From: Trichobilharzia szidati
Lineage: Eukaryota > Platyhelminthes > Trematoda > Strigeidida > Schistosomatidae
DNA: 64,000 nucleotides
Reading direction: 5' to 3'
Assembly: GCA_944472155.2 (NCBI GenBank)
Contig: OX235277.1
Location: 23,322,804 to 23,386,803, forward strand
In this document: positions 1 to 64,000 of the stretch, piece after piece
How positions within the stretch are numbered: the first letter of the stretch is position 1
Layout of the letters: every line of letters begins with the position of its first letter
Notes under the pieces: generated by a model
The model's input: the letters and a program-made list of their open reading frames with translations, nothing else
What the model was told of the DNA's origin: nothing
Databases searched by the model: none
Made by a program: the position numbers and the translations under genes

Positions 1-203
1 CACTGACACATAATTGAAAGCCTATTGTAAATTTTCAAATGAGTTCAGAGCATGATACTTTGTTCACACAATTTAAAAAACTACTTCCTTTGTTAGTTCA
101 AATTTCACAGATTCAACATTCTGTTCATGTTTCACATACCCAATCGCTGCCTTCCGTTCCGTTTGTCACATGTTCATTCCCAGTTTTAGTGGTAAAGTCA
201 GTT

Positions 204-209
204 TTATTT
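204..209 (-). promoter_or_regulatory. Poly(A) signal of the minus-strand gene
   Basis: On the minus strand this reads AATAAA. It lies about 135 nt beyond the stop codon of the 344-544 exon, a normal distance for a 3' UTR. Seen in the sequence; its use is inferred. Confidence 0.4.
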
Positions 210-343
210 TGCTTAACTAGTCTTGATTTCCTATCACACACCCATTGAAACGGTAGCTTGCTTGTTGTATACTGAATGATATGCTAAGAGAACCAACAGA
301 ATCCTTCTTCATTTTTCGTGAGTAGTTTTGAAACAGTGAGATT

Positions 344-544
344 TCAGGCATAGCTCAGCCATTCTGTTTGGAAGATGCGTCTTTCGTTCGTCTCCATAAC
401 CTGTAATTCAACAAATTCTTTTACATATTTCGTGTTCAAGAAGATCAATTTTTCATGTAATGGGCAACTGATGAGACGAGAAAGCAAATGACATGGGTTT
501 GAAAGCAAGTAAGAAAGGTGGCAGTGGTTCATGAGATTGTGAAT
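344..544 (-). CDS. Terminal exon of an unknown minus-strand gene
   Basis: This exon is open in phase 0 for 66 codons and ends at a TGA. The acceptor just upstream (545 and above on the minus strand) has a strong pyrimidine tract ending CACTCTTTCTAG. The C-terminal half is charged and protein-like, with pieces such as YVKEFVELQVMETNERR and FQTEWLSYA; I recognise no family. The exon at 620-654 ends in phase 0 with a GTAAGT donor, so the two join in frame across a 75-nt intron, and an AATAAA follows. The alternative is chance, since open stretches of this size are not rare in this AT-rich DNA. The paired strong splice sites and matching phase make a real 3' gene end somewhat more likely. Confidence 0.45.
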   Translation of the reverse strand: MHNLMNHCHLSYLLSNPCHLLSRLISCPLHEKLIFLNTKYVKEFVELQVMETNERRIFQTEWLSYA

Positions 545-619
545 CTAGAAAGAGTGCAGAATAAAATGAATATACTATGTCAGGTAACTAAACTGTCATC
601 GAAAGTAACATTCACTTAC

Positions 620-654
620 TAAGCAATAGACGGTTGCACTCAGATGCAACGAAT
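620..654 (-). CDS. Penultimate exon (35 nt) of the same minus-strand gene
   Basis: On the minus strand a good acceptor (CTAATTTTTTGACAG) precedes 35 nt followed by a perfect GTAAGT donor. Entering in phase 1 gives SLHLSATVYCL and leaves in phase 0, matching the next exon at 544. Phase 0 entry hits TGA, and phase 2 entry would not match the next exon. No family recognised. Confidence 0.4.
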
Positions 655-2372
655 CTGTCAAAAAATTAGAACACACCATTGCAACGGAAATTTTCTTTTT
701 TGGCAAAATAGTTTTCTGAGGGTGTACAATCTTATTATTTACTAAAATCATGAAATAGTCTATTGTGTAATACAATTACTCAGAAGTAGTTTCAATCAAT
801 AGAAAATGAAGCAATAGTTAAAGAGATATAAGAGTAGGCGGTTTGATAAGTTGAAAACTGAAAAAAATATTCCCTTCAGAACACAGAAAATCAAAATAGG
901 TGGTTCAGCTAAGAGTCTGCCGTCGAAATGTAGATATCCTATATCAGGTAGCATAATCGTATATTTATGATTTCAAAATGATGAGAGCTGTACTCAGACA
1001 TCTGTCATAAATCTTTTACAAGCCTCATTTATACCCTTTCACTAATAAAGTTACGTTTTGTTCATATAATTTGCATATCCTTCCCTTATTGTCTTGACTG
1101 TTGCCATTATTTCCGATTGAAACGACTTTCAGTACTATCTGATATTTATTCATTTGGCTAAACATAATATTTTTATGATGTGCTATTGTAGTACTCACTT
1201 CGTTGAGTTTCAGTCACCTGCTATTCCTAGTAGTTATACAAACGTTTCTACGATTTGTGCATTTCATGAATTATTTTTAAAGAATCGAATCAATCTATTT
1301 GTCTCGATTTACATTATTACCAACTGATATTATTACATAAATGTGTGTATATTTCCACGAACATACAGTCTGATAACACGTTCATTCTGAAGGGGAAAAT
1401 TGTTATTCTACGGGAAGTAGAGCAGTTAATTGTCCACCTGACAAACGGGAATATAATGAGTCAACACACTTCCTGGTTCTAATCCACCTAGAAATTGGTT
1501 AAAGGGTTCAGCAATTTTGCATCATGTAACTTCACAACAGTCTACGTAATCATACATAACTAACTTATGTGTGTCAACTAAATTTTTTTGATTTCTGAGT
1601 CGTGACTGAATTCTTCACGTTCAAATCTAGTCCCCTAAAATTCAGCTTCGATATTTAGAAACAATACGCTTAGATTGCATGCATAAGGTAGCATGTTTGT
1701 TACGTGGAAATGTAGCGTTTAATGATCTTAATGGAAAATGATTGCCCTGTTCATTCAAAGAGACTTGAAAGTTAGGCAAATGCCGGGCTTTGGGTGGGTG
1801 TTTCAGCAAGAATTCACTTCAAAAAAGATGCATAACAAGTAGGTCTTTGACTTTCTACTGGGTGAATTCGACCGTGAAAATTTCATCCTACCGGATATTT
1901 ATGAATTTCAATGACTTTCCCATAAAGTAATGGTCACTGTTATGGTAATATTTTGAGCAAAATCTTTGTGCTACATAATTTGTATTCATTGAAGACAGTT
2001 ATATGGAGAAACGTTATAAGAAATCAGATTATTCGAGTAGATATTTACATTTAGTTGCAGAGTCGAGACTTCGCTCTTTTGTCAGCGCTTCATATTCTCA
2101 GTACAAACGTGTAGATCTGATAACAGTGATCGATTAAATTTCAGATACTTTTTTCTGCCAGAGACAATATTGATTTTCTTTAGATTTTTCAAAGAAGAAG
2201 CTTTTTTAAATATTGTCCCCTAAGCTGGAACTGTACACGTCTGCTACTGTAAAAGTATGTCAGAATGTGAATCGCAATGTGTGTCTAGTATTCAAATTTT
2301 TATTCTCTAATTTTAGTGGTCAGTGTTCCTGTACAATACCTATTGGTCATATTCAGCAGATTTAAGACTTTC
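655..2372. other. Non-coding, no recognised element
   Basis: AT-rich sequence between the minus-strand gene end and the micro-exon gene promoter. Apart from the weak exon candidate at 1199-1220 I see no coding signal, repeat or RNA gene. Upstream exons of the minus-strand gene or a shared promoter region could lie here. Confidence 0.5.
1199..1220 (-). CDS. Possible further upstream exon (22 nt), minus strand
   Basis: A GTGAGT donor on the minus strand follows 22 nt that read QVTETQR from phase 0 to phase 1, the phase the 620-654 exon needs. The acceptor (ACTAGGAATAG) has a poor pyrimidine tract, so this may be chance. Confidence 0.2.
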
Positions 2373-2379
2373 TATAAAT
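2373..2379 (+). promoter_or_regulatory. TATA-like box of the micro-exon gene
   Basis: TATAAAT lies 51 nt before the ATG of exon 1, so initiation near 2403 would give a short 5' UTR. A TTTAACAG acceptor-like site ends 2 nt before the ATG, so a 5' cis exon or spliced-leader trans-splicing is an alternative. Inferred from position only. Confidence 0.4.
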
Positions 2380-2429
2380 GGTAGTGAAGATAAATTGTAC
2401 TCATATTTGTCCATTTGGATTTAACAGTT

Positions 2430-2496
2430 ATGAAAGTTATTCCGTGCCTGCTTTTCTGCTTGTTCATCATGGTGATTTACACTGAAGATACCTCAG
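2430..2496 (+). CDS. MEG exon 1: signal peptide
   Basis: The ATG opens 22 codons: a basic start (MKV), a hydrophobic core CLLFCLFIMVIY, then polar TEDTS. The exon ends TCAG before GTAAGTT, a perfect donor, leaving one base (phase 1). The frame runs into TGA ten bases past the donor, so splicing is required. Confidence 0.8.
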
Positions 2497-5400
2497 GTAA
2501 GTTCTGATGTTTTTTGGTTTAATTTCTATATTGTATGAACGAGTTTTTGTATAATAATTCCTCTTAATAGCTGAATCTGTTTCATGAATGAACCCTTCGG
2601 CGGAAAGAATTCCCCTGTCACTGGTATTTACATGCAAGATTTTCGTATTATGAAAGGTCATGGCGCAATATAATCACGATTCATGAATAACACATAAGTA
2701 ATCTGACAGAAACAATTAGGAGTGCAGATAAAAATAAATGTTCTGAATGAAGTGCCAAAACAGTCACGTTTGAACGTCAACTCTCGCTAAAATTGTAATG
2801 ATATTTCACCTACGCGCAATATACTTGAATAGATAATTTAGACAATAATTTTAGTTTGTGTGCTGTGACATTTCAACTAAATCTAGTATATTTAGGGACA
2901 GAAGATCAGTTTTCTTATTCATGGGTGCTCATCAAGGGTAAATCAGTCACAATTTTACTGGAAATTTCTGTGTCATGCTCAATGAAGTGAGGTAAATGTG
3001 GAAGAAATGGTGTTGCATATATCATCAGAAACGAATCTCGTATTGACTATTGTTAACTGAGATCAGTTATGTTATCATTATTAACTGTATAATGATCCCA
3101 TTAGTGTATTGGAAATACAACTTTAAGATGTGTTTGTATAGGATGGTTTCACAACATTAAAGTCCATCGCTGATTTTTCATTAACGAGTCGTTTACGGTG
3201 ACTTTTGTTTGACAAAGATATTTTGGTATATTTATATGATTTATGTGACTAGGATACGTTGACTGGTACAACATCACATGATGAGCTACAACATCACATT
3301 GTGATAATAACAGCAACTTTTTCAAGGACATAAAACTTTGTTCTGAACCTTTTTCAGAGAAGAAAGACGAAGGTATTTAATGTTATTCAATTTACACTGA
3401 GCGTTTTAATTTGGTTGAATAGAAATAACTTGAAGCTTTTTGTTCTAGAGTTCATTTCTAAAAAGCTGCCTGAATCGGTTTCAGTGTTTCTTGTGCTTAA
3501 CTGAAATGGCATTAACTATATTAGGAATTTCCATCCTGATCGTTATTGTTTAGGACACATCAGCCTGAGGTGATGAGTATTTGGGTGGTGATGGTTCTTC
3601 ATTCAGTGCCTTAATTTAACCGTGGAGAATTCCAGACTACTTTGTTTGCAGTTAAACTGTAAGATGAAACAGTAAGAAACTGTTTCATCTGCAACAGTGC
3701 CATAAAGAAAATTAGCCTCACTTTGTTATTATCCCACGAGTCCCAATCGACCTGAAACTAATCCAGTCATTTCTTACTTTTTTTACGGTTAATGACATTT
3801 TATCATCTGTTGAAAGAAGTTGAAATATGCTTATCACATATTAAGTCCTGGTGTACTTAGTGAAAATTATCCATTTCTGACATTCTCAGATATGTGTTTA
3901 TACGGTTGTCCTAATGGAGCGAGTAGTCGAACCAAAGTCAATTTTTATTGGCAATTACAAACAACTACCTCCTCAATCAGGCGTTTTCAGTTACAAGTAA
4001 CCATCTTTTACAGTGATCTCCTTAATGACAATTTTTGTTGTCATTGTTGTTGAAAAATTACTTGCGCTTTGTCTTGGTGTATTGACAAAAGATCAAGAAG
4101 AAAAAGAGTTGTTTAGCATAGCATTCACGCGCTTTAGCTTAACGCATCTATTTAATTTTCCATTATAAGGGGCCGGTAAATCTGTGAAAACCGTGAAACT
4201 AACAAGATCTTTCGAAGTCTTATCAGTCAGACGTATTTTTCTTCGTATTAGTTTGTTTATTATATGTAACACACAGTGAAACAGTATTATTTACTGGATG
4301 ACGTTTCGAACAAAATTTATTGTTCATAATCATATCAGTTATAATCACACGAATTCAAAACTTGAGCTTTAAAGATTTTTACCCTCTCATATTTGTTGTA
4401 GGGGTAGTACAGTTTTTCAGATATCTGGGTGGACAGGTGTTGAAACATTTCTGTTACATGCACTTGCAGTTGATTTGACAAACAAAGCCTCTGTTATCAA
4501 TCTCTCCCTACACCCTGTGATATTAAATTTTAAAACTACCATCCAATTCCATGCTATTGTGTGGTTGTGTGTAACCGCATGTAGTGCTATAGCTGAACTA
4601 TTCTCTAGATTTCTTATCTTATTCAGGTCAACCAATCTAGATTTTGCTAGGTTTTTATGTTCAACCAGTTTGACTGCCCCTGTTCTACTAGTTCGACCTA
4701 TGTATTTGACCTGATAGTCATTCAAGCAGGGTATTACACAAACTAAATTGTTTTGTTTTAAAAGCTACACAGGATTCTTTAATCGACAAAGCTTGTTTCA
4801 AATTGAACTTGTGGATTTGAATGCCACTTTTATTCCTGCCTTGTTAAGAATTCTGCATAAGATTTCAGAGGTCACTTCCTGGTATGGAATTACTACTGAT
4901 GATTTAGATTGCTTACTGTTGATGTTGTCTTGCGCCCATTTGACTTTCATTTCTTCATTAATATTGTTATTATTATTATCACTATCACTACTATCATTCT
5001 TTATTTTATTTTTACATTTCCCTAAATATTTCTTGACAAATGTATCAGAGTAATTATTAAGTTTCAAAGCTTCTCTTGTATGTTTCACTTCCTGCCTTGG
5101 ATNNNNNNNNNNNNNNNNNNNNNNNNNNNNNNNNNNNNNNNNNNNNNNNNNNNNNNNNNNNNNNNNNNNNNNNNNNNNNNNNNNNNNNNNNNNNNNNNNN
5201 NNNNNNNNNNNNNNNNNNNNNNNNNNNNNNNNNNNNNNNNNNNNNNNNNNNNNNNNNNNNNNNNNNNNNNNNNNNNNNNNNNNNNNNNNNNNNNNNNNNN
5301 NNNNNNNNNNNNNNNNNNNNNNNNNNNNNNNNNNNNNNNNNNNNNNNNNNNNNNNNNNNNNNNNNNNNNNNNNNNNNNNNNNNNNNNNNNNNNNNNNNNN

Positions 5401-8400
5401 NNNNNNNNNNNNNNNNNNNNNNNNNNNNNNNNNNNNNNNNNNNNNNNNNNNNNNNNNNNNNNNNNNNNNNNNNNNNNNNNNNNNNNNNNNNNNNNNNNNN
5501 NNNNNNNNNNNNNNNNNNNNNNNNNNNNNNNNNNNNNNNNNNNNNNNNNNNNNNNNNNNNNNNNNNNNNNNNNNNNNNNNNNNNNNNNNNNNNNNNNNNN
5601 CACAATTGAAAACCTCTAATGTCATGCTGAAATCAGTACTTTGAGTATTGTGACCACAGGTAGTAATGATGGAAAATTCATTAGATCTACCGGGAGGATA
5701 AATTCTACTTTTATATGATCGCTATTTAATACATCCCGATATTACATCTTCATTATAAGCGATAAATATGTAAAGTGATAGAGGGAATTACATCATGTGA
5801 AGACCTTCTCAACGTTCACCAGTACAAATAAGTCAGAGTTTATGTTGTAATGAAAACGATGTTGACGGTGAAGAAAAGTATGTGTTCGACGACTCATTTC
5901 CGTAAGCTATACATTCGTTGTTATGTTAAACACGGAATTACTGAGAACAATCAGTTACTGGTCAATTTGTTCTAGACATTTCAATACTTAATGTATGATG
6001 CAATCTACCAAGGAATGAATAATCGGAAATTAGGAAAAGGAGGCAGAATTTCTGATGACCCAGAATGTGGTGAAATGACTCATGAATAAACTTGAATATA
6101 TTTATGGACTTGACGCTGTCTACTCAGCCAGTGCACTCAGTTTCATATGGACAACCAGACGAATAAATACACAATCAGATGGCAAAATACGGTATCTTAT
6201 GCTTAGCTGGATTGGTTGTCTGCCGCAGATATTGATGCGCGAGGTGGCTGACTGAAATGAATTCGCCAGAAATTTAGAAAGTTGGTTTCAAAGAATTTCC
6301 ACCTCACTGCCACCTATGAGCTAAAGGTTCGTGAGGACAATTTTCTTAGTAGCAGTTGCAGCTTTCAGTAAAGGAGGTATTTCCTTCTGAGTGGATACCC
6401 GCTCTCCAGTTGGCTTTCTTCTAGTGATTTCAATTCACTGTCTATCGTATCTTACGAACAAAGTTGTCGAATCCTTCAGCATAATATACGTACTAAGCTT
6501 TGCTTTTGGATCTGTGTGAAATAGCCATCGAAGTTTCGATATCGCGATCTTTAGCATAATAATTTGTCTTTTGATTGCATTAGTCATTAGGAAAATATTA
6601 CCAACGGGATGATTTGCATTGATCTAAATCGCATTCATAATCACATCGAAACTACTATGGCGAACATATTTTATTCAAGACGTCATTCAGCAAATAATAC
6701 TGAATGGCTGTTTGATACATGCAACAAGTAAATCTATAGTGAGTCATATGCTATCTGTGTGCCGCAGTGTTCAGTGAGCGTTTAGATCAGCATTTTATCC
6801 TCCTTATCTTCCTACTACAGTACGGTTCCTCAACGACGCTATATACGTCTCTCCAAATCTCCAATATACAAATTAATATCCTATAATGCCCTTTAAATTA
6901 TCTGGAATCCACACTTCAGGGAAGCAGTCACATGTCTTTTGCTGCCTGTGGACCATTAAACACTCTTGTGCTTTTAGTGAAAGATTATATAATGTGAGAA
7001 GCCCATTGACACCACAGCATGCAAAGTGCATAGCCTCTGATTCAAAGATCTTATTTTTGGTATGTTCAAGTTATTCGTCGTCTTGAGTTCAATCTGATAT
7101 CTGATGGCAACTGACATCGGTGATTCATGTCGTTAGAAAGGAATCCAATTCACTTGTTCACGTCTGTGTGTTTAATTCGGAAACAATTAGTTGCTGTATG
7201 CTTTCGGATCAATTTGAATCTGCATAATTCCCATGCATTTTAATATTAGTGAAGAATTACGATTCAGCTCATTGCTTAGTTAATTTTTTCTTTTATTCAG
7301 AGGATTTTTGTAAGTTAGAATTTTGAAATATTATGAAAGCCAGAATCCAGCAAATTCAGCACAAAACTTGGAATTGACTTGAATGACTAAGATAGGAATT
7401 TCCGAAATGTTTCAAGCTGATGAATCAGCCCATGATATTTCTCTGTTGTCTGATTAACTGATTTGTGGTGAGGACACCAATGTTTTCTGCTTTCGTTTAT
7501 TCACTGAAATAACTAAGAAGCATACGATATCCTGGTTGAAGGACATCAGTGCAACATCGATAATTCAATGTTAGAATGTTCAAGAAAAATTCTATGGAAA
7601 CTGAAGTTTACTCCATCCTTCCTTAGACCAAATATTAACTTTTATTTCCTCTTTTATAACGTTGATGAACTGATCAATGCATGTCTTATGCCTAATAATA
7701 GGCTGCATGACACTTCGGACATCCAACATGTATTTTTCCGTGTAATCAATGCTACAGTCATTTGATAACATGAAACATACAAGAAACCCTAATTAATGGA
7801 TCACACATTACTGGCTTTCAGTCGTCAAATTTACAGTTCAGTGTATAAGAGACTTTTATTTCTTATCAGACGTGATTTAGACGCAATGCCATCAGATGAC
7901 GCATGCAATTGTGTCGATTTTTAAACTGGTGCATATCCTATTTACTTCTGAAGATAAGCAGTGGATCAGGTTTCTATTTCTTGACGAATATATCTAAGTA
8001 TGAAATTCCCTGTATAGACAATTCCATGTTATATACTGTTTAATGAACTGTGAGGAGGTGCGTCAACGAAGAAGGATGTCTGCAACGCCGCATATCCATC
8101 TTCACCATCTCGGTAACTCAATCGCATTCGAGGTGTTTGCAGGGATCCATTTCTCATACTGACCATTCTGCATCCCTCCGTAGTCATATACGATTTCTTA
8201 TCCGATGATTTTAAAGATATCCAGACATACTTAATGTCTCCAGCTTTCCTTGATGTCTTTACTTTTCATGGATTATCCTCATTCAGAAAATAATGAAAGG
8301 AAAAGATTTATTTCAACGGAGACACCTTTTGACAGATTCATTTACTTAGCTGTACAATCGCATTGTGGGTGTGTACATTGGGATACGCGTCGAAAGACCA

Positions 8401-11400
8401 CTTTACCTACACGAGATGGTTGTTACTCCTTATAACATTTGTAAATTTTTAGAACACTTACTTAATTCCATACTTTGCTTCGTTTCCATGTGCATCCTAA
8501 TCACAACTCACTCAATAAACCATCCATCTTCCCAAGTAACGCTTATTCAAATTCTTTTATGTGCTGATTAGTATTAGTAACAGTTTTTGATTAAAACATA
8601 ACTGCAAAGCTGTCGCCAGTCTTCACCCTCCCTATTTACAATTTGATAACTCTTTATGTATTTGAAATGTCTTGACAGAATGAATTTGCCGAAGAGACTC
8701 TATTTTGACCTGCGCTATTCCAGATTATATTTGTTCAGCTTTAATTGCAGTTTACTTCTGGCTTCTGTGAAGTTCTTCCAAGTTGACCTGAAAATTTCTT
8801 CCATTAGATAATAATATATCACTCATTGAGTCCTCTTCTCGATTCCTTGTTCAGTAGGCTGCATTTCAACTTTCTTGTGTTTGAGATGACGTCTACTGTT
8901 CTCAAACATTGAAGACGGAAGCCTTTTAACACACTATGAGACTTCTGATGTCGTTTGCCAGCAGTCTGGCTTCATATCGTCTATTAGGAATTGTTGACAT
9001 AGTTTCGGGTCTAATCCAAGACTTTTCGCAGTTGTCCGGAGTAGTAATCTTTGTTTTGTGCATCAATGTAATTTATAGTATCTCGATGTTATACGCGTTG
9101 CATCTGAGTCTTAATGTCATTGATGGCTGCTTTTTCCTGAGTTAAGTTATCGACTCCACGCCTAACACTCATCTGGTTCCTGGCTTAATATCATATCACT
9201 TAAAAACTGATGAAGCTATTGATAAAAATATTCGTATAAATTATTTCATTGAAAACGCAACATAGTGAAGCAGTACCATTCCCTGAATAACGTCTGAAAT
9301 AATAGTCACGTTTCATAATATTATCAGAGGATATAATAAGACTGCATTGCGCTAATCCACAAGTCCAAAATATCCAATTTGTACACTCGCATTGATCAAA
9401 AGATGTCTGAAATATTATGTAATCCAGATGATAAGGATAACAATTCATTTAAATAGTTATGAAGAACAATTTGCTTATATTTTGAATGTTTTTCAATGCC
9501 ATATCTTCTTATATAGTGAATAGACGTGAGTGGTAGCTCTTACTTAATTCTATTATTTCTTCGCCTATGTGTTACAGTGATCCAGGTTTATTTAATGTAA
9601 AATAACTAGCAGTAGAGTATAAGTGACTGACAGTTTTAAGTAGTGCACGAAAGACTGAACAAATATTCAAAGTCAGTCGACTCTCAATACATATTTTTCA
9701 TTTGTAAATGCGAGATCAAATGTACTGTCAATAGTACAATGCAAAAGTTAAGGAATTGATGATTGGTAGATTTCTTTTGATTTACTATAATTTTTTCAAG
9801 CCGCAAGTACGTGCAAATTATCTGTTTTGAATAATGCTATCACTATGCCATGCACAGGTTATTATACATGAATAAGCCTAACAAGATTACAAGATTGTCT
9901 GCAAGAAAATTTTGTGAAGAAGAACACAGATGACGTATGAAAGCAAGAAGAAAATCAGTGAGCTGAAGAATGATCAAAGTTTATGCAGTAGTAATTATTC
10001 AGTGCCTGATATTCATTGGTCACCATATCTGCAGCAAAAGGTTACTTTGAATAAGTTCATAGTATGGTGATCAGCCTAATTAATGTGACACTGCTAGAGT
10101 CTCTTCTACACTTTCACTTTTCATATTCTAAGCGATGCTGGCTGTCAAGTTTTAAAATCGACCACAACTGAATTCCGCGTAAAACTGTTCTCCGACCAAC
10201 AGGAATGCAAAAATGTAACTATTTACTATACATCTGATCACGGAACTTTCAAACGAAGAGAGTTACTAAGAATAGAGATCTATAATTGCCATAACATTTC
10301 ATAAATTTGGAGTGTTTTGGAATGAAAATTTTTCTAGCTTTAAAAAACCACTTTATTCGAAGCTAAGTACAACATCCGCGATTTTAATAGTGAATCAATT
10401 TAATAAAAGTCATACAGAGAATATGCAATACGTGCCATGTCACCTTTGGACATTTTGTCGCTATCGATGGGAGGCAAATCAGACGACTAAACTCAGGAAA
10501 GCGTCTACTCTTCCGACCTATTTTTGCTTAAATTTAGGAGTCGTTTCCATTGTAGAAGTTGAAATAGTTAACTTAATACTTTGTACTATCAAATTATCAT
10601 CCATACTGTTTCATAATAATGTGTTCGAGGAAGGTATAACGAAACGATTCAGCAGTGTCTACTGGTTGGTGTTTCTGAAAAAAATATACCTTTTGTGATG
10701 ATATTAACAAATGGCGTGATATGATATGTAATTACACACTCCCACAATGTTCAACTTTTACACCGACATTATTCCAAACACGATATGAGTTTTCACATCA
10801 GCTACTAAATTTGAACAAGGCTTTCCATTATAAACCACAATAAACTACTGAGTCATGTTGAGTGTTTTCGGCCTTAATATAATCGCTTTAAGAATTGGGT
10901 CGTAAGTTGAAGTCCAAATTCACTTCTGATATTTCCACTGTAAAACAAAATAGTAGTCAATGTTTATTAATCACAAAATATTATTTTGGAAATGTGTTAA
11001 TAGATTACATTTGCGTAACATGACAGATAAGAATACAAATATAAGGACAAAACTTGAGCACTGTATAACACTGTGTGATTTTACCAAAATACTATTTTAT
11101 TCACAATGAAATAAAGACTACAAATTTTCAAGTGTTGGTTTGTAGGGATTTGATTGGTTACAGGATTTCATCATGAGCTGACATCAGTTAGAGAACCATT
11201 GGAAAACCTGAAGAGTACTGGACAGCTGTTTCGTCCTAGTTTGGGACTCTTCATCAGTACGCACCCACCGGGATTCGAACCCAGGACCTTCTGGTTACAG
11301 GTGGGTAGTCACCTGGGGTTCTAGTGAGAAGTCGTGACCAGTAGGGTGCAGCAGGTCGGGCGTGAGGACAAATACTCGCCGAAGACATTGGCTAGGGGTC

Positions 11401-14400
11401 GCGCTATGTCGTGAATTGGCAGAAGTTCGAATTCATGGACCACTGGATCGGGTCCCAGTGGTTTAATGGTATACGAGCTCGCCTTGTAACCAGAAGGTCC
11501 TGGGTTCGAATCCCGGTGGGTGCGTACTGCTGAAGAGTCCCAAACTAGGACGAAACAGCTGTCCAGTACTCCCAGGTTTTCCAATGGTTCTCTAACTGAT
11601 GTCAGCTCATGATGAAATCCTGTAACTAAAGACTACAAATGTTTAATAAGTTGATTGTATGTTCTAAGATTGTCATTTTGAAATGTTGAGTCTTTTATTT
11701 TGCCATTCAGAATGTTGTTCTCAATTAGGCATGACCCACCCAAGCGTTTGTGTCAACAGATGCAAAAATAGGTAAAAAAGGTAATACGTTTGAGAATGTT
11801 TACCATGAATCTGAATCTGTTTTGTTTCACAATACTTGTGAGTATAACGAATTTTCGTATAACATTTTCGCGTCTTATTAAGTCAGCTATCAGCAATTTG
11901 TGAAAATCACTCTCACGAATGTAAGAAAACCTATTGTATGCTATGAGTTATTTGCACATAATTACCACATTCTAGTTAAAAAGCGTGAGTTGTTTATATT
12001 CATAAACAATTTATATATTTCACAGGTATTTAGGGGATAACTGAACATTGTTGATTCCCAACAGTTATATATCAAACAAGGGAATCGGTAGAACTATACA
12101 GCTGAAACGCAAATCGACTTGGTGAAGCGAACTTGTCATCAAGTCATATGATCAGTTAAGCCTAAACAAGTGTACTACTTAAAAATTGATAGCAACATAA
12201 TTTCTCGTGGCTTTCAGTTTATCACTGCACCCTTGAAGAAGAAGACGAATAAGGCATTTCGTGTATGACTGAGTTGTGTTTGAGAAAGTACAATTCACCA
12301 TTATCTGAAATCCTGTGTGAGTGTTTAATCGTAGATTTTATGTAAGGTGAACAATTTTCACAAGAAACAGAGTTCTGAATTTTGCTAGACAAGCATTTCA
12401 AAATAAAATTGTTATTACAATTAGAATTGCTATAGTTCACCTGTCAGAAGAGAATGAAAACTAATAATTGAGAAATGTGAAAAATGAATGCACCCCACAT
12501 GAACTGAAGGAGACAAATTCACGAAATCATCGTAGTCTTATCATTGAAATTCCATTAATAAAAATACAGAACGATTTGACAAGCCATTTTGCTACTTGTT
12601 GACTATATCTTTTCAATAAGACTGAAACTATTCCCACGATAACAAATGGTATTTTAAGAATCCATATTCGATTGAAGCAACTACTAATATGTAGAACAGA
12701 ATTTATGGTTACTTAGTGTCTTAAAACATTCCGCTGGTTCACGTGACGCTATTCTGACAGACTGACTACATATTGAATCTAGTAGGTGAACTTGGTCCTA
12801 ATTTGCAACCATACGCCGACTTTCACGCATTTCAAATGAAAGAATGAGTACAAACGTTAGGTCGCTTAAGATTCATTGCTGAATTGACCACATAAATACT
12901 ACGGAGCTATGTTTCTCTTAATATATGAGCTGAAAGAAACGGATAGGTATATTTACACTATAAATATCAGTGAACTTATCATGAGAGAAATACATCACCT
13001 GAGAGATTGGAAGGGAGCTTGTCCTTGACTGGAATAAAGTGAAGTGGAGATAAGATTAGGAAATTGACTATTAGTTTCCTCATGCTTCTTTTTGTACAGA
13101 ACAATGATTAGTCCGTTTTCATCTGAAAGCCACTTTTGATTCAACAAAGTGGTCACAATTCATATTGGTCACAATTCACAACGTAAAGTATACTTATTCG
13201 TTTATAAGGTTTTCTTTTAAATTAAAAGTTCACTTATCTAAATATATTTCACGCTTTTTTATGCAGATCCCTAACATATAGTACTTACCAATCGAAATAC
13301 ATTTAGACAATGCATCAATGATAAAGTACTGTTTATGTTCACCTCTGTGTGCATATACTCATTCACGCGCTTGTGTGCAGCTAACGGTATAGGGTTAGCA
13401 AAGGATGACGAAGTCTTCAATATGTGAATACCTTCTGGAGTTCGATCATTCAGCCCCATATGATTTATCCTCTACAGGACTCAATCCAACTATTACAAAA
13501 TCTTACTTTATTCCACCTATGCATACCCAAAGCTCTAGCTATACATGAACCAAAATCTAAATTGTGTTCGAAAGCATTTTTAAACCTCTTTATTCACCCT
13601 GGTCATAATTATGATATTTTATTTTATTCTCTCTTACCATTCGTTTTCATTCCACTTTACCTCAACTTCATTGTTTTTATTGTTTGTTATCATCGTTGTA
13701 CACTTAGCCAACTGCTTTCAAAAACCTAGTAATAGTTTACTTATTTATGAATCTTAAGAAGTTATGTGATTCATCCATGTTCAACTTCACACTCCTAATC
13801 CGTCATGTTAGTTATATTTATTCTTATCTTATGTATTGACTGAGTGATTCGTAGTGCCACTTAATGCCTTTTCCTGTGATGTCACTGCGACTAAACAACT
13901 GGAAAACAAAGTCGTTGGAAATAAATATTTCTTCACCGAGCATAGTTCATAGTTAACACTGAATCGAGAATTGATACCTTATTTTCATCCCTTTCTCTTT
14001 TTCATTTCACTAATGCTGTAAATTTGTCAACTTGAAACATTCTTTGTTAATCCAGGATTTAAAAGTATGTCTGTAATTTGAAATTTGTTGTAGCACTCAA
14101 TATATTAGATGACTCGGATTAGTAGCAAATAACTAGAGCAAAATTGAGTGTACTATGTAAGTAATTTGCAGCTTGACCCGGCACATTATGTATGACATTT
14201 GCAACAGATAGTCATAACATTTACTTCAAAAATATTAGAGGCAGAAAGCGACGTATCTCTGATAATGTTTCAGTAGCTCATCAAACTATTTTTACCATCA
14301 CCTTGTACTTTTAGAATCCGTTTTACATACAAAGAATACTTCGCTGCTTCATTTATTCATACACTTCAGAACACTTAAATAAACAAAATACTTTTATGCA

Positions 14401-17400
14401 ATCTGTTTCTCTGAGGAGATTTATTGGTTACTTCAAAGAAGAGCATTCACGATACAAACACTATTTAGTAAATTGAAAAATTAGATAAGTTTTTCAATCT
14501 TCGCCTCTTAAGTTACTTACATTTGCCTATTATCTTGGACTGGATTTTTAAGTGTCCCTTCACATATTCCCTTGTACTGCATACAGTTCGTCATTTTCTA
14601 CAGAATGACATAATGTCATTCAGACATGTGGTGATCAGCATTTGAAGCTAATATGTGCACTTCCTCTAAGTTTGCACTCACATGCGTTTCAAATGAAACT
14701 ACTTTTACTGAGTTACAGCCTCATGGGAAATACTTGAGATTTGTGCCCTAACTGACGGCAGAAATCATTCACATGTTCGGTTTTTTCAAAAAATATGGCT
14801 GAAAGAAACAGAAAGGTGCTTTTACGATCCTAGTATTGATGAACATGTCAAGGACTTAATATAAACCCTTTGGTCTACGAATACAGAGTGTTAGGGATGG
14901 GAGTGAAACTAAACAGGAATATGATTACAAGGTTCACCAATAGTTACCCTGTGAAGAATAATAGTTACACTATATCAGACAATCCATTTTATTCTTAAAG
15001 ACACATTCTATCCCACATTCCGGTCACAATTCATTTAACTAACATAATTCACAGTTTACACCAAACATATAATTTTTATTTTGTGTTTATCTCTCGTTCT
15101 CTTTCATTTCACTAATATTCTTATTTTCTCAACTTGAAATTTGCTTCACTAATCCAGAAGGCTTTGGTATGTTTATGTCCTGAAATTTCTTGTAGCACGG
15201 TATTTATTATGTGTCGCGCATTAGAAACTAATATCCAGAAATATTAAATCGGTTAGCGTAGATTACTCGCAACCTAAACTGGCACAGTGCATCCTTATGA
15301 TGTCTGATATGTGCGAAAAGTAGTAATAACATTTATTGATAATGGTGACAAATGCGGAACCTGACATAACTTTGACACTTTTCTGTTTCACATCAAGCAT
15401 TTCCTCAAATCAGCTAGTGTTCATCGGATAGGATTTACATATAACGAATACTTCATTTACTCTATTTATTCACACGTTAGCATAAAACAACGGTCTAGAT
15501 ATTTTGAGGCAAACTATTACTCAAAAAGACTTACTGGTCTTTGGAATGAGTCAAATTTACTACAAAAATACTCTCTGATAAAAGATGAAGTCGGAGAAGG
15601 ATCTCACTGTTTTTTCTGAGAAAATTTGCATTTTCTAGCTGATAACCCTAATAGTAAATATGTTTTCTGTTTCTACTCATATCTATTCATTTTGAAATAT
15701 AAGTGTGCTACCCTTTGGATCCTCTTTTTATGTAGATTAGTTTGTGTTAGAAATTATCCTGTATTTTTCTAAGAAACCATTAATGTGTGCACTGAATTCT
15801 ACCAACATCATATTGTCTCATTCAGGCTCCATGAGTAAGTAGAAGTGGACATTGAATTACACTGCCTGCATCCTTTATCGACACAGTAGCTTCTGTTTAT
15901 TTTTTAATAAAAGTGATTCTAAGTGAAGTACAAAATACGATAATTTATTTAAAATATTTGGGCTTATATATTAAGGTTTTCACTTCTTATTGTGAAGTTT
16001 ATTGTCTTTTCAGTGAAGGAGGACGCAAACACAATGAAAATCCTACTGAATAGGGGTTTTTGTTAAATTTAACAAGGTGGAACTAAGATGTCCTAATTAT
16101 ATACATGTATATGTATTTCATTTTGAATAAATCATTCCCAAGATATTGATTAATACAGTTTCAGAATAGTTTGCAACGAAGTATTAGGATACAGTTAAAC
16201 AGATGACTCTAACGCGCTGTACAGATTAGTGTTGAACATGAAACCTAGACGGACATTTCAGAATACAGACAATTTTACAATATCTAACCCATCTGTTCTT
16301 CCTCTCACTCCGAATATCTTAACCTCACCCACCTCAAGATGTTTGTCAATTTCCGTAAAATTAAATGAAAAAGCTTATTAACGTGTCTGGACACTTGAAT
16401 CCACTTAAGCATTAGTATATATAGTTCAGAGGAAACGCTATCCTCATATGTCTGCTGGGAGATGTTGAAATTGTGGAAATGTCGACTTACTCAGCTCTAA
16501 GCAAGACGGTATGTAGATAATTTCATATTGATGACACCTAATACACTATTGTTTATCACATAAGCTCATCGAAGAAAAATCACAAGAGTCTTAGTTTGGG
16601 CTCGGATGCCATGTTCTGCTTGTACAAAAATCAAAATGCTAATCCCCAAATGTGTTGATAAATTATAAACTGATACCATATGCGTTCATAAGTAAATGCT
16701 GGGTGCAAATGAAACAATGATTAAATAATCATGAGAACATACGTGTACTGGAAATCTGTGCCATGAATTCGAAGCAGAGCATTTCAAGCAGTGGAATATG
16801 CACAAATACTTCTATCAATCCAGATGAGGAAGGTGAGTTTCACATATGATCACTGAAAATATACAAAAGAGTACTGGAAGTTGTCCAGCAACAATGTATT
16901 CAGAGGTAGCATGAATACATATGACGACAATTCGAATCAAATTGACTCACTGGAAAAATGGTGTTCCACCTAAATTAATCGTCGATTTATATCATACCGC
17001 CTATTCCATCAATGATTAAGTCTATGTGACAAGAAAAAGCTTCACCAATGAAAGATATGCACATTATTCAAAACAAAAGGCATCATTTATTATATTCCAG
17101 CGGACACATACAGGTGTATAATGAATATCATTCCTTCAAATTTTTGAGAATACAAAATTGTTAAATTGGGTGGTATCGCATTTAGCATTTTTGTAAAGAT
17201 GCCTTACACGATAAGGCTGAGGCTGCCCCTATATTAATAAAAGAAGACGGATTCGATAATGTGACCAAATTTTCAGATATTTAATACTCTGGTTACTTCA
17301 TGAATCTACACATCCAGCAAAATACAATAACTGACATGCTTTTATGACAATTATGACTCAAATGGAGACTTAATAGGGCTTTCAGGGGAGCATATACATT

Positions 17401-20400
17401 TCAAAATCCTTTTTCTGTAAAGGATACAATTGGGCAAATTTCCCATACTTCGCTTCTGAAATCACCTGCTTTTTTGCAATTCATAATTATGTTCCTCGGA
17501 AACTTTCGGTGTGTTGAGATATATGCTCCTAGTTAATGTGAATTGATGACATTTTAGGACTTAGATGAAAGCAAGTAGTGAATAGCAATATTTCTATGTA
17601 TGGTACTGATCATCTGGGTACGAATACATTCCCAATAGATCATGCAAACACTTTGATTCAATTTTATATGAAGCTTAAAATATTTCAGAATTTCAAATGT
17701 TAAATCAAGAAATGTTTTACTCGTTGTACTTCTTTGAGCCTGAGTATATATATGCAGGTTTCTGTACAGATGATTTACGACTATCAATGAATAGTGCCAT
17801 TATTTCGGCTGATATACTTATTACAGTAGTATACAAACTCCTAGCCAGTTCTCTTTCATGCTTAGGAAATAATTCACCAGTCTAGTGAAGCTACATTTTC
17901 AATTGTTCATCGGTTAGCTAGTTTCTATGGATTTTGCGAAATCATTCAATTAAGGTTTTCTGGCCACAATAACTGTTAAATGTTGTTTAGTGTTGAAAAT
18001 GATAAGTCGTAATACAAGATGACTAGTTTTAAACATCGTGTCTCATCATTAAACGACAACACCGACAGTGACACTGGAAACGGGAATCGCTTTACCTTTA
18101 TTAGAATCATTTAGCATCAGTGAACTAACCAGGTATCGAATCTACTCCTTTTTTAAAAGGTAAGCATAACAACGACTGAATTGAGCTGATATAGGGATCA
18201 GTATATAGAACAGTGTTTCAGTAGAACTAGGCGTTTTCTCTCCTACAGAATAAATTTTTCGCAGTACGAATAAGGTAATGCTTCGAGACTGAATTCATGC
18301 CGTAAGGCAATGGAATCAATTTTGAGAATTATACTTCTGAGTGTTTTCTGTCTCCATTCTCTTATTTGTATCCATCATACGTTGTAGTACTATTCACTTT
18401 CGATTCATTCCATTGAGTTTCTTGTTTTGCATCAACTGGGCAGATCTGAGTATGTTTAAATTCAGAAATCTTCATAGTGTATAATTCATTGTATGATGTG
18501 GATGACTGATGAAAAATTCCAAGAAAATGAAGCTCGTGCTATCAATTTTTTGCAATACAACTCCGCAGAATATGCTCACCTGTTACGTTTTTCATGTACA
18601 ACATGTGGTAATACAATTTCGTCAGAATAATATTAAACGTGTCACTTGGCATATGTCTGACATCGCTTAAGTTTCATATCAAGCGGTTTCTTAGTTCAAC
18701 TTATATTGATCAGACTAAACTTTGAATGATGGACACAGTGTACCCGAATCCAGTTGAATGCAGCCTCAAAATACATGGATCTCCATATCTGCCTTTATTA
18801 ATTGCTGTTGCAGTAATTCTTAGCAAGTGAATTCACTGATTCAGTATGCGAGGAAGGTTTATGTCCCTTGGTTGCTTTTCAAGCAGTTTTGTTTTTTAAA
18901 TAAATTTTCAATTCAGTATATTGTAGTTGATCAATTAATTTATAGGATATCTTCAAGTTGGTTACCAAATCACAAAAATGATTGTTAATATGAAAATTAG
19001 TGAGGGACACACCTTGTATTCATTGGACAGTTGTGTAACTTTGGTTGCAGGCAGGTGCTAAGAAGGTGACTGCTCATAAGTCTTTCCAAGAATTTCATCC
19101 ACAAATCAAAGAAGATGAACAAAGGAACGAAAATAAAGAAACCTTATTTCTCTCAAGAAATATTGGGATGATTCTTATTAGATTCGAATATACACATATA
19201 CGCAACCAGCAACCAGCATCAAGTCAACACCGACGGTATTTCAGGGATGAAGAAATTGTTGTGTCCTTGACTTGTAAAGCGAGGCAGCAGCGTCTACGCA
19301 AAGAAACTCCGGAATGACTATCTGAAAGCTGAGATGTGAATACAAATTGTTCAATAACCTGAAAGTGGTATGCACATCTACATACAAAGCAGGAAACAAA
19401 CACTGAATATTTAACACAGACATCAAATCACCACTTCCTCTATGAGGCATCAACAACAGCATTCCCATAAGCCTGTCGCCAACTTCATCCAAATATGCTC
19501 TTGATCGGTAGTGAATTTGAGAACGTCGTCCAGAATGGTTAATTGGCAAAGAAACCTTTCATCAAACGAAAGAATAACCTATTATTATCATTATTGTTCC
19601 CTTGTGTTCCTAGTGGAACAAAGGGCTTCAAATGCACCTCTCCACTTGCTTCTGTCTTCTGCTGTACTTTTCACCTTCATCCATGTTAGTCCATACTGTT
19701 TCAGCTCCTCTTCACACGATCTCCATGTCGCCTTGTGTATATCCGTGTGTTTGAACACACTGCCACCAATCACCAAATCATTAAAGGCGCAGAAGTCTGA
19801 GAAGAGTTCACCATTGTCGTTCATTTCACCGAGGGCCTCGCGACCCATGGTGAGTTCTCTTCCTGTATTGTCCCCTCCCAGTTTCGCATTCATATCGCCC
19901 ATTAGGATTTTGTTATCGGCATTTGAGACGTTGTCCATTACTGTTTGTAGTTGTCTGTGGAAGGCCTCCTTCTTCTCTTGTTCTGGGACGTTTGTAGGCG
20001 CATAGCATTGAATGATTGTAACCTTCCTTCCTTTTGAGTTGAACCTGGCTGTCATTATCCTGAAGGAGATTGGTTCCCACTGCATGAGAGCCTTAGCCGC
20101 TGTTAGTGACATCATGATGGCTACTTCCTCAGTGTGCTCGTGATCGTCCTCTGGGTGACCGGAGTAGATTATTGTCTCTCCACTTGATAGTTGGCACCTT
20201 CCGCATCCATTCCATCTGCTCTCACAGATTCCCAACACTTCTATTTTAAATCTCCTCATTTCTGTGGCTACCTGAACAGCCTTTCCAGTTTCATACATTG
20301 TGCGAATATTCCACGTCCCCATCCTTATTTTTGCTTTCATCGAAAGAAGGCACATCGGCTGACTGGCTTCTCGGAGACTTTCACCAGCCTGCGTCATTTC

Positions 20401-22942
20401 ACTTCCCCGATTCCGGCGAAAAATAAGGTTATTGTGTGTATTGTTAGAATTTTGAATATATTTGTGCGTTGAAGTTTCTGTAGCGAATCGGTTAAGTATT
20501 GATGGTGGAGTTTTTGGCACCACGCCCCAACCCTCCCTCTTTATCCGGGCTTGGGACCAGCTAGAAAACTAGTGAGCTAGTAATCTAGGCGAGGCTAAAG
20601 AAGTACCTAACTCTAAACAAATACTCACAACGAAATATAATAACTTGGCTGCATGCCACGAAGACAATTGAATAACGTCAAACGTCAAACCTTCAAAATG
20701 ACACCTGAGTTTGAAACGATGAGTAAAGTGTCTAGATTTGATGTTGAAGATACGACATGATATAGAAACAAGAAAATATGAGCAAATGAAGAACCGGCTT
20801 TTAATGACTGCAGGCCAATAAGTGAAATATGGGCTTGGTACTGAAGCCGTTTGTTCCACTTGGAATTCAAAAGACGAATAAAAATAACGTCCGCATGTAA
20901 AATTATTGTCAATATTACTAGGGCTATGTATTTTATTGGACCTTATTAAGTTCTTTTCACCATCCTGTGATCACATAATAGTTGTTGTATGCTCATTGAT
21001 GTGTATGCTAATTCTTACATTTTGAAACCTGTTTGTGACTCTCACTCAACTGTTTGCATTTTCAAATGTATCTCTTGTTTTCAGAAGGATTATGTAAGTA
21101 GAATATTTCTCTGTTATGATGATAAACAGTAACTTCACAACAAAATGTAATGTCGACAGCACAACATGCATCATTATGGGAAAGATATACTAATATTTGA
21201 GCATAAAACGCATTGGAGTACAAATATTCCTGAACTAATAATCCATAGACTATTGTCGTCATTAATTGAGCCATCAAGAATTATGTTTCTCCTCCCATAG
21301 GGGCTCAGTAAAGTTTAGGACTGAACAGTGTGTACATTAGGTTACTGGATATTTATTTAATAAATGACCATCTAGTTAGAGTGTAATATTTTGATGATTT
21401 TGGAGGAGAGACATACGCTAATACAAATATTCTTCCCGTTTAAAGACAGCACAAGAAATATTGGATTTCTTCAATGAACGAAATATTCCCATATTGAGTC
21501 ATAAGAAAGAGGCACAAACAGCGAAGAAAATTTTCTTTTCGACGATTCATTTTCATGAGCTGTACAATCGTAATTATAATTAACAAAGAAATCTTTAGAC
21601 CAATCAGATACTGGTAAATTTTGTCCTTGGAAAATTGTATTACATAATGTAAGGTGTAAGAAGGGATGACTAATTGTAAGTTAGAAAGGAGACAGAAGTT
21701 GGCATGACGTAATAAGTGTGAGATAGTGAATAATCAATAATCTCGTGTAAAATGGACAGGAACTAGTGGAAAGGCTATAAAGTGTTTTTGTATAAAATAT
21801 GTATGAAAAACAATGTTATTAATAAACAGTAATAGAGTGGTAATAAAATGTGGATGATGGGGACAAAATGATAAAAATATTAATAAAATAAAATAATAAT
21901 GGTAATAATAGTGAACTTACATAATAAAGGAAGGAAGCAAAATTGTGACAAGAACTTTACTCTGGCCATGGTAAGGCTAGAGAATGTATGTATCGCTTTT
22001 GTATGCAGAGGTCCGGTTTTAGATCTCGAATAGCTAATGCTTCAGCTATGTACAGATGGCGAATCCGAAGTCCCTTTGTACGATATTGAGGGACCCTGTG
22101 TAACACTGTGAAGCATTCATGGGGGGGTGGATTTATAATCAGTGCACTTCTATTAAATGCACTGTTGTTTATCACTCGGGTGCCCAGGGTTTCACCACTT
22201 ATCGATTAGTCATCTATGAAATTATTCATGCATTTATTCTGTGTGAAAAACATTCATCATCGTCTTCTTTGTTATTCTGAACGTGATTCTTGATGGATTT
22301 TATTGATATGTTATGTCACTTAAGTGAAGGAATGTAAGTCTGCATACCGTCTTACGACGGAGAATCTACTGTTTGCCCCACAATCTCTCAGATTTGTAAA
22401 TAACATTGTTTAATATGATAACGAATATCTTTGTGATGTAAGCGATTCGATAATAACGCAGAATGAAATAGTGTTAACACCAATGATCAATACTTTTTCA
22501 TGGTGAGGTGTACTCATTTTAATTCGCCTAATTTTTAAAATCCGATTATTACCGGCCTCAAAAATATACGTTATCATTTAAGTTAAGGAGAGTAAGTGAA
22601 TTTTAAAGTTTCTGAATTTGAATATCTTGGATAGCTGCTTAATTTCTCTGGTTCGAATGTAACATCAATTGGTATACTCAACAGAGTTCTCTCAGTTCAG
22701 CTTATAGAATCAAGTCTAAGAATATCGTATTTGCTACTGAAGTGAGGTCAAAATCCTCTATAACAATAACCTACGCTTTCCACGTTTCCTATTATCAATA
22801 AATCCCTATCTTATTTGTAGTCAAGGAGCCAACGCCAACGAGTGAGTGAAGAGTCAGATCGTTTTATTGATACGCCTACTTTCAGTTTTCACATTTACTT
22901 TATTTAGAGAAACCAAGCATCAACTCCAATATTTTCGTTTGA
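2430..22942 (+). CDS. Micro-exon gene encoding a small secreted peptide (whole span)
   Basis: Proposed 15-exon gene: a signal-peptide exon, 13 internal micro-exons (6-21 nt, all multiples of three, all phase 1 to phase 1) and a terminal exon with stop and AATAAA. The joined frame has no stop and gives about 79 residues: signal peptide MKVIPCLLFCLFIMVIY, then an acidic/basic stretch with EKKDEEDFLNRRFKK, and a C-terminal part containing NEEDLKGLLKEFKEIKEPT. The mature part is charged and probably helical and has no cysteine. Known schistosome MEGs have this layout and encode secreted variable peptides through exon skipping. Any exon here can be skipped without losing frame. I do not recognise which MEG this is, if any described one. 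Introns hold a Penelope element, a hammerhead SINE and an RTE copy. Individual exons vary in certainty. Confidence 0.75.
2896..2937 (+). CDS. Possible optional MEG exon (42 nt)
   Basis: Phase 1 to phase 1 and open (TEDQFSYSWVLIK), between TATATTTAG and GTAAAT. The acceptor tract is weak. It would fit between exons 1 and 2 without disturbing the frame, but may be chance. Confidence 0.25.
3358..3372 (+). CDS. MEG exon 2 (15 nt)
   Basis: AGAAGAAAGACGAAG lies between a strong acceptor (GAACCTTTTTCAG) and GTATTT. With the leading G from exon 1 it reads EKKDE and ends in phase 1. The donor is less than ideal. Confidence 0.65.
3664..3690. repeat. Short perfect hairpin in MEG intron
   Basis: GATGAAACAGT and ACTGTTTCATC form an 11-bp perfect inverted repeat around a 5-nt loop. 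Function unknown. Confidence 0.5.
4294..4338 (-). mobile_element. Hammerhead-like relic near the Penelope-element 3' end
   Basis: On the minus strand CTGA and GAAACGTC flank a hairpin-forming stretch, just downstream of the Penelope-like coding region. Penelope-like elements are known to carry hammerheads with a very short stem III. Here CUGANGA is disrupted (CTGATATGA), so I call it a relic. Confidence 0.4.
4417..5102 (-). mobile_element. Penelope-like element: RT end plus GIY-YIG endonuclease, decayed
   Basis: Reading the minus strand from the gap, the upstream part has the spacing of a Penelope RT C-terminus: VVIPYQEVTSEILCRILN followed by IKVAFKS. After frame changes near 4800 and 4750 comes LVCVIPCLNDYQVKYIGRTS, then VEHKNLA, SAIALHAVTHNH and ITEALFVK. 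That order (Cys-containing first motif, YIG-x-T, His-rich middle, late Glu) is the GIY-YIG nuclease domain of Penelope-like retroelements. The reading frame has at least two frameshifts and an in-frame stop at 4798-4800, so it is inactive. The element runs into the N gap, so its RT core is not visible. It sits in an intron of the micro-exon gene, on the opposite strand. Confidence 0.85.
5103..5600. other. Assembly gap (498 N)
   Basis: Unresolved bases. The left edge is inside the Penelope-like element, so the gap probably holds its reverse transcriptase core or a collapsed repeat. Confidence 0.99.
5815..6060 (+). repeat. Dispersed repeat R1, diverged copy
   Basis: The stretch from GGTGAAGAAAAGTATG through the ACTGGTCAATTTGTTC region aligns by eye with 21470-21710 and with both arms of the 50.8-51.2 kb fold-back. 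It is the most diverged copy. I cannot assign it to a known element class. Confidence 0.5.
7301..7309 (+). CDS. MEG exon 3 (9 nt)
   Basis: AGGATTTTT sits between an excellent acceptor (ATTTTTTCTTTTATTCAG) and a perfect GTAAGT donor. In phase 1 it reads EDF. Confidence 0.7.
7822..7842 (+). CDS. Possible optional MEG exon (21 nt)
   Basis: Phase 1 to phase 1 and open (VKFTVQ after the joined codon), between TGGCTTTCAG and GTATAA. The donor is weak. Listed only as an optional exon. Confidence 0.2.
9517..9525 (+). CDS. MEG exon 4 (9 nt)
   Basis: TGAATAGAC lies between ATCTTCTTATATAG and a perfect GTGAGT donor. After the T left by exon 3 it reads LNR. Without it, exon 3 joined directly to exon 5 would make a TGA stop, so the frame needs this exon or a similar one. 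Confidence 0.65.
11126..11626 (+). mobile_element. Inverted-pair tRNA-like SINE with hammerhead (copy 1)
   Basis: A forward SINE copy (about 11440-11626) contains tRNA-like A and B boxes (TGGTATACGAGCTC; GGTTCGAATCC), then a hammerhead, then a unique tail. A reverse copy of the same 3' half lies at about 11160-11305, so the unit is a long inverted repeat with about 180 bp between the arms. A 14-bp direct repeat (TAAAGACTACAAAT) flanks the whole unit at 11112-11125 and 11627-11640. The inverted pair therefore entered as one insertion by target-primed integration. It sits in a MEG intron. The family resembles the schistosome Sm-alpha SINE; the match is by structure, not by search. Confidence 0.85.
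11524..11569 (+). ncRNA. Complete hammerhead ribozyme core in SINE copy 1
   Basis: Stem I strands GTACTG (11524-11529) and CAGTAC (11564-11569) pair perfectly. The core CTGAAGA matches CUGANGA. Stem II is GTCC/GGAC around CAAACTA. GAAA is followed by the short self-complementary stem III ACAG/CTGT, and the predicted cleavage site is after C11563. All invariant core bases are present. The mirror copy in the left arm (11224-11260, minus strand) has C3 changed to A and should be dead. Confidence 0.8.
12222..12440 (-). CDS. Possible minus-strand exon of unknown gene
   Basis: A superb minus-strand acceptor (TTTTCATTCTCTTCTGACAG) is followed at once by 72 open codons in phase 0, then TGA. The peptide is rich in Asn, Ser and Cys (for example VNYSNSNCNNNF and NSVSCENCSPYIK). 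The candidate exon at 13289-13380 ends in phase 0 and could join it. No poly(A) signal is seen close by. It may be a chance ORF inside the MEG intron. Confidence 0.22.
   Translation of the reverse strand: MNYSNSNCNNNFILKCLSSKIQNSVSCENCSPYIKSTIKHSHRISDNGELYFLKHNSVIHEMPYSSSSSRVQ
13289..13380 (-). CDS. Possible minus-strand exon (92 nt)
   Basis: On the minus strand 92 nt are open from phase 1 to phase 0, between ACCCTATACCGTTAG and a perfect GTAAGT donor. The pieces AAHKRVNEYMHTEVN and LSLMHCLNVFRL are not recognised. It pairs in phase with 12440-12222 but may be chance. Confidence 0.22.
14056..14064 (+). CDS. MEG exon 5 (9 nt), in tandem unit 1
   Basis: GATTTAAAA lies between TTGTTAATCCAG and GTATGT. 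In phase 1, after the C of exon 4, it reads RFK. It is the paralogue of exon 6 in the next unit, with homologous flanks on both sides. Confidence 0.7.
14605..15490 (+). repeat. Tandem intron/exon unit 2
   Basis: Second copy of the 12750-14390 block, including its own 9-nt exon with the same acceptor context and GTATGT donor. Confidence 0.75.
15158..15166 (+). CDS. MEG exon 6 (9 nt), in tandem unit 2
   Basis: AAGGCTTTG lies between TTCACTAATCCAG and GTATGTT. In phase 1 it reads KGF. The exon differs from exon 5 at several positions while keeping length, phase and both splice sites, as expected if the exon is under use. Confidence 0.7.
15639..15653 (+). CDS. MEG exon 7 (15 nt)
   Basis: CTGATAACCCTAATA lies between TTGCATTTTCTAG and GTAAAT. 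In phase 1 it reads ADNPN. The donor is moderate, so it is less sure than its neighbours. Confidence 0.45.
15826..15834 (+). CDS. MEG exon 8 (9 nt)
   Basis: GCTCCATGA lies between ATTGTCTCATTCAG and a perfect GTAAGT donor. In phase 1 it reads SSM after exon 7, or GSM after exon 6. Confidence 0.65.
   Translation, partial: AP
16014..16066 (+). CDS. Alternative MEG terminal exon A
   Basis: An excellent acceptor (TTTATTGTCTTTTCAG) precedes a phase 1 frame that reads MKEDANTMKILLNRGFC after exon 8 and stops at TAA 16064-16066. An AATAAA follows at 16126-16131. Its opening TGAAGGAG resembles the later KE exons (22325, 22583, 22821). It would give an isoform of about 60 residues ending in a cysteine. 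The alternative is that it marks the true end of one gene, with the later exons belonging to a paralogue whose first exon I cannot find. Confidence 0.55.
16126..16131 (+). promoter_or_regulatory. Poly(A) signal after terminal exon A
   Basis: AATAAA 60 nt after the stop codon of the 16014 exon. Confidence 0.5.
16824..16832 (+). CDS. MEG exon 9 (9 nt)
   Basis: ATGAGGAAG lies between ACTTCTATCAATCCAG and a perfect GTGAGT donor. In phase 1 it reads NEE after the A of exon 8. Confidence 0.6.
18340..18720 (+). repeat. Tandem intron/exon unit 3 (partial)
   Basis: Weaker but visible similarity to unit 2: GTATGTTTAAATTCAGAAAT against GTATGTTTATGTCCTGAAAT after the exon, and TTTCATATCAAGCGGTTTC against TTTCACATCAAGCATTTC further on. 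It contains MEG exon 10. Confidence 0.5.
18444..18449 (+). CDS. MEG exon 10 (6 nt), in unit 3
   Basis: ATCTGA lies between ATCAACTGGGCAG and GTATGTT. In phase 1 it reads DL. Six bases alone would be weak evidence. The shared flanks with exons 5 and 6 support it. Confidence 0.5.
   Translation: M
19241..19549 (-). other. Open frame of 102 codons, origin unknown
   Basis: A minus-strand frame directly beside the 3' end of the RTE copy reads protein-like (SYRSRAYLDEV-type start, then GDRLMGMLLLMPHRG). No splice sites frame it clearly and no family is recognised. It could be a decayed exon or chance. Confidence 0.2.
19570..20598 (-). mobile_element. Internally deleted RTE-like retrotransposon with both ends
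   Basis: The 5' end (CCTCGCCTAGATTACTAG on the minus strand) matches that of the RTE at 62780. The 3' end closes with a short AATAATGATAATAATAG repeat, usual for RTE. Between them one frame of 310 codons (19591-20523) holds an AP-type endonuclease: MGTWNIRTMYETGK, CESRWNGCGR, KILMGDMNAKLGG. At the KATW motif it jumps directly to the C-terminal end of the polyprotein (RSCEEELKQYGLTW). The rest of the endonuclease and the whole RT are missing, but the frame is kept. The first real ATG lies inside this frame, about 40 codons in. Confidence 0.85.
21085..21093 (+). CDS. MEG exon 11 (9 nt)
   Basis: AAGGATTAT lies between TATCTCTTGTTTTCAG and a perfect GTAAGT donor, among the best splice pairs in the window. 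In phase 1 it reads KGL. Confidence 0.7.
21301..21311 (+). CDS. Alternative MEG terminal exon B
   Basis: An excellent acceptor (TATGTTTCTCCTCCCATAG) is followed in phase 1 by WAQ and TAA. AATAAA is at 21359-21364. It would end the peptide just after KGL. The exon is so short that it could be a decoy acceptor. Confidence 0.4.
21359..21364 (+). promoter_or_regulatory. Poly(A) signal after terminal exon B
   Basis: AATAAA 48 nt after the stop codon of the 21301 exon. Confidence 0.4.
21441..21710 (+). repeat. Dispersed repeat R1
   Basis: Nearly identical to both arms of the 50.8-51.2 kb fold-back (shared AGGCACAAACAGCGAAG, CCAATCAGATACTGG and GTAAGAAGGGATGAC-type runs) and diverged from 5815-6060. 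No coding or terminal structure recognised. Confidence 0.7.
22325..22333 (+). CDS. MEG exon 12 (9 nt)
   Basis: TGAAGGAAT is followed by a perfect GTAAGT. The acceptor ends CACTTAAG, unusual because of the A before AG. After the T of exon 11 it reads LKE, the first of three consecutive x-K-E exons. Confidence 0.55.
22583..22591 (+). CDS. MEG exon 13 (9 nt)
   Basis: TTAAGGAGA is followed by a perfect GTAAGT. The acceptor is TATCATTTAAG, again with AAG. In phase 1 it reads FKE. Confidence 0.5.
22821..22841 (+). CDS. MEG exon 14 (21 nt)
   Basis: A strong acceptor (CTATCTTATTTGTAG) and a perfect GTGAGT donor flank 21 nt that read IKEPTPT in phase 1. It starts with the same (N)AAGGAR pattern as exons 12 and 13. 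Confidence 0.7.
22908..22942 (+). CDS. MEG exon 15, terminal
   Basis: A strong acceptor (ACATTTACTTTATTTAG) leads in phase 1 to KKPSINSNIFV and a TGA stop. No donor follows. AATAAA lies at 23103-23108, giving a 3' UTR of about 180 nt. Confidence 0.65.
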
Positions 22943-23102
22943 GCACCACGAATTCTTTTAAAAAGTGTGCTAACATTGAAAAGACTCAAAATTAGGTGAT
23001 ACCATGAAACGTGACACATGAACTTAGGTTACTATTTGCAGTTGTAGATGTCTAATCGCAGTGTAATAAGTTTTTATAACAACTGAGTTGAGCCATTCAG
23101 CC

Positions 23103-23108
23103 AATAAA
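23103..23108 (+). promoter_or_regulatory. Poly(A) signal of the MEG, full-length form
   Basis: AATAAA 160 nt after the exon 15 stop. Confidence 0.5.
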
Positions 23109-23109
23109 A

Positions 23110-25365
23110 CAATCAAGACCTTTTTAGATGAGGTCACGAAATGGTAAAGAGCACTCGCCAATGTCAAAAACGCTGAACTGATGGCTCCGCAAAATGATGA
23201 ATGACAACCTCTGAATTCAAACTCCAGTTTACATTTTTATACAGAAGCAACAGTTGTGTTTTCAATTTAGACAGTGAGCGAATTTGTGTACCTAATTCTG
23301 GAATTATTGAAACAGCCGAGATATCCTCAAGCTTATTGAGGAGATGTCAGTGATCAAATATCGAATGTGTGGACAATCGAACGATTATTTTTCGATTAAA
23401 GCCGCATCTGAATAGATGCAGCACACACAAGTGAGTGTGTGTAGAACCAGGCTTTCCATTACAGTAGGAAGAATGTATTTTGTAAATCAAAAATTGCATG
23501 CAGCCACAGATCTAGTGTAACCGGATTTATTCATCTGCAATAATACGTCTAAGAAGGGCATTGCTCTTGCATTAAGTGTGTCTACACGCTCATCATTAGA
23601 TGCAAAAAAAAGTATGCACACTGTCACCCGTCATCTTTCGAAGGTCGCACTATGAAATTTTTGCACTTCCATTCGGATAACATTTAATGGTGGTGTACAA
23701 AATCATCATGGAAAATTCCCATTGTAACAAATCAAAACAAGTGATTCAGTGAAGAGACACTTTTCAGCGAATTTACCATCAAGCAGTACAATCGTACATA
23801 TATGGCTTTTTAAGAAGATAAATCCTGTGAAGGAAGTGAATCATAGGTGTGAATGCATAAAATAATAATAGTATGAAATATAGTTAAAATGAAAATGTTT
23901 GTGTTTATAATCATCGATAAATGTCAAGTGGCCATACAATAATTGTCATATATAGAATGATTCATTGGATGGATAGAACTTGAAAAGGGTGTGCAATTAT
24001 AGGATTAGTAGACAGATCGAATCAAATAAAAGCGTTTCATAATATTGAGTGAAATTTGACAGATTACAATTTAACGATGTAGAAAAGAATTGGTTTAGAA
24101 TAACAAGTGGAACAGGCGACATAATACTGGGAACAGTTCAATGTATATATGGTTTATATTAAAATGTAACATCAACAAGTCATCTACACAATCTGGACAT
24201 GAGTGAGATATATTTTGATAGTAATTTGTAGTAAGCTTGGAATAAATCTGAACTAAACTTAATAAAAAACAAACAGGAGTAAGAAATGAAACTAAAATGC
24301 TTCATTGATTTCCTGAGTATTGCAAATGTTTCGCAAGTGATGCTTCCAATGAAACATTCTTGTGATCTTGTTTAGAATAACTCTTGTTCTGCTTCAGTTA
24401 TTCAACACTAACTAAACCACACTTTTCAATGTAAATTGCCGATTGTATCGCGCACACATTTCTGCAAACTTCATGAATAAGATTATGTCACAATAAGTTC
24501 ATCTAATGAAATTACATTTTGCCAGTACTAAGAGAGTGGGATAATTGAATCACTTGTAGTATACATCATCATGTATTACATCAGAGTTTGAAAGCACTAC
24601 GTGAACATTGGGATGTAAAAATCGCTGCGCATCACTGTTATCGCGAATTTCTTGGTGTCTACTTAGTAGATAAATCACAAGTAACTGGTCAAATGAGTGG
24701 GTCAATGCTTGTGAATTGCACCTATTCTCTCCCTCATGGCACCAATTTCTCAAGGCATTGTTGACATCCAACGGTATAAGCTCTAAGAACCAGTAATCAC
24801 TGCATTTAACGTTTGAAAACTGTCAAAACTTCTGGACACCTGGCAAATTAACATTTGATTAATCTGAGTCAGTTCAGTCATCGTCTCCTGATATCATTGA
24901 ATCACTTTATCATAATGAAAAAGCGAAGCTGTAAACAAATGTGAAAAATAAATTTAAGCTAATGAATATATGAATGTACTTCAGAAATCACAACAGATGT
25001 CTCAATTTCAGGAAAATATGTCAACATTATGGGCATTTTATGGTGAAGGTTATTGACATCATCAGATAATAGCTCATTCTTATAGCAACGTGACTCTGCC
25101 ACTCTGAGAAACACAGAAATTTAAATAATGGAAAAGAAATGACATGGCAGGTATAAACAATTTCCATGCAAATTAAAATTCTTCTCACATATTCGCAGCA
25201 AATCTTATCTCGCTCCAAAATACGTTTCAAAATTCCAGGTACCATTACACTACCCAATGGGAAACGTAAGTCTGACATAAAGATATGTATCATTTACTGA
25301 AGCCATGAAATCCATCTCCCTAGACAATAACATTTAAGGAAATTGAATTCGACTCCAATACCATA
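23110..25365. other. Mostly unannotated; candidate phase 1 micro-exons
   Basis: No element recognised. Splice-flanked phase 1 stretches occur at 23600-23611 (12 nt, AKK, good acceptor, GTATGC), 23768-23785 (18 nt) and 25239-25265 (27 nt, TITLPNGK, perfect GTAAGT donor). Joined, they stay open and could run into 26729. I see no signal-peptide exon for them, so they are suggestions only. Confidence 0.25.
25239..25265 (+). CDS. Candidate orphan micro-exon (27 nt)
   Basis: Open in phase 1, symmetric, with acceptor TTCAAAATTCCAG and a perfect GTAAGT donor. It reads TITLPNGK after the joined codon. It could belong to a second MEG or be chance. Confidence 0.3.
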
Positions 25366-25369
25366 GTTT

Positions 25370-25550
25370 TTTTTATTTACAGCTTGATTCCACACTGTAT
25401 TTTCAGTACAAGTGTGGAACTGTCAGCATGGATATCGGTAGCCCAAATTCAGGCCGACCATAGATATCGGGTGTGCGCCGGCAGAGGATCGAACCCCGGA
25501 CCATGTGCATGATCGGCGAGAGTCCTAACCACTGTGCTGTCCTGTACCAC
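25370..25550 (-). mobile_element. tRNA-like SINE, family B, copy 1
   Basis: On the minus strand: A box region (AGTGGTTAGGACTCTCGCC), B box (GGGGTTCGATCC), end of the tRNA-like part GGCGCAC, then a body with GGGCTACCGATATCC and a tail ending TGTGGAATCAAGC plus A-rich sequence. The tail matches the 3' end of the LINE at 59070. Confidence 0.8.
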
Positions 25551-25559
25551 TGTGTAGAT

Positions 25560-28500
25560 AATTATTGCATATCGTAGTAATACAAGACACCATATTAATT
25601 CCTTATTATATATATATATATATCACAAGTAAATAATACTATACAGTGCATGATATCGTTTCATTATGTGATACATTCACTCATTAAAAAATTGTACAAT
25701 TGCATCTCAGATGTGTTTTATAAGCCTAACGCATGAAATGAAGTAAAGTGAACTCAAGATAATGTCAAACGAAAAGTATCCAAACAACCGCATAAACGTT
25801 CTCATGCATGTTTGGTGTCAGGTTTTATAAACAAGTACTGCACAGGGAACTGATAACACGAAAATGCAGTAACATAATTCAAAACCTAAGATTAAAAGCT
25901 GCGGTTCTAGTGTTAAAGTAATATTTACTAGATACCCATAATTTTATTGAAATAACTGATACAACTCAGTGTTCTAGTTCCTTCTAGAATAAAATAGTTC
26001 CCTCAAATACTCATATTTAAGCTCAAATAGAATTTTTAGGTATTATATGTCCTCCTGAGTGTATTTCACCGGTCTGAAATCCAATGATAAATGTTCTAGG
26101 GTTAAGCCTTACTAATGTAGAGAATCAAGCAGGACTAAAAGAGGAATCTGTGATCACACGTTTTTATAGACTGAAATGAGTATCCATGTACAATAGTAGT
26201 CTTTTGTCTAATATACACTCATGAACTGATACTTTTCTCAGTAATATTTTCGTTATTTCTAGAAATAACTTGTCGGAATGACCCCTGAAGCAGTTGATGT
26301 GGTAGGTTGTTTCGTCACACATAATGAACGGTTTGTATTGTACACACTAAACATTTACATGATGAAGTGAATATCTTTGAGTGATTTACAATTTTGGTTA
26401 TCCATGTTGGTAATACCTGTCAAATTCATGTAACACTGTGTAACATTATGCAGAGATGAAATCTGTTTTGATGCTCCCTGACATTCTACATCACAAGTAA
26501 TTCACAGAGTTGTGATCAAGTGTCTATGTAAACAATTCGTGGCTTCATTATAAATAGAGAAATCGGGGACAACAGTTCGCTAGAGGATAATTTGAGTTAT
26601 TGTAATGCAAAATGAATAACGAGAAACATAAGTCTATTTATCACGTGAAATTCTCACATTCATTTTTGTATTACTATGGTTACAACTGTTTGCACTCTTC
26701 CCTAAAAATACTCTGATTTGTCTTTTAGGTCACGGGAAGGACACTTTCTCGCAATAAAATTACCATTAACATTTTCACAAATTCAAATGATAATTGACCT
26801 ACACTGACATTTTCTGGTTCATTAAATGTGTGATTCTTGCGTTTTCCGCTCATACTATAATTCGTTCTCTCCATTAATTTTTAATTTGTGTTAATAATGT
26901 CATAACCAAATAAAGGCAAATTATTTTAACAAACGAATGTATATTTTTTATCATAGATTTGGACATCCAATAAATCTCTCGCATTAAAGCTGGCTGTTAT
27001 TGTGAAATCAGTTGTTAATTAACGTCTTTGCTTCAGACGAAACGAAAAGCGACAATGTGAAATAAATCTCAGTGATGAATTAGTTTTCACAGACTTTAAT
27101 AACTGAAATTGAAATAATAGCAGTGATTGATGGTTGAGGGTTGAAAGGAAACGCATTGAATTCATTGGAAAACAGAAGAATTTTACTTCATTTAAGAGGG
27201 AACGAACATTTACTCACTTGTTGTTGTATGCGAAATGTTGATGTTGCTTGTTATTCTGGAAAATCCTTTTGAAATTGGAAATCTGAGTCTCTTTCCGCCG
27301 GCTACTAGTCAAATGTTTATATACTTTAGTGTACGTCACAACCTTCAGTGTAGCTTAAAACTATGTTTTCTTCCATGAGGCCTATGTCTGTCTTCTTGAG
27401 TCATAATTCTGTTAAGCCAACTCCAAGTTGATTCACGTATGTAGTTGGATACCAGTGGCAACAATTAGTGATGCTAACTAGCCAGGACAAAGTGACCTAT
27501 GAACTGTACGGCCATTTCGCTCACTTGGATCCAAGCGCATTACTACTGCTCATCTGAGTGAGCTGAAACACTTCAAACAGCCTGAATACTGGCAGGTCAA
27601 ACTATGCCTTTGATGTTTATTGCCAACTGATTTGCAAACTGAGGTCTGAATATATCAGAAGTATTTCCTAAAAAGTACAAATGCAAAGTTAGGAATGAAT
27701 ATTTATGCCACCAGTAATCTGTGAAGAATAATTCGTCCATAATATTTCAGTTGGCAGGTGAAATAAATGAACTGAATGTTTTCATTCTGAGTTCCACTTT
27801 GTAACTATACTATATTTTGCGAACCTTTATTTGCAATTTACAAGATTGGAATAAATTCGACTTCAGGCAATTAGTTGATCGTCATTCTCATACTAGGCAT
27901 TTAAGTTGCAATACATTTATTTAGAGTTCAGTGCATGACAAATTGTCTATGTGAGTTCAACTAGTACCGCACTTGAAAGATTCAACAAAAACTGATGACG
28001 ACGAGCTGCGAAACCTTGGTGCTTCATTGTGTACTAGAACCTACAGGATTCAACAGTGATTTCGTGGATTCTAAAGTCCTATCGTCGAAGTATTAGTAAA
28101 TTCAGAATTGTTTTTCGGTGAGATTGTCATACGTTGCGCATCAATGAATATTATTGGCGAGGAACAGCAGAAAACGTCAGCAAATTCTGAAATGAACATC
28201 AGAGACCTGAAAATAGAATTCAATGAAGAAATTTTGCTTAAAACCATTGTCGTTTCATGTCAAAAACTCGTAGTAGGTTTTCTCGATTTCAGTTACTTGT
28301 AAGACATAGTGTTTAGAAGGAATAATGAGTGAAATTCAAACTTAAGACACTGAAGTAAAACCAATCATGTACACAACCTATAATTTAGGCTAGAAAACAT
28401 GACAACCAATGGTTTCAGAAAGTTTGAACATGAAATTCTATCCTAGCAATATAAAACAACCTAGTAACTCGATGGAATATTCGGTTTAAATCATTTATAA

Positions 28501-28630
28501 CAAAAAGACAGAAAATACCGTATTGAGGTAATCCGGCAGTTATTCAGTCTAAAGGCATCTCCAGTACGAAACGAGTACTGTAAAACTGGATTGACTGAGG
28601 AATTTTAATTACCTGAGGACACAATTCGAA
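25560..28630. other. Mostly unannotated; short TA repeat and candidate terminal exons
   Basis: A (TA)n microsatellite lies at about 25608-25622. Strong acceptors at 26728 and near 26956 are each followed by a short phase 1 frame ending in CAATAA, with AATAAA at the same place. A frame at 28147-28302 has a charged, protein-like stretch (EEQQKTSANSEMNIRD), but no splice context. Nothing else is recognised. Confidence 0.3.
26729..26757 (+). CDS. Candidate orphan terminal exon
   Basis: Excellent acceptor (CTGATTTGTCTTTTAG). The phase 1 frame reads HGKDTFSQ and TAA, with AATAAA overlapping the stop. It would follow 25239-25265 in phase. No first exon is known. Confidence 0.25.
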
Positions 28631-28631
28631 G

Positions 28632-28745
28632 CATTCTCGAAGCGGTACAGCGGTTAGAAATCCTGCCAACAGCGCACATGATCCGGAGTCCGAACCACTG
28701 TCGACGCACACCTGATTTCAATGTTCGGTCTGAATAGCTATAGCC
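28632..28745 (+). mobile_element. tRNA-like SINE, family B, truncated copy 2
   Basis: GTACAGCGGTTAGA starts the tRNA-like part, which closes with GACGCAC. The body follows only to TTCGGTCTGAATAGC; the 3' tail is missing or decayed. Confidence 0.65.
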
Positions 28746-28749
28746 TCAG

Positions 28750-30260
28750 CGTTTTTCAATAAGAGTCCTTTCCTCTTTTTATAGATAACCTTGAAGGCTG
28801 TGTTAACACCAATCTTATCGTTCATCTCGAATAGATGTTTGCCTATAGACTAAGTTGGTAGTCTGCTACCTGCATCTATTGATTTTTCAAAATTCATTTA
28901 TCTTTCTAAACATTTCGGGATATGCTCACCCACCCTCACTTGCAAAGCACGATTACTCCTCCCTATGTTTGTTTCGCCACACGCACACACACGAAAATCG
29001 ATACATAGTGTTGGATGTGACATAATCACCTGTGCACTTTTGAGGTTTTTGCAGTGGAGCATATTTTTTGCATTTTGATAATTACAAGCCGGGGTGCAAA
29101 ATAAGTCCTACGGATGATCAAATTTATTCTTTGTCTCAACATTCTACTGTTTATTTCATCGTTATACGGCCATTTGATGGAAACACTTTTTTTGGAGTGG
29201 TGTAGATAGTGGGGAATTTCCCAAATGTTTGAAATGTGCGTGGATATTTGCCACCATGATTGCTGTCAGCAACAGCCTCGAAGTCTTCAACGCAGTTAGA
29301 ACCAATCTCCAGTAGTGTCATAGTAGCAAGACTGAAGCTGTAAGAAGACTGGGATCAACACATAAGGTGAGAAGAAGTCCTATGACAAGACACCGCTCAC
29401 CGTGGATACCTGTTATCCGAAAATGGGTTGAAGGATGGTGAGATAGAAGATAAATTACTGAAAGGAATATCAGTTAGGGGGAAAGTACCGATACAAACTC
29501 AGGTAGATTTGTGAGGCTGTCTCAACCTATCCAACGATGAATTTATTTCTTTTTGACTGGCTTGGTATTCTTTGTTTCACATTCTCCTTTGCTCTGCTTT
29601 CGATTTCAATTATACAATTCCAATATTCAAACTTCACCTCACCAACCAACCGAAAGCGAAAAATTAAAGCATTCTACCTAACCATTTGATACACGGAACA
29701 CAGTTGTCGAATTGGGGATGATAGACTACATTGTCGACTTTTTAAACGTCATTACAGGGATGATGATCCAATCTGACAATGTCATCCTGAAAATGTTTTG
29801 AATTCGCCGATATGAGTAGGCGAAGTTCACCTACTACACGTGTAAGTCACTTGAAATTGATACTTTTCGGTAATCATCGGCGTGCGGAGCATCATCTGAG
29901 GCGAATTATTTCAACCCTTCCAATCTGCTTCATTCGCAATACTTTAGATCACTGATAACATCTTTTGAACTACTCATGAGTAATGTACATGTCACGTGAT
30001 GATTTTGAGGTTCACATATTTACAAAGATTTTATCACATAGGCGTCAACTGATTAAGTCACTGATTAAGATTATTTGTTTATGTATTTACACTTTAATTT
30101 ATCCTCTATCTAACGCATCATCAGTAACCAAGATAGAATTGAATACAGTTATTGGGCTGCAGTTTCAGTTCATCATTAGTGTACTGGACTGGGAAATTTC
30201 GATAAACAATACGAGCTACAAATCTTGTTGAAGTTCATTGACATGATATGTGGAATAAGT
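28750..30260. other. Nothing recognised
   Basis: AT-rich, with no repeat or coding signal I can support. A good acceptor at 28784 is followed by a short phase 1 frame (NLEGCVNTNLIVHLE, then TAG), but without a poly(A) signal. Confidence 0.4.
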
Positions 30261-30264
30261 ACTC

Positions 30265-30735
30265 ATAATTTCATCATGAACTGACGCCGTTTAGAGGAAC
30301 ACAGGCAGGTATGGGAGCGCTGGACAACTGTTTCATCCTATGAGATTCTTCAGACGGTTACACCCACTGAAGTTGAGACCCATGACCTCTGGTTACAACG
30401 CAAGCTCGTAGACCATTGAGCCAATTAGACTAGATATAATGGTCGTGACCAGTGCGGAACAGCAGGTCATGTGTGAGGACAAATACTCACCGGGTATGAC
30501 ATTAATTGGAATTCATGAACCATTGGATCGGATTCCAGTAGCCTAATGCTCTACCATCTCACCTTATAACCAGGAGGTCCTGGGTTTAAACCTCAGTGGA
30601 TGCGTATTGTGAATAGTCGGAAACTAAGACGAACCAGCTATCAAGTACTGCCAGGTATGCCAATGATCCCAACCGATATCAGCTGATGGTGAAATCCTGA
30701 AACTCATCAACTTCCTGCAAACCAATACTTGAATA
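30265..30735 (+). mobile_element. Inverted-pair tRNA-like SINE (copy 2), decayed
   Basis: The reverse arm (about 30268-30425) and forward arm (about 30520-30735) repeat the copy 1 layout around a central stretch with GGTCGTGACCAGTGCGG. The hammerhead is degraded in both arms (for example GAACC for GAAAC). The reverse arm reaches further into the tRNA-like part than in copy 1. Confidence 0.75.
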
Positions 30736-30739
30736 TATT

Positions 30740-33250
30740 TCGAAAGTTATATTCTAAACTGCAGAGTACGTTGCCGTAATTTATTCGTATTCTATTGCCT
30801 GTATTCTGCAAATGGTAAATTCTGATTCATTGATTTGCACAATTCTGTGTCTGTTTTTCAGTGGTATTCATGATATCAATAACATAATATCGATTTCATT
30901 GAGGTTCCAGTTTGTGAAGTGAATAATAGTTATAGTGAGTTGGTCAATTACTGAGTGGCGTTCATCCTTCTCGTTGAGGATTTGATCAAATTTCTACGTA
31001 AAACACATATTTCAACACTTTACTGATTAGTTTGTATATTTTCCACTGAGAGGCAGAATTCATTGGTTACAACTATTGCTTGCTTTCAAAGTCTACTGAG
31101 AGTACGTGTGTGAGGTAGTAGTATTTGCAACCAATCATGTCACGTTGTAGCTTGGACTGACTTCAGTGAATATTATGCTGTCCATTATTACGTCGAATAT
31201 AATTTTGGCTCTTCAGCTACTGATAATGTAAAGGGATAGCTGCCAGAAAAATCCATCTCGATCAATCTATTTGTAGTATGGCTACTCATTGAAATATTTC
31301 TACTAAAATGCGTAATTATCACCTGTTTATGACAAATCAGAAGCGTGCCTATCTTCTTTTTGACTCAACCTTCATTGATAGACTTTGTTTGTAGTTCATT
31401 CCTAATCATGTAGCTTCACTTTTTTACTTATGGCTCTTGTGCCTTTTGAATGATTCACATATTTTTATGAATGTGAATACACACCGTATATCAAAGTCTT
31501 CTGATGTGAAATATAGCTCAATTCTCTATATTGTATTATATCGAATAAAATGCTGGATATTCGGTTCTTTTACTTGGAAAAATGGTTATTTCCTAATGTG
31601 ATGTGTTAATTGAATAGAGAATGAACTGTAAAGATGCTGAATAGAAAAGAAATGACTGTGACTTTTCGGGTAAAATGCTTTAAAATGGACAAATGAACGT
31701 TCCTTTCAATTTTCTGCAGTTTCATGCAGACGAATTTTCAGCATGATCTGTCAACATCCCTTTAGGGAAAACCAACCACTGTTATCTTGACTACGTTTTA
31801 TATTTAATTCGATAGATGAATCATAACGATGCCAAGAGTGATCTACACTTGACTATAATTCCCATTGAATTCACTACATCTTTGAATTTTTGAGGTAGTA
31901 GGGAAGTACAAAATGATTGAGAGTGCAGCTTTCATCGAAAATGTTAGAGTTTTCACAATGAAAAAAACAGGTATGACAGCATAATTGTCAATGTGAACTA
32001 CAAAAGCTTTTCACGGAATAAAGCGTAGTAGGAGATTGTTTAAGTACGCAACAAGTATTCAGTGTCATTTCTGTATACATAAGGTTCTTGCAAACGGTTG
32101 CAGCCAGAGTTTGCATACTTCACAGAAGCTAGCATACATGAATTTAACTCCCTGTTCCATCTGCCGAACACTATCACAATTCATGTCATCATCATTATTA
32201 TTAAAATTTCTTACTCAATAGAAGACACATCAAAATAGAGGAAGCATTAGAAATAGGCGATCTCTTAGATGTTTGTCAACCATAACAACGTTTATATAAC
32301 AAACTGATAATCTCAGTGTTCAGGGTGATCAGCATTTTTAATAATGAAACACTTAGCATTTAGTACATGGTGATTTCTACAAGAGTAGTAAACACGTGAC
32401 TAACGTCCTGATTAGTTGTGATATAAGGAGGTATATGGAGCTACTATGTATACAGTATTTCTGATGCCAGAGATATTAAATAATGCATGAAAAACAAAGA
32501 GTTACTAAGTCAAGGAAATCAAACATTTAGCGCAATTATTATTCAACAATAAAAGGCTATGAATTGCAAAGTGTCAGTGTGACATGAAAATGAATATAAG
32601 GGGTGTATAAATATTAAACATATGTAAACATAAACATAAGCAAATATATGTCTACTTCTAGAAATCTACTTGCTGTAGATATTTGGAATAGTAGACGAAT
32701 GAAGTGACAGCGGAATGAGTTCATCACACTCACCCTATGTTATTGTGTTTACAAATAAAGCTCTTGATGTTGCCTATTATTGTATGCGATCAAGTCATTT
32801 CATTTATTTCTCGCAAGCTGCCTACTGCTGGTTCAATAATTCAACAATCGGTAACTCAGTATGATGAGTGCGAGTTATGAGATATCTGTCATCCAACACC
32901 TTGGTGTTAAATCGTCTACCTTACTGCATGATTAACTGTATTCTAAATGAAAACGAATGAAACTGTGAGACACTTTCAGTAGATACAGGCAGGTTGTTGA
33001 TTGCACCGAAAGCCTGTTGTCAACCGCAGGCGAACTAGTAGCAGTAACAAAACACAACTCAGTGTGAAAACAGTGAACTATTATATCAGCACACCACTAT
33101 TACAGAGCAATAAATAACAAAGCCTTCAAAAGTACTATTCAGTCGCACTCACACATTAAATCCTTATTATTTTTAAACGGTGCCACAAATTCTATAGTAA
33201 ATAACTGAAGTGTGTATACTATCATCTGATTATAGGACTGTGAGTTACCG
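30740..33250. other. Nothing firmly recognised
   Basis: One splice-flanked symmetric stretch at 30911-30934 (24 nt, CEVNNSY, GTGAGT donor) is noted. Otherwise no element, gene or RNA is supported. Confidence 0.35.
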
Positions 33251-33400
33251 AGTACCTTTATTCGCCTATGTAGAAGAACGCATCGGTTTGTCCTTTGGTC
33301 GCAATGTTTCGGTCCTTGTCGTACCTGCTTTCGAGAACCCGCTTGCATGATATCTCTCAATAAAGTCAATACCAATCGAAATTGCTAGTGAACCTTATTC
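33250..33400 (-). mobile_element. Penelope-type terminal fragment with hammerhead-like motif
   Basis: The minus strand reads TCGAAAGCAGGTACGACAAG followed by GACCGAAACATTGCG, a pattern I associate with the hammerhead-bearing ends of Penelope-like elements. GC content is higher than the surroundings. No coding part is attached. Confidence 0.4.
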
Positions 33401-36235
33401 TTCCATCTCAAGAATAATCGGAACACAGACAACGCTGTAATTTCTTCACATGTTTGTTTATAAAATGTTTTCGTAATTTGGTTAAAGGAACTTCACTCTA
33501 CATGTATCTACAGGAACGAAAAGCTCTCTTTTGAGTTTCAGGAGGAATGTTTTATGATTCACTATTGCTTAAACCTACAAAACTTGTTTTAGGCTCACCT
33601 TGGTGTCAGTTGTACCACTATCTGCATAGCGATTTATAAGATGATTATTTCGACGATGCAAACATTTATTCATCAAATATTAAAAATTCTGTGGATTCAT
33701 CCAGTGTTCTTTTATACTGTGACATGAATAATTCCATTTTCATTGATTTAAATTTTTAATGATTAAAACAATAACAACCCGTCAAAGGACTGACTGACGA
33801 ATATTGCCACTATGTGCTGTTATTATTCTCTGTCATATCAGTAGAAATTTTAAGTAACTGCTGAAACTACTTTCATAGTTTACTCATTCTTAAATTGTAT
33901 TTGAAAAATACTTATCTACTAGATATGCTCAATCTAGCGTTTTCAAATCAATATCAATACCATTGAACAAAATTTTGTATTTTACTGCTGTCACAAAGTC
34001 AGCTCAGTCGATTTCAATATTTCTGTCTACGTTTCTAAAACTGTTTTATTCTCAACATCGGTTTTTTATTTCTTTTCTGTCTCATAACATTAGATGCTAA
34101 AATAGGCAGTATATAAGATATTAAATCATCTAGAGATAACTTTGTAAAACTCTCTGGAGTAAATTTATGTCTCTGAAGTCACCTCATTGTAGAATTTACT
34201 ATTTTGATATGAATCAAATAAATGGGTGTAACCAGCAAACTCAATAACTTAATATTGTGTTATGGAATATCTTTTATATCGATTGATAAATAGAATAAAA
34301 AAGCATCTCAATCAATCTCATATTTACTTTGTTCCACCAATGTACGAAAAATCTGAAAGTGATGAGATGAGACACACCATTTGAACAGAATGTCGTATAC
34401 ATACAGATATATGGAATTAACAGTAAGTGAGCTGGAATAAATAATATATTATTGACAGCTTTATTCTGAAGATGTTTGCAAATGGTCAAGAAATTTCAGT
34501 GTCGGTTCAACTTTTAAATTTGCAGAATTTCTAAGTAAGACAGTAATCTACTGTATACAATTTGGCGACGTTTAACTTCAGTTCAGAATGGGCTTCGACT
34601 TTCAGCTAAGCCAACTCTTGAAAGAAGAGTTTCGAAAATGTGCGTGAGTACAGATTGATCATCAAGAAAGTAGATAATGTTTGAAAAAGTAGAGTCAATG
34701 ATATTTGAGTCATTATCCTATTTGATAGAGTAGATTGTTCAGTGATTTTAGCAGCTGCCTCAATGGAACTTGATAAAATAATACTCATACAAGACAGAGG
34801 GTAAAAAGTTAATTTCACTAGAAATAATGATTATTTCTCTTTTTGGTGAAACATCATGTTGTTAAGAGTGCTTTCAAACCTGGATTATGCATCACTGTTG
34901 AGAGATTCAGACTTGTTCAGTCACCATTATTGGAAAAGCCTGAACAAAAAACAAACGTATGAACGTGCAGTACTCTGTTACTTGCACATTCACATGTATG
35001 TTGAATACTGATATTCTAAATTATTCTATTGTTTCCGTTTAACCTATATGAAGAAACTTGGAATTCCAATGAATTCTCTATTGGTGGAAAAATCAAACTC
35101 GTTCAGGCCATAGACGAAATGATATTGTGAACGCAGCATGAGAGATTCTGGCATTTCATATCATTTTTGTATGGGATAAAGAGAGCTGGGATGTTTGCGC
35201 TGTATCGCTTTCATTTAATTGGGCTGTTTCAGTGATAAAATATACTTCGTTAATTGTTGCATAACATTCAACAATTCAATGAGGTCTTCTCTATATACTG
35301 AACCTCGACAAGCAAAAATTGTAATTTTTGGTGCATACGATGTTAAACCGAAAGCCATTTCAAAAAATAATTATATTCCTGTACCACGGGAGACAGTTGA
35401 TAATATTATGCAAAATACTTGAAACATAAAGAAATTAGAACAATAATAATATCAAATTGATGCACTCCAAAACTTAACGAATTTCGTGCGAATGAATACC
35501 CCATTTATGAATAACGTGCTTGACACGAACATAGAATGTACAACAGCTCTGCTTAGTATTAACTCACACTGAAGCATTACGAATACGCTGACATTATTCT
35601 GCTCACCATAAAATCTTAAAAGAGATCTGAAATATTTGTTGTCTCATTATAAGGTATGAATTATGCACATGCAGTTCATGTGCGAGTTGTGAAGCTGTTT
35701 GAATTTATTTATACACATATCTACAAAATAACAGTATATGTTCCGATATTACATATGTCAACATACATTTTAGGACACACTTTGTGCGCTTATACGTATT
35801 TGGCAACTTTACAATTAGATCTCGAAAATTAGGCGAATAAGGTCAAATAAATGATCTGCGTACAGACATTCAACAAATTCTTACAGTGAAAATTATCATC
35901 CCGACGGGTTCAATTTTATTCCTTTGCAATCATTATTACATATGGCTTACAAAAATGAAATTAACCAGTGAGTGATCTGTTGCACTGTGAGATTATTGGT
36001 TAAGATTGCTACTTAGCAATCAGATGATCAGAAATATGAATCAGTAAATGGTATCAAAAAGTACAAAGGATTGAACAGATGATAGGATTTTGCAACGAAA
36101 ATTTTCTCATTTGTGAGCATAAATTTATGGACATTAATAAATGAGCAGCGTTACGTTAATAAAATAATAGAGACTTCTGAATGTGATAACGTCGAATGTG
36201 AAGATGTTCTATGACTGATATTGCACGCATTTTCT
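33401..36235. other. Nothing firmly recognised
   Basis: A 9-nt symmetric stretch at 34526-34534 (AATTTCTAA, between TTTTAAATTTGCAG and GTAAGA) looks like a micro-exon but has no partners. A frame at 34857-35011 is open for 51 codons, without splice support. Confidence 0.35.
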
Positions 36236-36239
36236 ATTA

Positions 36240-37235
36240 GCAAAGCTTCAACGGTTGTTTCTCTGTTTCCCTCATTTCAAATAAATTCGAGTAAAATCAA
36301 GATCTTGTGTGATTTCTTCTTCAGATTCATGCAGGCACCAAACATTTCAATAATTTCTATGAATCTAAGTTGAATAATACCTCAGTGTGAAACTTTATAC
36401 AGACAAGCGAAGAATCGAATTATCAATCGGTAAAGTTGAATTTATTTAAGAGCGTAGTAAACTGCGAAATCTCAGAGAAATTGTTTCAAATTACAACTTT
36501 GCTGACTAAAGCTCCATTCAAATGATTTACATGGCAGTCTATCATTAAATCTGAAATACATGACTGAGCCAAAAGCCAGACCACACGCCACTTGGAAGAT
36601 ACCATAACTATTCTTACAACTGAATTCATAATAGTCACCACATTTATAAGAAAGGCTTCTTGCTATCGATTAAGTTTACATCTTTGTGTTCGCTCAAATA
36701 AGACGCGACGTTTTCACAGAACGAAACATTCATGAGCTGGATAAGATGAAGGAGTTTTGGAAATCAGATTCAAATAATGACGGAATGTTTTCGTTGCACA
36801 AATCAATTTCAAATAAGTTACGCTCTGTCTTGAAACATTTCTTCTTCAGATTCAGTCGTGAACTAACCATTTTAATAACTTCTATTAACCTCATTTGTAT
36901 TTTATCTCATTGTGAAATTTTACTCAGACAGTTGAAGAACTCAATTACTAATCAGTTTAGTGTGCGTTGGTGGGACAATGGTTAGAACTCTCGCCGACCA
37001 TTCACATTGTCCGGGTTTCGATTCCATGCCGACGCACACTCAATATCTATGGTAGACCTGCAAAATGTGGCCACCGATATCCATGATAAAAATTCCATAC
37101 TTATCCTGAAAATGCGGTGTGCAATCAAAAGAAATAAATAAATAGTTGAATTAATCGAAAGGCGTAGTTAACTGCAATATCTTAAGGAGTTCCCTTAAGA
37201 CAGTTTTCCGTGTGAAACTGTCATTCGTCTGATTC
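36240..37235 (+). repeat. Tandem duplication, two units
   Basis: Units at about 36240-36560 and 36770-37235 share TTTCTTCTTCAGATTCA, an AGTTGAATT region and a GCAGTCT region. The second is interrupted by a family B SINE that the first lacks. Both keep a perfect acceptor-like tract, but I find no conserved donor, so I do not call exons. Confidence 0.65.
36962..37140 (+). mobile_element. tRNA-like SINE, family B, copy 3
   Basis: The first 76 nt (36962-37037) form a tRNA-sized unit whose ends GTGCGTT and GACGCAC pair over 7 bp, with A box (ATGGTTAGAAC) and B box (GGTTTCGATTCC). The body with GGCCACCGATATCC and a tail GCGGTGTGCAATCAAAAG plus AAATA repeats follow. Confidence 0.85.
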
Positions 37236-37239
37236 ACAT

Positions 37240-39735
37240 AGCAGTCTGTCATAAAGCTGGAAAACATGAGAACGCCACAAGCTCTTATTTTATTAAATTC
37301 ACCATCGAATATTCTGCGTGAATTCGCAGAACGTGACCATCTGTCGGAGTGTCTTGCGAAAATCATTCGACGATGTATTTATCCGCAGAGCAAAATAAGT
37401 CAAAGTCAGTCAATTGTGGTTTGTTTTAACAACTTTTCACGTCCTTGAAAATGAATGTGAACACATATGCATTTAGAGTTAATCTTTCATCACAAAACTT
37501 CTAGCATTTACCTGTTCGACCGAAAATACATCCAATGTCGTTCTTTGGATTGCTGCTCCAATTGAAGTTTCCGCAAATATAGAAGTCAAAGATAACAAAA
37601 AAGTTCTGTAATATGTGTTAATATTATCGGAATGAAGGCAGTAGGTACTATTGAATGTAGAAAGCTTAAAGTGGATCATAACGTTCTTCTATTCGGAATC
37701 ATCTTCAGATGGCTAAAACGACTCGTCTTTTCAATTTCAGAAGAATCACGTATTGTTGATAGTTCTCAGAAATACAACAAAGTGAGTGTGATATTGTGTG
37801 GAACCTCTTTCAGTTGACCTGAGGTAAAATCGCTGTCTTACAATGTGATGAATTCAGCTGATATGGAATGTATTCAACAAGACAAGTTACTGAATTTAAT
37901 GAATACACTTCATTATTTGATTTACATGAAAGCGCTTATTTTACAATGGAATAACTGCGAATGGATATAAAAATATTCCATATAATATTAGAAAGTAAGC
38001 TTCGGTGTTTCTCTCAGACAGAAAAGAAATAAAAATCTCAAAACGTTGAATTAAATGAATCAAATTAGCAGAAGCGACACTGTAGCATCAATCAGTGTAG
38101 GATTTATCGTGGGAGTCCAATATTTTTGATTTTAAGATGCTAGGGGTAGCTTTTCGCTCTGTTCTCATAATACATTGTCGAGAATAAATTATGAGTGGAT
38201 CTCAACTATGAACTGTTTTTGCATGTGCATCCATTGTGTGAATTTGTTTATCTCTGTGGCGAATTTCACCACTATCATTCAGTCAAGCTTTGTACTGTTT
38301 TTTTCCACTGCAAACATGATATGTTTACTCGTGTATGAAATGAGGTTTACGTTCAAATCAAATTTTTAGTCTTCATTCATCAAAATTATATCGATAAATT
38401 ACAGTCACTTTGTGAGCATCATATTTCACTTATCACAAATATGCCTCACCTCAGAGATGTAGACAATATTGCAAGTGTTCCGCTAATTTGAAATACAATA
38501 CGCTACAATTGTCACGAGAAATCACCCTTCGAATGAAGCAAAGCACGGAAATAAATATCTGTGACATTTTATGAGCCATGGCATGATAATTTCTGATTTG
38601 TGAATAAATACTTGGATGGGACACAGATTTGGCACCATGTGAGGAGAATCAATCTGATTGCGTCCTTTCTGAGCTTTTCTAACAATGTTTCAAGCAATAG
38701 AATATCATTTAGAAATAAAAATTTGGTGTTTTGCTGATTGTGTCAGTTTTGATCACCGACTGATATCAATCGAGGGAATAGCAGAGAATTGTTTTGAATT
38801 TATCAGCAGCATATGCCTATGGCATTATCAAAATCTTCAGACTATGCGTTGGGCACTTTGGTCATTCACGGACTTGGAGAAATTGTAGTGTCGCTTGATT
38901 TCTAGGTTGTGTTATATTAATATTAATACAGTTGAATCACTCTGAGATAGGCTTCTAAAGCTGCTGAATACTCGCACCTAATATTTCTTCTCCATGATGG
39001 CATCATAGGCTTTTCAGTTGTTAGTTCATTGTGGGAGTTGTAAAAAATGATTTGGAAGTCTATTTTTGGTACGCTTCGCCGAGAGATTCCACGAGATTCT
39101 TGATAATCATTTTTGAACTACTCACAAGTAGTATATAGATTATGTGCAAACTTTAGGTTGCATCTCCTCTCATAATTTTGTTTTGTAATAGATAAATTGG
39201 AGTCATTTTATTAATTAATTTACTTTGTGTTTTTTACTGATACATTAATGTGATTCACCATATTAGATTCGCGAATGTCCGATCGATTATTTATTTCAGA
39301 AATCCAATTGAATTTTCTTATTCTTATGTTGCATGTTTATTCCAATGCAATACTTTTTAATGCTTACTTCGCTAACGTAATCACTTAGAAACCTACCCGA
39401 AATATATCTGAATATTTTCTTATTTCTTATTTCAGATTGAATAACTGGCGGCCTGCTTAAATCTTGGGCTACCAAAATTTCCATCCTACATATTGCATCT
39501 ATTTCCTCGGAATTATTTTGTTTTAAACACTCAGTTATGTGTCCTAATCGTATTGTTTACTCTCGCGGTTATTTAAAACTTTCCAACCGGCTGATTTACT
39601 AGTTTCTAACAAACTTAAGAAAAAGCTTCATGATGGATGGCAACTAGCTTTAGAGCGTACTCCAATGCATTTGATGACTCTTCCTGTGATTATGAGCACA
39701 AATTGCAGATTTCCTACTAAACAAGATTAATTATT
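37240..39735. other. Nothing firmly recognised
   Basis: A 41-nt open stretch at 37741-37781 (EESRIVDSSQKYNK) has a superb acceptor and a GTGAGT donor, but its phases do not fit the MEG pattern. Nothing else is supported. Confidence 0.35.
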
Positions 39736-39739
39736 TGCA

Positions 39740-40650
39740 TTCTCTATCATACTCAAATGTATATTGTAATACCGCTGTAATTACTCTTCAAAAAACTTGG
39801 ATGCACGATTCAAATGAAGATAATTTTTTCTCTTTACCTGATTTCACAATGTACAGACAAGAACGATACAGCCCAAAGAAGAAAAGAGGTGGAGGCCCTT
39901 GCCACTTTTATAAATTCTCAATGTTCTACTGCCAACAACGTCTGCTTCAAATTCTCGAATAACAACATTGATTGTATAACTGTTAAATGCAAACCAAAAC
40001 ACTTATCTAAGTATAACTGCATTTTTGTCACAAATATCTACGTCAAACCTTCTTGTAATCCCTCAGAAATATCGATCTCTGGTGACGAATTCACTATTTT
40101 TGCTGCTGCTTCGTTTGGTAACTCCTTGTCTGTAGTGACTGGTGACTTCAACTCAAGTGACTACAGTTTTATTACATAGCTGGGTCATGAAAATGTGATT
40201 AACTTCCCAACTCGACAAGATACTTCACTTGATTTAGTATTTATAAATGATTCTGGAATATACGAAGCTCGTAAAAGAGCTCGCTCTTAAATTCTGATCA
40301 CTGTGTTGTACGAGTTCTACCCAAAATTTACGGAAAGTTACACAAAAGGCCTTCTCTAACTTGTCCAAGAAAGTTGTTCACAGACGTTACTCAAATGAGA
40401 ACGTACATCATCTTAGAAATATGCTCCGTGACACAAGATGGGATCTGTTTAATGGTGTTTCACTTGATGACACTATCTCTAATATTAAATCTTATCTGAA
40501 GTTCTGTTTTGAAATCTGCTGTCCAAAAGAAAAACTATTCGTCAAATTTGACAGTCTCTCTTCCCCTCAACTTAAAAAGCCTCGTAGAGAGAAGGAAAAA
40601 CTATATAAAATGATGATGGTCAATTTAAACCTAACATTTATATAAGTAGT
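39740..40650 (+). mobile_element. CR1-like non-LTR retrotransposon, endonuclease fragment
   Basis: Several frames together read an AP endonuclease: TWMHDSNEDNFFSLPDF, RQERYSPKKKRGGG, then VVTGDFNSSDY, INFPTRQDTSLDLVFIND and the linker SSPQLKKPRREKEKLYK. Frameshifts and stops separate the parts. The reverse transcriptase is absent, so the copy is truncated after the linker. Confidence 0.75.
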
Positions 40651-43600
40651 ATGACGGTTAATATGACCTGGTAGCCTAAGAGTCTGTTCAAACGACTGCC
40701 TTAATGAGAAGCTTAAGATAATTAGAGAATTACTTAGAAAAATTGTTATCCAGATAAGTTTATTGTAATAAAAAGGTAATAAAATAATATATAAGAGTAT
40801 AGCGAGAAATGAGGATCTAAGTGCAAATTAAAGATTTCTTCGTTCAGTCCTTCTGCTTTCTATGTCTCAATGTTGAATTATTCCATATTGAAAATGGTAA
40901 TCACCTAGCTTTCTGGTGACAATGAGGAAGTAGCACAGTAACCAACAATTTGATTACAAAATATGATTCTGTGTAAAGTAAACACGTACAAAATTCCATA
41001 TTGTGCTTCTGTCCTCTGGGACGAGATGAAAATAGCAGGTTTCCCAACTGACAGCTAAATGAAAACGAATGAGAATTTCTATTGATTTGACATGATCAAC
41101 CATCAATTTGACTGAGAAAAACCACAGAATCATTTCGATACGTAACATCCAATAAACCAGTTTGTTTGCAATAAATATCAACCAGCGAATTGTTTTCGAC
41201 TCGTTTTTTTCATATTCGTAGAGAGCACAACGTAATCGGAGATACGACTTACGCTGTTCATTTGGGAGATGAACAGCAGCTGTGTTTCTGAGAAATATGC
41301 GCGTCATAAGAAACAAGAAAATTTTTGATGGAATAAATTTTAAAAAACATTTCTTAATTTTTATTCGTAAAGGACGGAATTATCCGGACAAAATTACGTG
41401 TTTATGTGAAACATTTTTCAAAAACATCATGACACATCTACTTATCAGAGAATGTAAAACTAAAAGGTCAGGTACGAAAGGATTAATAAATCTGATGGAT
41501 TATTCACGTGAATCTCAAATGGCTCGCAAAAATCACTAGACATCAAGCTTTGCCTACCGTAGACTAACTTGTCTACAAAAATCGACTGGTTGTGATTTTG
41601 TCCTTTGAATTTGTACAGGTCACCAACGATGGTTGTTGTAACACATTTGTAGGGAAACGACAAAATGAAGTTGTAAATTACGTGGTACTCAACAGCACAA
41701 AGTTAGAGATTTGATAAGGTTGAAGTTACTATTGAATGCGAATAAAGGTAGTTGAGTGTCAATTTAACAAGTGTGAAGACAGTGTAAATATGTACAAAAG
41801 GAACATATGAGGGAGATAATAGTGAATTGATTACTGAAGTAAAAGCAAACCGCAAGTAAAATTTAAAAAAGATTTTTCAAAGGGTACAATTAGAGGAGGT
41901 TAAGACTAAGGTAGAATGAGAGACTGGACAAACATTTTCTGCATACAGAGTTCGGGGTTGTATTGACGAATTGCCAGCGCTTTCGGCATACACAAAAGTC
42001 TTTTTTTCTTCATGACTCAGTGGTTATTTTTTGTAAATTATAGATATAACCTTTACAAATATCTACTTTTCATTGTGAGTCGAATGTCTGTGGAATGATT
42101 CAGTAAGATTTTCATATTATTGTCAAGTTAAAGTGACCATTTTTTGTAACGTTGCGATTGAAAGACCACGGTCTCCACCTATAAATACGAATCATACATT
42201 GGAATGCCTTCATGATATACGAAAACAGCTGGCGATGTATACTAGCTACCATTGTAATCACTTCCATTTTCATTTAAATACAAATTCATTCGTTACAACC
42301 AGAAAACAGAAGTCGCAGTCAAAATTTTAAGAATAACCTGCACCTAGTACAGATGGTCCCGATTGGTTAAAATGAAAATACATGACAAGTCAGAAAAATG
42401 GTTGTTCTAAACGGTTGCGACTTCTGAAGCTGTGAGCAGTGGCTATTAGAGAGACGTTTCCAGTGACATGATGACTTGACGCTACACATGGACAAGTCAC
42501 TGAGGCTGCATTAGCAGCACGAAATAACTACACCTTTTAATATCAGCCTCTAAGTTTCAAACTGATGGAAATGTGGAGAGTGAGTTTCCCTGACGAATAA
42601 TAATGGTTTTCATCACTTTAGATGATAAGTCTTCATAAGTTTCACTATACTAAATATGGGCCAACTATGCACTATTTCAAATGTGTTACTTTTCATTATC
42701 AATATCGAGAAATTTACAAAATTGGAATTATGAGTGAATATATCTTCTCCACAGTTATGTCTTAAAGTGTTTGAGATGATGAGTAATTCAGTGTAAGCGA
42801 GAAAGCACGCGTCAAACCTTGTTTGGTTTTTAGAGAAAACCCATAAGGTTGTGAGATTCGTTCATTTTTATGCTCAGTTTTATTCTGATCCTCTGCTGTT
42901 AGTCATTAGTTTATCAACTCAATTTCGCTGAATAACATAAACTTATAGTTTTACCAGTTACAGAGTAAAGAAAACGGTCTATAAGTCCACTCACACTTTG
43001 ATAGAAGTTTCGCCTTTGCTGAAATATGATGTCGCGTTTTTAATCTATATGAAATTTGTATAAGGTCTAGAAAAATAGATTGGAAAATCTTAGTACAGGT
43101 GTCATTAATTCTCAAATAAGCTTATAATTTGCCTAGGCTAGAGAAAAAAATTACTTAATTGTTGTGATTAACAATTTCTATTACTTTATTGTCTAAATGC
43201 ATGCTATTGCTTGTTGATATTTATTACATAAATTACAATAAATTATGCGCTATACAAATTTCTAGATTCTGCCATCTCTGTAAGGTAGTTTCGTTTGCTG
43301 TGTTTGGTCATTGTGAAATAATAATACAAATAATTATTATGGCGACATTCTTTAATGTAAGTACATGCGAAATTTGTTAATGCGATGGTGATCATGGAAC
43401 TAACATTTGTTTACAGTTAAGAAGCAGTGACCTCATTGTATACGTTGTTCCAAACCATGTCAAATTAAATACACAACTGGCAAACGCTGTACACTCTACA
43501 AACTAACTTTATTAGATGTGTTGTATTTTCAAATTAGATTACTCTTATTTATTTCAACACCATTTTACTTATTAGGACACAGACCTGTTAATTTACGGAC

Positions 43601-44540
43601 TTCAAGAAAGGCGCTTCACGGAATCTGTTATTTTGCTAAAGGGCTGAGATACTGCTAAGAAGCTCAGACCGAAGCAGGTAATTTTAACATGTCTGCACAT
43701 TATCCAATCATGTTACTTTAACTTTGACTGACAAAGCAGTGGAGCAGTGTCGGGAGATACGTTTCATATACTATCCGATGCTTTTTTTAATTTTGGACTC
43801 CACTGTACTCAAAGAGGTTTTGAATCAAGGTTTTCTAGTTACCTTCATTAGTCTGTTTGTATGCACCTGACGTTTACATCCACACTGGTGACGAACACCG
43901 CTGCGTGAAGGCAGTAAATTAGACATAACTGACACAGGCTATAAACTCGAAGTCAAATGAGAGAATTTCTAGAGGAAGACTGAAGTCTACCCACTCTTAA
44001 TCTTATCAGGATTATGGCGGCAAATTTTATTGAAATAACATGATACGATATCACACAAAATGTCTCATTTTCTTGAGAATATATCAGCTTTACTATATCC
44101 TGTTATTTTTTGATCGGGCCTGTTTGTTGTGGAATCTAAACTCCTCGAAAGTATCTGTTGTTGTAACGTTTTAATATATTTCCCCAAGAACATAAGCGCA
44201 AGCGTTACTACATAAAAAGTGAAAAATTAGCTTAACTTTGAGTAATGTGAACCGCTCCCGAAAACTGAAAACCTGCTAGGATTAGGAAAGCAAGGTACTC
44301 ATTTGACACTCTCAAATCAGCTAGAAAATCTATTAAAATTAGCATAAAATATAAAATAAAGACTTTCAACGCGTGTCAAGTTAGTTCTTCCATTTGATTC
44401 ATACACATTTTAAAAAGTCAAATTTTGATCACAATTCATACAATTTTGTTTATTATACATGTTGATGTCTGTTTCATGGCTCATGATTGGACAAAGTTTC
44501 AAAAATAAGAGATGTTCCTTTTATATATAAACCGCTGTTA
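40651..44540. other. Mostly unannotated; one candidate micro-exon
   Basis: Apart from 42547-42579 I find no supportable gene or repeat. Confidence 0.4.
42547..42579 (+). CDS. Candidate orphan micro-exon (33 nt)
   Basis: Open in phase 1, symmetric, between CACCTTTTAATATCAG and a perfect GTGAGT donor. It reads SKFQTDGNVE after the joined codon. The next in-phase candidate is the terminal exon at 46050. Confidence 0.3.
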
Positions 44541-44554
44541 TGTTAATTTCGATT

Positions 44555-44650
44555 AATTTCCCTGAAGAAGTTCGGACTAGTTTGCCGAATGAAACGTTGG
44601 AATTAATCATTTCAATTTCGCTGAGATTTTACAAATAAAATTTTATAAAT
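44555..44650 (+). mobile_element. Penelope-type end with hammerhead-like motif
   Basis: CCCTGAAGAAG, a hairpin region, then GAATGAAACGTTGG, the usual look of degenerate hammerheads at Penelope-like element ends. No coding part nearby. Confidence 0.4.
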
Positions 44651-46049
44651 GTTCATTTCAAAAGGTTTCATTCTTTTATTAGAAGCTGCCTTCACTCCAT
44701 ACTAACTATCACATGACCAGCCAGAAGGAATTAGCGAAAAATTTTCAGTGAAAGAAACAATGTAGTACTTATTACTTAACAAAAATGTCGAAGAATATGG
44801 AGAAGGATCAGACTCACTCCGTGAAAACCGTATGGTCACACCGCTAGTCAGTCAGATTTTCCAGTAGAACTGGATTGGAAATAATGAAGTTGACATCGCT
44901 GTGTGACATGGATGAGACTATGTGATGAAGATATGAAAGAATATTGGCAGTTTTGAAAACAAATAAAAAACTCGTTCAGGGAATAAGATGAAATAGAGAT
45001 GTGCTGTTAAAGCCACACTTTCCACACTGAATAATAATGTCATGATTATTTGGAATGAATTTCACTTAAATTTGCATCCCAATTAACATTTAATGTCATT
45101 TCCACCCTTGTTTTCCTATTTCTTCCTGATATCCTTGCCTCATCTTCCTATTCTTTATCTGTGACCCTGATCTGTGTTCTAATCATTCATGCTCTGCTTC
45201 CTTCTATATGCATGTGCATGGCAATTACATTTGTCATCAGAACGTACCAAATGTTTTGTGAAAATACATTACACTTTTCGAATAAATTACTTATAAACTG
45301 TTTGTTGCAATGAAACATAAACATACTTATGTCCTCTGAATTGGTGGAAAACATTTGAAGTTGATAGAATAGGAGGGAAATGGAAAGAAAGAGAAGGAGG
45401 ATTGAATATAAATGAAGCGCATAGATTCAACGATGAATGCGCCGTATGGTCCAAACAAGTGAATAATAACTATGTTGTGGTACGAAATACACATTCAGGA
45501 GAAAAAACGTATTGTTTTCATACAGACTGACATTTATTTTGTATGAAAGGTTATTCAGGGGGAGTTTGCACTCTTTTGGACTTATTGCCATGTCGTCTCA
45601 GTCTAGCTTTAAACACAATCGCCTCGTAAAACGAAGAGGGTAAATTTGAAACCCGCTGATTTCATTGCGTCTGAACAGTATTAATGTGAGAAGAATTGGA
45701 TATTGGGTGCCTTTCTTATTCTAATGGCTTCCTCATTGCTGTGTTCTGATGAGAAAAACATACTTTTAAATTATATTTATGTCATAAAACGCTCTGATGC
45801 AACGCATTGGGCTGAAAAGTCTCTGTGGGAAAAACAAATGGTATTAATTCGTGACTTATAATCCCGCTAAATATACTATCAGTAGTAGAAAACAGTGATG
45901 ATGTAACTTCATATCCAGTTTCTAGGAATAAAAAAATTATGGTTATACTGGTTTAATTTGTGTTCAGAAGTATATCAGCCAGAATGTTTTCAAACAGCAG
46001 TAGTAGCCATTACAATTCTGATCAAAATTTCACGTTCACATATTTATAG

Positions 46050-46129
46050 GTCCTGAGAACATAGGAAAGGCAGGAATCTCATGCCATGAAATGTTTGGTT
46101 TTTATAATTATAAAAAGCACCCCTGCTAG
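46050..46129 (+). CDS. Candidate orphan terminal exon
   Basis: A good acceptor (TTCACATATTTATAG) precedes 25 open codons in phase 1 (PENIGKAGISCHEMFGF, then YNYKKHPC) and TAG. It joins in phase after 42547-42579. No AATAAA and no first exon found. Confidence 0.28.
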
Positions 46130-46381
46130 AGAATAACCGTTATCTGTGTGATTGCGATCAGTTGTATAATGTAAAATTCGAAATGACATGAATTAACCTA
46201 AATGACTAATACTTAATTGTCCAAGTGAGGTTATTTTTAGCCAGGGTGACTGACCAGTTTGAGGTCATGACTAGGTAATTTTCACGTTGACGTCTTCACG
46301 GTGAGCATTATGGAATTTTCGAATTGGTGGTGTTCGTAGGCGTAGGAATATACAGATGTCAATTTCGTTCTTTCTGATGAA

Positions 46382-46425
46382 AACGTTTCGACTCTTGAAA
46401 CTCTCTGAGAATCAGGTTTAGTCGT
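46382..46425 (-). mobile_element. Hammerhead-like relic, Penelope type
   Basis: On the minus strand CTGATTCTC, a hairpin and GAGTCGAAACGTTTTC follow the degenerate hammerhead pattern. Confidence 0.35.
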
Positions 46426-46429
46426 ACAC

Positions 46430-49400
46430 CCATAATTTTCGGATAAAGATAGAAATGAGGTGATGCTTTATTAGAACTGCTGTTTTACAAATAAAAGCGA
46501 TGTATACTGCGGATATCTTCCGAAAAACCCGGAATATTAATTAGGAATTGAATTTTCAATTGAATAAACTTTTGTGATGTATTAATACTGCATCACTTTA
46601 GGCTGTTTAAAATAAACTTTTGTCACATGGAATGTAGTAGTTTTTCTTTGAATTTGCTCCACGGAATATTTCACTTAGATGAACATGGTGATCAATGAAC
46701 TAAACGATGGAAAAATGCCATTTGATCTGAACAAATCAGGTTTTATATTTCCTATCATGACGAATCTATTCCAAACCGCTGAATGCCATTCCAAGCTCTG
46801 TTCAACAATGATCCGTAGTGATGCAATTTGATCGATGCATTACTTGTTCTTCCTGAGTCCAGCGTGTTCCACTCGAAGTTTTTAATGCAAGGCGTGTTTG
46901 ATTTCAGTATGACTGCAACCACCAGGAAACAAATTTTGATTGTGTAACACAGAGGGCATTTCTTAGATTAAAACCATTGAAATACAATGTCAAACTGCGT
47001 CTCTTATATTTCTTGGAAGGTTTTCTAGTATCCCACAAACAGTTGACTACACAGGAGTTTTTAAACATACAAACACAAGTTTTAATGGATGAAGAAGAAA
47101 TTCACTCCATCGAAGATGCTAACAGATTAAAATGAATGGAAACCTTCAAACCTTCAAAATGCAATGAAGTATGTTTCTTCATACCTGCTAATTCACAGTA
47201 AACACTAGTAATTTCCTGGCTGGATACGGGAGTCTAGAAAATAGTAGAAATATATTAGAGACAATATTACCAATTTCCATCTCTCTGTTTAAACTGATAC
47301 ATATCATCTTTCGTCATTTATAAAACCATATCTGTTTAAATGGCCATCTACATGATCTACCACAAAGATAGGAGTTGCATTCATAATAGATATGACTGAC
47401 ACTTTAGTCAGAATTTCGTCTTTTGTGAACAATAGTCGCGAATTCAGTATACCATACTAAATGTGGTTAATGGATGCATTTTCCATTACAAATAGAGCAA
47501 AAGTAATTGAATAGTCAAGTGAAAAAGTAACCTTTTAAAAATATTATGGTGCCTGAGGTTCACTTGAAACTCCAGTACACACCGTCATACTTATTCCACA
47601 TCACTTTATCGTAGACATTACCTGAAAGAATTTAAATAGTCTTATGAAGGCGAGTACCTGCTGCTAAATATAAATTATTGTGTGACACGGTTGTTTGAAG
47701 ATTAACGTGCATTAATAGCTAATGAAGCGATTATATAGAGTTTTGTGTAGTGCAGGACGCAGAAAACTTTTGAGATTAAATATAATGCCATTAAGCTGAA
47801 GGAATCGGAATATTCACTACTCATATCAGCGAGAATCACCTTAATAAGCTTTTGACTGAAGGTCTTAACAACGCTACGTCACTGTTTCTTTCGTATTTTT
47901 ATGTTTGCTACCTATTGTTAGCAAGTAGTATAACTTCATAGTCGTATAAAGTTGTTGTGACAGCATCATCAATGGTTTCCACTGAAGTTTGTTTATTTAT
48001 TGTCTCAAAGCGTCTTAGAGTATTTCATAAAATTCTTGTTATGTTTAAACGGTATCTCCGATATATGTGTCCCTTTCGTTCCAAACTCTTGTGAACACTG
48101 TTCTTTTGAATAAATTCGTTATCTAGCTCGGTATATTCTTGCGCTTTTCGCTAATGACCATGAATAATTTTTGACAGAGCCCTGCTGGTTTAACATGATA
48201 ACACCGAGTATATGTTGCTACGTTGATGAAAGCTATGATGCAATTAATTTTAGCGTTGTCGTATAATGAGTTTTAGGTGACTGAATCAAATTGCTCCAAT
48301 ACTCACTGTCAACGATAGCTGTCTTCACCGGCTACGTGCTGGAGGTTTTCTAGCAGATTGGAAAGCGTGAACAACAAGGATCCCGTGAATGACAAAAACC
48401 AGCCAAGACCACCTTAAAATGTGCAAAATCTACACACTGTTGTTTTTTGAACAGTGTAAATATAGCTGACATTATTATGATCCACATGTCAGCTCGTACA
48501 AAAATATTGAATGATGCCGATTAAAAGTGTCGAAATAGAGAAAACAGGTGGCAGTGAAAATTATATATATATACATATATACATAAATAAATGATATATT
48601 TCAAACCACCGAAGCTAAAATATGTGGCTTCTATGTTATTTTAATTTAAAAGACGTATTATGAAGAACTCCGGATATGATTCTTCATGAAATGACTTTGA
48701 ATGTCATAAATGTCGCTTTCGTGCTTATAGCCAGATTATGTTTCCGATTCTGTTTCCATTACTGTAAATATGTTATGACTGTCAGACAATCGATCGAAGA
48801 AAATTACTTCGCAGATTCATCATTTTTACTTCAATATATATATGATATCGTAAAATCTCATTATTCGATGACATTTAACAACCACCACCAGCACATTGAA
48901 AACTGAGAGAACCTACTTTTCGGAATGCCACCACTTCAAACCCTTGTTTGTGCATTGGGCGTATATATAGTCACGCAAAACATTCCTTTTTTGCGTATAC
49001 TACTTAAAAATAAATAAGTAGTATAAAAATAGAGATATAAATAGGTATAGCTTCCGCAAGAATTTGAAAAATGTAGAGGTGGAATTACTTTCGAAGAGGA
49101 GACACAAACGGTGCATGCACAACATCAAAGAAAGCCGAAAATGAACAATGCAGAATAGTAAAATAATGAAGATATCTGCAAATTGTGGTTCTAGACTCAT
49201 TTCGCCTATATCTGCATGTTTTTTGTTACCAACATGTAAATCAGTTATCAAATATTCTTGTTCAACTTTATGATTCTTTGTCTAGACTATCAAATGGGAC
49301 TGAATACCTGGAAATTGCACATGAAGTACACTCATTGGTACAAGATCCACTGATTCTTATCCACAGTCAAAGATCGGGACCTACGCCGAATAAAATGATA

Positions 49401-50810
49401 CGGAATGGAAGTAAATTGAGCCACGGTGAATGGAGAGCAAACCATGGCATGTTATGATTGAGTGTTTGCGGAGCTTCAACTTAGCTAGAGAAGTATGAAA
49501 GCCTGTTAGCAGTATTTCCATACCTAATATCAATTCTCTGCAAAAATTTTGTTTGACGGATAACATTTGTGTCGAAAAAGATTACAGTACAGCGAATTCC
49601 TCTTTCATTGCCTTTAAGCCACCTAAAGGAGTTTTCGTTCCACTGGATGGAAACATTATCTTGTTTCTATTTTATATACTTTATGGTTAATGACATAATT
49701 CTGTGTCAGTTAGTTTTGGGTATTTTCATACTCGCAATAAACGACAAGGTATATACTCGAAAACAAACATACAAACATAATATTTAATTTAATATAATTC
49801 TTTGTCCTCCTGTAGTTAACAGCAGCGTGTTACTCTGACAAAGACCGTTTAAATTAAAGCACTCAGCTGCATTCTTTCCTCGGTCATTTAATTTTACAAT
49901 CACTGTTACTTTCATTTAACGAAGACAGAAAAAAAGACATTAAACTGCGTTCTGTGTTTTTTCAAAAAAAATATTTGGAAGTTACGTTCCTCCCTTGTGC
50001 ATGGGGTGTTTCAGTAGTTAGTTGTGAGTTTCTTATAGTTTTTAGAAAATTCTTTTGCATGTGATTGTCATGTGAATCATATAATATTTTTTTTACTGGG
50101 CCTATGCAAATCTGACATCATACGTCTTCGTCTACAGACTTTCATTAATCTTATGATTTCCACTTAACTAATTAACCCACAAATGTTCTGAACGCCTAAT
50201 AATAAAATAAACACGGGCTAAAATACTAAAGAAAAAGGGAATGATATGTGATGACGCAAATATTAGTCATTCATATAAGACAGCTATTTTATGTTGTCCA
50301 TATGATTTTGTAATTATTCTCATGGTTAACATCTGCTGAACCGCTACCGTCTTTTGTCTTAAGTTTACACTACTCAAGAATAATAAGTAGTCTGTGCTGC
50401 AGTTTACTTAATCCGGTCACCAGCAAATCCATAAAATCAACATAGAACCGCATCTGTTCATTATGCTTCCAGTATGTTTTGCCTGTGCTGGTTTTCACCC
50501 AGTAACTAAATTGTATTTACTGAAATTTCTTCACTTGATTTTGAACCTCCTTTCTTCATACCTGTTGCTTTCTCGGTTTGTATATTCGTTCGTTAGTTGT
50601 TCTTTCACTATGGAGTGATTTAACACAACTGTACGGTTAGGTGACAAAGAAGTGTGATAGTGTTTTTGGCCAAATTCAGCCTGGACACTAATACGTGAAG
50701 CTTATTAAAGTTTGTTTTCATTGTTTCTCTATCATACTTTGCGCTGTATCATAGAAAAGTTCTGAGTTCTGAATTGAACGTGTAACTCAAATGTTCGGTA
50801 TATTTAATTG
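46430..50810. other. Nothing firmly recognised
   Basis: Short TA-rich runs near 48565 and no supportable genes. A hydrophobic frame around 49647-49750 has no convincing splice context. Confidence 0.45.
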
Positions 50811-51190
50811 AAAATAAAATGAACGAAATATTCTCATATTGAACCATAAGAAAAAGGCACAAACAGCGAAGGAAATTTTCTTTTAGACGATTCATTTTCA
50901 TGAGCTCTACAATCGTGATTATAATTAACAAAGAAATCTTTAGACCAATCAGATACTGGTAAATTTTTGTCCTTCTGTCTCCTTTCTAATTTACAATTAG
51001 TCATCCCTTCTTACACCTTACATTATGTAATACAATTTTCCAAGGACAAAAATTTACCAGTATCTGACTGGTCTAAAGATTTCTTTGTTAATTATAATTA
51101 CGATTGTACAGCTTATGAAAATGAATCGTCGAAAAGGAAATTTTCTTCGCTGTTGATGCCTTTTTCTTATGAAAATCAAATGCCTAATCA
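50811..51190. repeat. Fold-back made of two inverted R1 copies
   Basis: The + oriented arm (50820-50975) and the reverse arm (about 51000-51185) are near-identical inverted R1 copies. The reverse arm is the longer and contains the R1 3' part that the first arm lacks. Transcription would give a long hairpin. Confidence 0.85.
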
Positions 51191-51594
51191 TTGTTTAGAG
51201 TATTTTAAAGAATCATTCAATATATAACATAAACTTATAAGACGATTATCTCAATAAAATTAATTAGTATTATATCGTCGTTGAATTGAAACACCACAGT
51301 AATGAGTAATTTTCAATACACACTCATCTTTTATATCATAATCCACAATATTCATATCGTGAATGACATGCAGAATAGAAGATTACACAGTGGACTTCAG
51401 GTGTTATTACACATCAGATAGAGATATTAACATATTCTGAGGCGTTGTTGTTAACTGTGAAAATTATTCCCTGAATAAAGTAAAACTCATTACCTCAGAC
51501 TATACGAACGACTTCATGCGTTTCATTACTGAAAATAGTTACAAACAAACTATAGAAAATTATTCTGATGCTCGCTAGTGACGTGCTACAGAAG

Positions 51595-51925
51595 GGAGTT
51601 TCCTGGAGTTTTAGTGAGAAGTCGTGACCAGTGAGGTCTATCCAGATGTCATGTGTGAGGATGGATGTCACACCGATGACATTGTTTGGTGGTAGAGCTA
51701 AATTACGAATTGGTAGAAGATAGAATTCATGCACTGGACATTGAATCGGGTCCCAGCGGCTGAATGGGATACGATCTTTCTTTGTATCCGGAGGGTCCTG
51801 GGCTCGAATCCCAGTGGGTGCATAGTGCCAATGATTCCCAAACTAGGATGAAACAGCTATCCATTACTCCGTGATTTTCCATGGTTCTCTAACTGATATC
51901 ATTCCGTGATCAACTCTTAAAAACA
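51595..51925 (+). mobile_element. Hammerhead SINE (copy 3), forward arm only
   Basis: Starts in the central part (GAGAAGTCGTGACCAGTGAG), then tRNA-like boxes (GGGCTCGAATCCCAG), a degraded hammerhead (CCAATGA for CUGANGA) and the usual tail. No reverse arm. Confidence 0.8.
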
Positions 51926-53030
51926 AATGTAATCCTAAAAAACAACTATAGAAGATAATTTCACTAGACCCATGATTCTTAAGTGTTTACAATGAATTCG
52001 TCCGACTTTATTTATATGACATCAAATGTGCTTTAATTTCTACCAATTTTTCGAGGTTTAACAATCCCGTAGATAATGTTTTCCGTTATTGTGACAAATT
52101 CAGAAATGTGGAATTAAATCTCTAAATCGATTCCGTTGAATTATCTTACGAAAGTTGGAATCTGTGTTGGATCGAATTGTACTGTCAATATTCGAAATGC
52201 AATATAACTCTAATCACACGTTGAAGAAAAGTAATTAACTATCACGTTTTGGTTGATTAAGTGGGCGACTGGTCCTTATTAACGTTATGTTGAAGATTTT
52301 GAAGCATATTTCGATATTCAGAACACTTAAATCATTTCTCATAAAAAGTCACAAAACAAGCAAATTCGAAATTAATAGTACATTATGTTAAACAGTAGCT
52401 TATGACAATAGATTAGAGAAAATATGTAATTAGTGTACTGGATAGTTTAAACACACAAACATATAGGAAAAACAACTGGGTTTGAAAGAGAAAGTCTGGA
52501 TTTCTCAAGAAATGAACTGTTGTTTTTGGTGTATCTCAGATTAACCAGAAAATTTCACTTTGGACCAGTGATCAGTTCATTCTGTGATCTAAAAGCACAA
52601 CAGGATATTTTGAAAGGCGCGTGTATTATTATACTGCATGCTGTTGTAGACATAACAATACTGTAATGAGTAACAGAATTTTTTACGTTGAAGTAAAACC
52701 AATAAACTAATCAAACTGCATGCTAATAGTTCTATTAATTGTCAAAAAACAGTAGCTCAACAGTGAACTCATATTTACTTGCGTGCATCTCAAGAGTTCA
52801 GCTAAGTGGTATTCCAGGAATGGTATGACGTAGTTCTGATGGCTTTGTTTAAATATTCCATCTCCTGAAATGTAGGGTTTCACTATTCTAAGACAATTTA
52901 ACACATTCTATTCACTGTAAAGTTGTAAGACACACGTAAAAGACATTTTCGATCTCGGCTTATAGTGAAATAACTTGAAATCAGTGAAATAGTTCAATCC
53001 AAATTTTTGTTTTTGATCTTTGATTTTTTA
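51926..53030. other. Nothing recognised
   Basis: No repeat, gene or RNA that I can support. Confidence 0.45.
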
Positions 53031-53045
53031 ACAAGTTAAGCTTAC

Positions 53046-53090
53046 ACTGAAGATGTCGCTGAGGTTGACGATGAAACCCCATCGACTGGA
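53046..53090 (+). mobile_element. Possible hammerhead-like relic
   Basis: CACTGAAGATGTCGC, then GAGGTTGACGATGAAACCCC, resembles the Penelope-end pattern; weak. Confidence 0.2.
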
Positions 53091-53849
53091 TATCAAGGTT
53101 TTGGGAGTACCCGGAAGTTCCCATAGCTGATGACCGAGGACAACGGTTATATTACATTCAGTGAAATGTCACCTCTTGTCAATTATTGCTGATAGAAGAC
53201 TTATGTTTGACAAGCTACCTCCAGTTAAAGGTTTCAAAATGCTATTTCAAGGAAAAATTCACCAAATGTAGGGATGCCTAGCTAGTCATTGACAACCTAC
53301 CCGAAGAACTGAAGTTCGCCGTATGGAGTAATGACCAAATTAGGTCAGTAGAAATGCAAAAGCATGACCCACTTTTAATTTGATGCCAATATGCAATCAA
53401 CGTATCAGACAATAAACCCAGTATATTTGATTCAGAGAATATTGACGGAGAGCAGGAATAGTTAAAGTGTTGGAAAGGAGAGCGAACAAATATATTTAGA
53501 CACTATTCACTAGTCGATTAATGTATCGGGACCAAGGTAAACATTACGACTGCAAACATTAGTAAAATAAAGCTCATGACAGGGAAAAGTACACCAAAAT
53601 CCAAAAATTTGTCCGATTCGAAATTTTCCAAACAATTTCTGGCGGATAAGCAAAAAGAACAACTAAACATCCATTCGTGAATTACAACACCTTGCGTAGT
53701 ATACTAGATATCTAGTTATATAGCTGGTCCGAAGGTCAGGATGATCGAGAAATAACGCCACAACCCTACACCGGAAAATTAATTGAACCGTTACAAAAAG
53801 TCAAAGCACAAGAAAAGAACAATGAACAAAAAATGCTTAATTTTGGCTG

Positions 53850-55620
53850 GAATAGAACAGAATAAACCACGTTGGCTGGTAAAAGCTTTCAGGAATCGAG
53901 TCAATCGGTGTGTCTACTATGAATGAAAGTAAAAATAAGGTTTGGAACCAGGAATATTCGTTCAGTGTAAGAAGCTGAGAAGGCTGTACAGGCTGCCAAA
54001 CAAATGAGAAAATACGGCACAAATGTGCTAGGAATCTGCGAGAGCAGAAGGAATAGATGTGGACTCTCCGGTCACTCAGACTCAAAATAAGAGCACACCG
54101 AGGGAGTAGTTATCAGGAGGTCATCAACAGTAGGTGAGTTTCTAGTGCAGTGGGAAGGGATTCCACCCAAACTTATGACAGCAAGATTCAACTCAAGAGG
54201 AAGGAAGGTTACAAATATCCAATGTTACGCAAAATGTTAAAAACAACGCGAAACAATACAAGGAAGATTTTTACAGACAGCTACAAACAGTAATGGACAA
54301 CATTCCTAATGGTTATATCAAAATTGATATAGACAGTAGGAATGTCAGCAGATCTGGGAGCAGATAATACAGAATGAGAACTCACCAAGGACCAAGAGGC
54401 TCTGAAAAAATTGGGTGAGAACGGAGAACTCTTCTCAGACTTCTGAACCTTCACTGGTTTGATGACGGGAAGCAGCATGTACAAACACAGTGATATACAC
54501 AAGACAACATGAATTTCGCCTGATGGACGCACCAAAACACCTTGGTCAAATTCACGCCAGACACAACGTCGAGAATGGGAGCAGAGTGGCCTCAGGCCAT
54601 TATTTAGTTCAGAGAACCTACAAGGTGATGCTGAAATCCTTCAGAACAGCCACAGACAGGTGACAATTCAAGTTGAATACTGAGAAACCAAAAGAAACAG
54701 CTACAAAAGATATATTCATTGCAGCCATCAAAGCAAAGTCGGAGATACCACATGAAATCACTGAGAGAAGCTGTAAGGAAGAACACTGGAACTCCATGAA
54801 AGTGATGTTCAAAGAAACGTGTACAACCGTTTCAGCAAGAAAGACCATTATCTAACTAAAAGAACCCATGGACCAAGCTGGAGTCAGGATATGCGACGCA
54901 TCATCATCAAACAAAGCACAGAATGACAGTCAAATCCCTACCTCAGCTTCATCGATTTTGAAAAGCTTTTGACCGCATTGACCAAGAAGTAATTTGGAAA
55001 CTGCTTCCAAACTATGGTATGATTATTTCACATATCAAGTTGTGGCGGTGTGTTACAGAAATGTATTCCAACGGAATGTCACTCTCAAATATTCCCACGG
55101 TTCAATGATGCATTTGCAACGAAAACGTATATGTATTCAAACATTATATTTCATGTAGTTTAATGTCAACCAAAATCACACGCTCAGGGATTGATTGAAT
55201 ATATAAACAGCGATTTGATCACTTGAATATATACCTTGACTTCTTTGTCTTGCTTTCTGCTGTTACAAAGTGATCCACAAAGGAAACCTCAGGGAATTCT
55301 TTGACGTGAAGACGGGAGTAAACAAATCACGCTGTCTACTACCATCGAAGATATTACCAGTTGTGGGTGACTGGATTATAAGTCAGACTGTGAAGAAAGC
55401 GAAGACAGGAATATGCTGCACAGGGATGGCAATTCAATTACATATCTTATCAGCATCTTATCAGTCACAGAAGGAACAGATACAGATGCGAAAACCAGAA
55501 TCAGAAAGAGTGACCTCCATCACTTCAAACGCAGTATGGAATTCTACTATACCTGTGCATAGAGAACAAAATTCAGATTCCCGACGCTTATGCTAATGAC
55601 TGTCGTAAGGGTAAAAAACC
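53850..55620 (+). mobile_element. Decayed RTE-like retrotransposon
   Basis: Pieces in changing frames follow the RTE order: an endonuclease part homologous to 63000-63760, then RT block A (DFEKAFDRIDQEVIWKLL near 54957-55010), then VIHKGNLREFFDVKTGV from 55270 and QTVKKAKTGI near 55390. Many stops, frameshifts and deletions. About 175 bp at 55091-55267 interrupt the RT between the SNG region and VIHKGNL. Confidence 0.8.
55091..55267 (+). repeat. Insert inside the decayed RTE reverse transcriptase
   Basis: Sequence without RT similarity splits two RT blocks that are adjacent in RTE elements. It could be a small nested insertion or local decay; no terminal features seen. Confidence 0.35.
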
Positions 55621-56423
55621 TTGTTAGCACGTCAGTAAAATCACTTACAACAGTTCACCGCAGACATTTATCAACTGCTGCCTTCGCCAAATAAAGAAGA
55701 TTGAATGTCAAGAAGGAATCGGCATCATGAAATTCCCAAAAGTGAACCAATCAAAGACTTGTGGGTTAGCGAATATGGCGAAAAATGCAGATCGATCAAA
55801 TACGCACTGAGAAGAGCTTTAAATGACATCACGCTGCAAGACCTCGATTTTAACCTGAGTGTTGAACGACTAGTGAGGTTTTACAGGGTTTCCTGGTGGA
55901 GATTGTGTAGATAGGAGATGAGGGACTGCAGGCAATCGTGGATCTAGCTGGAGATGACTTTGGAGAATTAGAAAAAGTGCATATTTTCTGTCAAATCCCC
56001 ACACTGCACTCAGAACCCGCGGGAGTAATAACAACAAGAAAATTATGTGGACTAAGTGGGTTCATTTAATAAGGTTTGCAAGTTTTGCTACCAGCAAGTT
56101 ATAAAATGCCCTATTCGCTCAAATAAATGTAATAACGGTCTTATTCCAAACACGTTCATTGTTAGTAACAAAATTTGTGCACGAACATTGTTAACGAAGT
56201 GTTAATTGACCTACCGTATCACGGACGGCATGTTATATCTGAAAATGAGTGAATAATTACTGAGTTTTATCTAATCCTAAAAGATAATATCTTCGTTGAG
56301 AAACCTCACCTCAGTACACCACTGGTCATAAATAATTTTTGGTGCACGACATCAAAAACAAGTGTACAAGAAGGTACTCACATAAGGAACTTTTTCTACT
56401 TGTTATCGACTGTTTACAATAAT

Positions 56424-56472
56424 ATGGTTCTAGCTGTGCTTATATTCATTTTTATCCATTCTATCAAAGTCT
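56424..56472 (+). CDS. Candidate signal-peptide exon of a second secreted gene
   Basis: The ATG opens MVLAVLIFIFIHSIKV, a convincing short signal peptide, and the exon leaves in phase 1 at a perfect GTGAGT donor. The next in-phase exon with a superb acceptor is 58416. No TATA box or trans-splice site is obvious. Confidence 0.4.
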
Positions 56473-56582
56473 GTGAGTTGTTACAGTTGAATCCACACTT
56501 AGAATCGATAGTCTGCTTTGCATTTATATGTATGTTATCAAATAGAAAGAAATTTCAAATCAGAATTCCCTTTAATAAATTC

Positions 56583-57455
56583 AGGCAGAGAAAGAACAAA
56601 CATTGAAGCAAAATAACATTGACCCATCTGATTTTGTTGGTTCCCAACAGCTGCGTAAGACCGATAATCTCTGAGATATAAAAGTCAGCATCCAGTTCGG
56701 CATAATCTTGTCTATCAGCAAGCGTGTTACAAGAGTGTCATGGTAAAATAAAACATCAAGATGACAAGGTAGCTGAAGTGTAAGCGCATACCTTGTTAGA
56801 CATAAGTTTCTAGAAAATTAATTGGAAATTTTGTTATTAGGTAGGTAAGATGAGAGATCAAAATTTGGTATGCAAGAGTTCAGATGAAAAGATGATGATG
56901 TACCGAGGAAAGCGGAACCCATAACGTCAAGAAAAACTGTAATTTGTGTAAGTCAAACATAAAAAAATAGGCGAGCGTGGAGTTTGAAAGATAAGTTGGA
57001 CTCTAATTACCCTGATGACACATTTCCCAATAACTCTTGGGCATCTAACTTCATTCACGTATCTTTCCAACTACCCCGCTCGCCTCCTTGTTTTCTGTTT
57101 GATTTCCGTAAATTACAGTTTTTCTTGACGTTATGGGTTCCGCTCTCCTCGTTGCATCATCATCTTTTCATGTGACCTCATAAACACCAAATTTTGATCT
57201 CTCATCTCACCATGTAATTATCGCTAATCTGTTGTTGCCAACATAACAACAAACTTGCCAACTAATTTTCTAGAAACTTAGGTTTAACAAGGTATGCATA
57301 TATATATATTTAAATATGCTAACACTTCAGCTACCTTGTCGTGTTGATCTTTTATCCTACCCTCTTGGAGGTTATCGGTTGTATGCAGCTGCTGAGAACG
57401 AACAAAAACTGGGTCAATGTTATTTTGCCTCAATGTTTGTTCCTCCTCTGCTCTA
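56583..57455. repeat. Large fold-back repeat, arms of about 400 bp
   Basis: GAACAAACATTGAAGC and the following AATAACATTGACCCA at the left recur in reverse at the right end. Inner runs (ACAAGGTAGCTGAAG, AAAACTGTAATTTG, GGCGAGCG) also mirror each other around a centre near 57030. The arms have diverged, so it is not recent. It lies in the intron of the candidate gene. Confidence 0.8.
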
Positions 57456-57941
57456 AAGAAACTGGCTGTTATTGTGATGTAGGGAGTTGACTCATATCGT
57501 TTTATATATTGTAGTATGTCATATGTGAGGTTGAGAGAAGATCATTCTGGTTTTCACTTTACGCTATCTTAAAATAGGATTTGCATCGACACATTTCGTT
57601 GAAACTTACGCTTTCCATTCGGAAGTTCAATGGTTGCTAAATGTTTCAAATAAATTATGTGAAATTTGAATGGATGAATTAGACATAATACTACTTAAAA
57701 ACATCCATTTGTTTAAATCTATTGAAGACAGACTGAACAAGAAAACTATGAAATGTTCGAGCAATAAGTTTAGACAGATTCAAAGTAACTCCCAACTGGA
57801 AAATCTATTTTTTATGACAATCAAACAGACAAACACAAATATAAGTAGATAATAATGAAAAGGCTTTTAGGGAAACTGAAACACATTGAATGAAACAGGT
57901 GAGCTCAAAATGAACACTGATGATAAAAGATATCAACTTCT

Positions 57942-58334
57942 ATAGTTTGGTTTGTAAGGGTTAGTTATGTTTTACGAGTTGATCACGGATTAATATCAGT
58001 TAGAGAACAATTAAAAACCAGGGAGTACTGGACAGCTGCTGTTTCATACTAGTTCGGGAATCATCGGCAGTACGCACCCACAGGGATTCGAACCAATGTT
58101 TGGGGTCGCACTAAATCACGAATCGGTAGAAGTCAGAATTCATGAGCCATTGAATCGGGTCCCAGTGGCTGAATGGTATACGAGCTTGCCTTGTAACCGG
58201 AAGGTCCTGGGTTTGAATCCCAGTGAGTGTGTACTGCCAATGATTCCCAAACTAGGATGAAACAGCAGCTGTCCAGTACTCTCTGGTTTTCAATGGTTCT
58301 CTAACTGATATCAATCCGTGATCAACTGGTGAAA
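57942..58334 (+). mobile_element. Inverted-pair tRNA-like SINE (copy 4)
   Basis: Reverse arm (about 57975-58098) and forward arm (about 58155-58334) around a shortened centre. A 12-bp direct repeat, ATATCAACTTCT, flanks it at 57930-57941 and 58335-58346, so the pair inserted as one unit. Both hammerheads are damaged: forward core CCAATGA, reverse core CCGATGA. Confidence 0.85.
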
Positions 58335-58415
58335 ATATCAACTTCTGGCTACTTCTGAATAATTTTAGTTATTGCGATATGACTGCTTAATAATATTTCA
58401 CATTATTTTTTACAG

Positions 58416-58579
58416 TTAGTCAGTTGTCAGATGTTTTTGTTGCTGTCTCTCATGCTGATTGTAAACAAGTGAAAATAAAGTGTGAAAATTCATCATTTGC
58501 AATTGGTTGTCTTGTGACTAAGCATAAGAATCAGGTGCTTCACACTAATTGGCTGGCAAATGCGATAGCTGAGTTCTAA
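58416..58579 (+). CDS. Candidate second exon of the secreted gene
   Basis: A superb acceptor (CATTATTTTTTACAG) is followed in phase 1 by 53 open codons and TAA. The peptide has three Cys (DCKQVKIKCENSS, AIGC) and an Asn-Ser-Ser glycosylation site. Joined to 56424-56472 it makes a 70-residue secreted protein. No family recognised, and no AATAAA nearby. A Cys-rich frame follows at 58756-58974 but has no clear splice link. Confidence 0.38.
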
Positions 58580-59452
58580 TAATCCAACAATGCTAATTCT
58601 TAGCAAACGACTTCACTTTTTGTCGAAGGCACAGAAGATAATATGTATCGAATGTCTCATCCTCTAATTTAGTCAAAAATTAAATCGCAATTACTAAAAT
58701 CTTGACCGACAATACAATGAACAGTATAATATGAGAAATATTATTGTCACAGTAATTGGAGCGTGTTTGTAATCACACTCATCTCTGCGAATTATATTCA
58801 TTGATCTGCAGTTCTAATTGCAAACTATTTGTCCAATACTCTCCGACATTTGATATTTCACCTCAGACTTTTCATCGCCAAGTTCGATTAAATCAATCCG
58901 ACTTATGCAATTTCGGAACACAGATGTCAGTGTGCAGTCATTCCATGCCACAGTGTGTGCAATTCGTTATCTGAATAACCTCATTTTCCATTGCATGAGG
59001 AAGTTATCACCAGTAAGATTAATATTTAAGAATTGTTCACTAAAATTCTGATACATCTTTTAAGTTGCTATTTATTTTTTATCTTGATTATAGCTTGATT
59101 TCACACCGTATTTTTGTTACATATATGGAATCTTCAGCACGTGATATCAGTAGCCCAATTTTCGCAGGCAGGTCACTTTTTATAAAAGGGGGACCGCATG
59201 GTCTCCCCACTGACGTAAACCATACGCTCGAACGCACCCAACCAAGGTAGATTGCGATTTGTAGTCCACTAAGGTGCAATGGTGCTGCTGCTGGATTCAA
59301 CATAGAACTTGGCACCGAAGTGCAGCAGTTCGAGTTGCCACGTTCCAAATAGCACACAAAGGTAGACAGGAAAATGAGAGAAGAGAATCAATAGAATTTA
59401 GATAAGTATAAGATTGAAACAGAATGAGTAATGGTAGAAAGGAATATGAAGG

Positions 59453-59818
59453 TTAAAGAGACTGAATACATCTGCGCCATTGACGACGATTTTGAGCCAT
59501 GTCACCTAGTGTCTCCAGCCATTGATTCTTAGAGTCCCGAGGGCCCCAACCCGGAAGTCTGCATCTCCCTACCTGACTCAGTTTAACTGTCAGGGATTTC
59601 ATGGATTGATGAGGCCATGTTTTTGTTTGGCCACCACTTACTCTTTTCCAACATGCACTTATATCAGCTAGTAATGCCCGTCGGGGGAGGCGATGGCTAG
59701 GCATGCGCAGCACGTGACCTAACCATCTCAATCTATGTAACTTTATAGCCTCTTCGATTGATTTTCCCTCTTTGCCCAACACTCTACGCCTGACGTCAAC
59801 ATTACTTACCTTATTATA
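59453..59818 (-). pseudogene. LINE polyprotein C-terminal part
   Basis: In the same frame as the RT but after the TAG at 59819-59821. Contains LHRLRWLGHVLRMPSHRLPR, the typical C-terminal motif of RTE and related elements, and ends RRQWRRCIQSL. It ends before the 3' UTR. Confidence 0.8.
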
Positions 59819-61279
59819 CTACCTAACGCGAGAAAGAGACCGTAAACATCTGTGGTCAAAAACAGACAATCTCTTCATGTCTTCCGCTCTCAATGGCCAC
59901 GTCTCACCGCCATAGAGAAGGACGGAGCGAACTGCTGAGCAGTATACACGTCCCTTGGTTGACAGCCGGATGTCACGCCTACGCCAGAGACGGTGTAAGT
60001 TAGCGAAAGCAGCCCGAGCTTTCTGGATCCGTGCTGTGATTTCGTCACCAATCAATCCGTTGGTGCTGATACAACTTCCCAAATAGGTAAAGTGGTCAAC
60101 ATGTTCTATCACTTCACTCCCTATCACTAAGCTAGGAGTTGACGTAGTCCAGTCCTGTAGCAGCATCTTACATTTCACAGGGGCGAATCGCATGCCAAAC
60201 ATACGAAGATTGCTGCTCAAGGTGTTCAGAAGACTCTGCATTTTGTCAGCGTCCTCTCCTAGCAGGACTATGTCGTCTGCGTATTCTAAGTCTATAAGAC
60301 TATTCCCTGGTAACAAGTCGATTCCTAAGTCGTTAAGTTCAGTTAAGGATACTTCCATTAGCATATCTATGATGAAGTTAAACAGAAAAGGGGAAAGTGG
60401 ACATCCCTGACGGACACCGCTGGTTGTTATCAATTCAGATGACAATTCCCCATAAGCCCTTACACGGCTACGTGAGTTTGAGTAGAGTGCCTTGATTGGT
60501 GCAATGTACTTTCTTGGCACTCCCTTCATAGTCAAACATTGCCATAGAACCTCTCGATCCACAGAGTCGAAGGCCGCCTTCAAGTCAAGAAATATGGCGA
60601 TTGTTGGACGCCTAAAAGTGTGCCTATGTTCTAGGATCTGTCGGAGAGTGAAGATATGATCTATGCACCCTCTACCTGGCCTAAAGCCTGCTTGATTTTC
60701 CCTCGTTTGTTCCTCCCGAGTTCGGCTTAGTCTGTTCATGATTACTGAGCCTAGGATTTTAGAGACTATGTTCGTTAGGCTGATTCCTCTATGATTATCA
60801 CATGAGGACTTATCTCCCTTCTTGAATACTGGTATGATAAGTGACTTACCCCAGTCTGATGGAACCGTCTCTGATTCCCAGACGTTACCTAGTACCTTAG
60901 TTAAACTATATACTAGTATGTCACCCCCATATTTAAACACCTCTGGAATAATTCCGTCGGGTCCTGCCGCTTTGCCTCGTTTCAAATTACGGATAGCTTT
61001 TGTGACCTCACTTACAGACGGCGGGCCAGTGTCTATGTCCCATTCGGGTGTGTGCTGGATGGCGGGGAGGCTCAGTGTGGCTGTAGGCAAGTTAAACTGT
61101 TCCTCGAAGTGTTCTTTCCAGCGTTCGAGGCGTCTATCCTGAGAGCTAATTAAGGAGCCATTTTTCTCACAAATAGTCTCATTTATGATTTGCCTTCTCC
61201 CACCCGTTTCCCTGATGAGTCTAAAGAGTTGCCTATCGCCGATGCTTTTTCCATCTCTTTCGCCTTTGTCAACCACCAC
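59819..61279 (-). pseudogene. LINE reverse transcriptase
   Basis: 486 codons in the RT frame. Motifs in order: GKAAGPDGIIPE (residue 103), HRGISLTNIVSKI (163), QAGFRPGRGC (196), FLDLKAAFDSVD (230), GVRQGCPLSPFLF (288), YADDIVLL (333), FTYLGS. The catalytic YADD is intact. The reading start given is not a true start; in the intact element the frame continues from the endonuclease across the slip near 61236-61250. An in-frame TAG ends it early. Confidence 0.9.
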
Positions 61280-62724
61280 TGTTCACGGTCCTTGCGGAGA
61301 CTTTTCGTAAGTTTCCTTTTGTGCAGCTTTCGCTCCTCATTGAATTCGGAGCTCGCCGGAATAAGTCTTCTAGCACCTATGAGTTCGGATGAGGCAGTCG
61401 AAATCCAATGGTTTTTACTCACCTTTGGATTTACCTTATTCACAGCTTTTACAGCTGTATCTATGGCTGACTGAATATTTTTCCAGGCTTCTTCAGGATG
61501 AGCGCAACTATATAACTCAGATATGTGTTTAGCTAGTTCTTCCTCAAATAGGGACTTAGTTTCCTGAACGAGCTGGGGACGTGATGGGTTTACCGCCAGC
61601 TGTTTCCTACGTCCGTTCAGTCGTAAGCACACACGAGCGCGGACCAGTGCGTGATCGGTAACTACACACGTGTTCCAGAAGGATCGGCAATCCCCTACCG
61701 ACCCACGCCAACGATAGCTTATTGCTATGTGGTCTATTTGTGTCCAGCGTTGGTTTGATGATGGAGGTCGCAAGGTCAGACAGTGTCTCTCCTTGTGTTT
61801 GAAGTTAGTGCTTACAAGAAAGAAGTGATTATCTGAACAGAACTGTAGGAGACGGTCACCGTTGTCGGTTCGCTGGCACGGAATTCCGTATGTGCCACCG
61901 ACATTCTTCTCAGATTGACACAATTTCCCCACTTGAGCATTAAAGTCACCAGCTAAAACGACTATTTCTGAGCGTTTAGCCTTTCGCAGCAAACTAGACA
62001 GCTTTTGGTAGAACTCATCCTTCGTTTCATCTGAACTGCAGTCAGTGGGGGCGTAGGCGGAGATTACGAAAAGGCATCGGCGAGTAGTGCAGTCCTTTCT
62101 CCTTTTCACTGATCCGTTCAGACGGACAGCACACATTCGGCTATCTACCGGGATCCAGTCAAGTAGTGTCTTTTCTGCCCTAGTACTCAGAGCTATCCCA
62201 ACACCAGCTAATCCTCGTGAGCTAGCCGTCTCATCTCCTGACACCCTCAAGGTGAATTTTGCAGATTCATCCTGTTGGCCAGGTGGGGTTAGGTGAATAA
62301 CCACACTTGGGTCTTGTATGCCTGTTTCTGAAACACAACATACATCAATGGCTCGGGATGCCAGAGTCTTGGCTAGTGATGCCTGTTGTCCTATTTGGCA
62401 AAGTGTCCTAACATTAAATGCCCCTATATGAAATTGGTGGCGTGGCTTTAGGAGACTATCGATGGTGGCTTTTTGGCTTCCATCGTTATTAGTGCACACA
62501 GAGTTAAGAGGAAGTGAAGAGCCATTAAGTAGAGGAGTTGCATTAGTAGAAGGAAGGTAAGATAATAGAGATGAAGATGAAGACAAAGGTGAGTGAGGAA
62601 TAGAGAGGTTTCGCGTGCTCTTCGGGTAGTGAGGGCGATTGTTACTTCCCGGCTGCCCACACCGTGGAAGTTGGTTGCGTGACTGCAGAGCCCAGAGGAC
62701 AACTGCTTGAGGCCGGTCACACAC
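61183..62724 (-). pseudogene. LINE AP endonuclease
   Basis: 513 codons, opening at a GTG inside a longer open frame, with a Ser/Pro/Asn-rich N-terminus. AP-endonuclease motifs: FHIGAFNVRTL (98), VSETG (131), SAYAPTD (222), LAGDFNAQVG (258), DHIAI (331), VTDHALVRARV (355). Ends by running out of frame at 61183; the RT frame is offset by one base. Confidence 0.9.
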
Positions 62725-62779
62725 GGCCTGTTTTTGTTTGTTCTTTTTTATTTGGTGTGTCTCAGTGGCGTATTTAACC

Positions 62780-64000
62780 TCGCCTAGATTACTAGGTCAC
62801 TAGTATTCTAGCCGGTCCCAAGCCCGGATAAAGAGGGAGGGTTGGGGCGTGGTGCTAGCAACTCCACCCCCAAAACTTAACCAAATTGCTACTAAAACTT
62901 CAACGCACAAATATATTCAAAATTCTAAAATTACAAACAATAGCCTTATTTTTCGCTGGAATCGGGGAAGTGAAATGACACGGGCTGGTGAAAGCCTTCG
63001 GGAAGCCAGTCAGCCGATGTGCCTTCTTTCGATGAAAGCGAAAATAAGGATGGGGACGTGGAATGTTCGTACAATGTACGAAGCTGGGAAGGCTGCTCAG
63101 GTAGCCGCAGAAATGAGGAGATATAAAATAGAAGTGTTGGGAATCTGCGAGAGCAGATGGAACGGATGTGGAAGGAGCCAACTATCAACTGGAGAGACAA
63201 TAATCTACTCCGGTCACCCAGAGGACAATCACGAGCACACCGAGGGAGTAGCCATCATGATGTCACCAACAGCGGCTAAAGCTCTCATGCAGTGGGAACC
63301 AATCTCCTCCAGGATAATGACAGCCAGGTTCAACTCAAAAGGAAAAGTGCTACGCGCCTACAAACGCCTCAGAACATGAGAAGAAGGAGGATTTCTACAG
63401 TCAACTACAAACAGTAATGGACAACGTCCCAAAGAGCGATATCAAAATCCTGATGGGCGACATGAATGCGAAACTGGGAGGAGACAATACAGGAAGAGAA
63501 CTCACCATGGGTCGTGAGGCCCTCGGTGAAATGAACGAAAATGGTGAACTCTTCTCAGACTTCTGCGCCTTCAATGATTTGGTGATTGGTGGCAGTGTGT
63601 TCAAACACAGGGATATACACAAGGCAACATGGATTTCACCAGATGGACACACCAAAAACCAGATAGACTTCATTTCAATCTCAAGGAAGTGGAGACGGAG
63701 CCTACTGGACACAAGATCGAGGAGAGGAGCAAATGTGGGTTCAGACCACTATCTAGTACAAGGGACATTCAAGGTGAAGCTGAAAGCCTCGAGGATACCT
63801 GGGGATAGGCCACAATGCAAGTTCAACACTCGCAAACTGAAGGACACAATCACACAGGACATTTTCACTGCAACTGTCAGAGCAAAGCAGGAAACACTAC
63901 GTGGCACCACTGAGGAATCATCCGTGGAAGACCATTGGAACTCTCTGAAGGTAATTTTCAACGAAACGTGCTCAACGGTTTTAGGAAGAAAGAAGAAACA
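62780..64000 (+). mobile_element. RTE-like retrotransposon, 5' half, runs off the window
   Basis: The same 5' end as the 20598 copy (CCTCGCCTAGATTACTAGG, then GGATAAAGAGGGAGGG). The endonuclease part has MGTWNVRTMYEAGKAAQV and CESRWNGCGR. A small deletion near 63343 shifts the frame where the other copy has KVTIIQCYAP. Further on are KILMGDMNAKLGGDNTG, DGHTKNQIDFISISRKW and GSDHYLVQ, open to the window end. Confidence 0.9.

What the first reader, a model, noticed from the sequence alone, without database searches (positions are those of the whole stretch)
2430..23108. An undescribed-looking micro-exon gene invisible to ORF calling
Thirteen internal exons of 6-21 nt, nine of exactly 9 nt, all phase 1 to phase 1, lie in order on one strand between a signal-peptide exon and a terminal exon with AATAAA. 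Most carry GTAAGT, GTGAGT or GTATGT donors and good pyrimidine tracts. Joined, they keep one open frame of about 79 residues even though each junction splits a codon; dropping exon 4 would give an immediate stop. Splice sites and frames are seen directly. That schistosome MEGs have this architecture is established knowledge. That this is a MEG, and possibly a new one, is inference.
Basis: partly seen in the sequence, partly recalled or inferred. Interest (0 to 1): 0.92.

Follow-up and report, generated by a model that had tools for sequence, protein, structure and literature searches.

The report
Fluke micro-exon gene from large array
This is a schistosome-type gene predicted from tiny exons and backed by its sister copies, one shortened member of a row of closely related genes whose tiny exons change faster than the introns around them, which suggests a diversifying secreted-protein family rather than a lone oddity.

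Summary
The micro-exons are real. On the + strand of 2430-23108 there are 8 strict acceptor-N9-donor sites; 0 of 1000 simulated sequences reach that. I support eleven internal exons (one of 15 nt, eight of 9, one of 6, one of 21), not thirteen; all are open only in phase 1, giving 71 codons, not 79. The gene is one of at least 27 paralogues in a 1.11-Gb genome, 26 on contig C7 over about 4 Mb and one on C3. In 24 of 28 3' places, four 9-nt exons keep length and AG/GT in all 95 exon copies, while their letters differ 2.5 times as much as intron. The signal-type exon is conserved. This is the anatomy of a schistosome micro-exon gene (MEG) family under probable diversifying selection. The window's copy is atypical: a piece of a middle block matches in the other 26 genes and not here, where 498 N stand; in gene g2 that block holds about 15 more micro-exon candidates. 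The kind is known; such an array was not seen in the papers searched. Expression, skipping and named MEG family are untested.

The parts
2373..2379 (+). TATAAAT, promoter-like, 51-57 nt before the start codon
   Evidence: kept in 3 of 4 distant exon-1 relatives fetched (the three on C6; the C3 one reads CATAAAT)
2430..2496 (+). Exon 1, hydrophobic signal-type leader, 67 nt, ends in phase 1
   Evidence: 27 places at 84-100% identity, the window included; pi 0.022 in 8 copies
3358..3372 (+). Micro-exon 2, 15 nt, donor GTATTT
   Evidence: length and donor kept in 7 of 7 paralogues; AG acceptor kept in 6 of 7, g1 having lost a base there
4051..5102 (.). Interspersed-element-like stretch in intron 2, running up to the N run
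   Evidence: 80-95% to paralogues g1, g3, g5 and g6; its minus-strand ORF 4417-4764 has no Pfam hit
5103..5600 (.). 498 N at the place where sister genes have a middle block
   Evidence: N run; distances; block piece in 26 other genes
7301..7309 (+). Micro-exon, 9 nt
   Evidence: splice sites and length kept in A, B and C
9517..9525 (+). Micro-exon, 9 nt
   Evidence: kept in A, B and C
11976..11984 (+). Micro-exon, 9 nt, letters differ strongly in B and C
   Evidence: kept in A, B and C
14056..14064 (+). Micro-exon, 9 nt, most variable of 3093 nine-base windows in the segment
   Evidence: 23 copies, all 9 nt, AG/GT invariant
15158..15166 (+). Micro-exon, 9 nt; its surroundings are 69% like those of exon 14056 (tandem exon duplication)
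   Evidence: 24 copies; self match 13941-14137 / 15043-15239
15826..15834 (+). Micro-exon, 9 nt; stop in phase 0 in 24 of 24 copies
16824..16832 (+). Micro-exon, 9 nt
   Evidence: 24 copies
18444..18449 (+). Micro-exon, 6 nt, identical in A, B and C
21085..21093 (+). Micro-exon, 9 nt; donor reads GTTAGT in B
   Evidence: kept in A, B and C
22821..22841 (+). Micro-exon, 21 nt
   Evidence: kept in A, B and C
22908..23108 (+). Terminal exon: 10 complete codons, TGA 22940-22942, AATAAA 23103-23108
   Evidence: acceptor kept in A and C, shifted by 2 in B with frame kept; in C the stop lies three codons further on (frames of B and C read by eye)

Best explanation
The locus is a schistosome-type micro-exon gene (MEG), one of at least 27 paralogues, nearly all in one array. 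A conserved promoter and signal-type exon send the product into the secretory path (inferred). The mature part is assembled from cassettes of mostly three codons, all phase 1 to phase 1, so most cassettes can be dropped without changing frame. The family diversifies by copying whole genes, by duplicating exon-plus-intron units inside genes, and by fast amino-acid change confined to the micro-exons. The likeliest use is a pool of variable secreted peptides facing the host (antigen variation, or binding to varying host targets). Shown here: predicted exon structure backed by paralogues, frame, copy number, faster change in exons than in introns. Inferred: transcription, secretion, skipping, host-facing role. 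The window's copy has lost the middle block, or its assembly omits it.
For: Excess of 9-nt exons on the gene strand only (68 against 2 over ten pieces; simulation). Phase 1 alone is open: 0 of 11 window micro-exons have an internal stop in phase 1, 3 of 11 in phase 0, 4 of 11 in phase 2; over four exons in 23-24 copies 1, 25 and 37 of 95. AG/GT diversity 0.000 at these four; exon diversity 0.300 against intron 0.119, 0 of 100000 random draws as high. Diversity at codon positions 1, 2, 3 is 0.289, 0.409, 0.202; 36 nonsynonymous and 4 synonymous one-step codon differences, 10% synonymous against 19% expected. Other paralogues: three disjoint pairs, exon 21/246 against flank 116/2832, Fisher p 0.0024. 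Signal-type exon pi 0.022. 27 of 27 exon-1 places pair with a 3' part on the same strand.
Against: No transcript was examined; every exon is a prediction backed by paralogues. Only exon 14056 is extreme; the other three rank 114, 123 and 238 of 3093 windows. Third codon positions (0.202) also exceed intron, so part of the acceleration could be mutational. The codon-step count is small and copies share history. Among 15 pairs of g1-g6 one reverses the trend and one has no exon difference. One copy (L051) has a phase-1 stop in exon 15826 and g1's exon-2 acceptor is damaged, so some copies may be broken or skip those exons; 5 of 78 possible forward junctions in the window's model make a stop. No cell type, stage or protein was tested.
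Confidence: 0.88

Rival explanations
1. The window's copy is a decayed or internally deleted, non-functional remnant, although the family itself is a working MEG family. (Compatible with the best explanation for the family.)
For: A 601-base piece of the middle block is found in 26 other genes, 6-10 kb after their exon 1, and not in the window nor on any other contig (paired by hand). Exon 1 to the 3' part is 11.4 kb here against 32.8-62.8 kb in the other 26.
Against: All 12 junction codons and 11 micro-exons are open and splice sites are intact; cassettes of whole codons can be lost without breaking frame. The junction lies inside 498 N, so it may be an assembly gap or a withheld stretch.
Confidence: 0.35
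2. The exon-specific variability is targeted hypermutation or micro-conversion from a donor pool rather than selection on the protein.
For: In exon 14056 the change stops sharply at the exon edges (most variable of 3093 windows), and third positions are raised too (0.202 against 0.119 in intron).
Against: Position 2 is the most variable (0.409); synonymous steps are fewer than expected (4 of 40 against 19%); the ATG codon of 15826 is fixed in 24 of 24 copies and the phenylalanine codon of 15158 is TTT in 23 and TTC in 1; no indel in any of the four exons while 782 of 3023 intron windows hold one.
Confidence: 0.12
3. Chance: decoy splice sites picked by eye in AT-rich sequence.
For: AT-rich DNA offers many AG..GT pairs; with a looser donor nearly every length from 3 to 39 occurs on both strands.
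Against: Length-9 excess on one strand, and conservation of length, phase and sites across paralogues.
Confidence: 0.01

Closest known systems
Schistosoma mansoni micro-exon genes (PMC10526429 section 5 part 1; PMC4350168 and PMC7653826, passages)
   Same: Signal-type first exon, many symmetric micro-exons, long introns, groups of paralogues, hammerhead elements nearby, faster change in the mature part than in the signal peptide.
   Different: PMC10526429 says that most S. mansoni micro-exons are 15 bp; here 9 nt dominates. The largest family counts in the part of Table 1 of PMC4350168 that I saw are 15 (MEG-25) and 14 (MEG-2), in clusters of up to 6 under a rule of at most 50 kb between neighbours; here 26 genes lie in about 4 Mb with a median exon-1 spacing of 104 kb, so they are more numerous but not all within that rule.
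MEG-3 (Grail) family
   Same: A 9-bp micro-exon after the signal peptide, duplicated beside an SM-alpha element, is reported for MEG-3.1 (PMC8293314, passages).
   Different: No sequence comparison was made; membership is unknown.
MEG cluster of the tapeworm Hymenolepis microstoma (PMC7653826, passages)
   Same: Ten MEGs in one region, expanded by tandem duplication, with a shared N-terminal motif.
   Different: Another class of flatworm, a smaller cluster and another leader (by eye).
MEG-8.2, lytic oesophageal-gland protein (PMC12998952, abstract)
   Same: Same gene class.
   Different: No resemblance was tested; of 27 complete codons in the window's micro-exons 13 are charged and none is Cys.

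Membership tests
Micro-exon gene (definition in PMC7653826, passages) | At least 7 exons; micro-exons (<70 nt, divisible by three) at least half of them; a run of at least 4 | tested here: met
   13 predicted exons, 11 of them consecutive micro-exons, supported by paralogues
Micro-exon gene | Symmetric exons in one phase, frame open across junctions | tested here: met
   phase 1 throughout, 0 of 12 junction stops; 1 stop in 95 exon copies
Micro-exon gene | N-terminal signal peptide | tested here: inconclusive
   hydrophobic 22-codon leader seen directly and conserved; no signal-peptide predictor was run
Micro-exon gene | Alternative splicing of the micro-exons | not testable with these tools
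   no transcripts; 10 of 11 single skips and 73 of 78 forward junctions stay open
Micro-exon gene | Mature part evolves faster than the signal peptide | tested here: met
   exon 1 pi 0.022 in 8 copies against 0.215-0.495 at four micro-exons in 23-24 copies; the two copy sets differ
A named MEG family | Protein similarity to its members | not tested
Schistosomatidae as source organism | Marker proteins nearest to schistosomes | tested here: met
   one 67-residue 28-kDa GST exon: seven 28-kDa GST chains at 108.7-111.4 bits, sigma-class GST 2wb9 at 38.6 bits (species of the chains recalled); S. japonicum 26-kDa GST finds exons at 60-90%

The most novel reading that the evidence does not exclude
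The array is a genomic antigen-variation store made of three-codon cassettes: 27 genes with up to about 25 micro-exons each, where selection rewrites single cassettes, intragenic duplication adds new ones, and frame-neutral skipping combines them, so that one worm can secrete a very large set of related peptides behind one leader. It would be the largest and most 9-nt-dominated such store known to me.
Probability: 0.35. Interest if true: 0.82.

Novelty: new member of a known kind. Interest (0 to 1): 0.62.

Why it matters
MEGs are hard to annotate because their exons are too small for gene finders (PMC7653826, PMC10526429 say so). Here conservation of splice sites and phase among paralogues, with fast-changing exons between slowly changing introns, finds and supports them from genome sequence alone. 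The introns give an internal yardstick for the background rate, so diversifying selection can be measured exon by exon. An array of at least 27 genes in what is probably a schistosomatid outside the genus Schistosoma would show that large MEG expansion is not confined to the human schistosomes, and gives a test bed for the idea that micro-exons exist to make protein variants.

Tried and rejected
My first splice scan crashed before the minus strand, and a weight-matrix scan was too strict, because micro-exon ends rarely carry the usual exonic donor bases; the pattern scan replaced them. Promoter and terminator scanning was not run. Candidate exons rejected: 15639-15653 (sites lost in B and C) and 19051-19065 (stop in phase 1). 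Undecided: 10035-10040, 18105-18119, 11894-11920, 6768-6773. In one search, nine rows whose splice sites were lost in the partner were dropped before the count, and alignments under 250 bases or with fewer than 80 flank columns were left out; candidates were defined by splice pattern alone, so some are false and dilute the effect. Aligning the window's 3' exons to g1-g6 failed; by the distances those 26-kb pieces stop short of the 3' block. The idea that exon 1 alone had been moved by a transposable element was dropped once the 3' part was found 33-63 kb downstream in the sister genes. Of 40 exon-1 matches scored (of 42 candidates) the 13 under 80% identity (ten on C6, one each on C3, C593, C472) were left out of the 27. 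The 46 matches were merged by hand into 28 places. Four of these 28 places were not fetched for the alignment. L054 and L055 were fetched and not analysed.
Full report
What was checked. A pattern scan (pyrimidine-AG, N nucleotides, GTRAGT or GTATGT) over lengths 3-39 gave, on the + strand of that stretch, eight hits of length 9, all with at least 9 of 15 pyrimidines upstream, and no other length more than once at that setting; 1000 Markov-1 sequences gave a mean of 0.13 and a maximum of 2. With a threshold of 8 of 15, the window beyond 23108 has none on its + strand and two on its - strand. Eleven micro-exons form an in-order chain from exon 1 (2430-2496) to the terminal exon (22908). No micro-exon has an internal stop in incoming phase 1, three of eleven do in phase 0 and four in phase 2; none of the 12 junction codons is a stop; the model has 71 codons.

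The family. The window lies at G000:C7:23322804-23386803 of a genome of 1.11 Gb in 907 contigs. A 141-base query around exon 1 has 40 scored matches, 27 of them at 84-100% identity: 26 on C7 between 19.60 and 23.55 Mb (median spacing 104 kb) and one on C3. These counts are lower bounds, because only the best candidates are scored. A 3.1-kb query from the window's 3' half (13900-17000) gives 46 matches, which I merged by hand into 28 places, 27 on C7 and one on C3. All 27 exon-1 places pair with one of these on the same strand; one 3' place has no partner. Thirteen more distant exon-1 matches lie on C6, C3 and two small contigs; of the four that I fetched all keep the exon length and the GTAAGT donor, three of four keep TATAAAT, and the three from C6 have ATA in place of the start codon with an in-frame ATG two codons on.

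Paralogue support for the exons. Three 3' parts (A 97%, B 82-86% and C 78-88% over the aligned pieces, short ones aside) keep splice sites and length at all ten 3' micro-exons. At the terminal exon of B the acceptor has moved by two bases and one base is missing, so the frame is kept; in C the stop lies three codons further on (frames read by eye). Exon 2 keeps its length and donor in 7 of 7 paralogues and its acceptor in 6 of 7. Twenty further segments were fetched; with A, B, C and the window 24 of 28 places were aligned over 13900-17000. At the four 9-nt exons there, AG and GT do not vary, each of the 95 exon copies is exactly 9 nt (one piece does not reach exon 14056), and exon diversity is 0.495, 0.247, 0.215 and 0.244 against 0.065-0.128 in the flanks. 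Exon 14056 is the most variable of 3093 nine-base windows; the others rank 114, 238 and 123, so the effect is extreme in one exon and moderate in three. Mean exon diversity of 0.300 was reached by 0 of 100000 random sets of four intron windows; without 14056 the mean is 0.235 and 137 of 100000 reach it. Indels occur in 782 of 3023 intron windows and in none of the four exons.

Frame and selection. In those copies incoming phase 1 meets one stop in 95 (15826 in L051), phase 0 meets 25 and phase 2 meets 37; exon 15826 has a phase-0 stop in 24 of 24 copies. Diversity by codon position is 0.289, 0.409 and 0.202. One-step codon differences at the eight complete codons are 36 nonsynonymous and 4 synonymous (10% against 19% expected, ratio 2.2); the sample is small. 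In six other paralogues g1-g6, over 15 pairs, exon differences are 134/768 (17.4%) against 858/9035 (9.5%) in flanks; one pair reverses the trend and one has no exon difference. Three disjoint pairs give 21/246 against 116/2832, p 0.0024. Exon 1 is conserved (0.022; upstream 0.027; intron 1 0.052; exon 2 0.071; 8 copies). The contrast between leader and mature part agrees with what PMC4350168 (passages) reports for MEGs between Schistosoma species.

The window's copy is atypical. In the other 26 genes the exon-1 to 3' distance is 32.8-62.8 kb; here it is 11.4 kb. A 601-base query from the middle block of gene g4 matches in each of the 26 other genes, 6-10 kb after exon 1 (paired by hand), and neither in the window nor on any other contig. 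In g2, compared with as many of the five other fetched genes as align, that block holds about 15 further micro-exon candidates by my reading of the conserved list, mostly of 9 nt; a complete gene would then have about 28 exons. The other genes were not read for this. The junction falls within the 498 N at 5103-5600; I cannot tell an assembly gap, a withheld stretch and a deletion apart.

How it grows. Exons 14056 and 15158 sit in copies of one 200-base unit (69%), and g1 and g6 hold internal repeats of 200-400 bases at 85-92%. So genes gain material by internal duplication as well as by whole-gene duplication; whether each repeat in g1 and g6 holds an exon was not tested. Two type I hammerhead ribozymes lie inverted between 11215 and 11569; hammerhead-bearing SM-alpha and Sm elements are reported as enriched around S. 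mansoni MEGs (PMC4350168, PMC8293314, passages).

Organism. A 28-kDa GST exon of this genome scores 108.7-111.4 bits with seven solved 28-kDa GST chains and 38.6 bits with the sigma-class chain 2wb9, which I recall as Fasciola. S. japonicum 26-kDa GST matches exons at 60-90%. With a genome nearly three times the size that I recall for Schistosoma, a schistosomatid outside that genus, perhaps a bird schistosome, is likely; that is inference.

What is known. MEGs, their symmetric micro-exons and the idea of variation by skipping are established (PMC8293314, PMC4350168, PMC7653826 and PMC5825161, passages; PMC10526429, section 5 part 1). Bird-schistosome counterparts of MEG-4 and MEG-8/9 are reported (PMC5825161, passages). 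MEG-8.2 lyses host cells (PMC12998952, abstract). Searches for MEGs with symmetric exons, with Trichobilharzia, with Fasciola or trematode genome expansion, for Schistosomatidae genome assemblies, for a leader string and for MEG tandem arrays showed no account of an array like this in the titles, abstract starts and passages that I saw; this does not show that none exists. PMC9187692 was searched for bird schistosomes and held nothing of use. I file the gene as a new member of a known kind, unusual in the number of copies, in the dominance of 9-nt exons and in how sharply variation stops at the edges of at least one exon.

Noticed in passing
window 11215-11260 (-) and 11524-11569 (+): Two type I hammerhead ribozymes in inverted orientation inside an intron of the gene, in SINE-like copies by eye.
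   Followed up: partly
window 59819-61282 (-), 61183-62796 (-), 62804-63379 (+), 19591-20568 (-): Non-LTR-retrotransposon-like ORFs: reverse transcriptase domain in the first, endonuclease hits just under their cut-offs in the second, no Pfam hit in the last two, which I judged by eye.
   Followed up: partly
G000:C7 21.95-22.54 Mb: Six neighbouring genes of the array all in minus orientation, beside runs in plus orientation, suggesting an inversion within the array.
   Followed up: no
L011 (far end of the g1 piece): Nearly perfect tandem repeat with a period of about 399 bases at g1 24517-26000 (99.3-99.8%), overlapping matches to the window's hammerhead region 11123-11299.
   Followed up: no
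L056, L057, L058 (C6) and L059 (C3): Distant exon-1 relatives with the same exon length and donor; the three on C6 have ATA at the start-codon place. Possibly a second, older MEG group on C6.
   Followed up: partly
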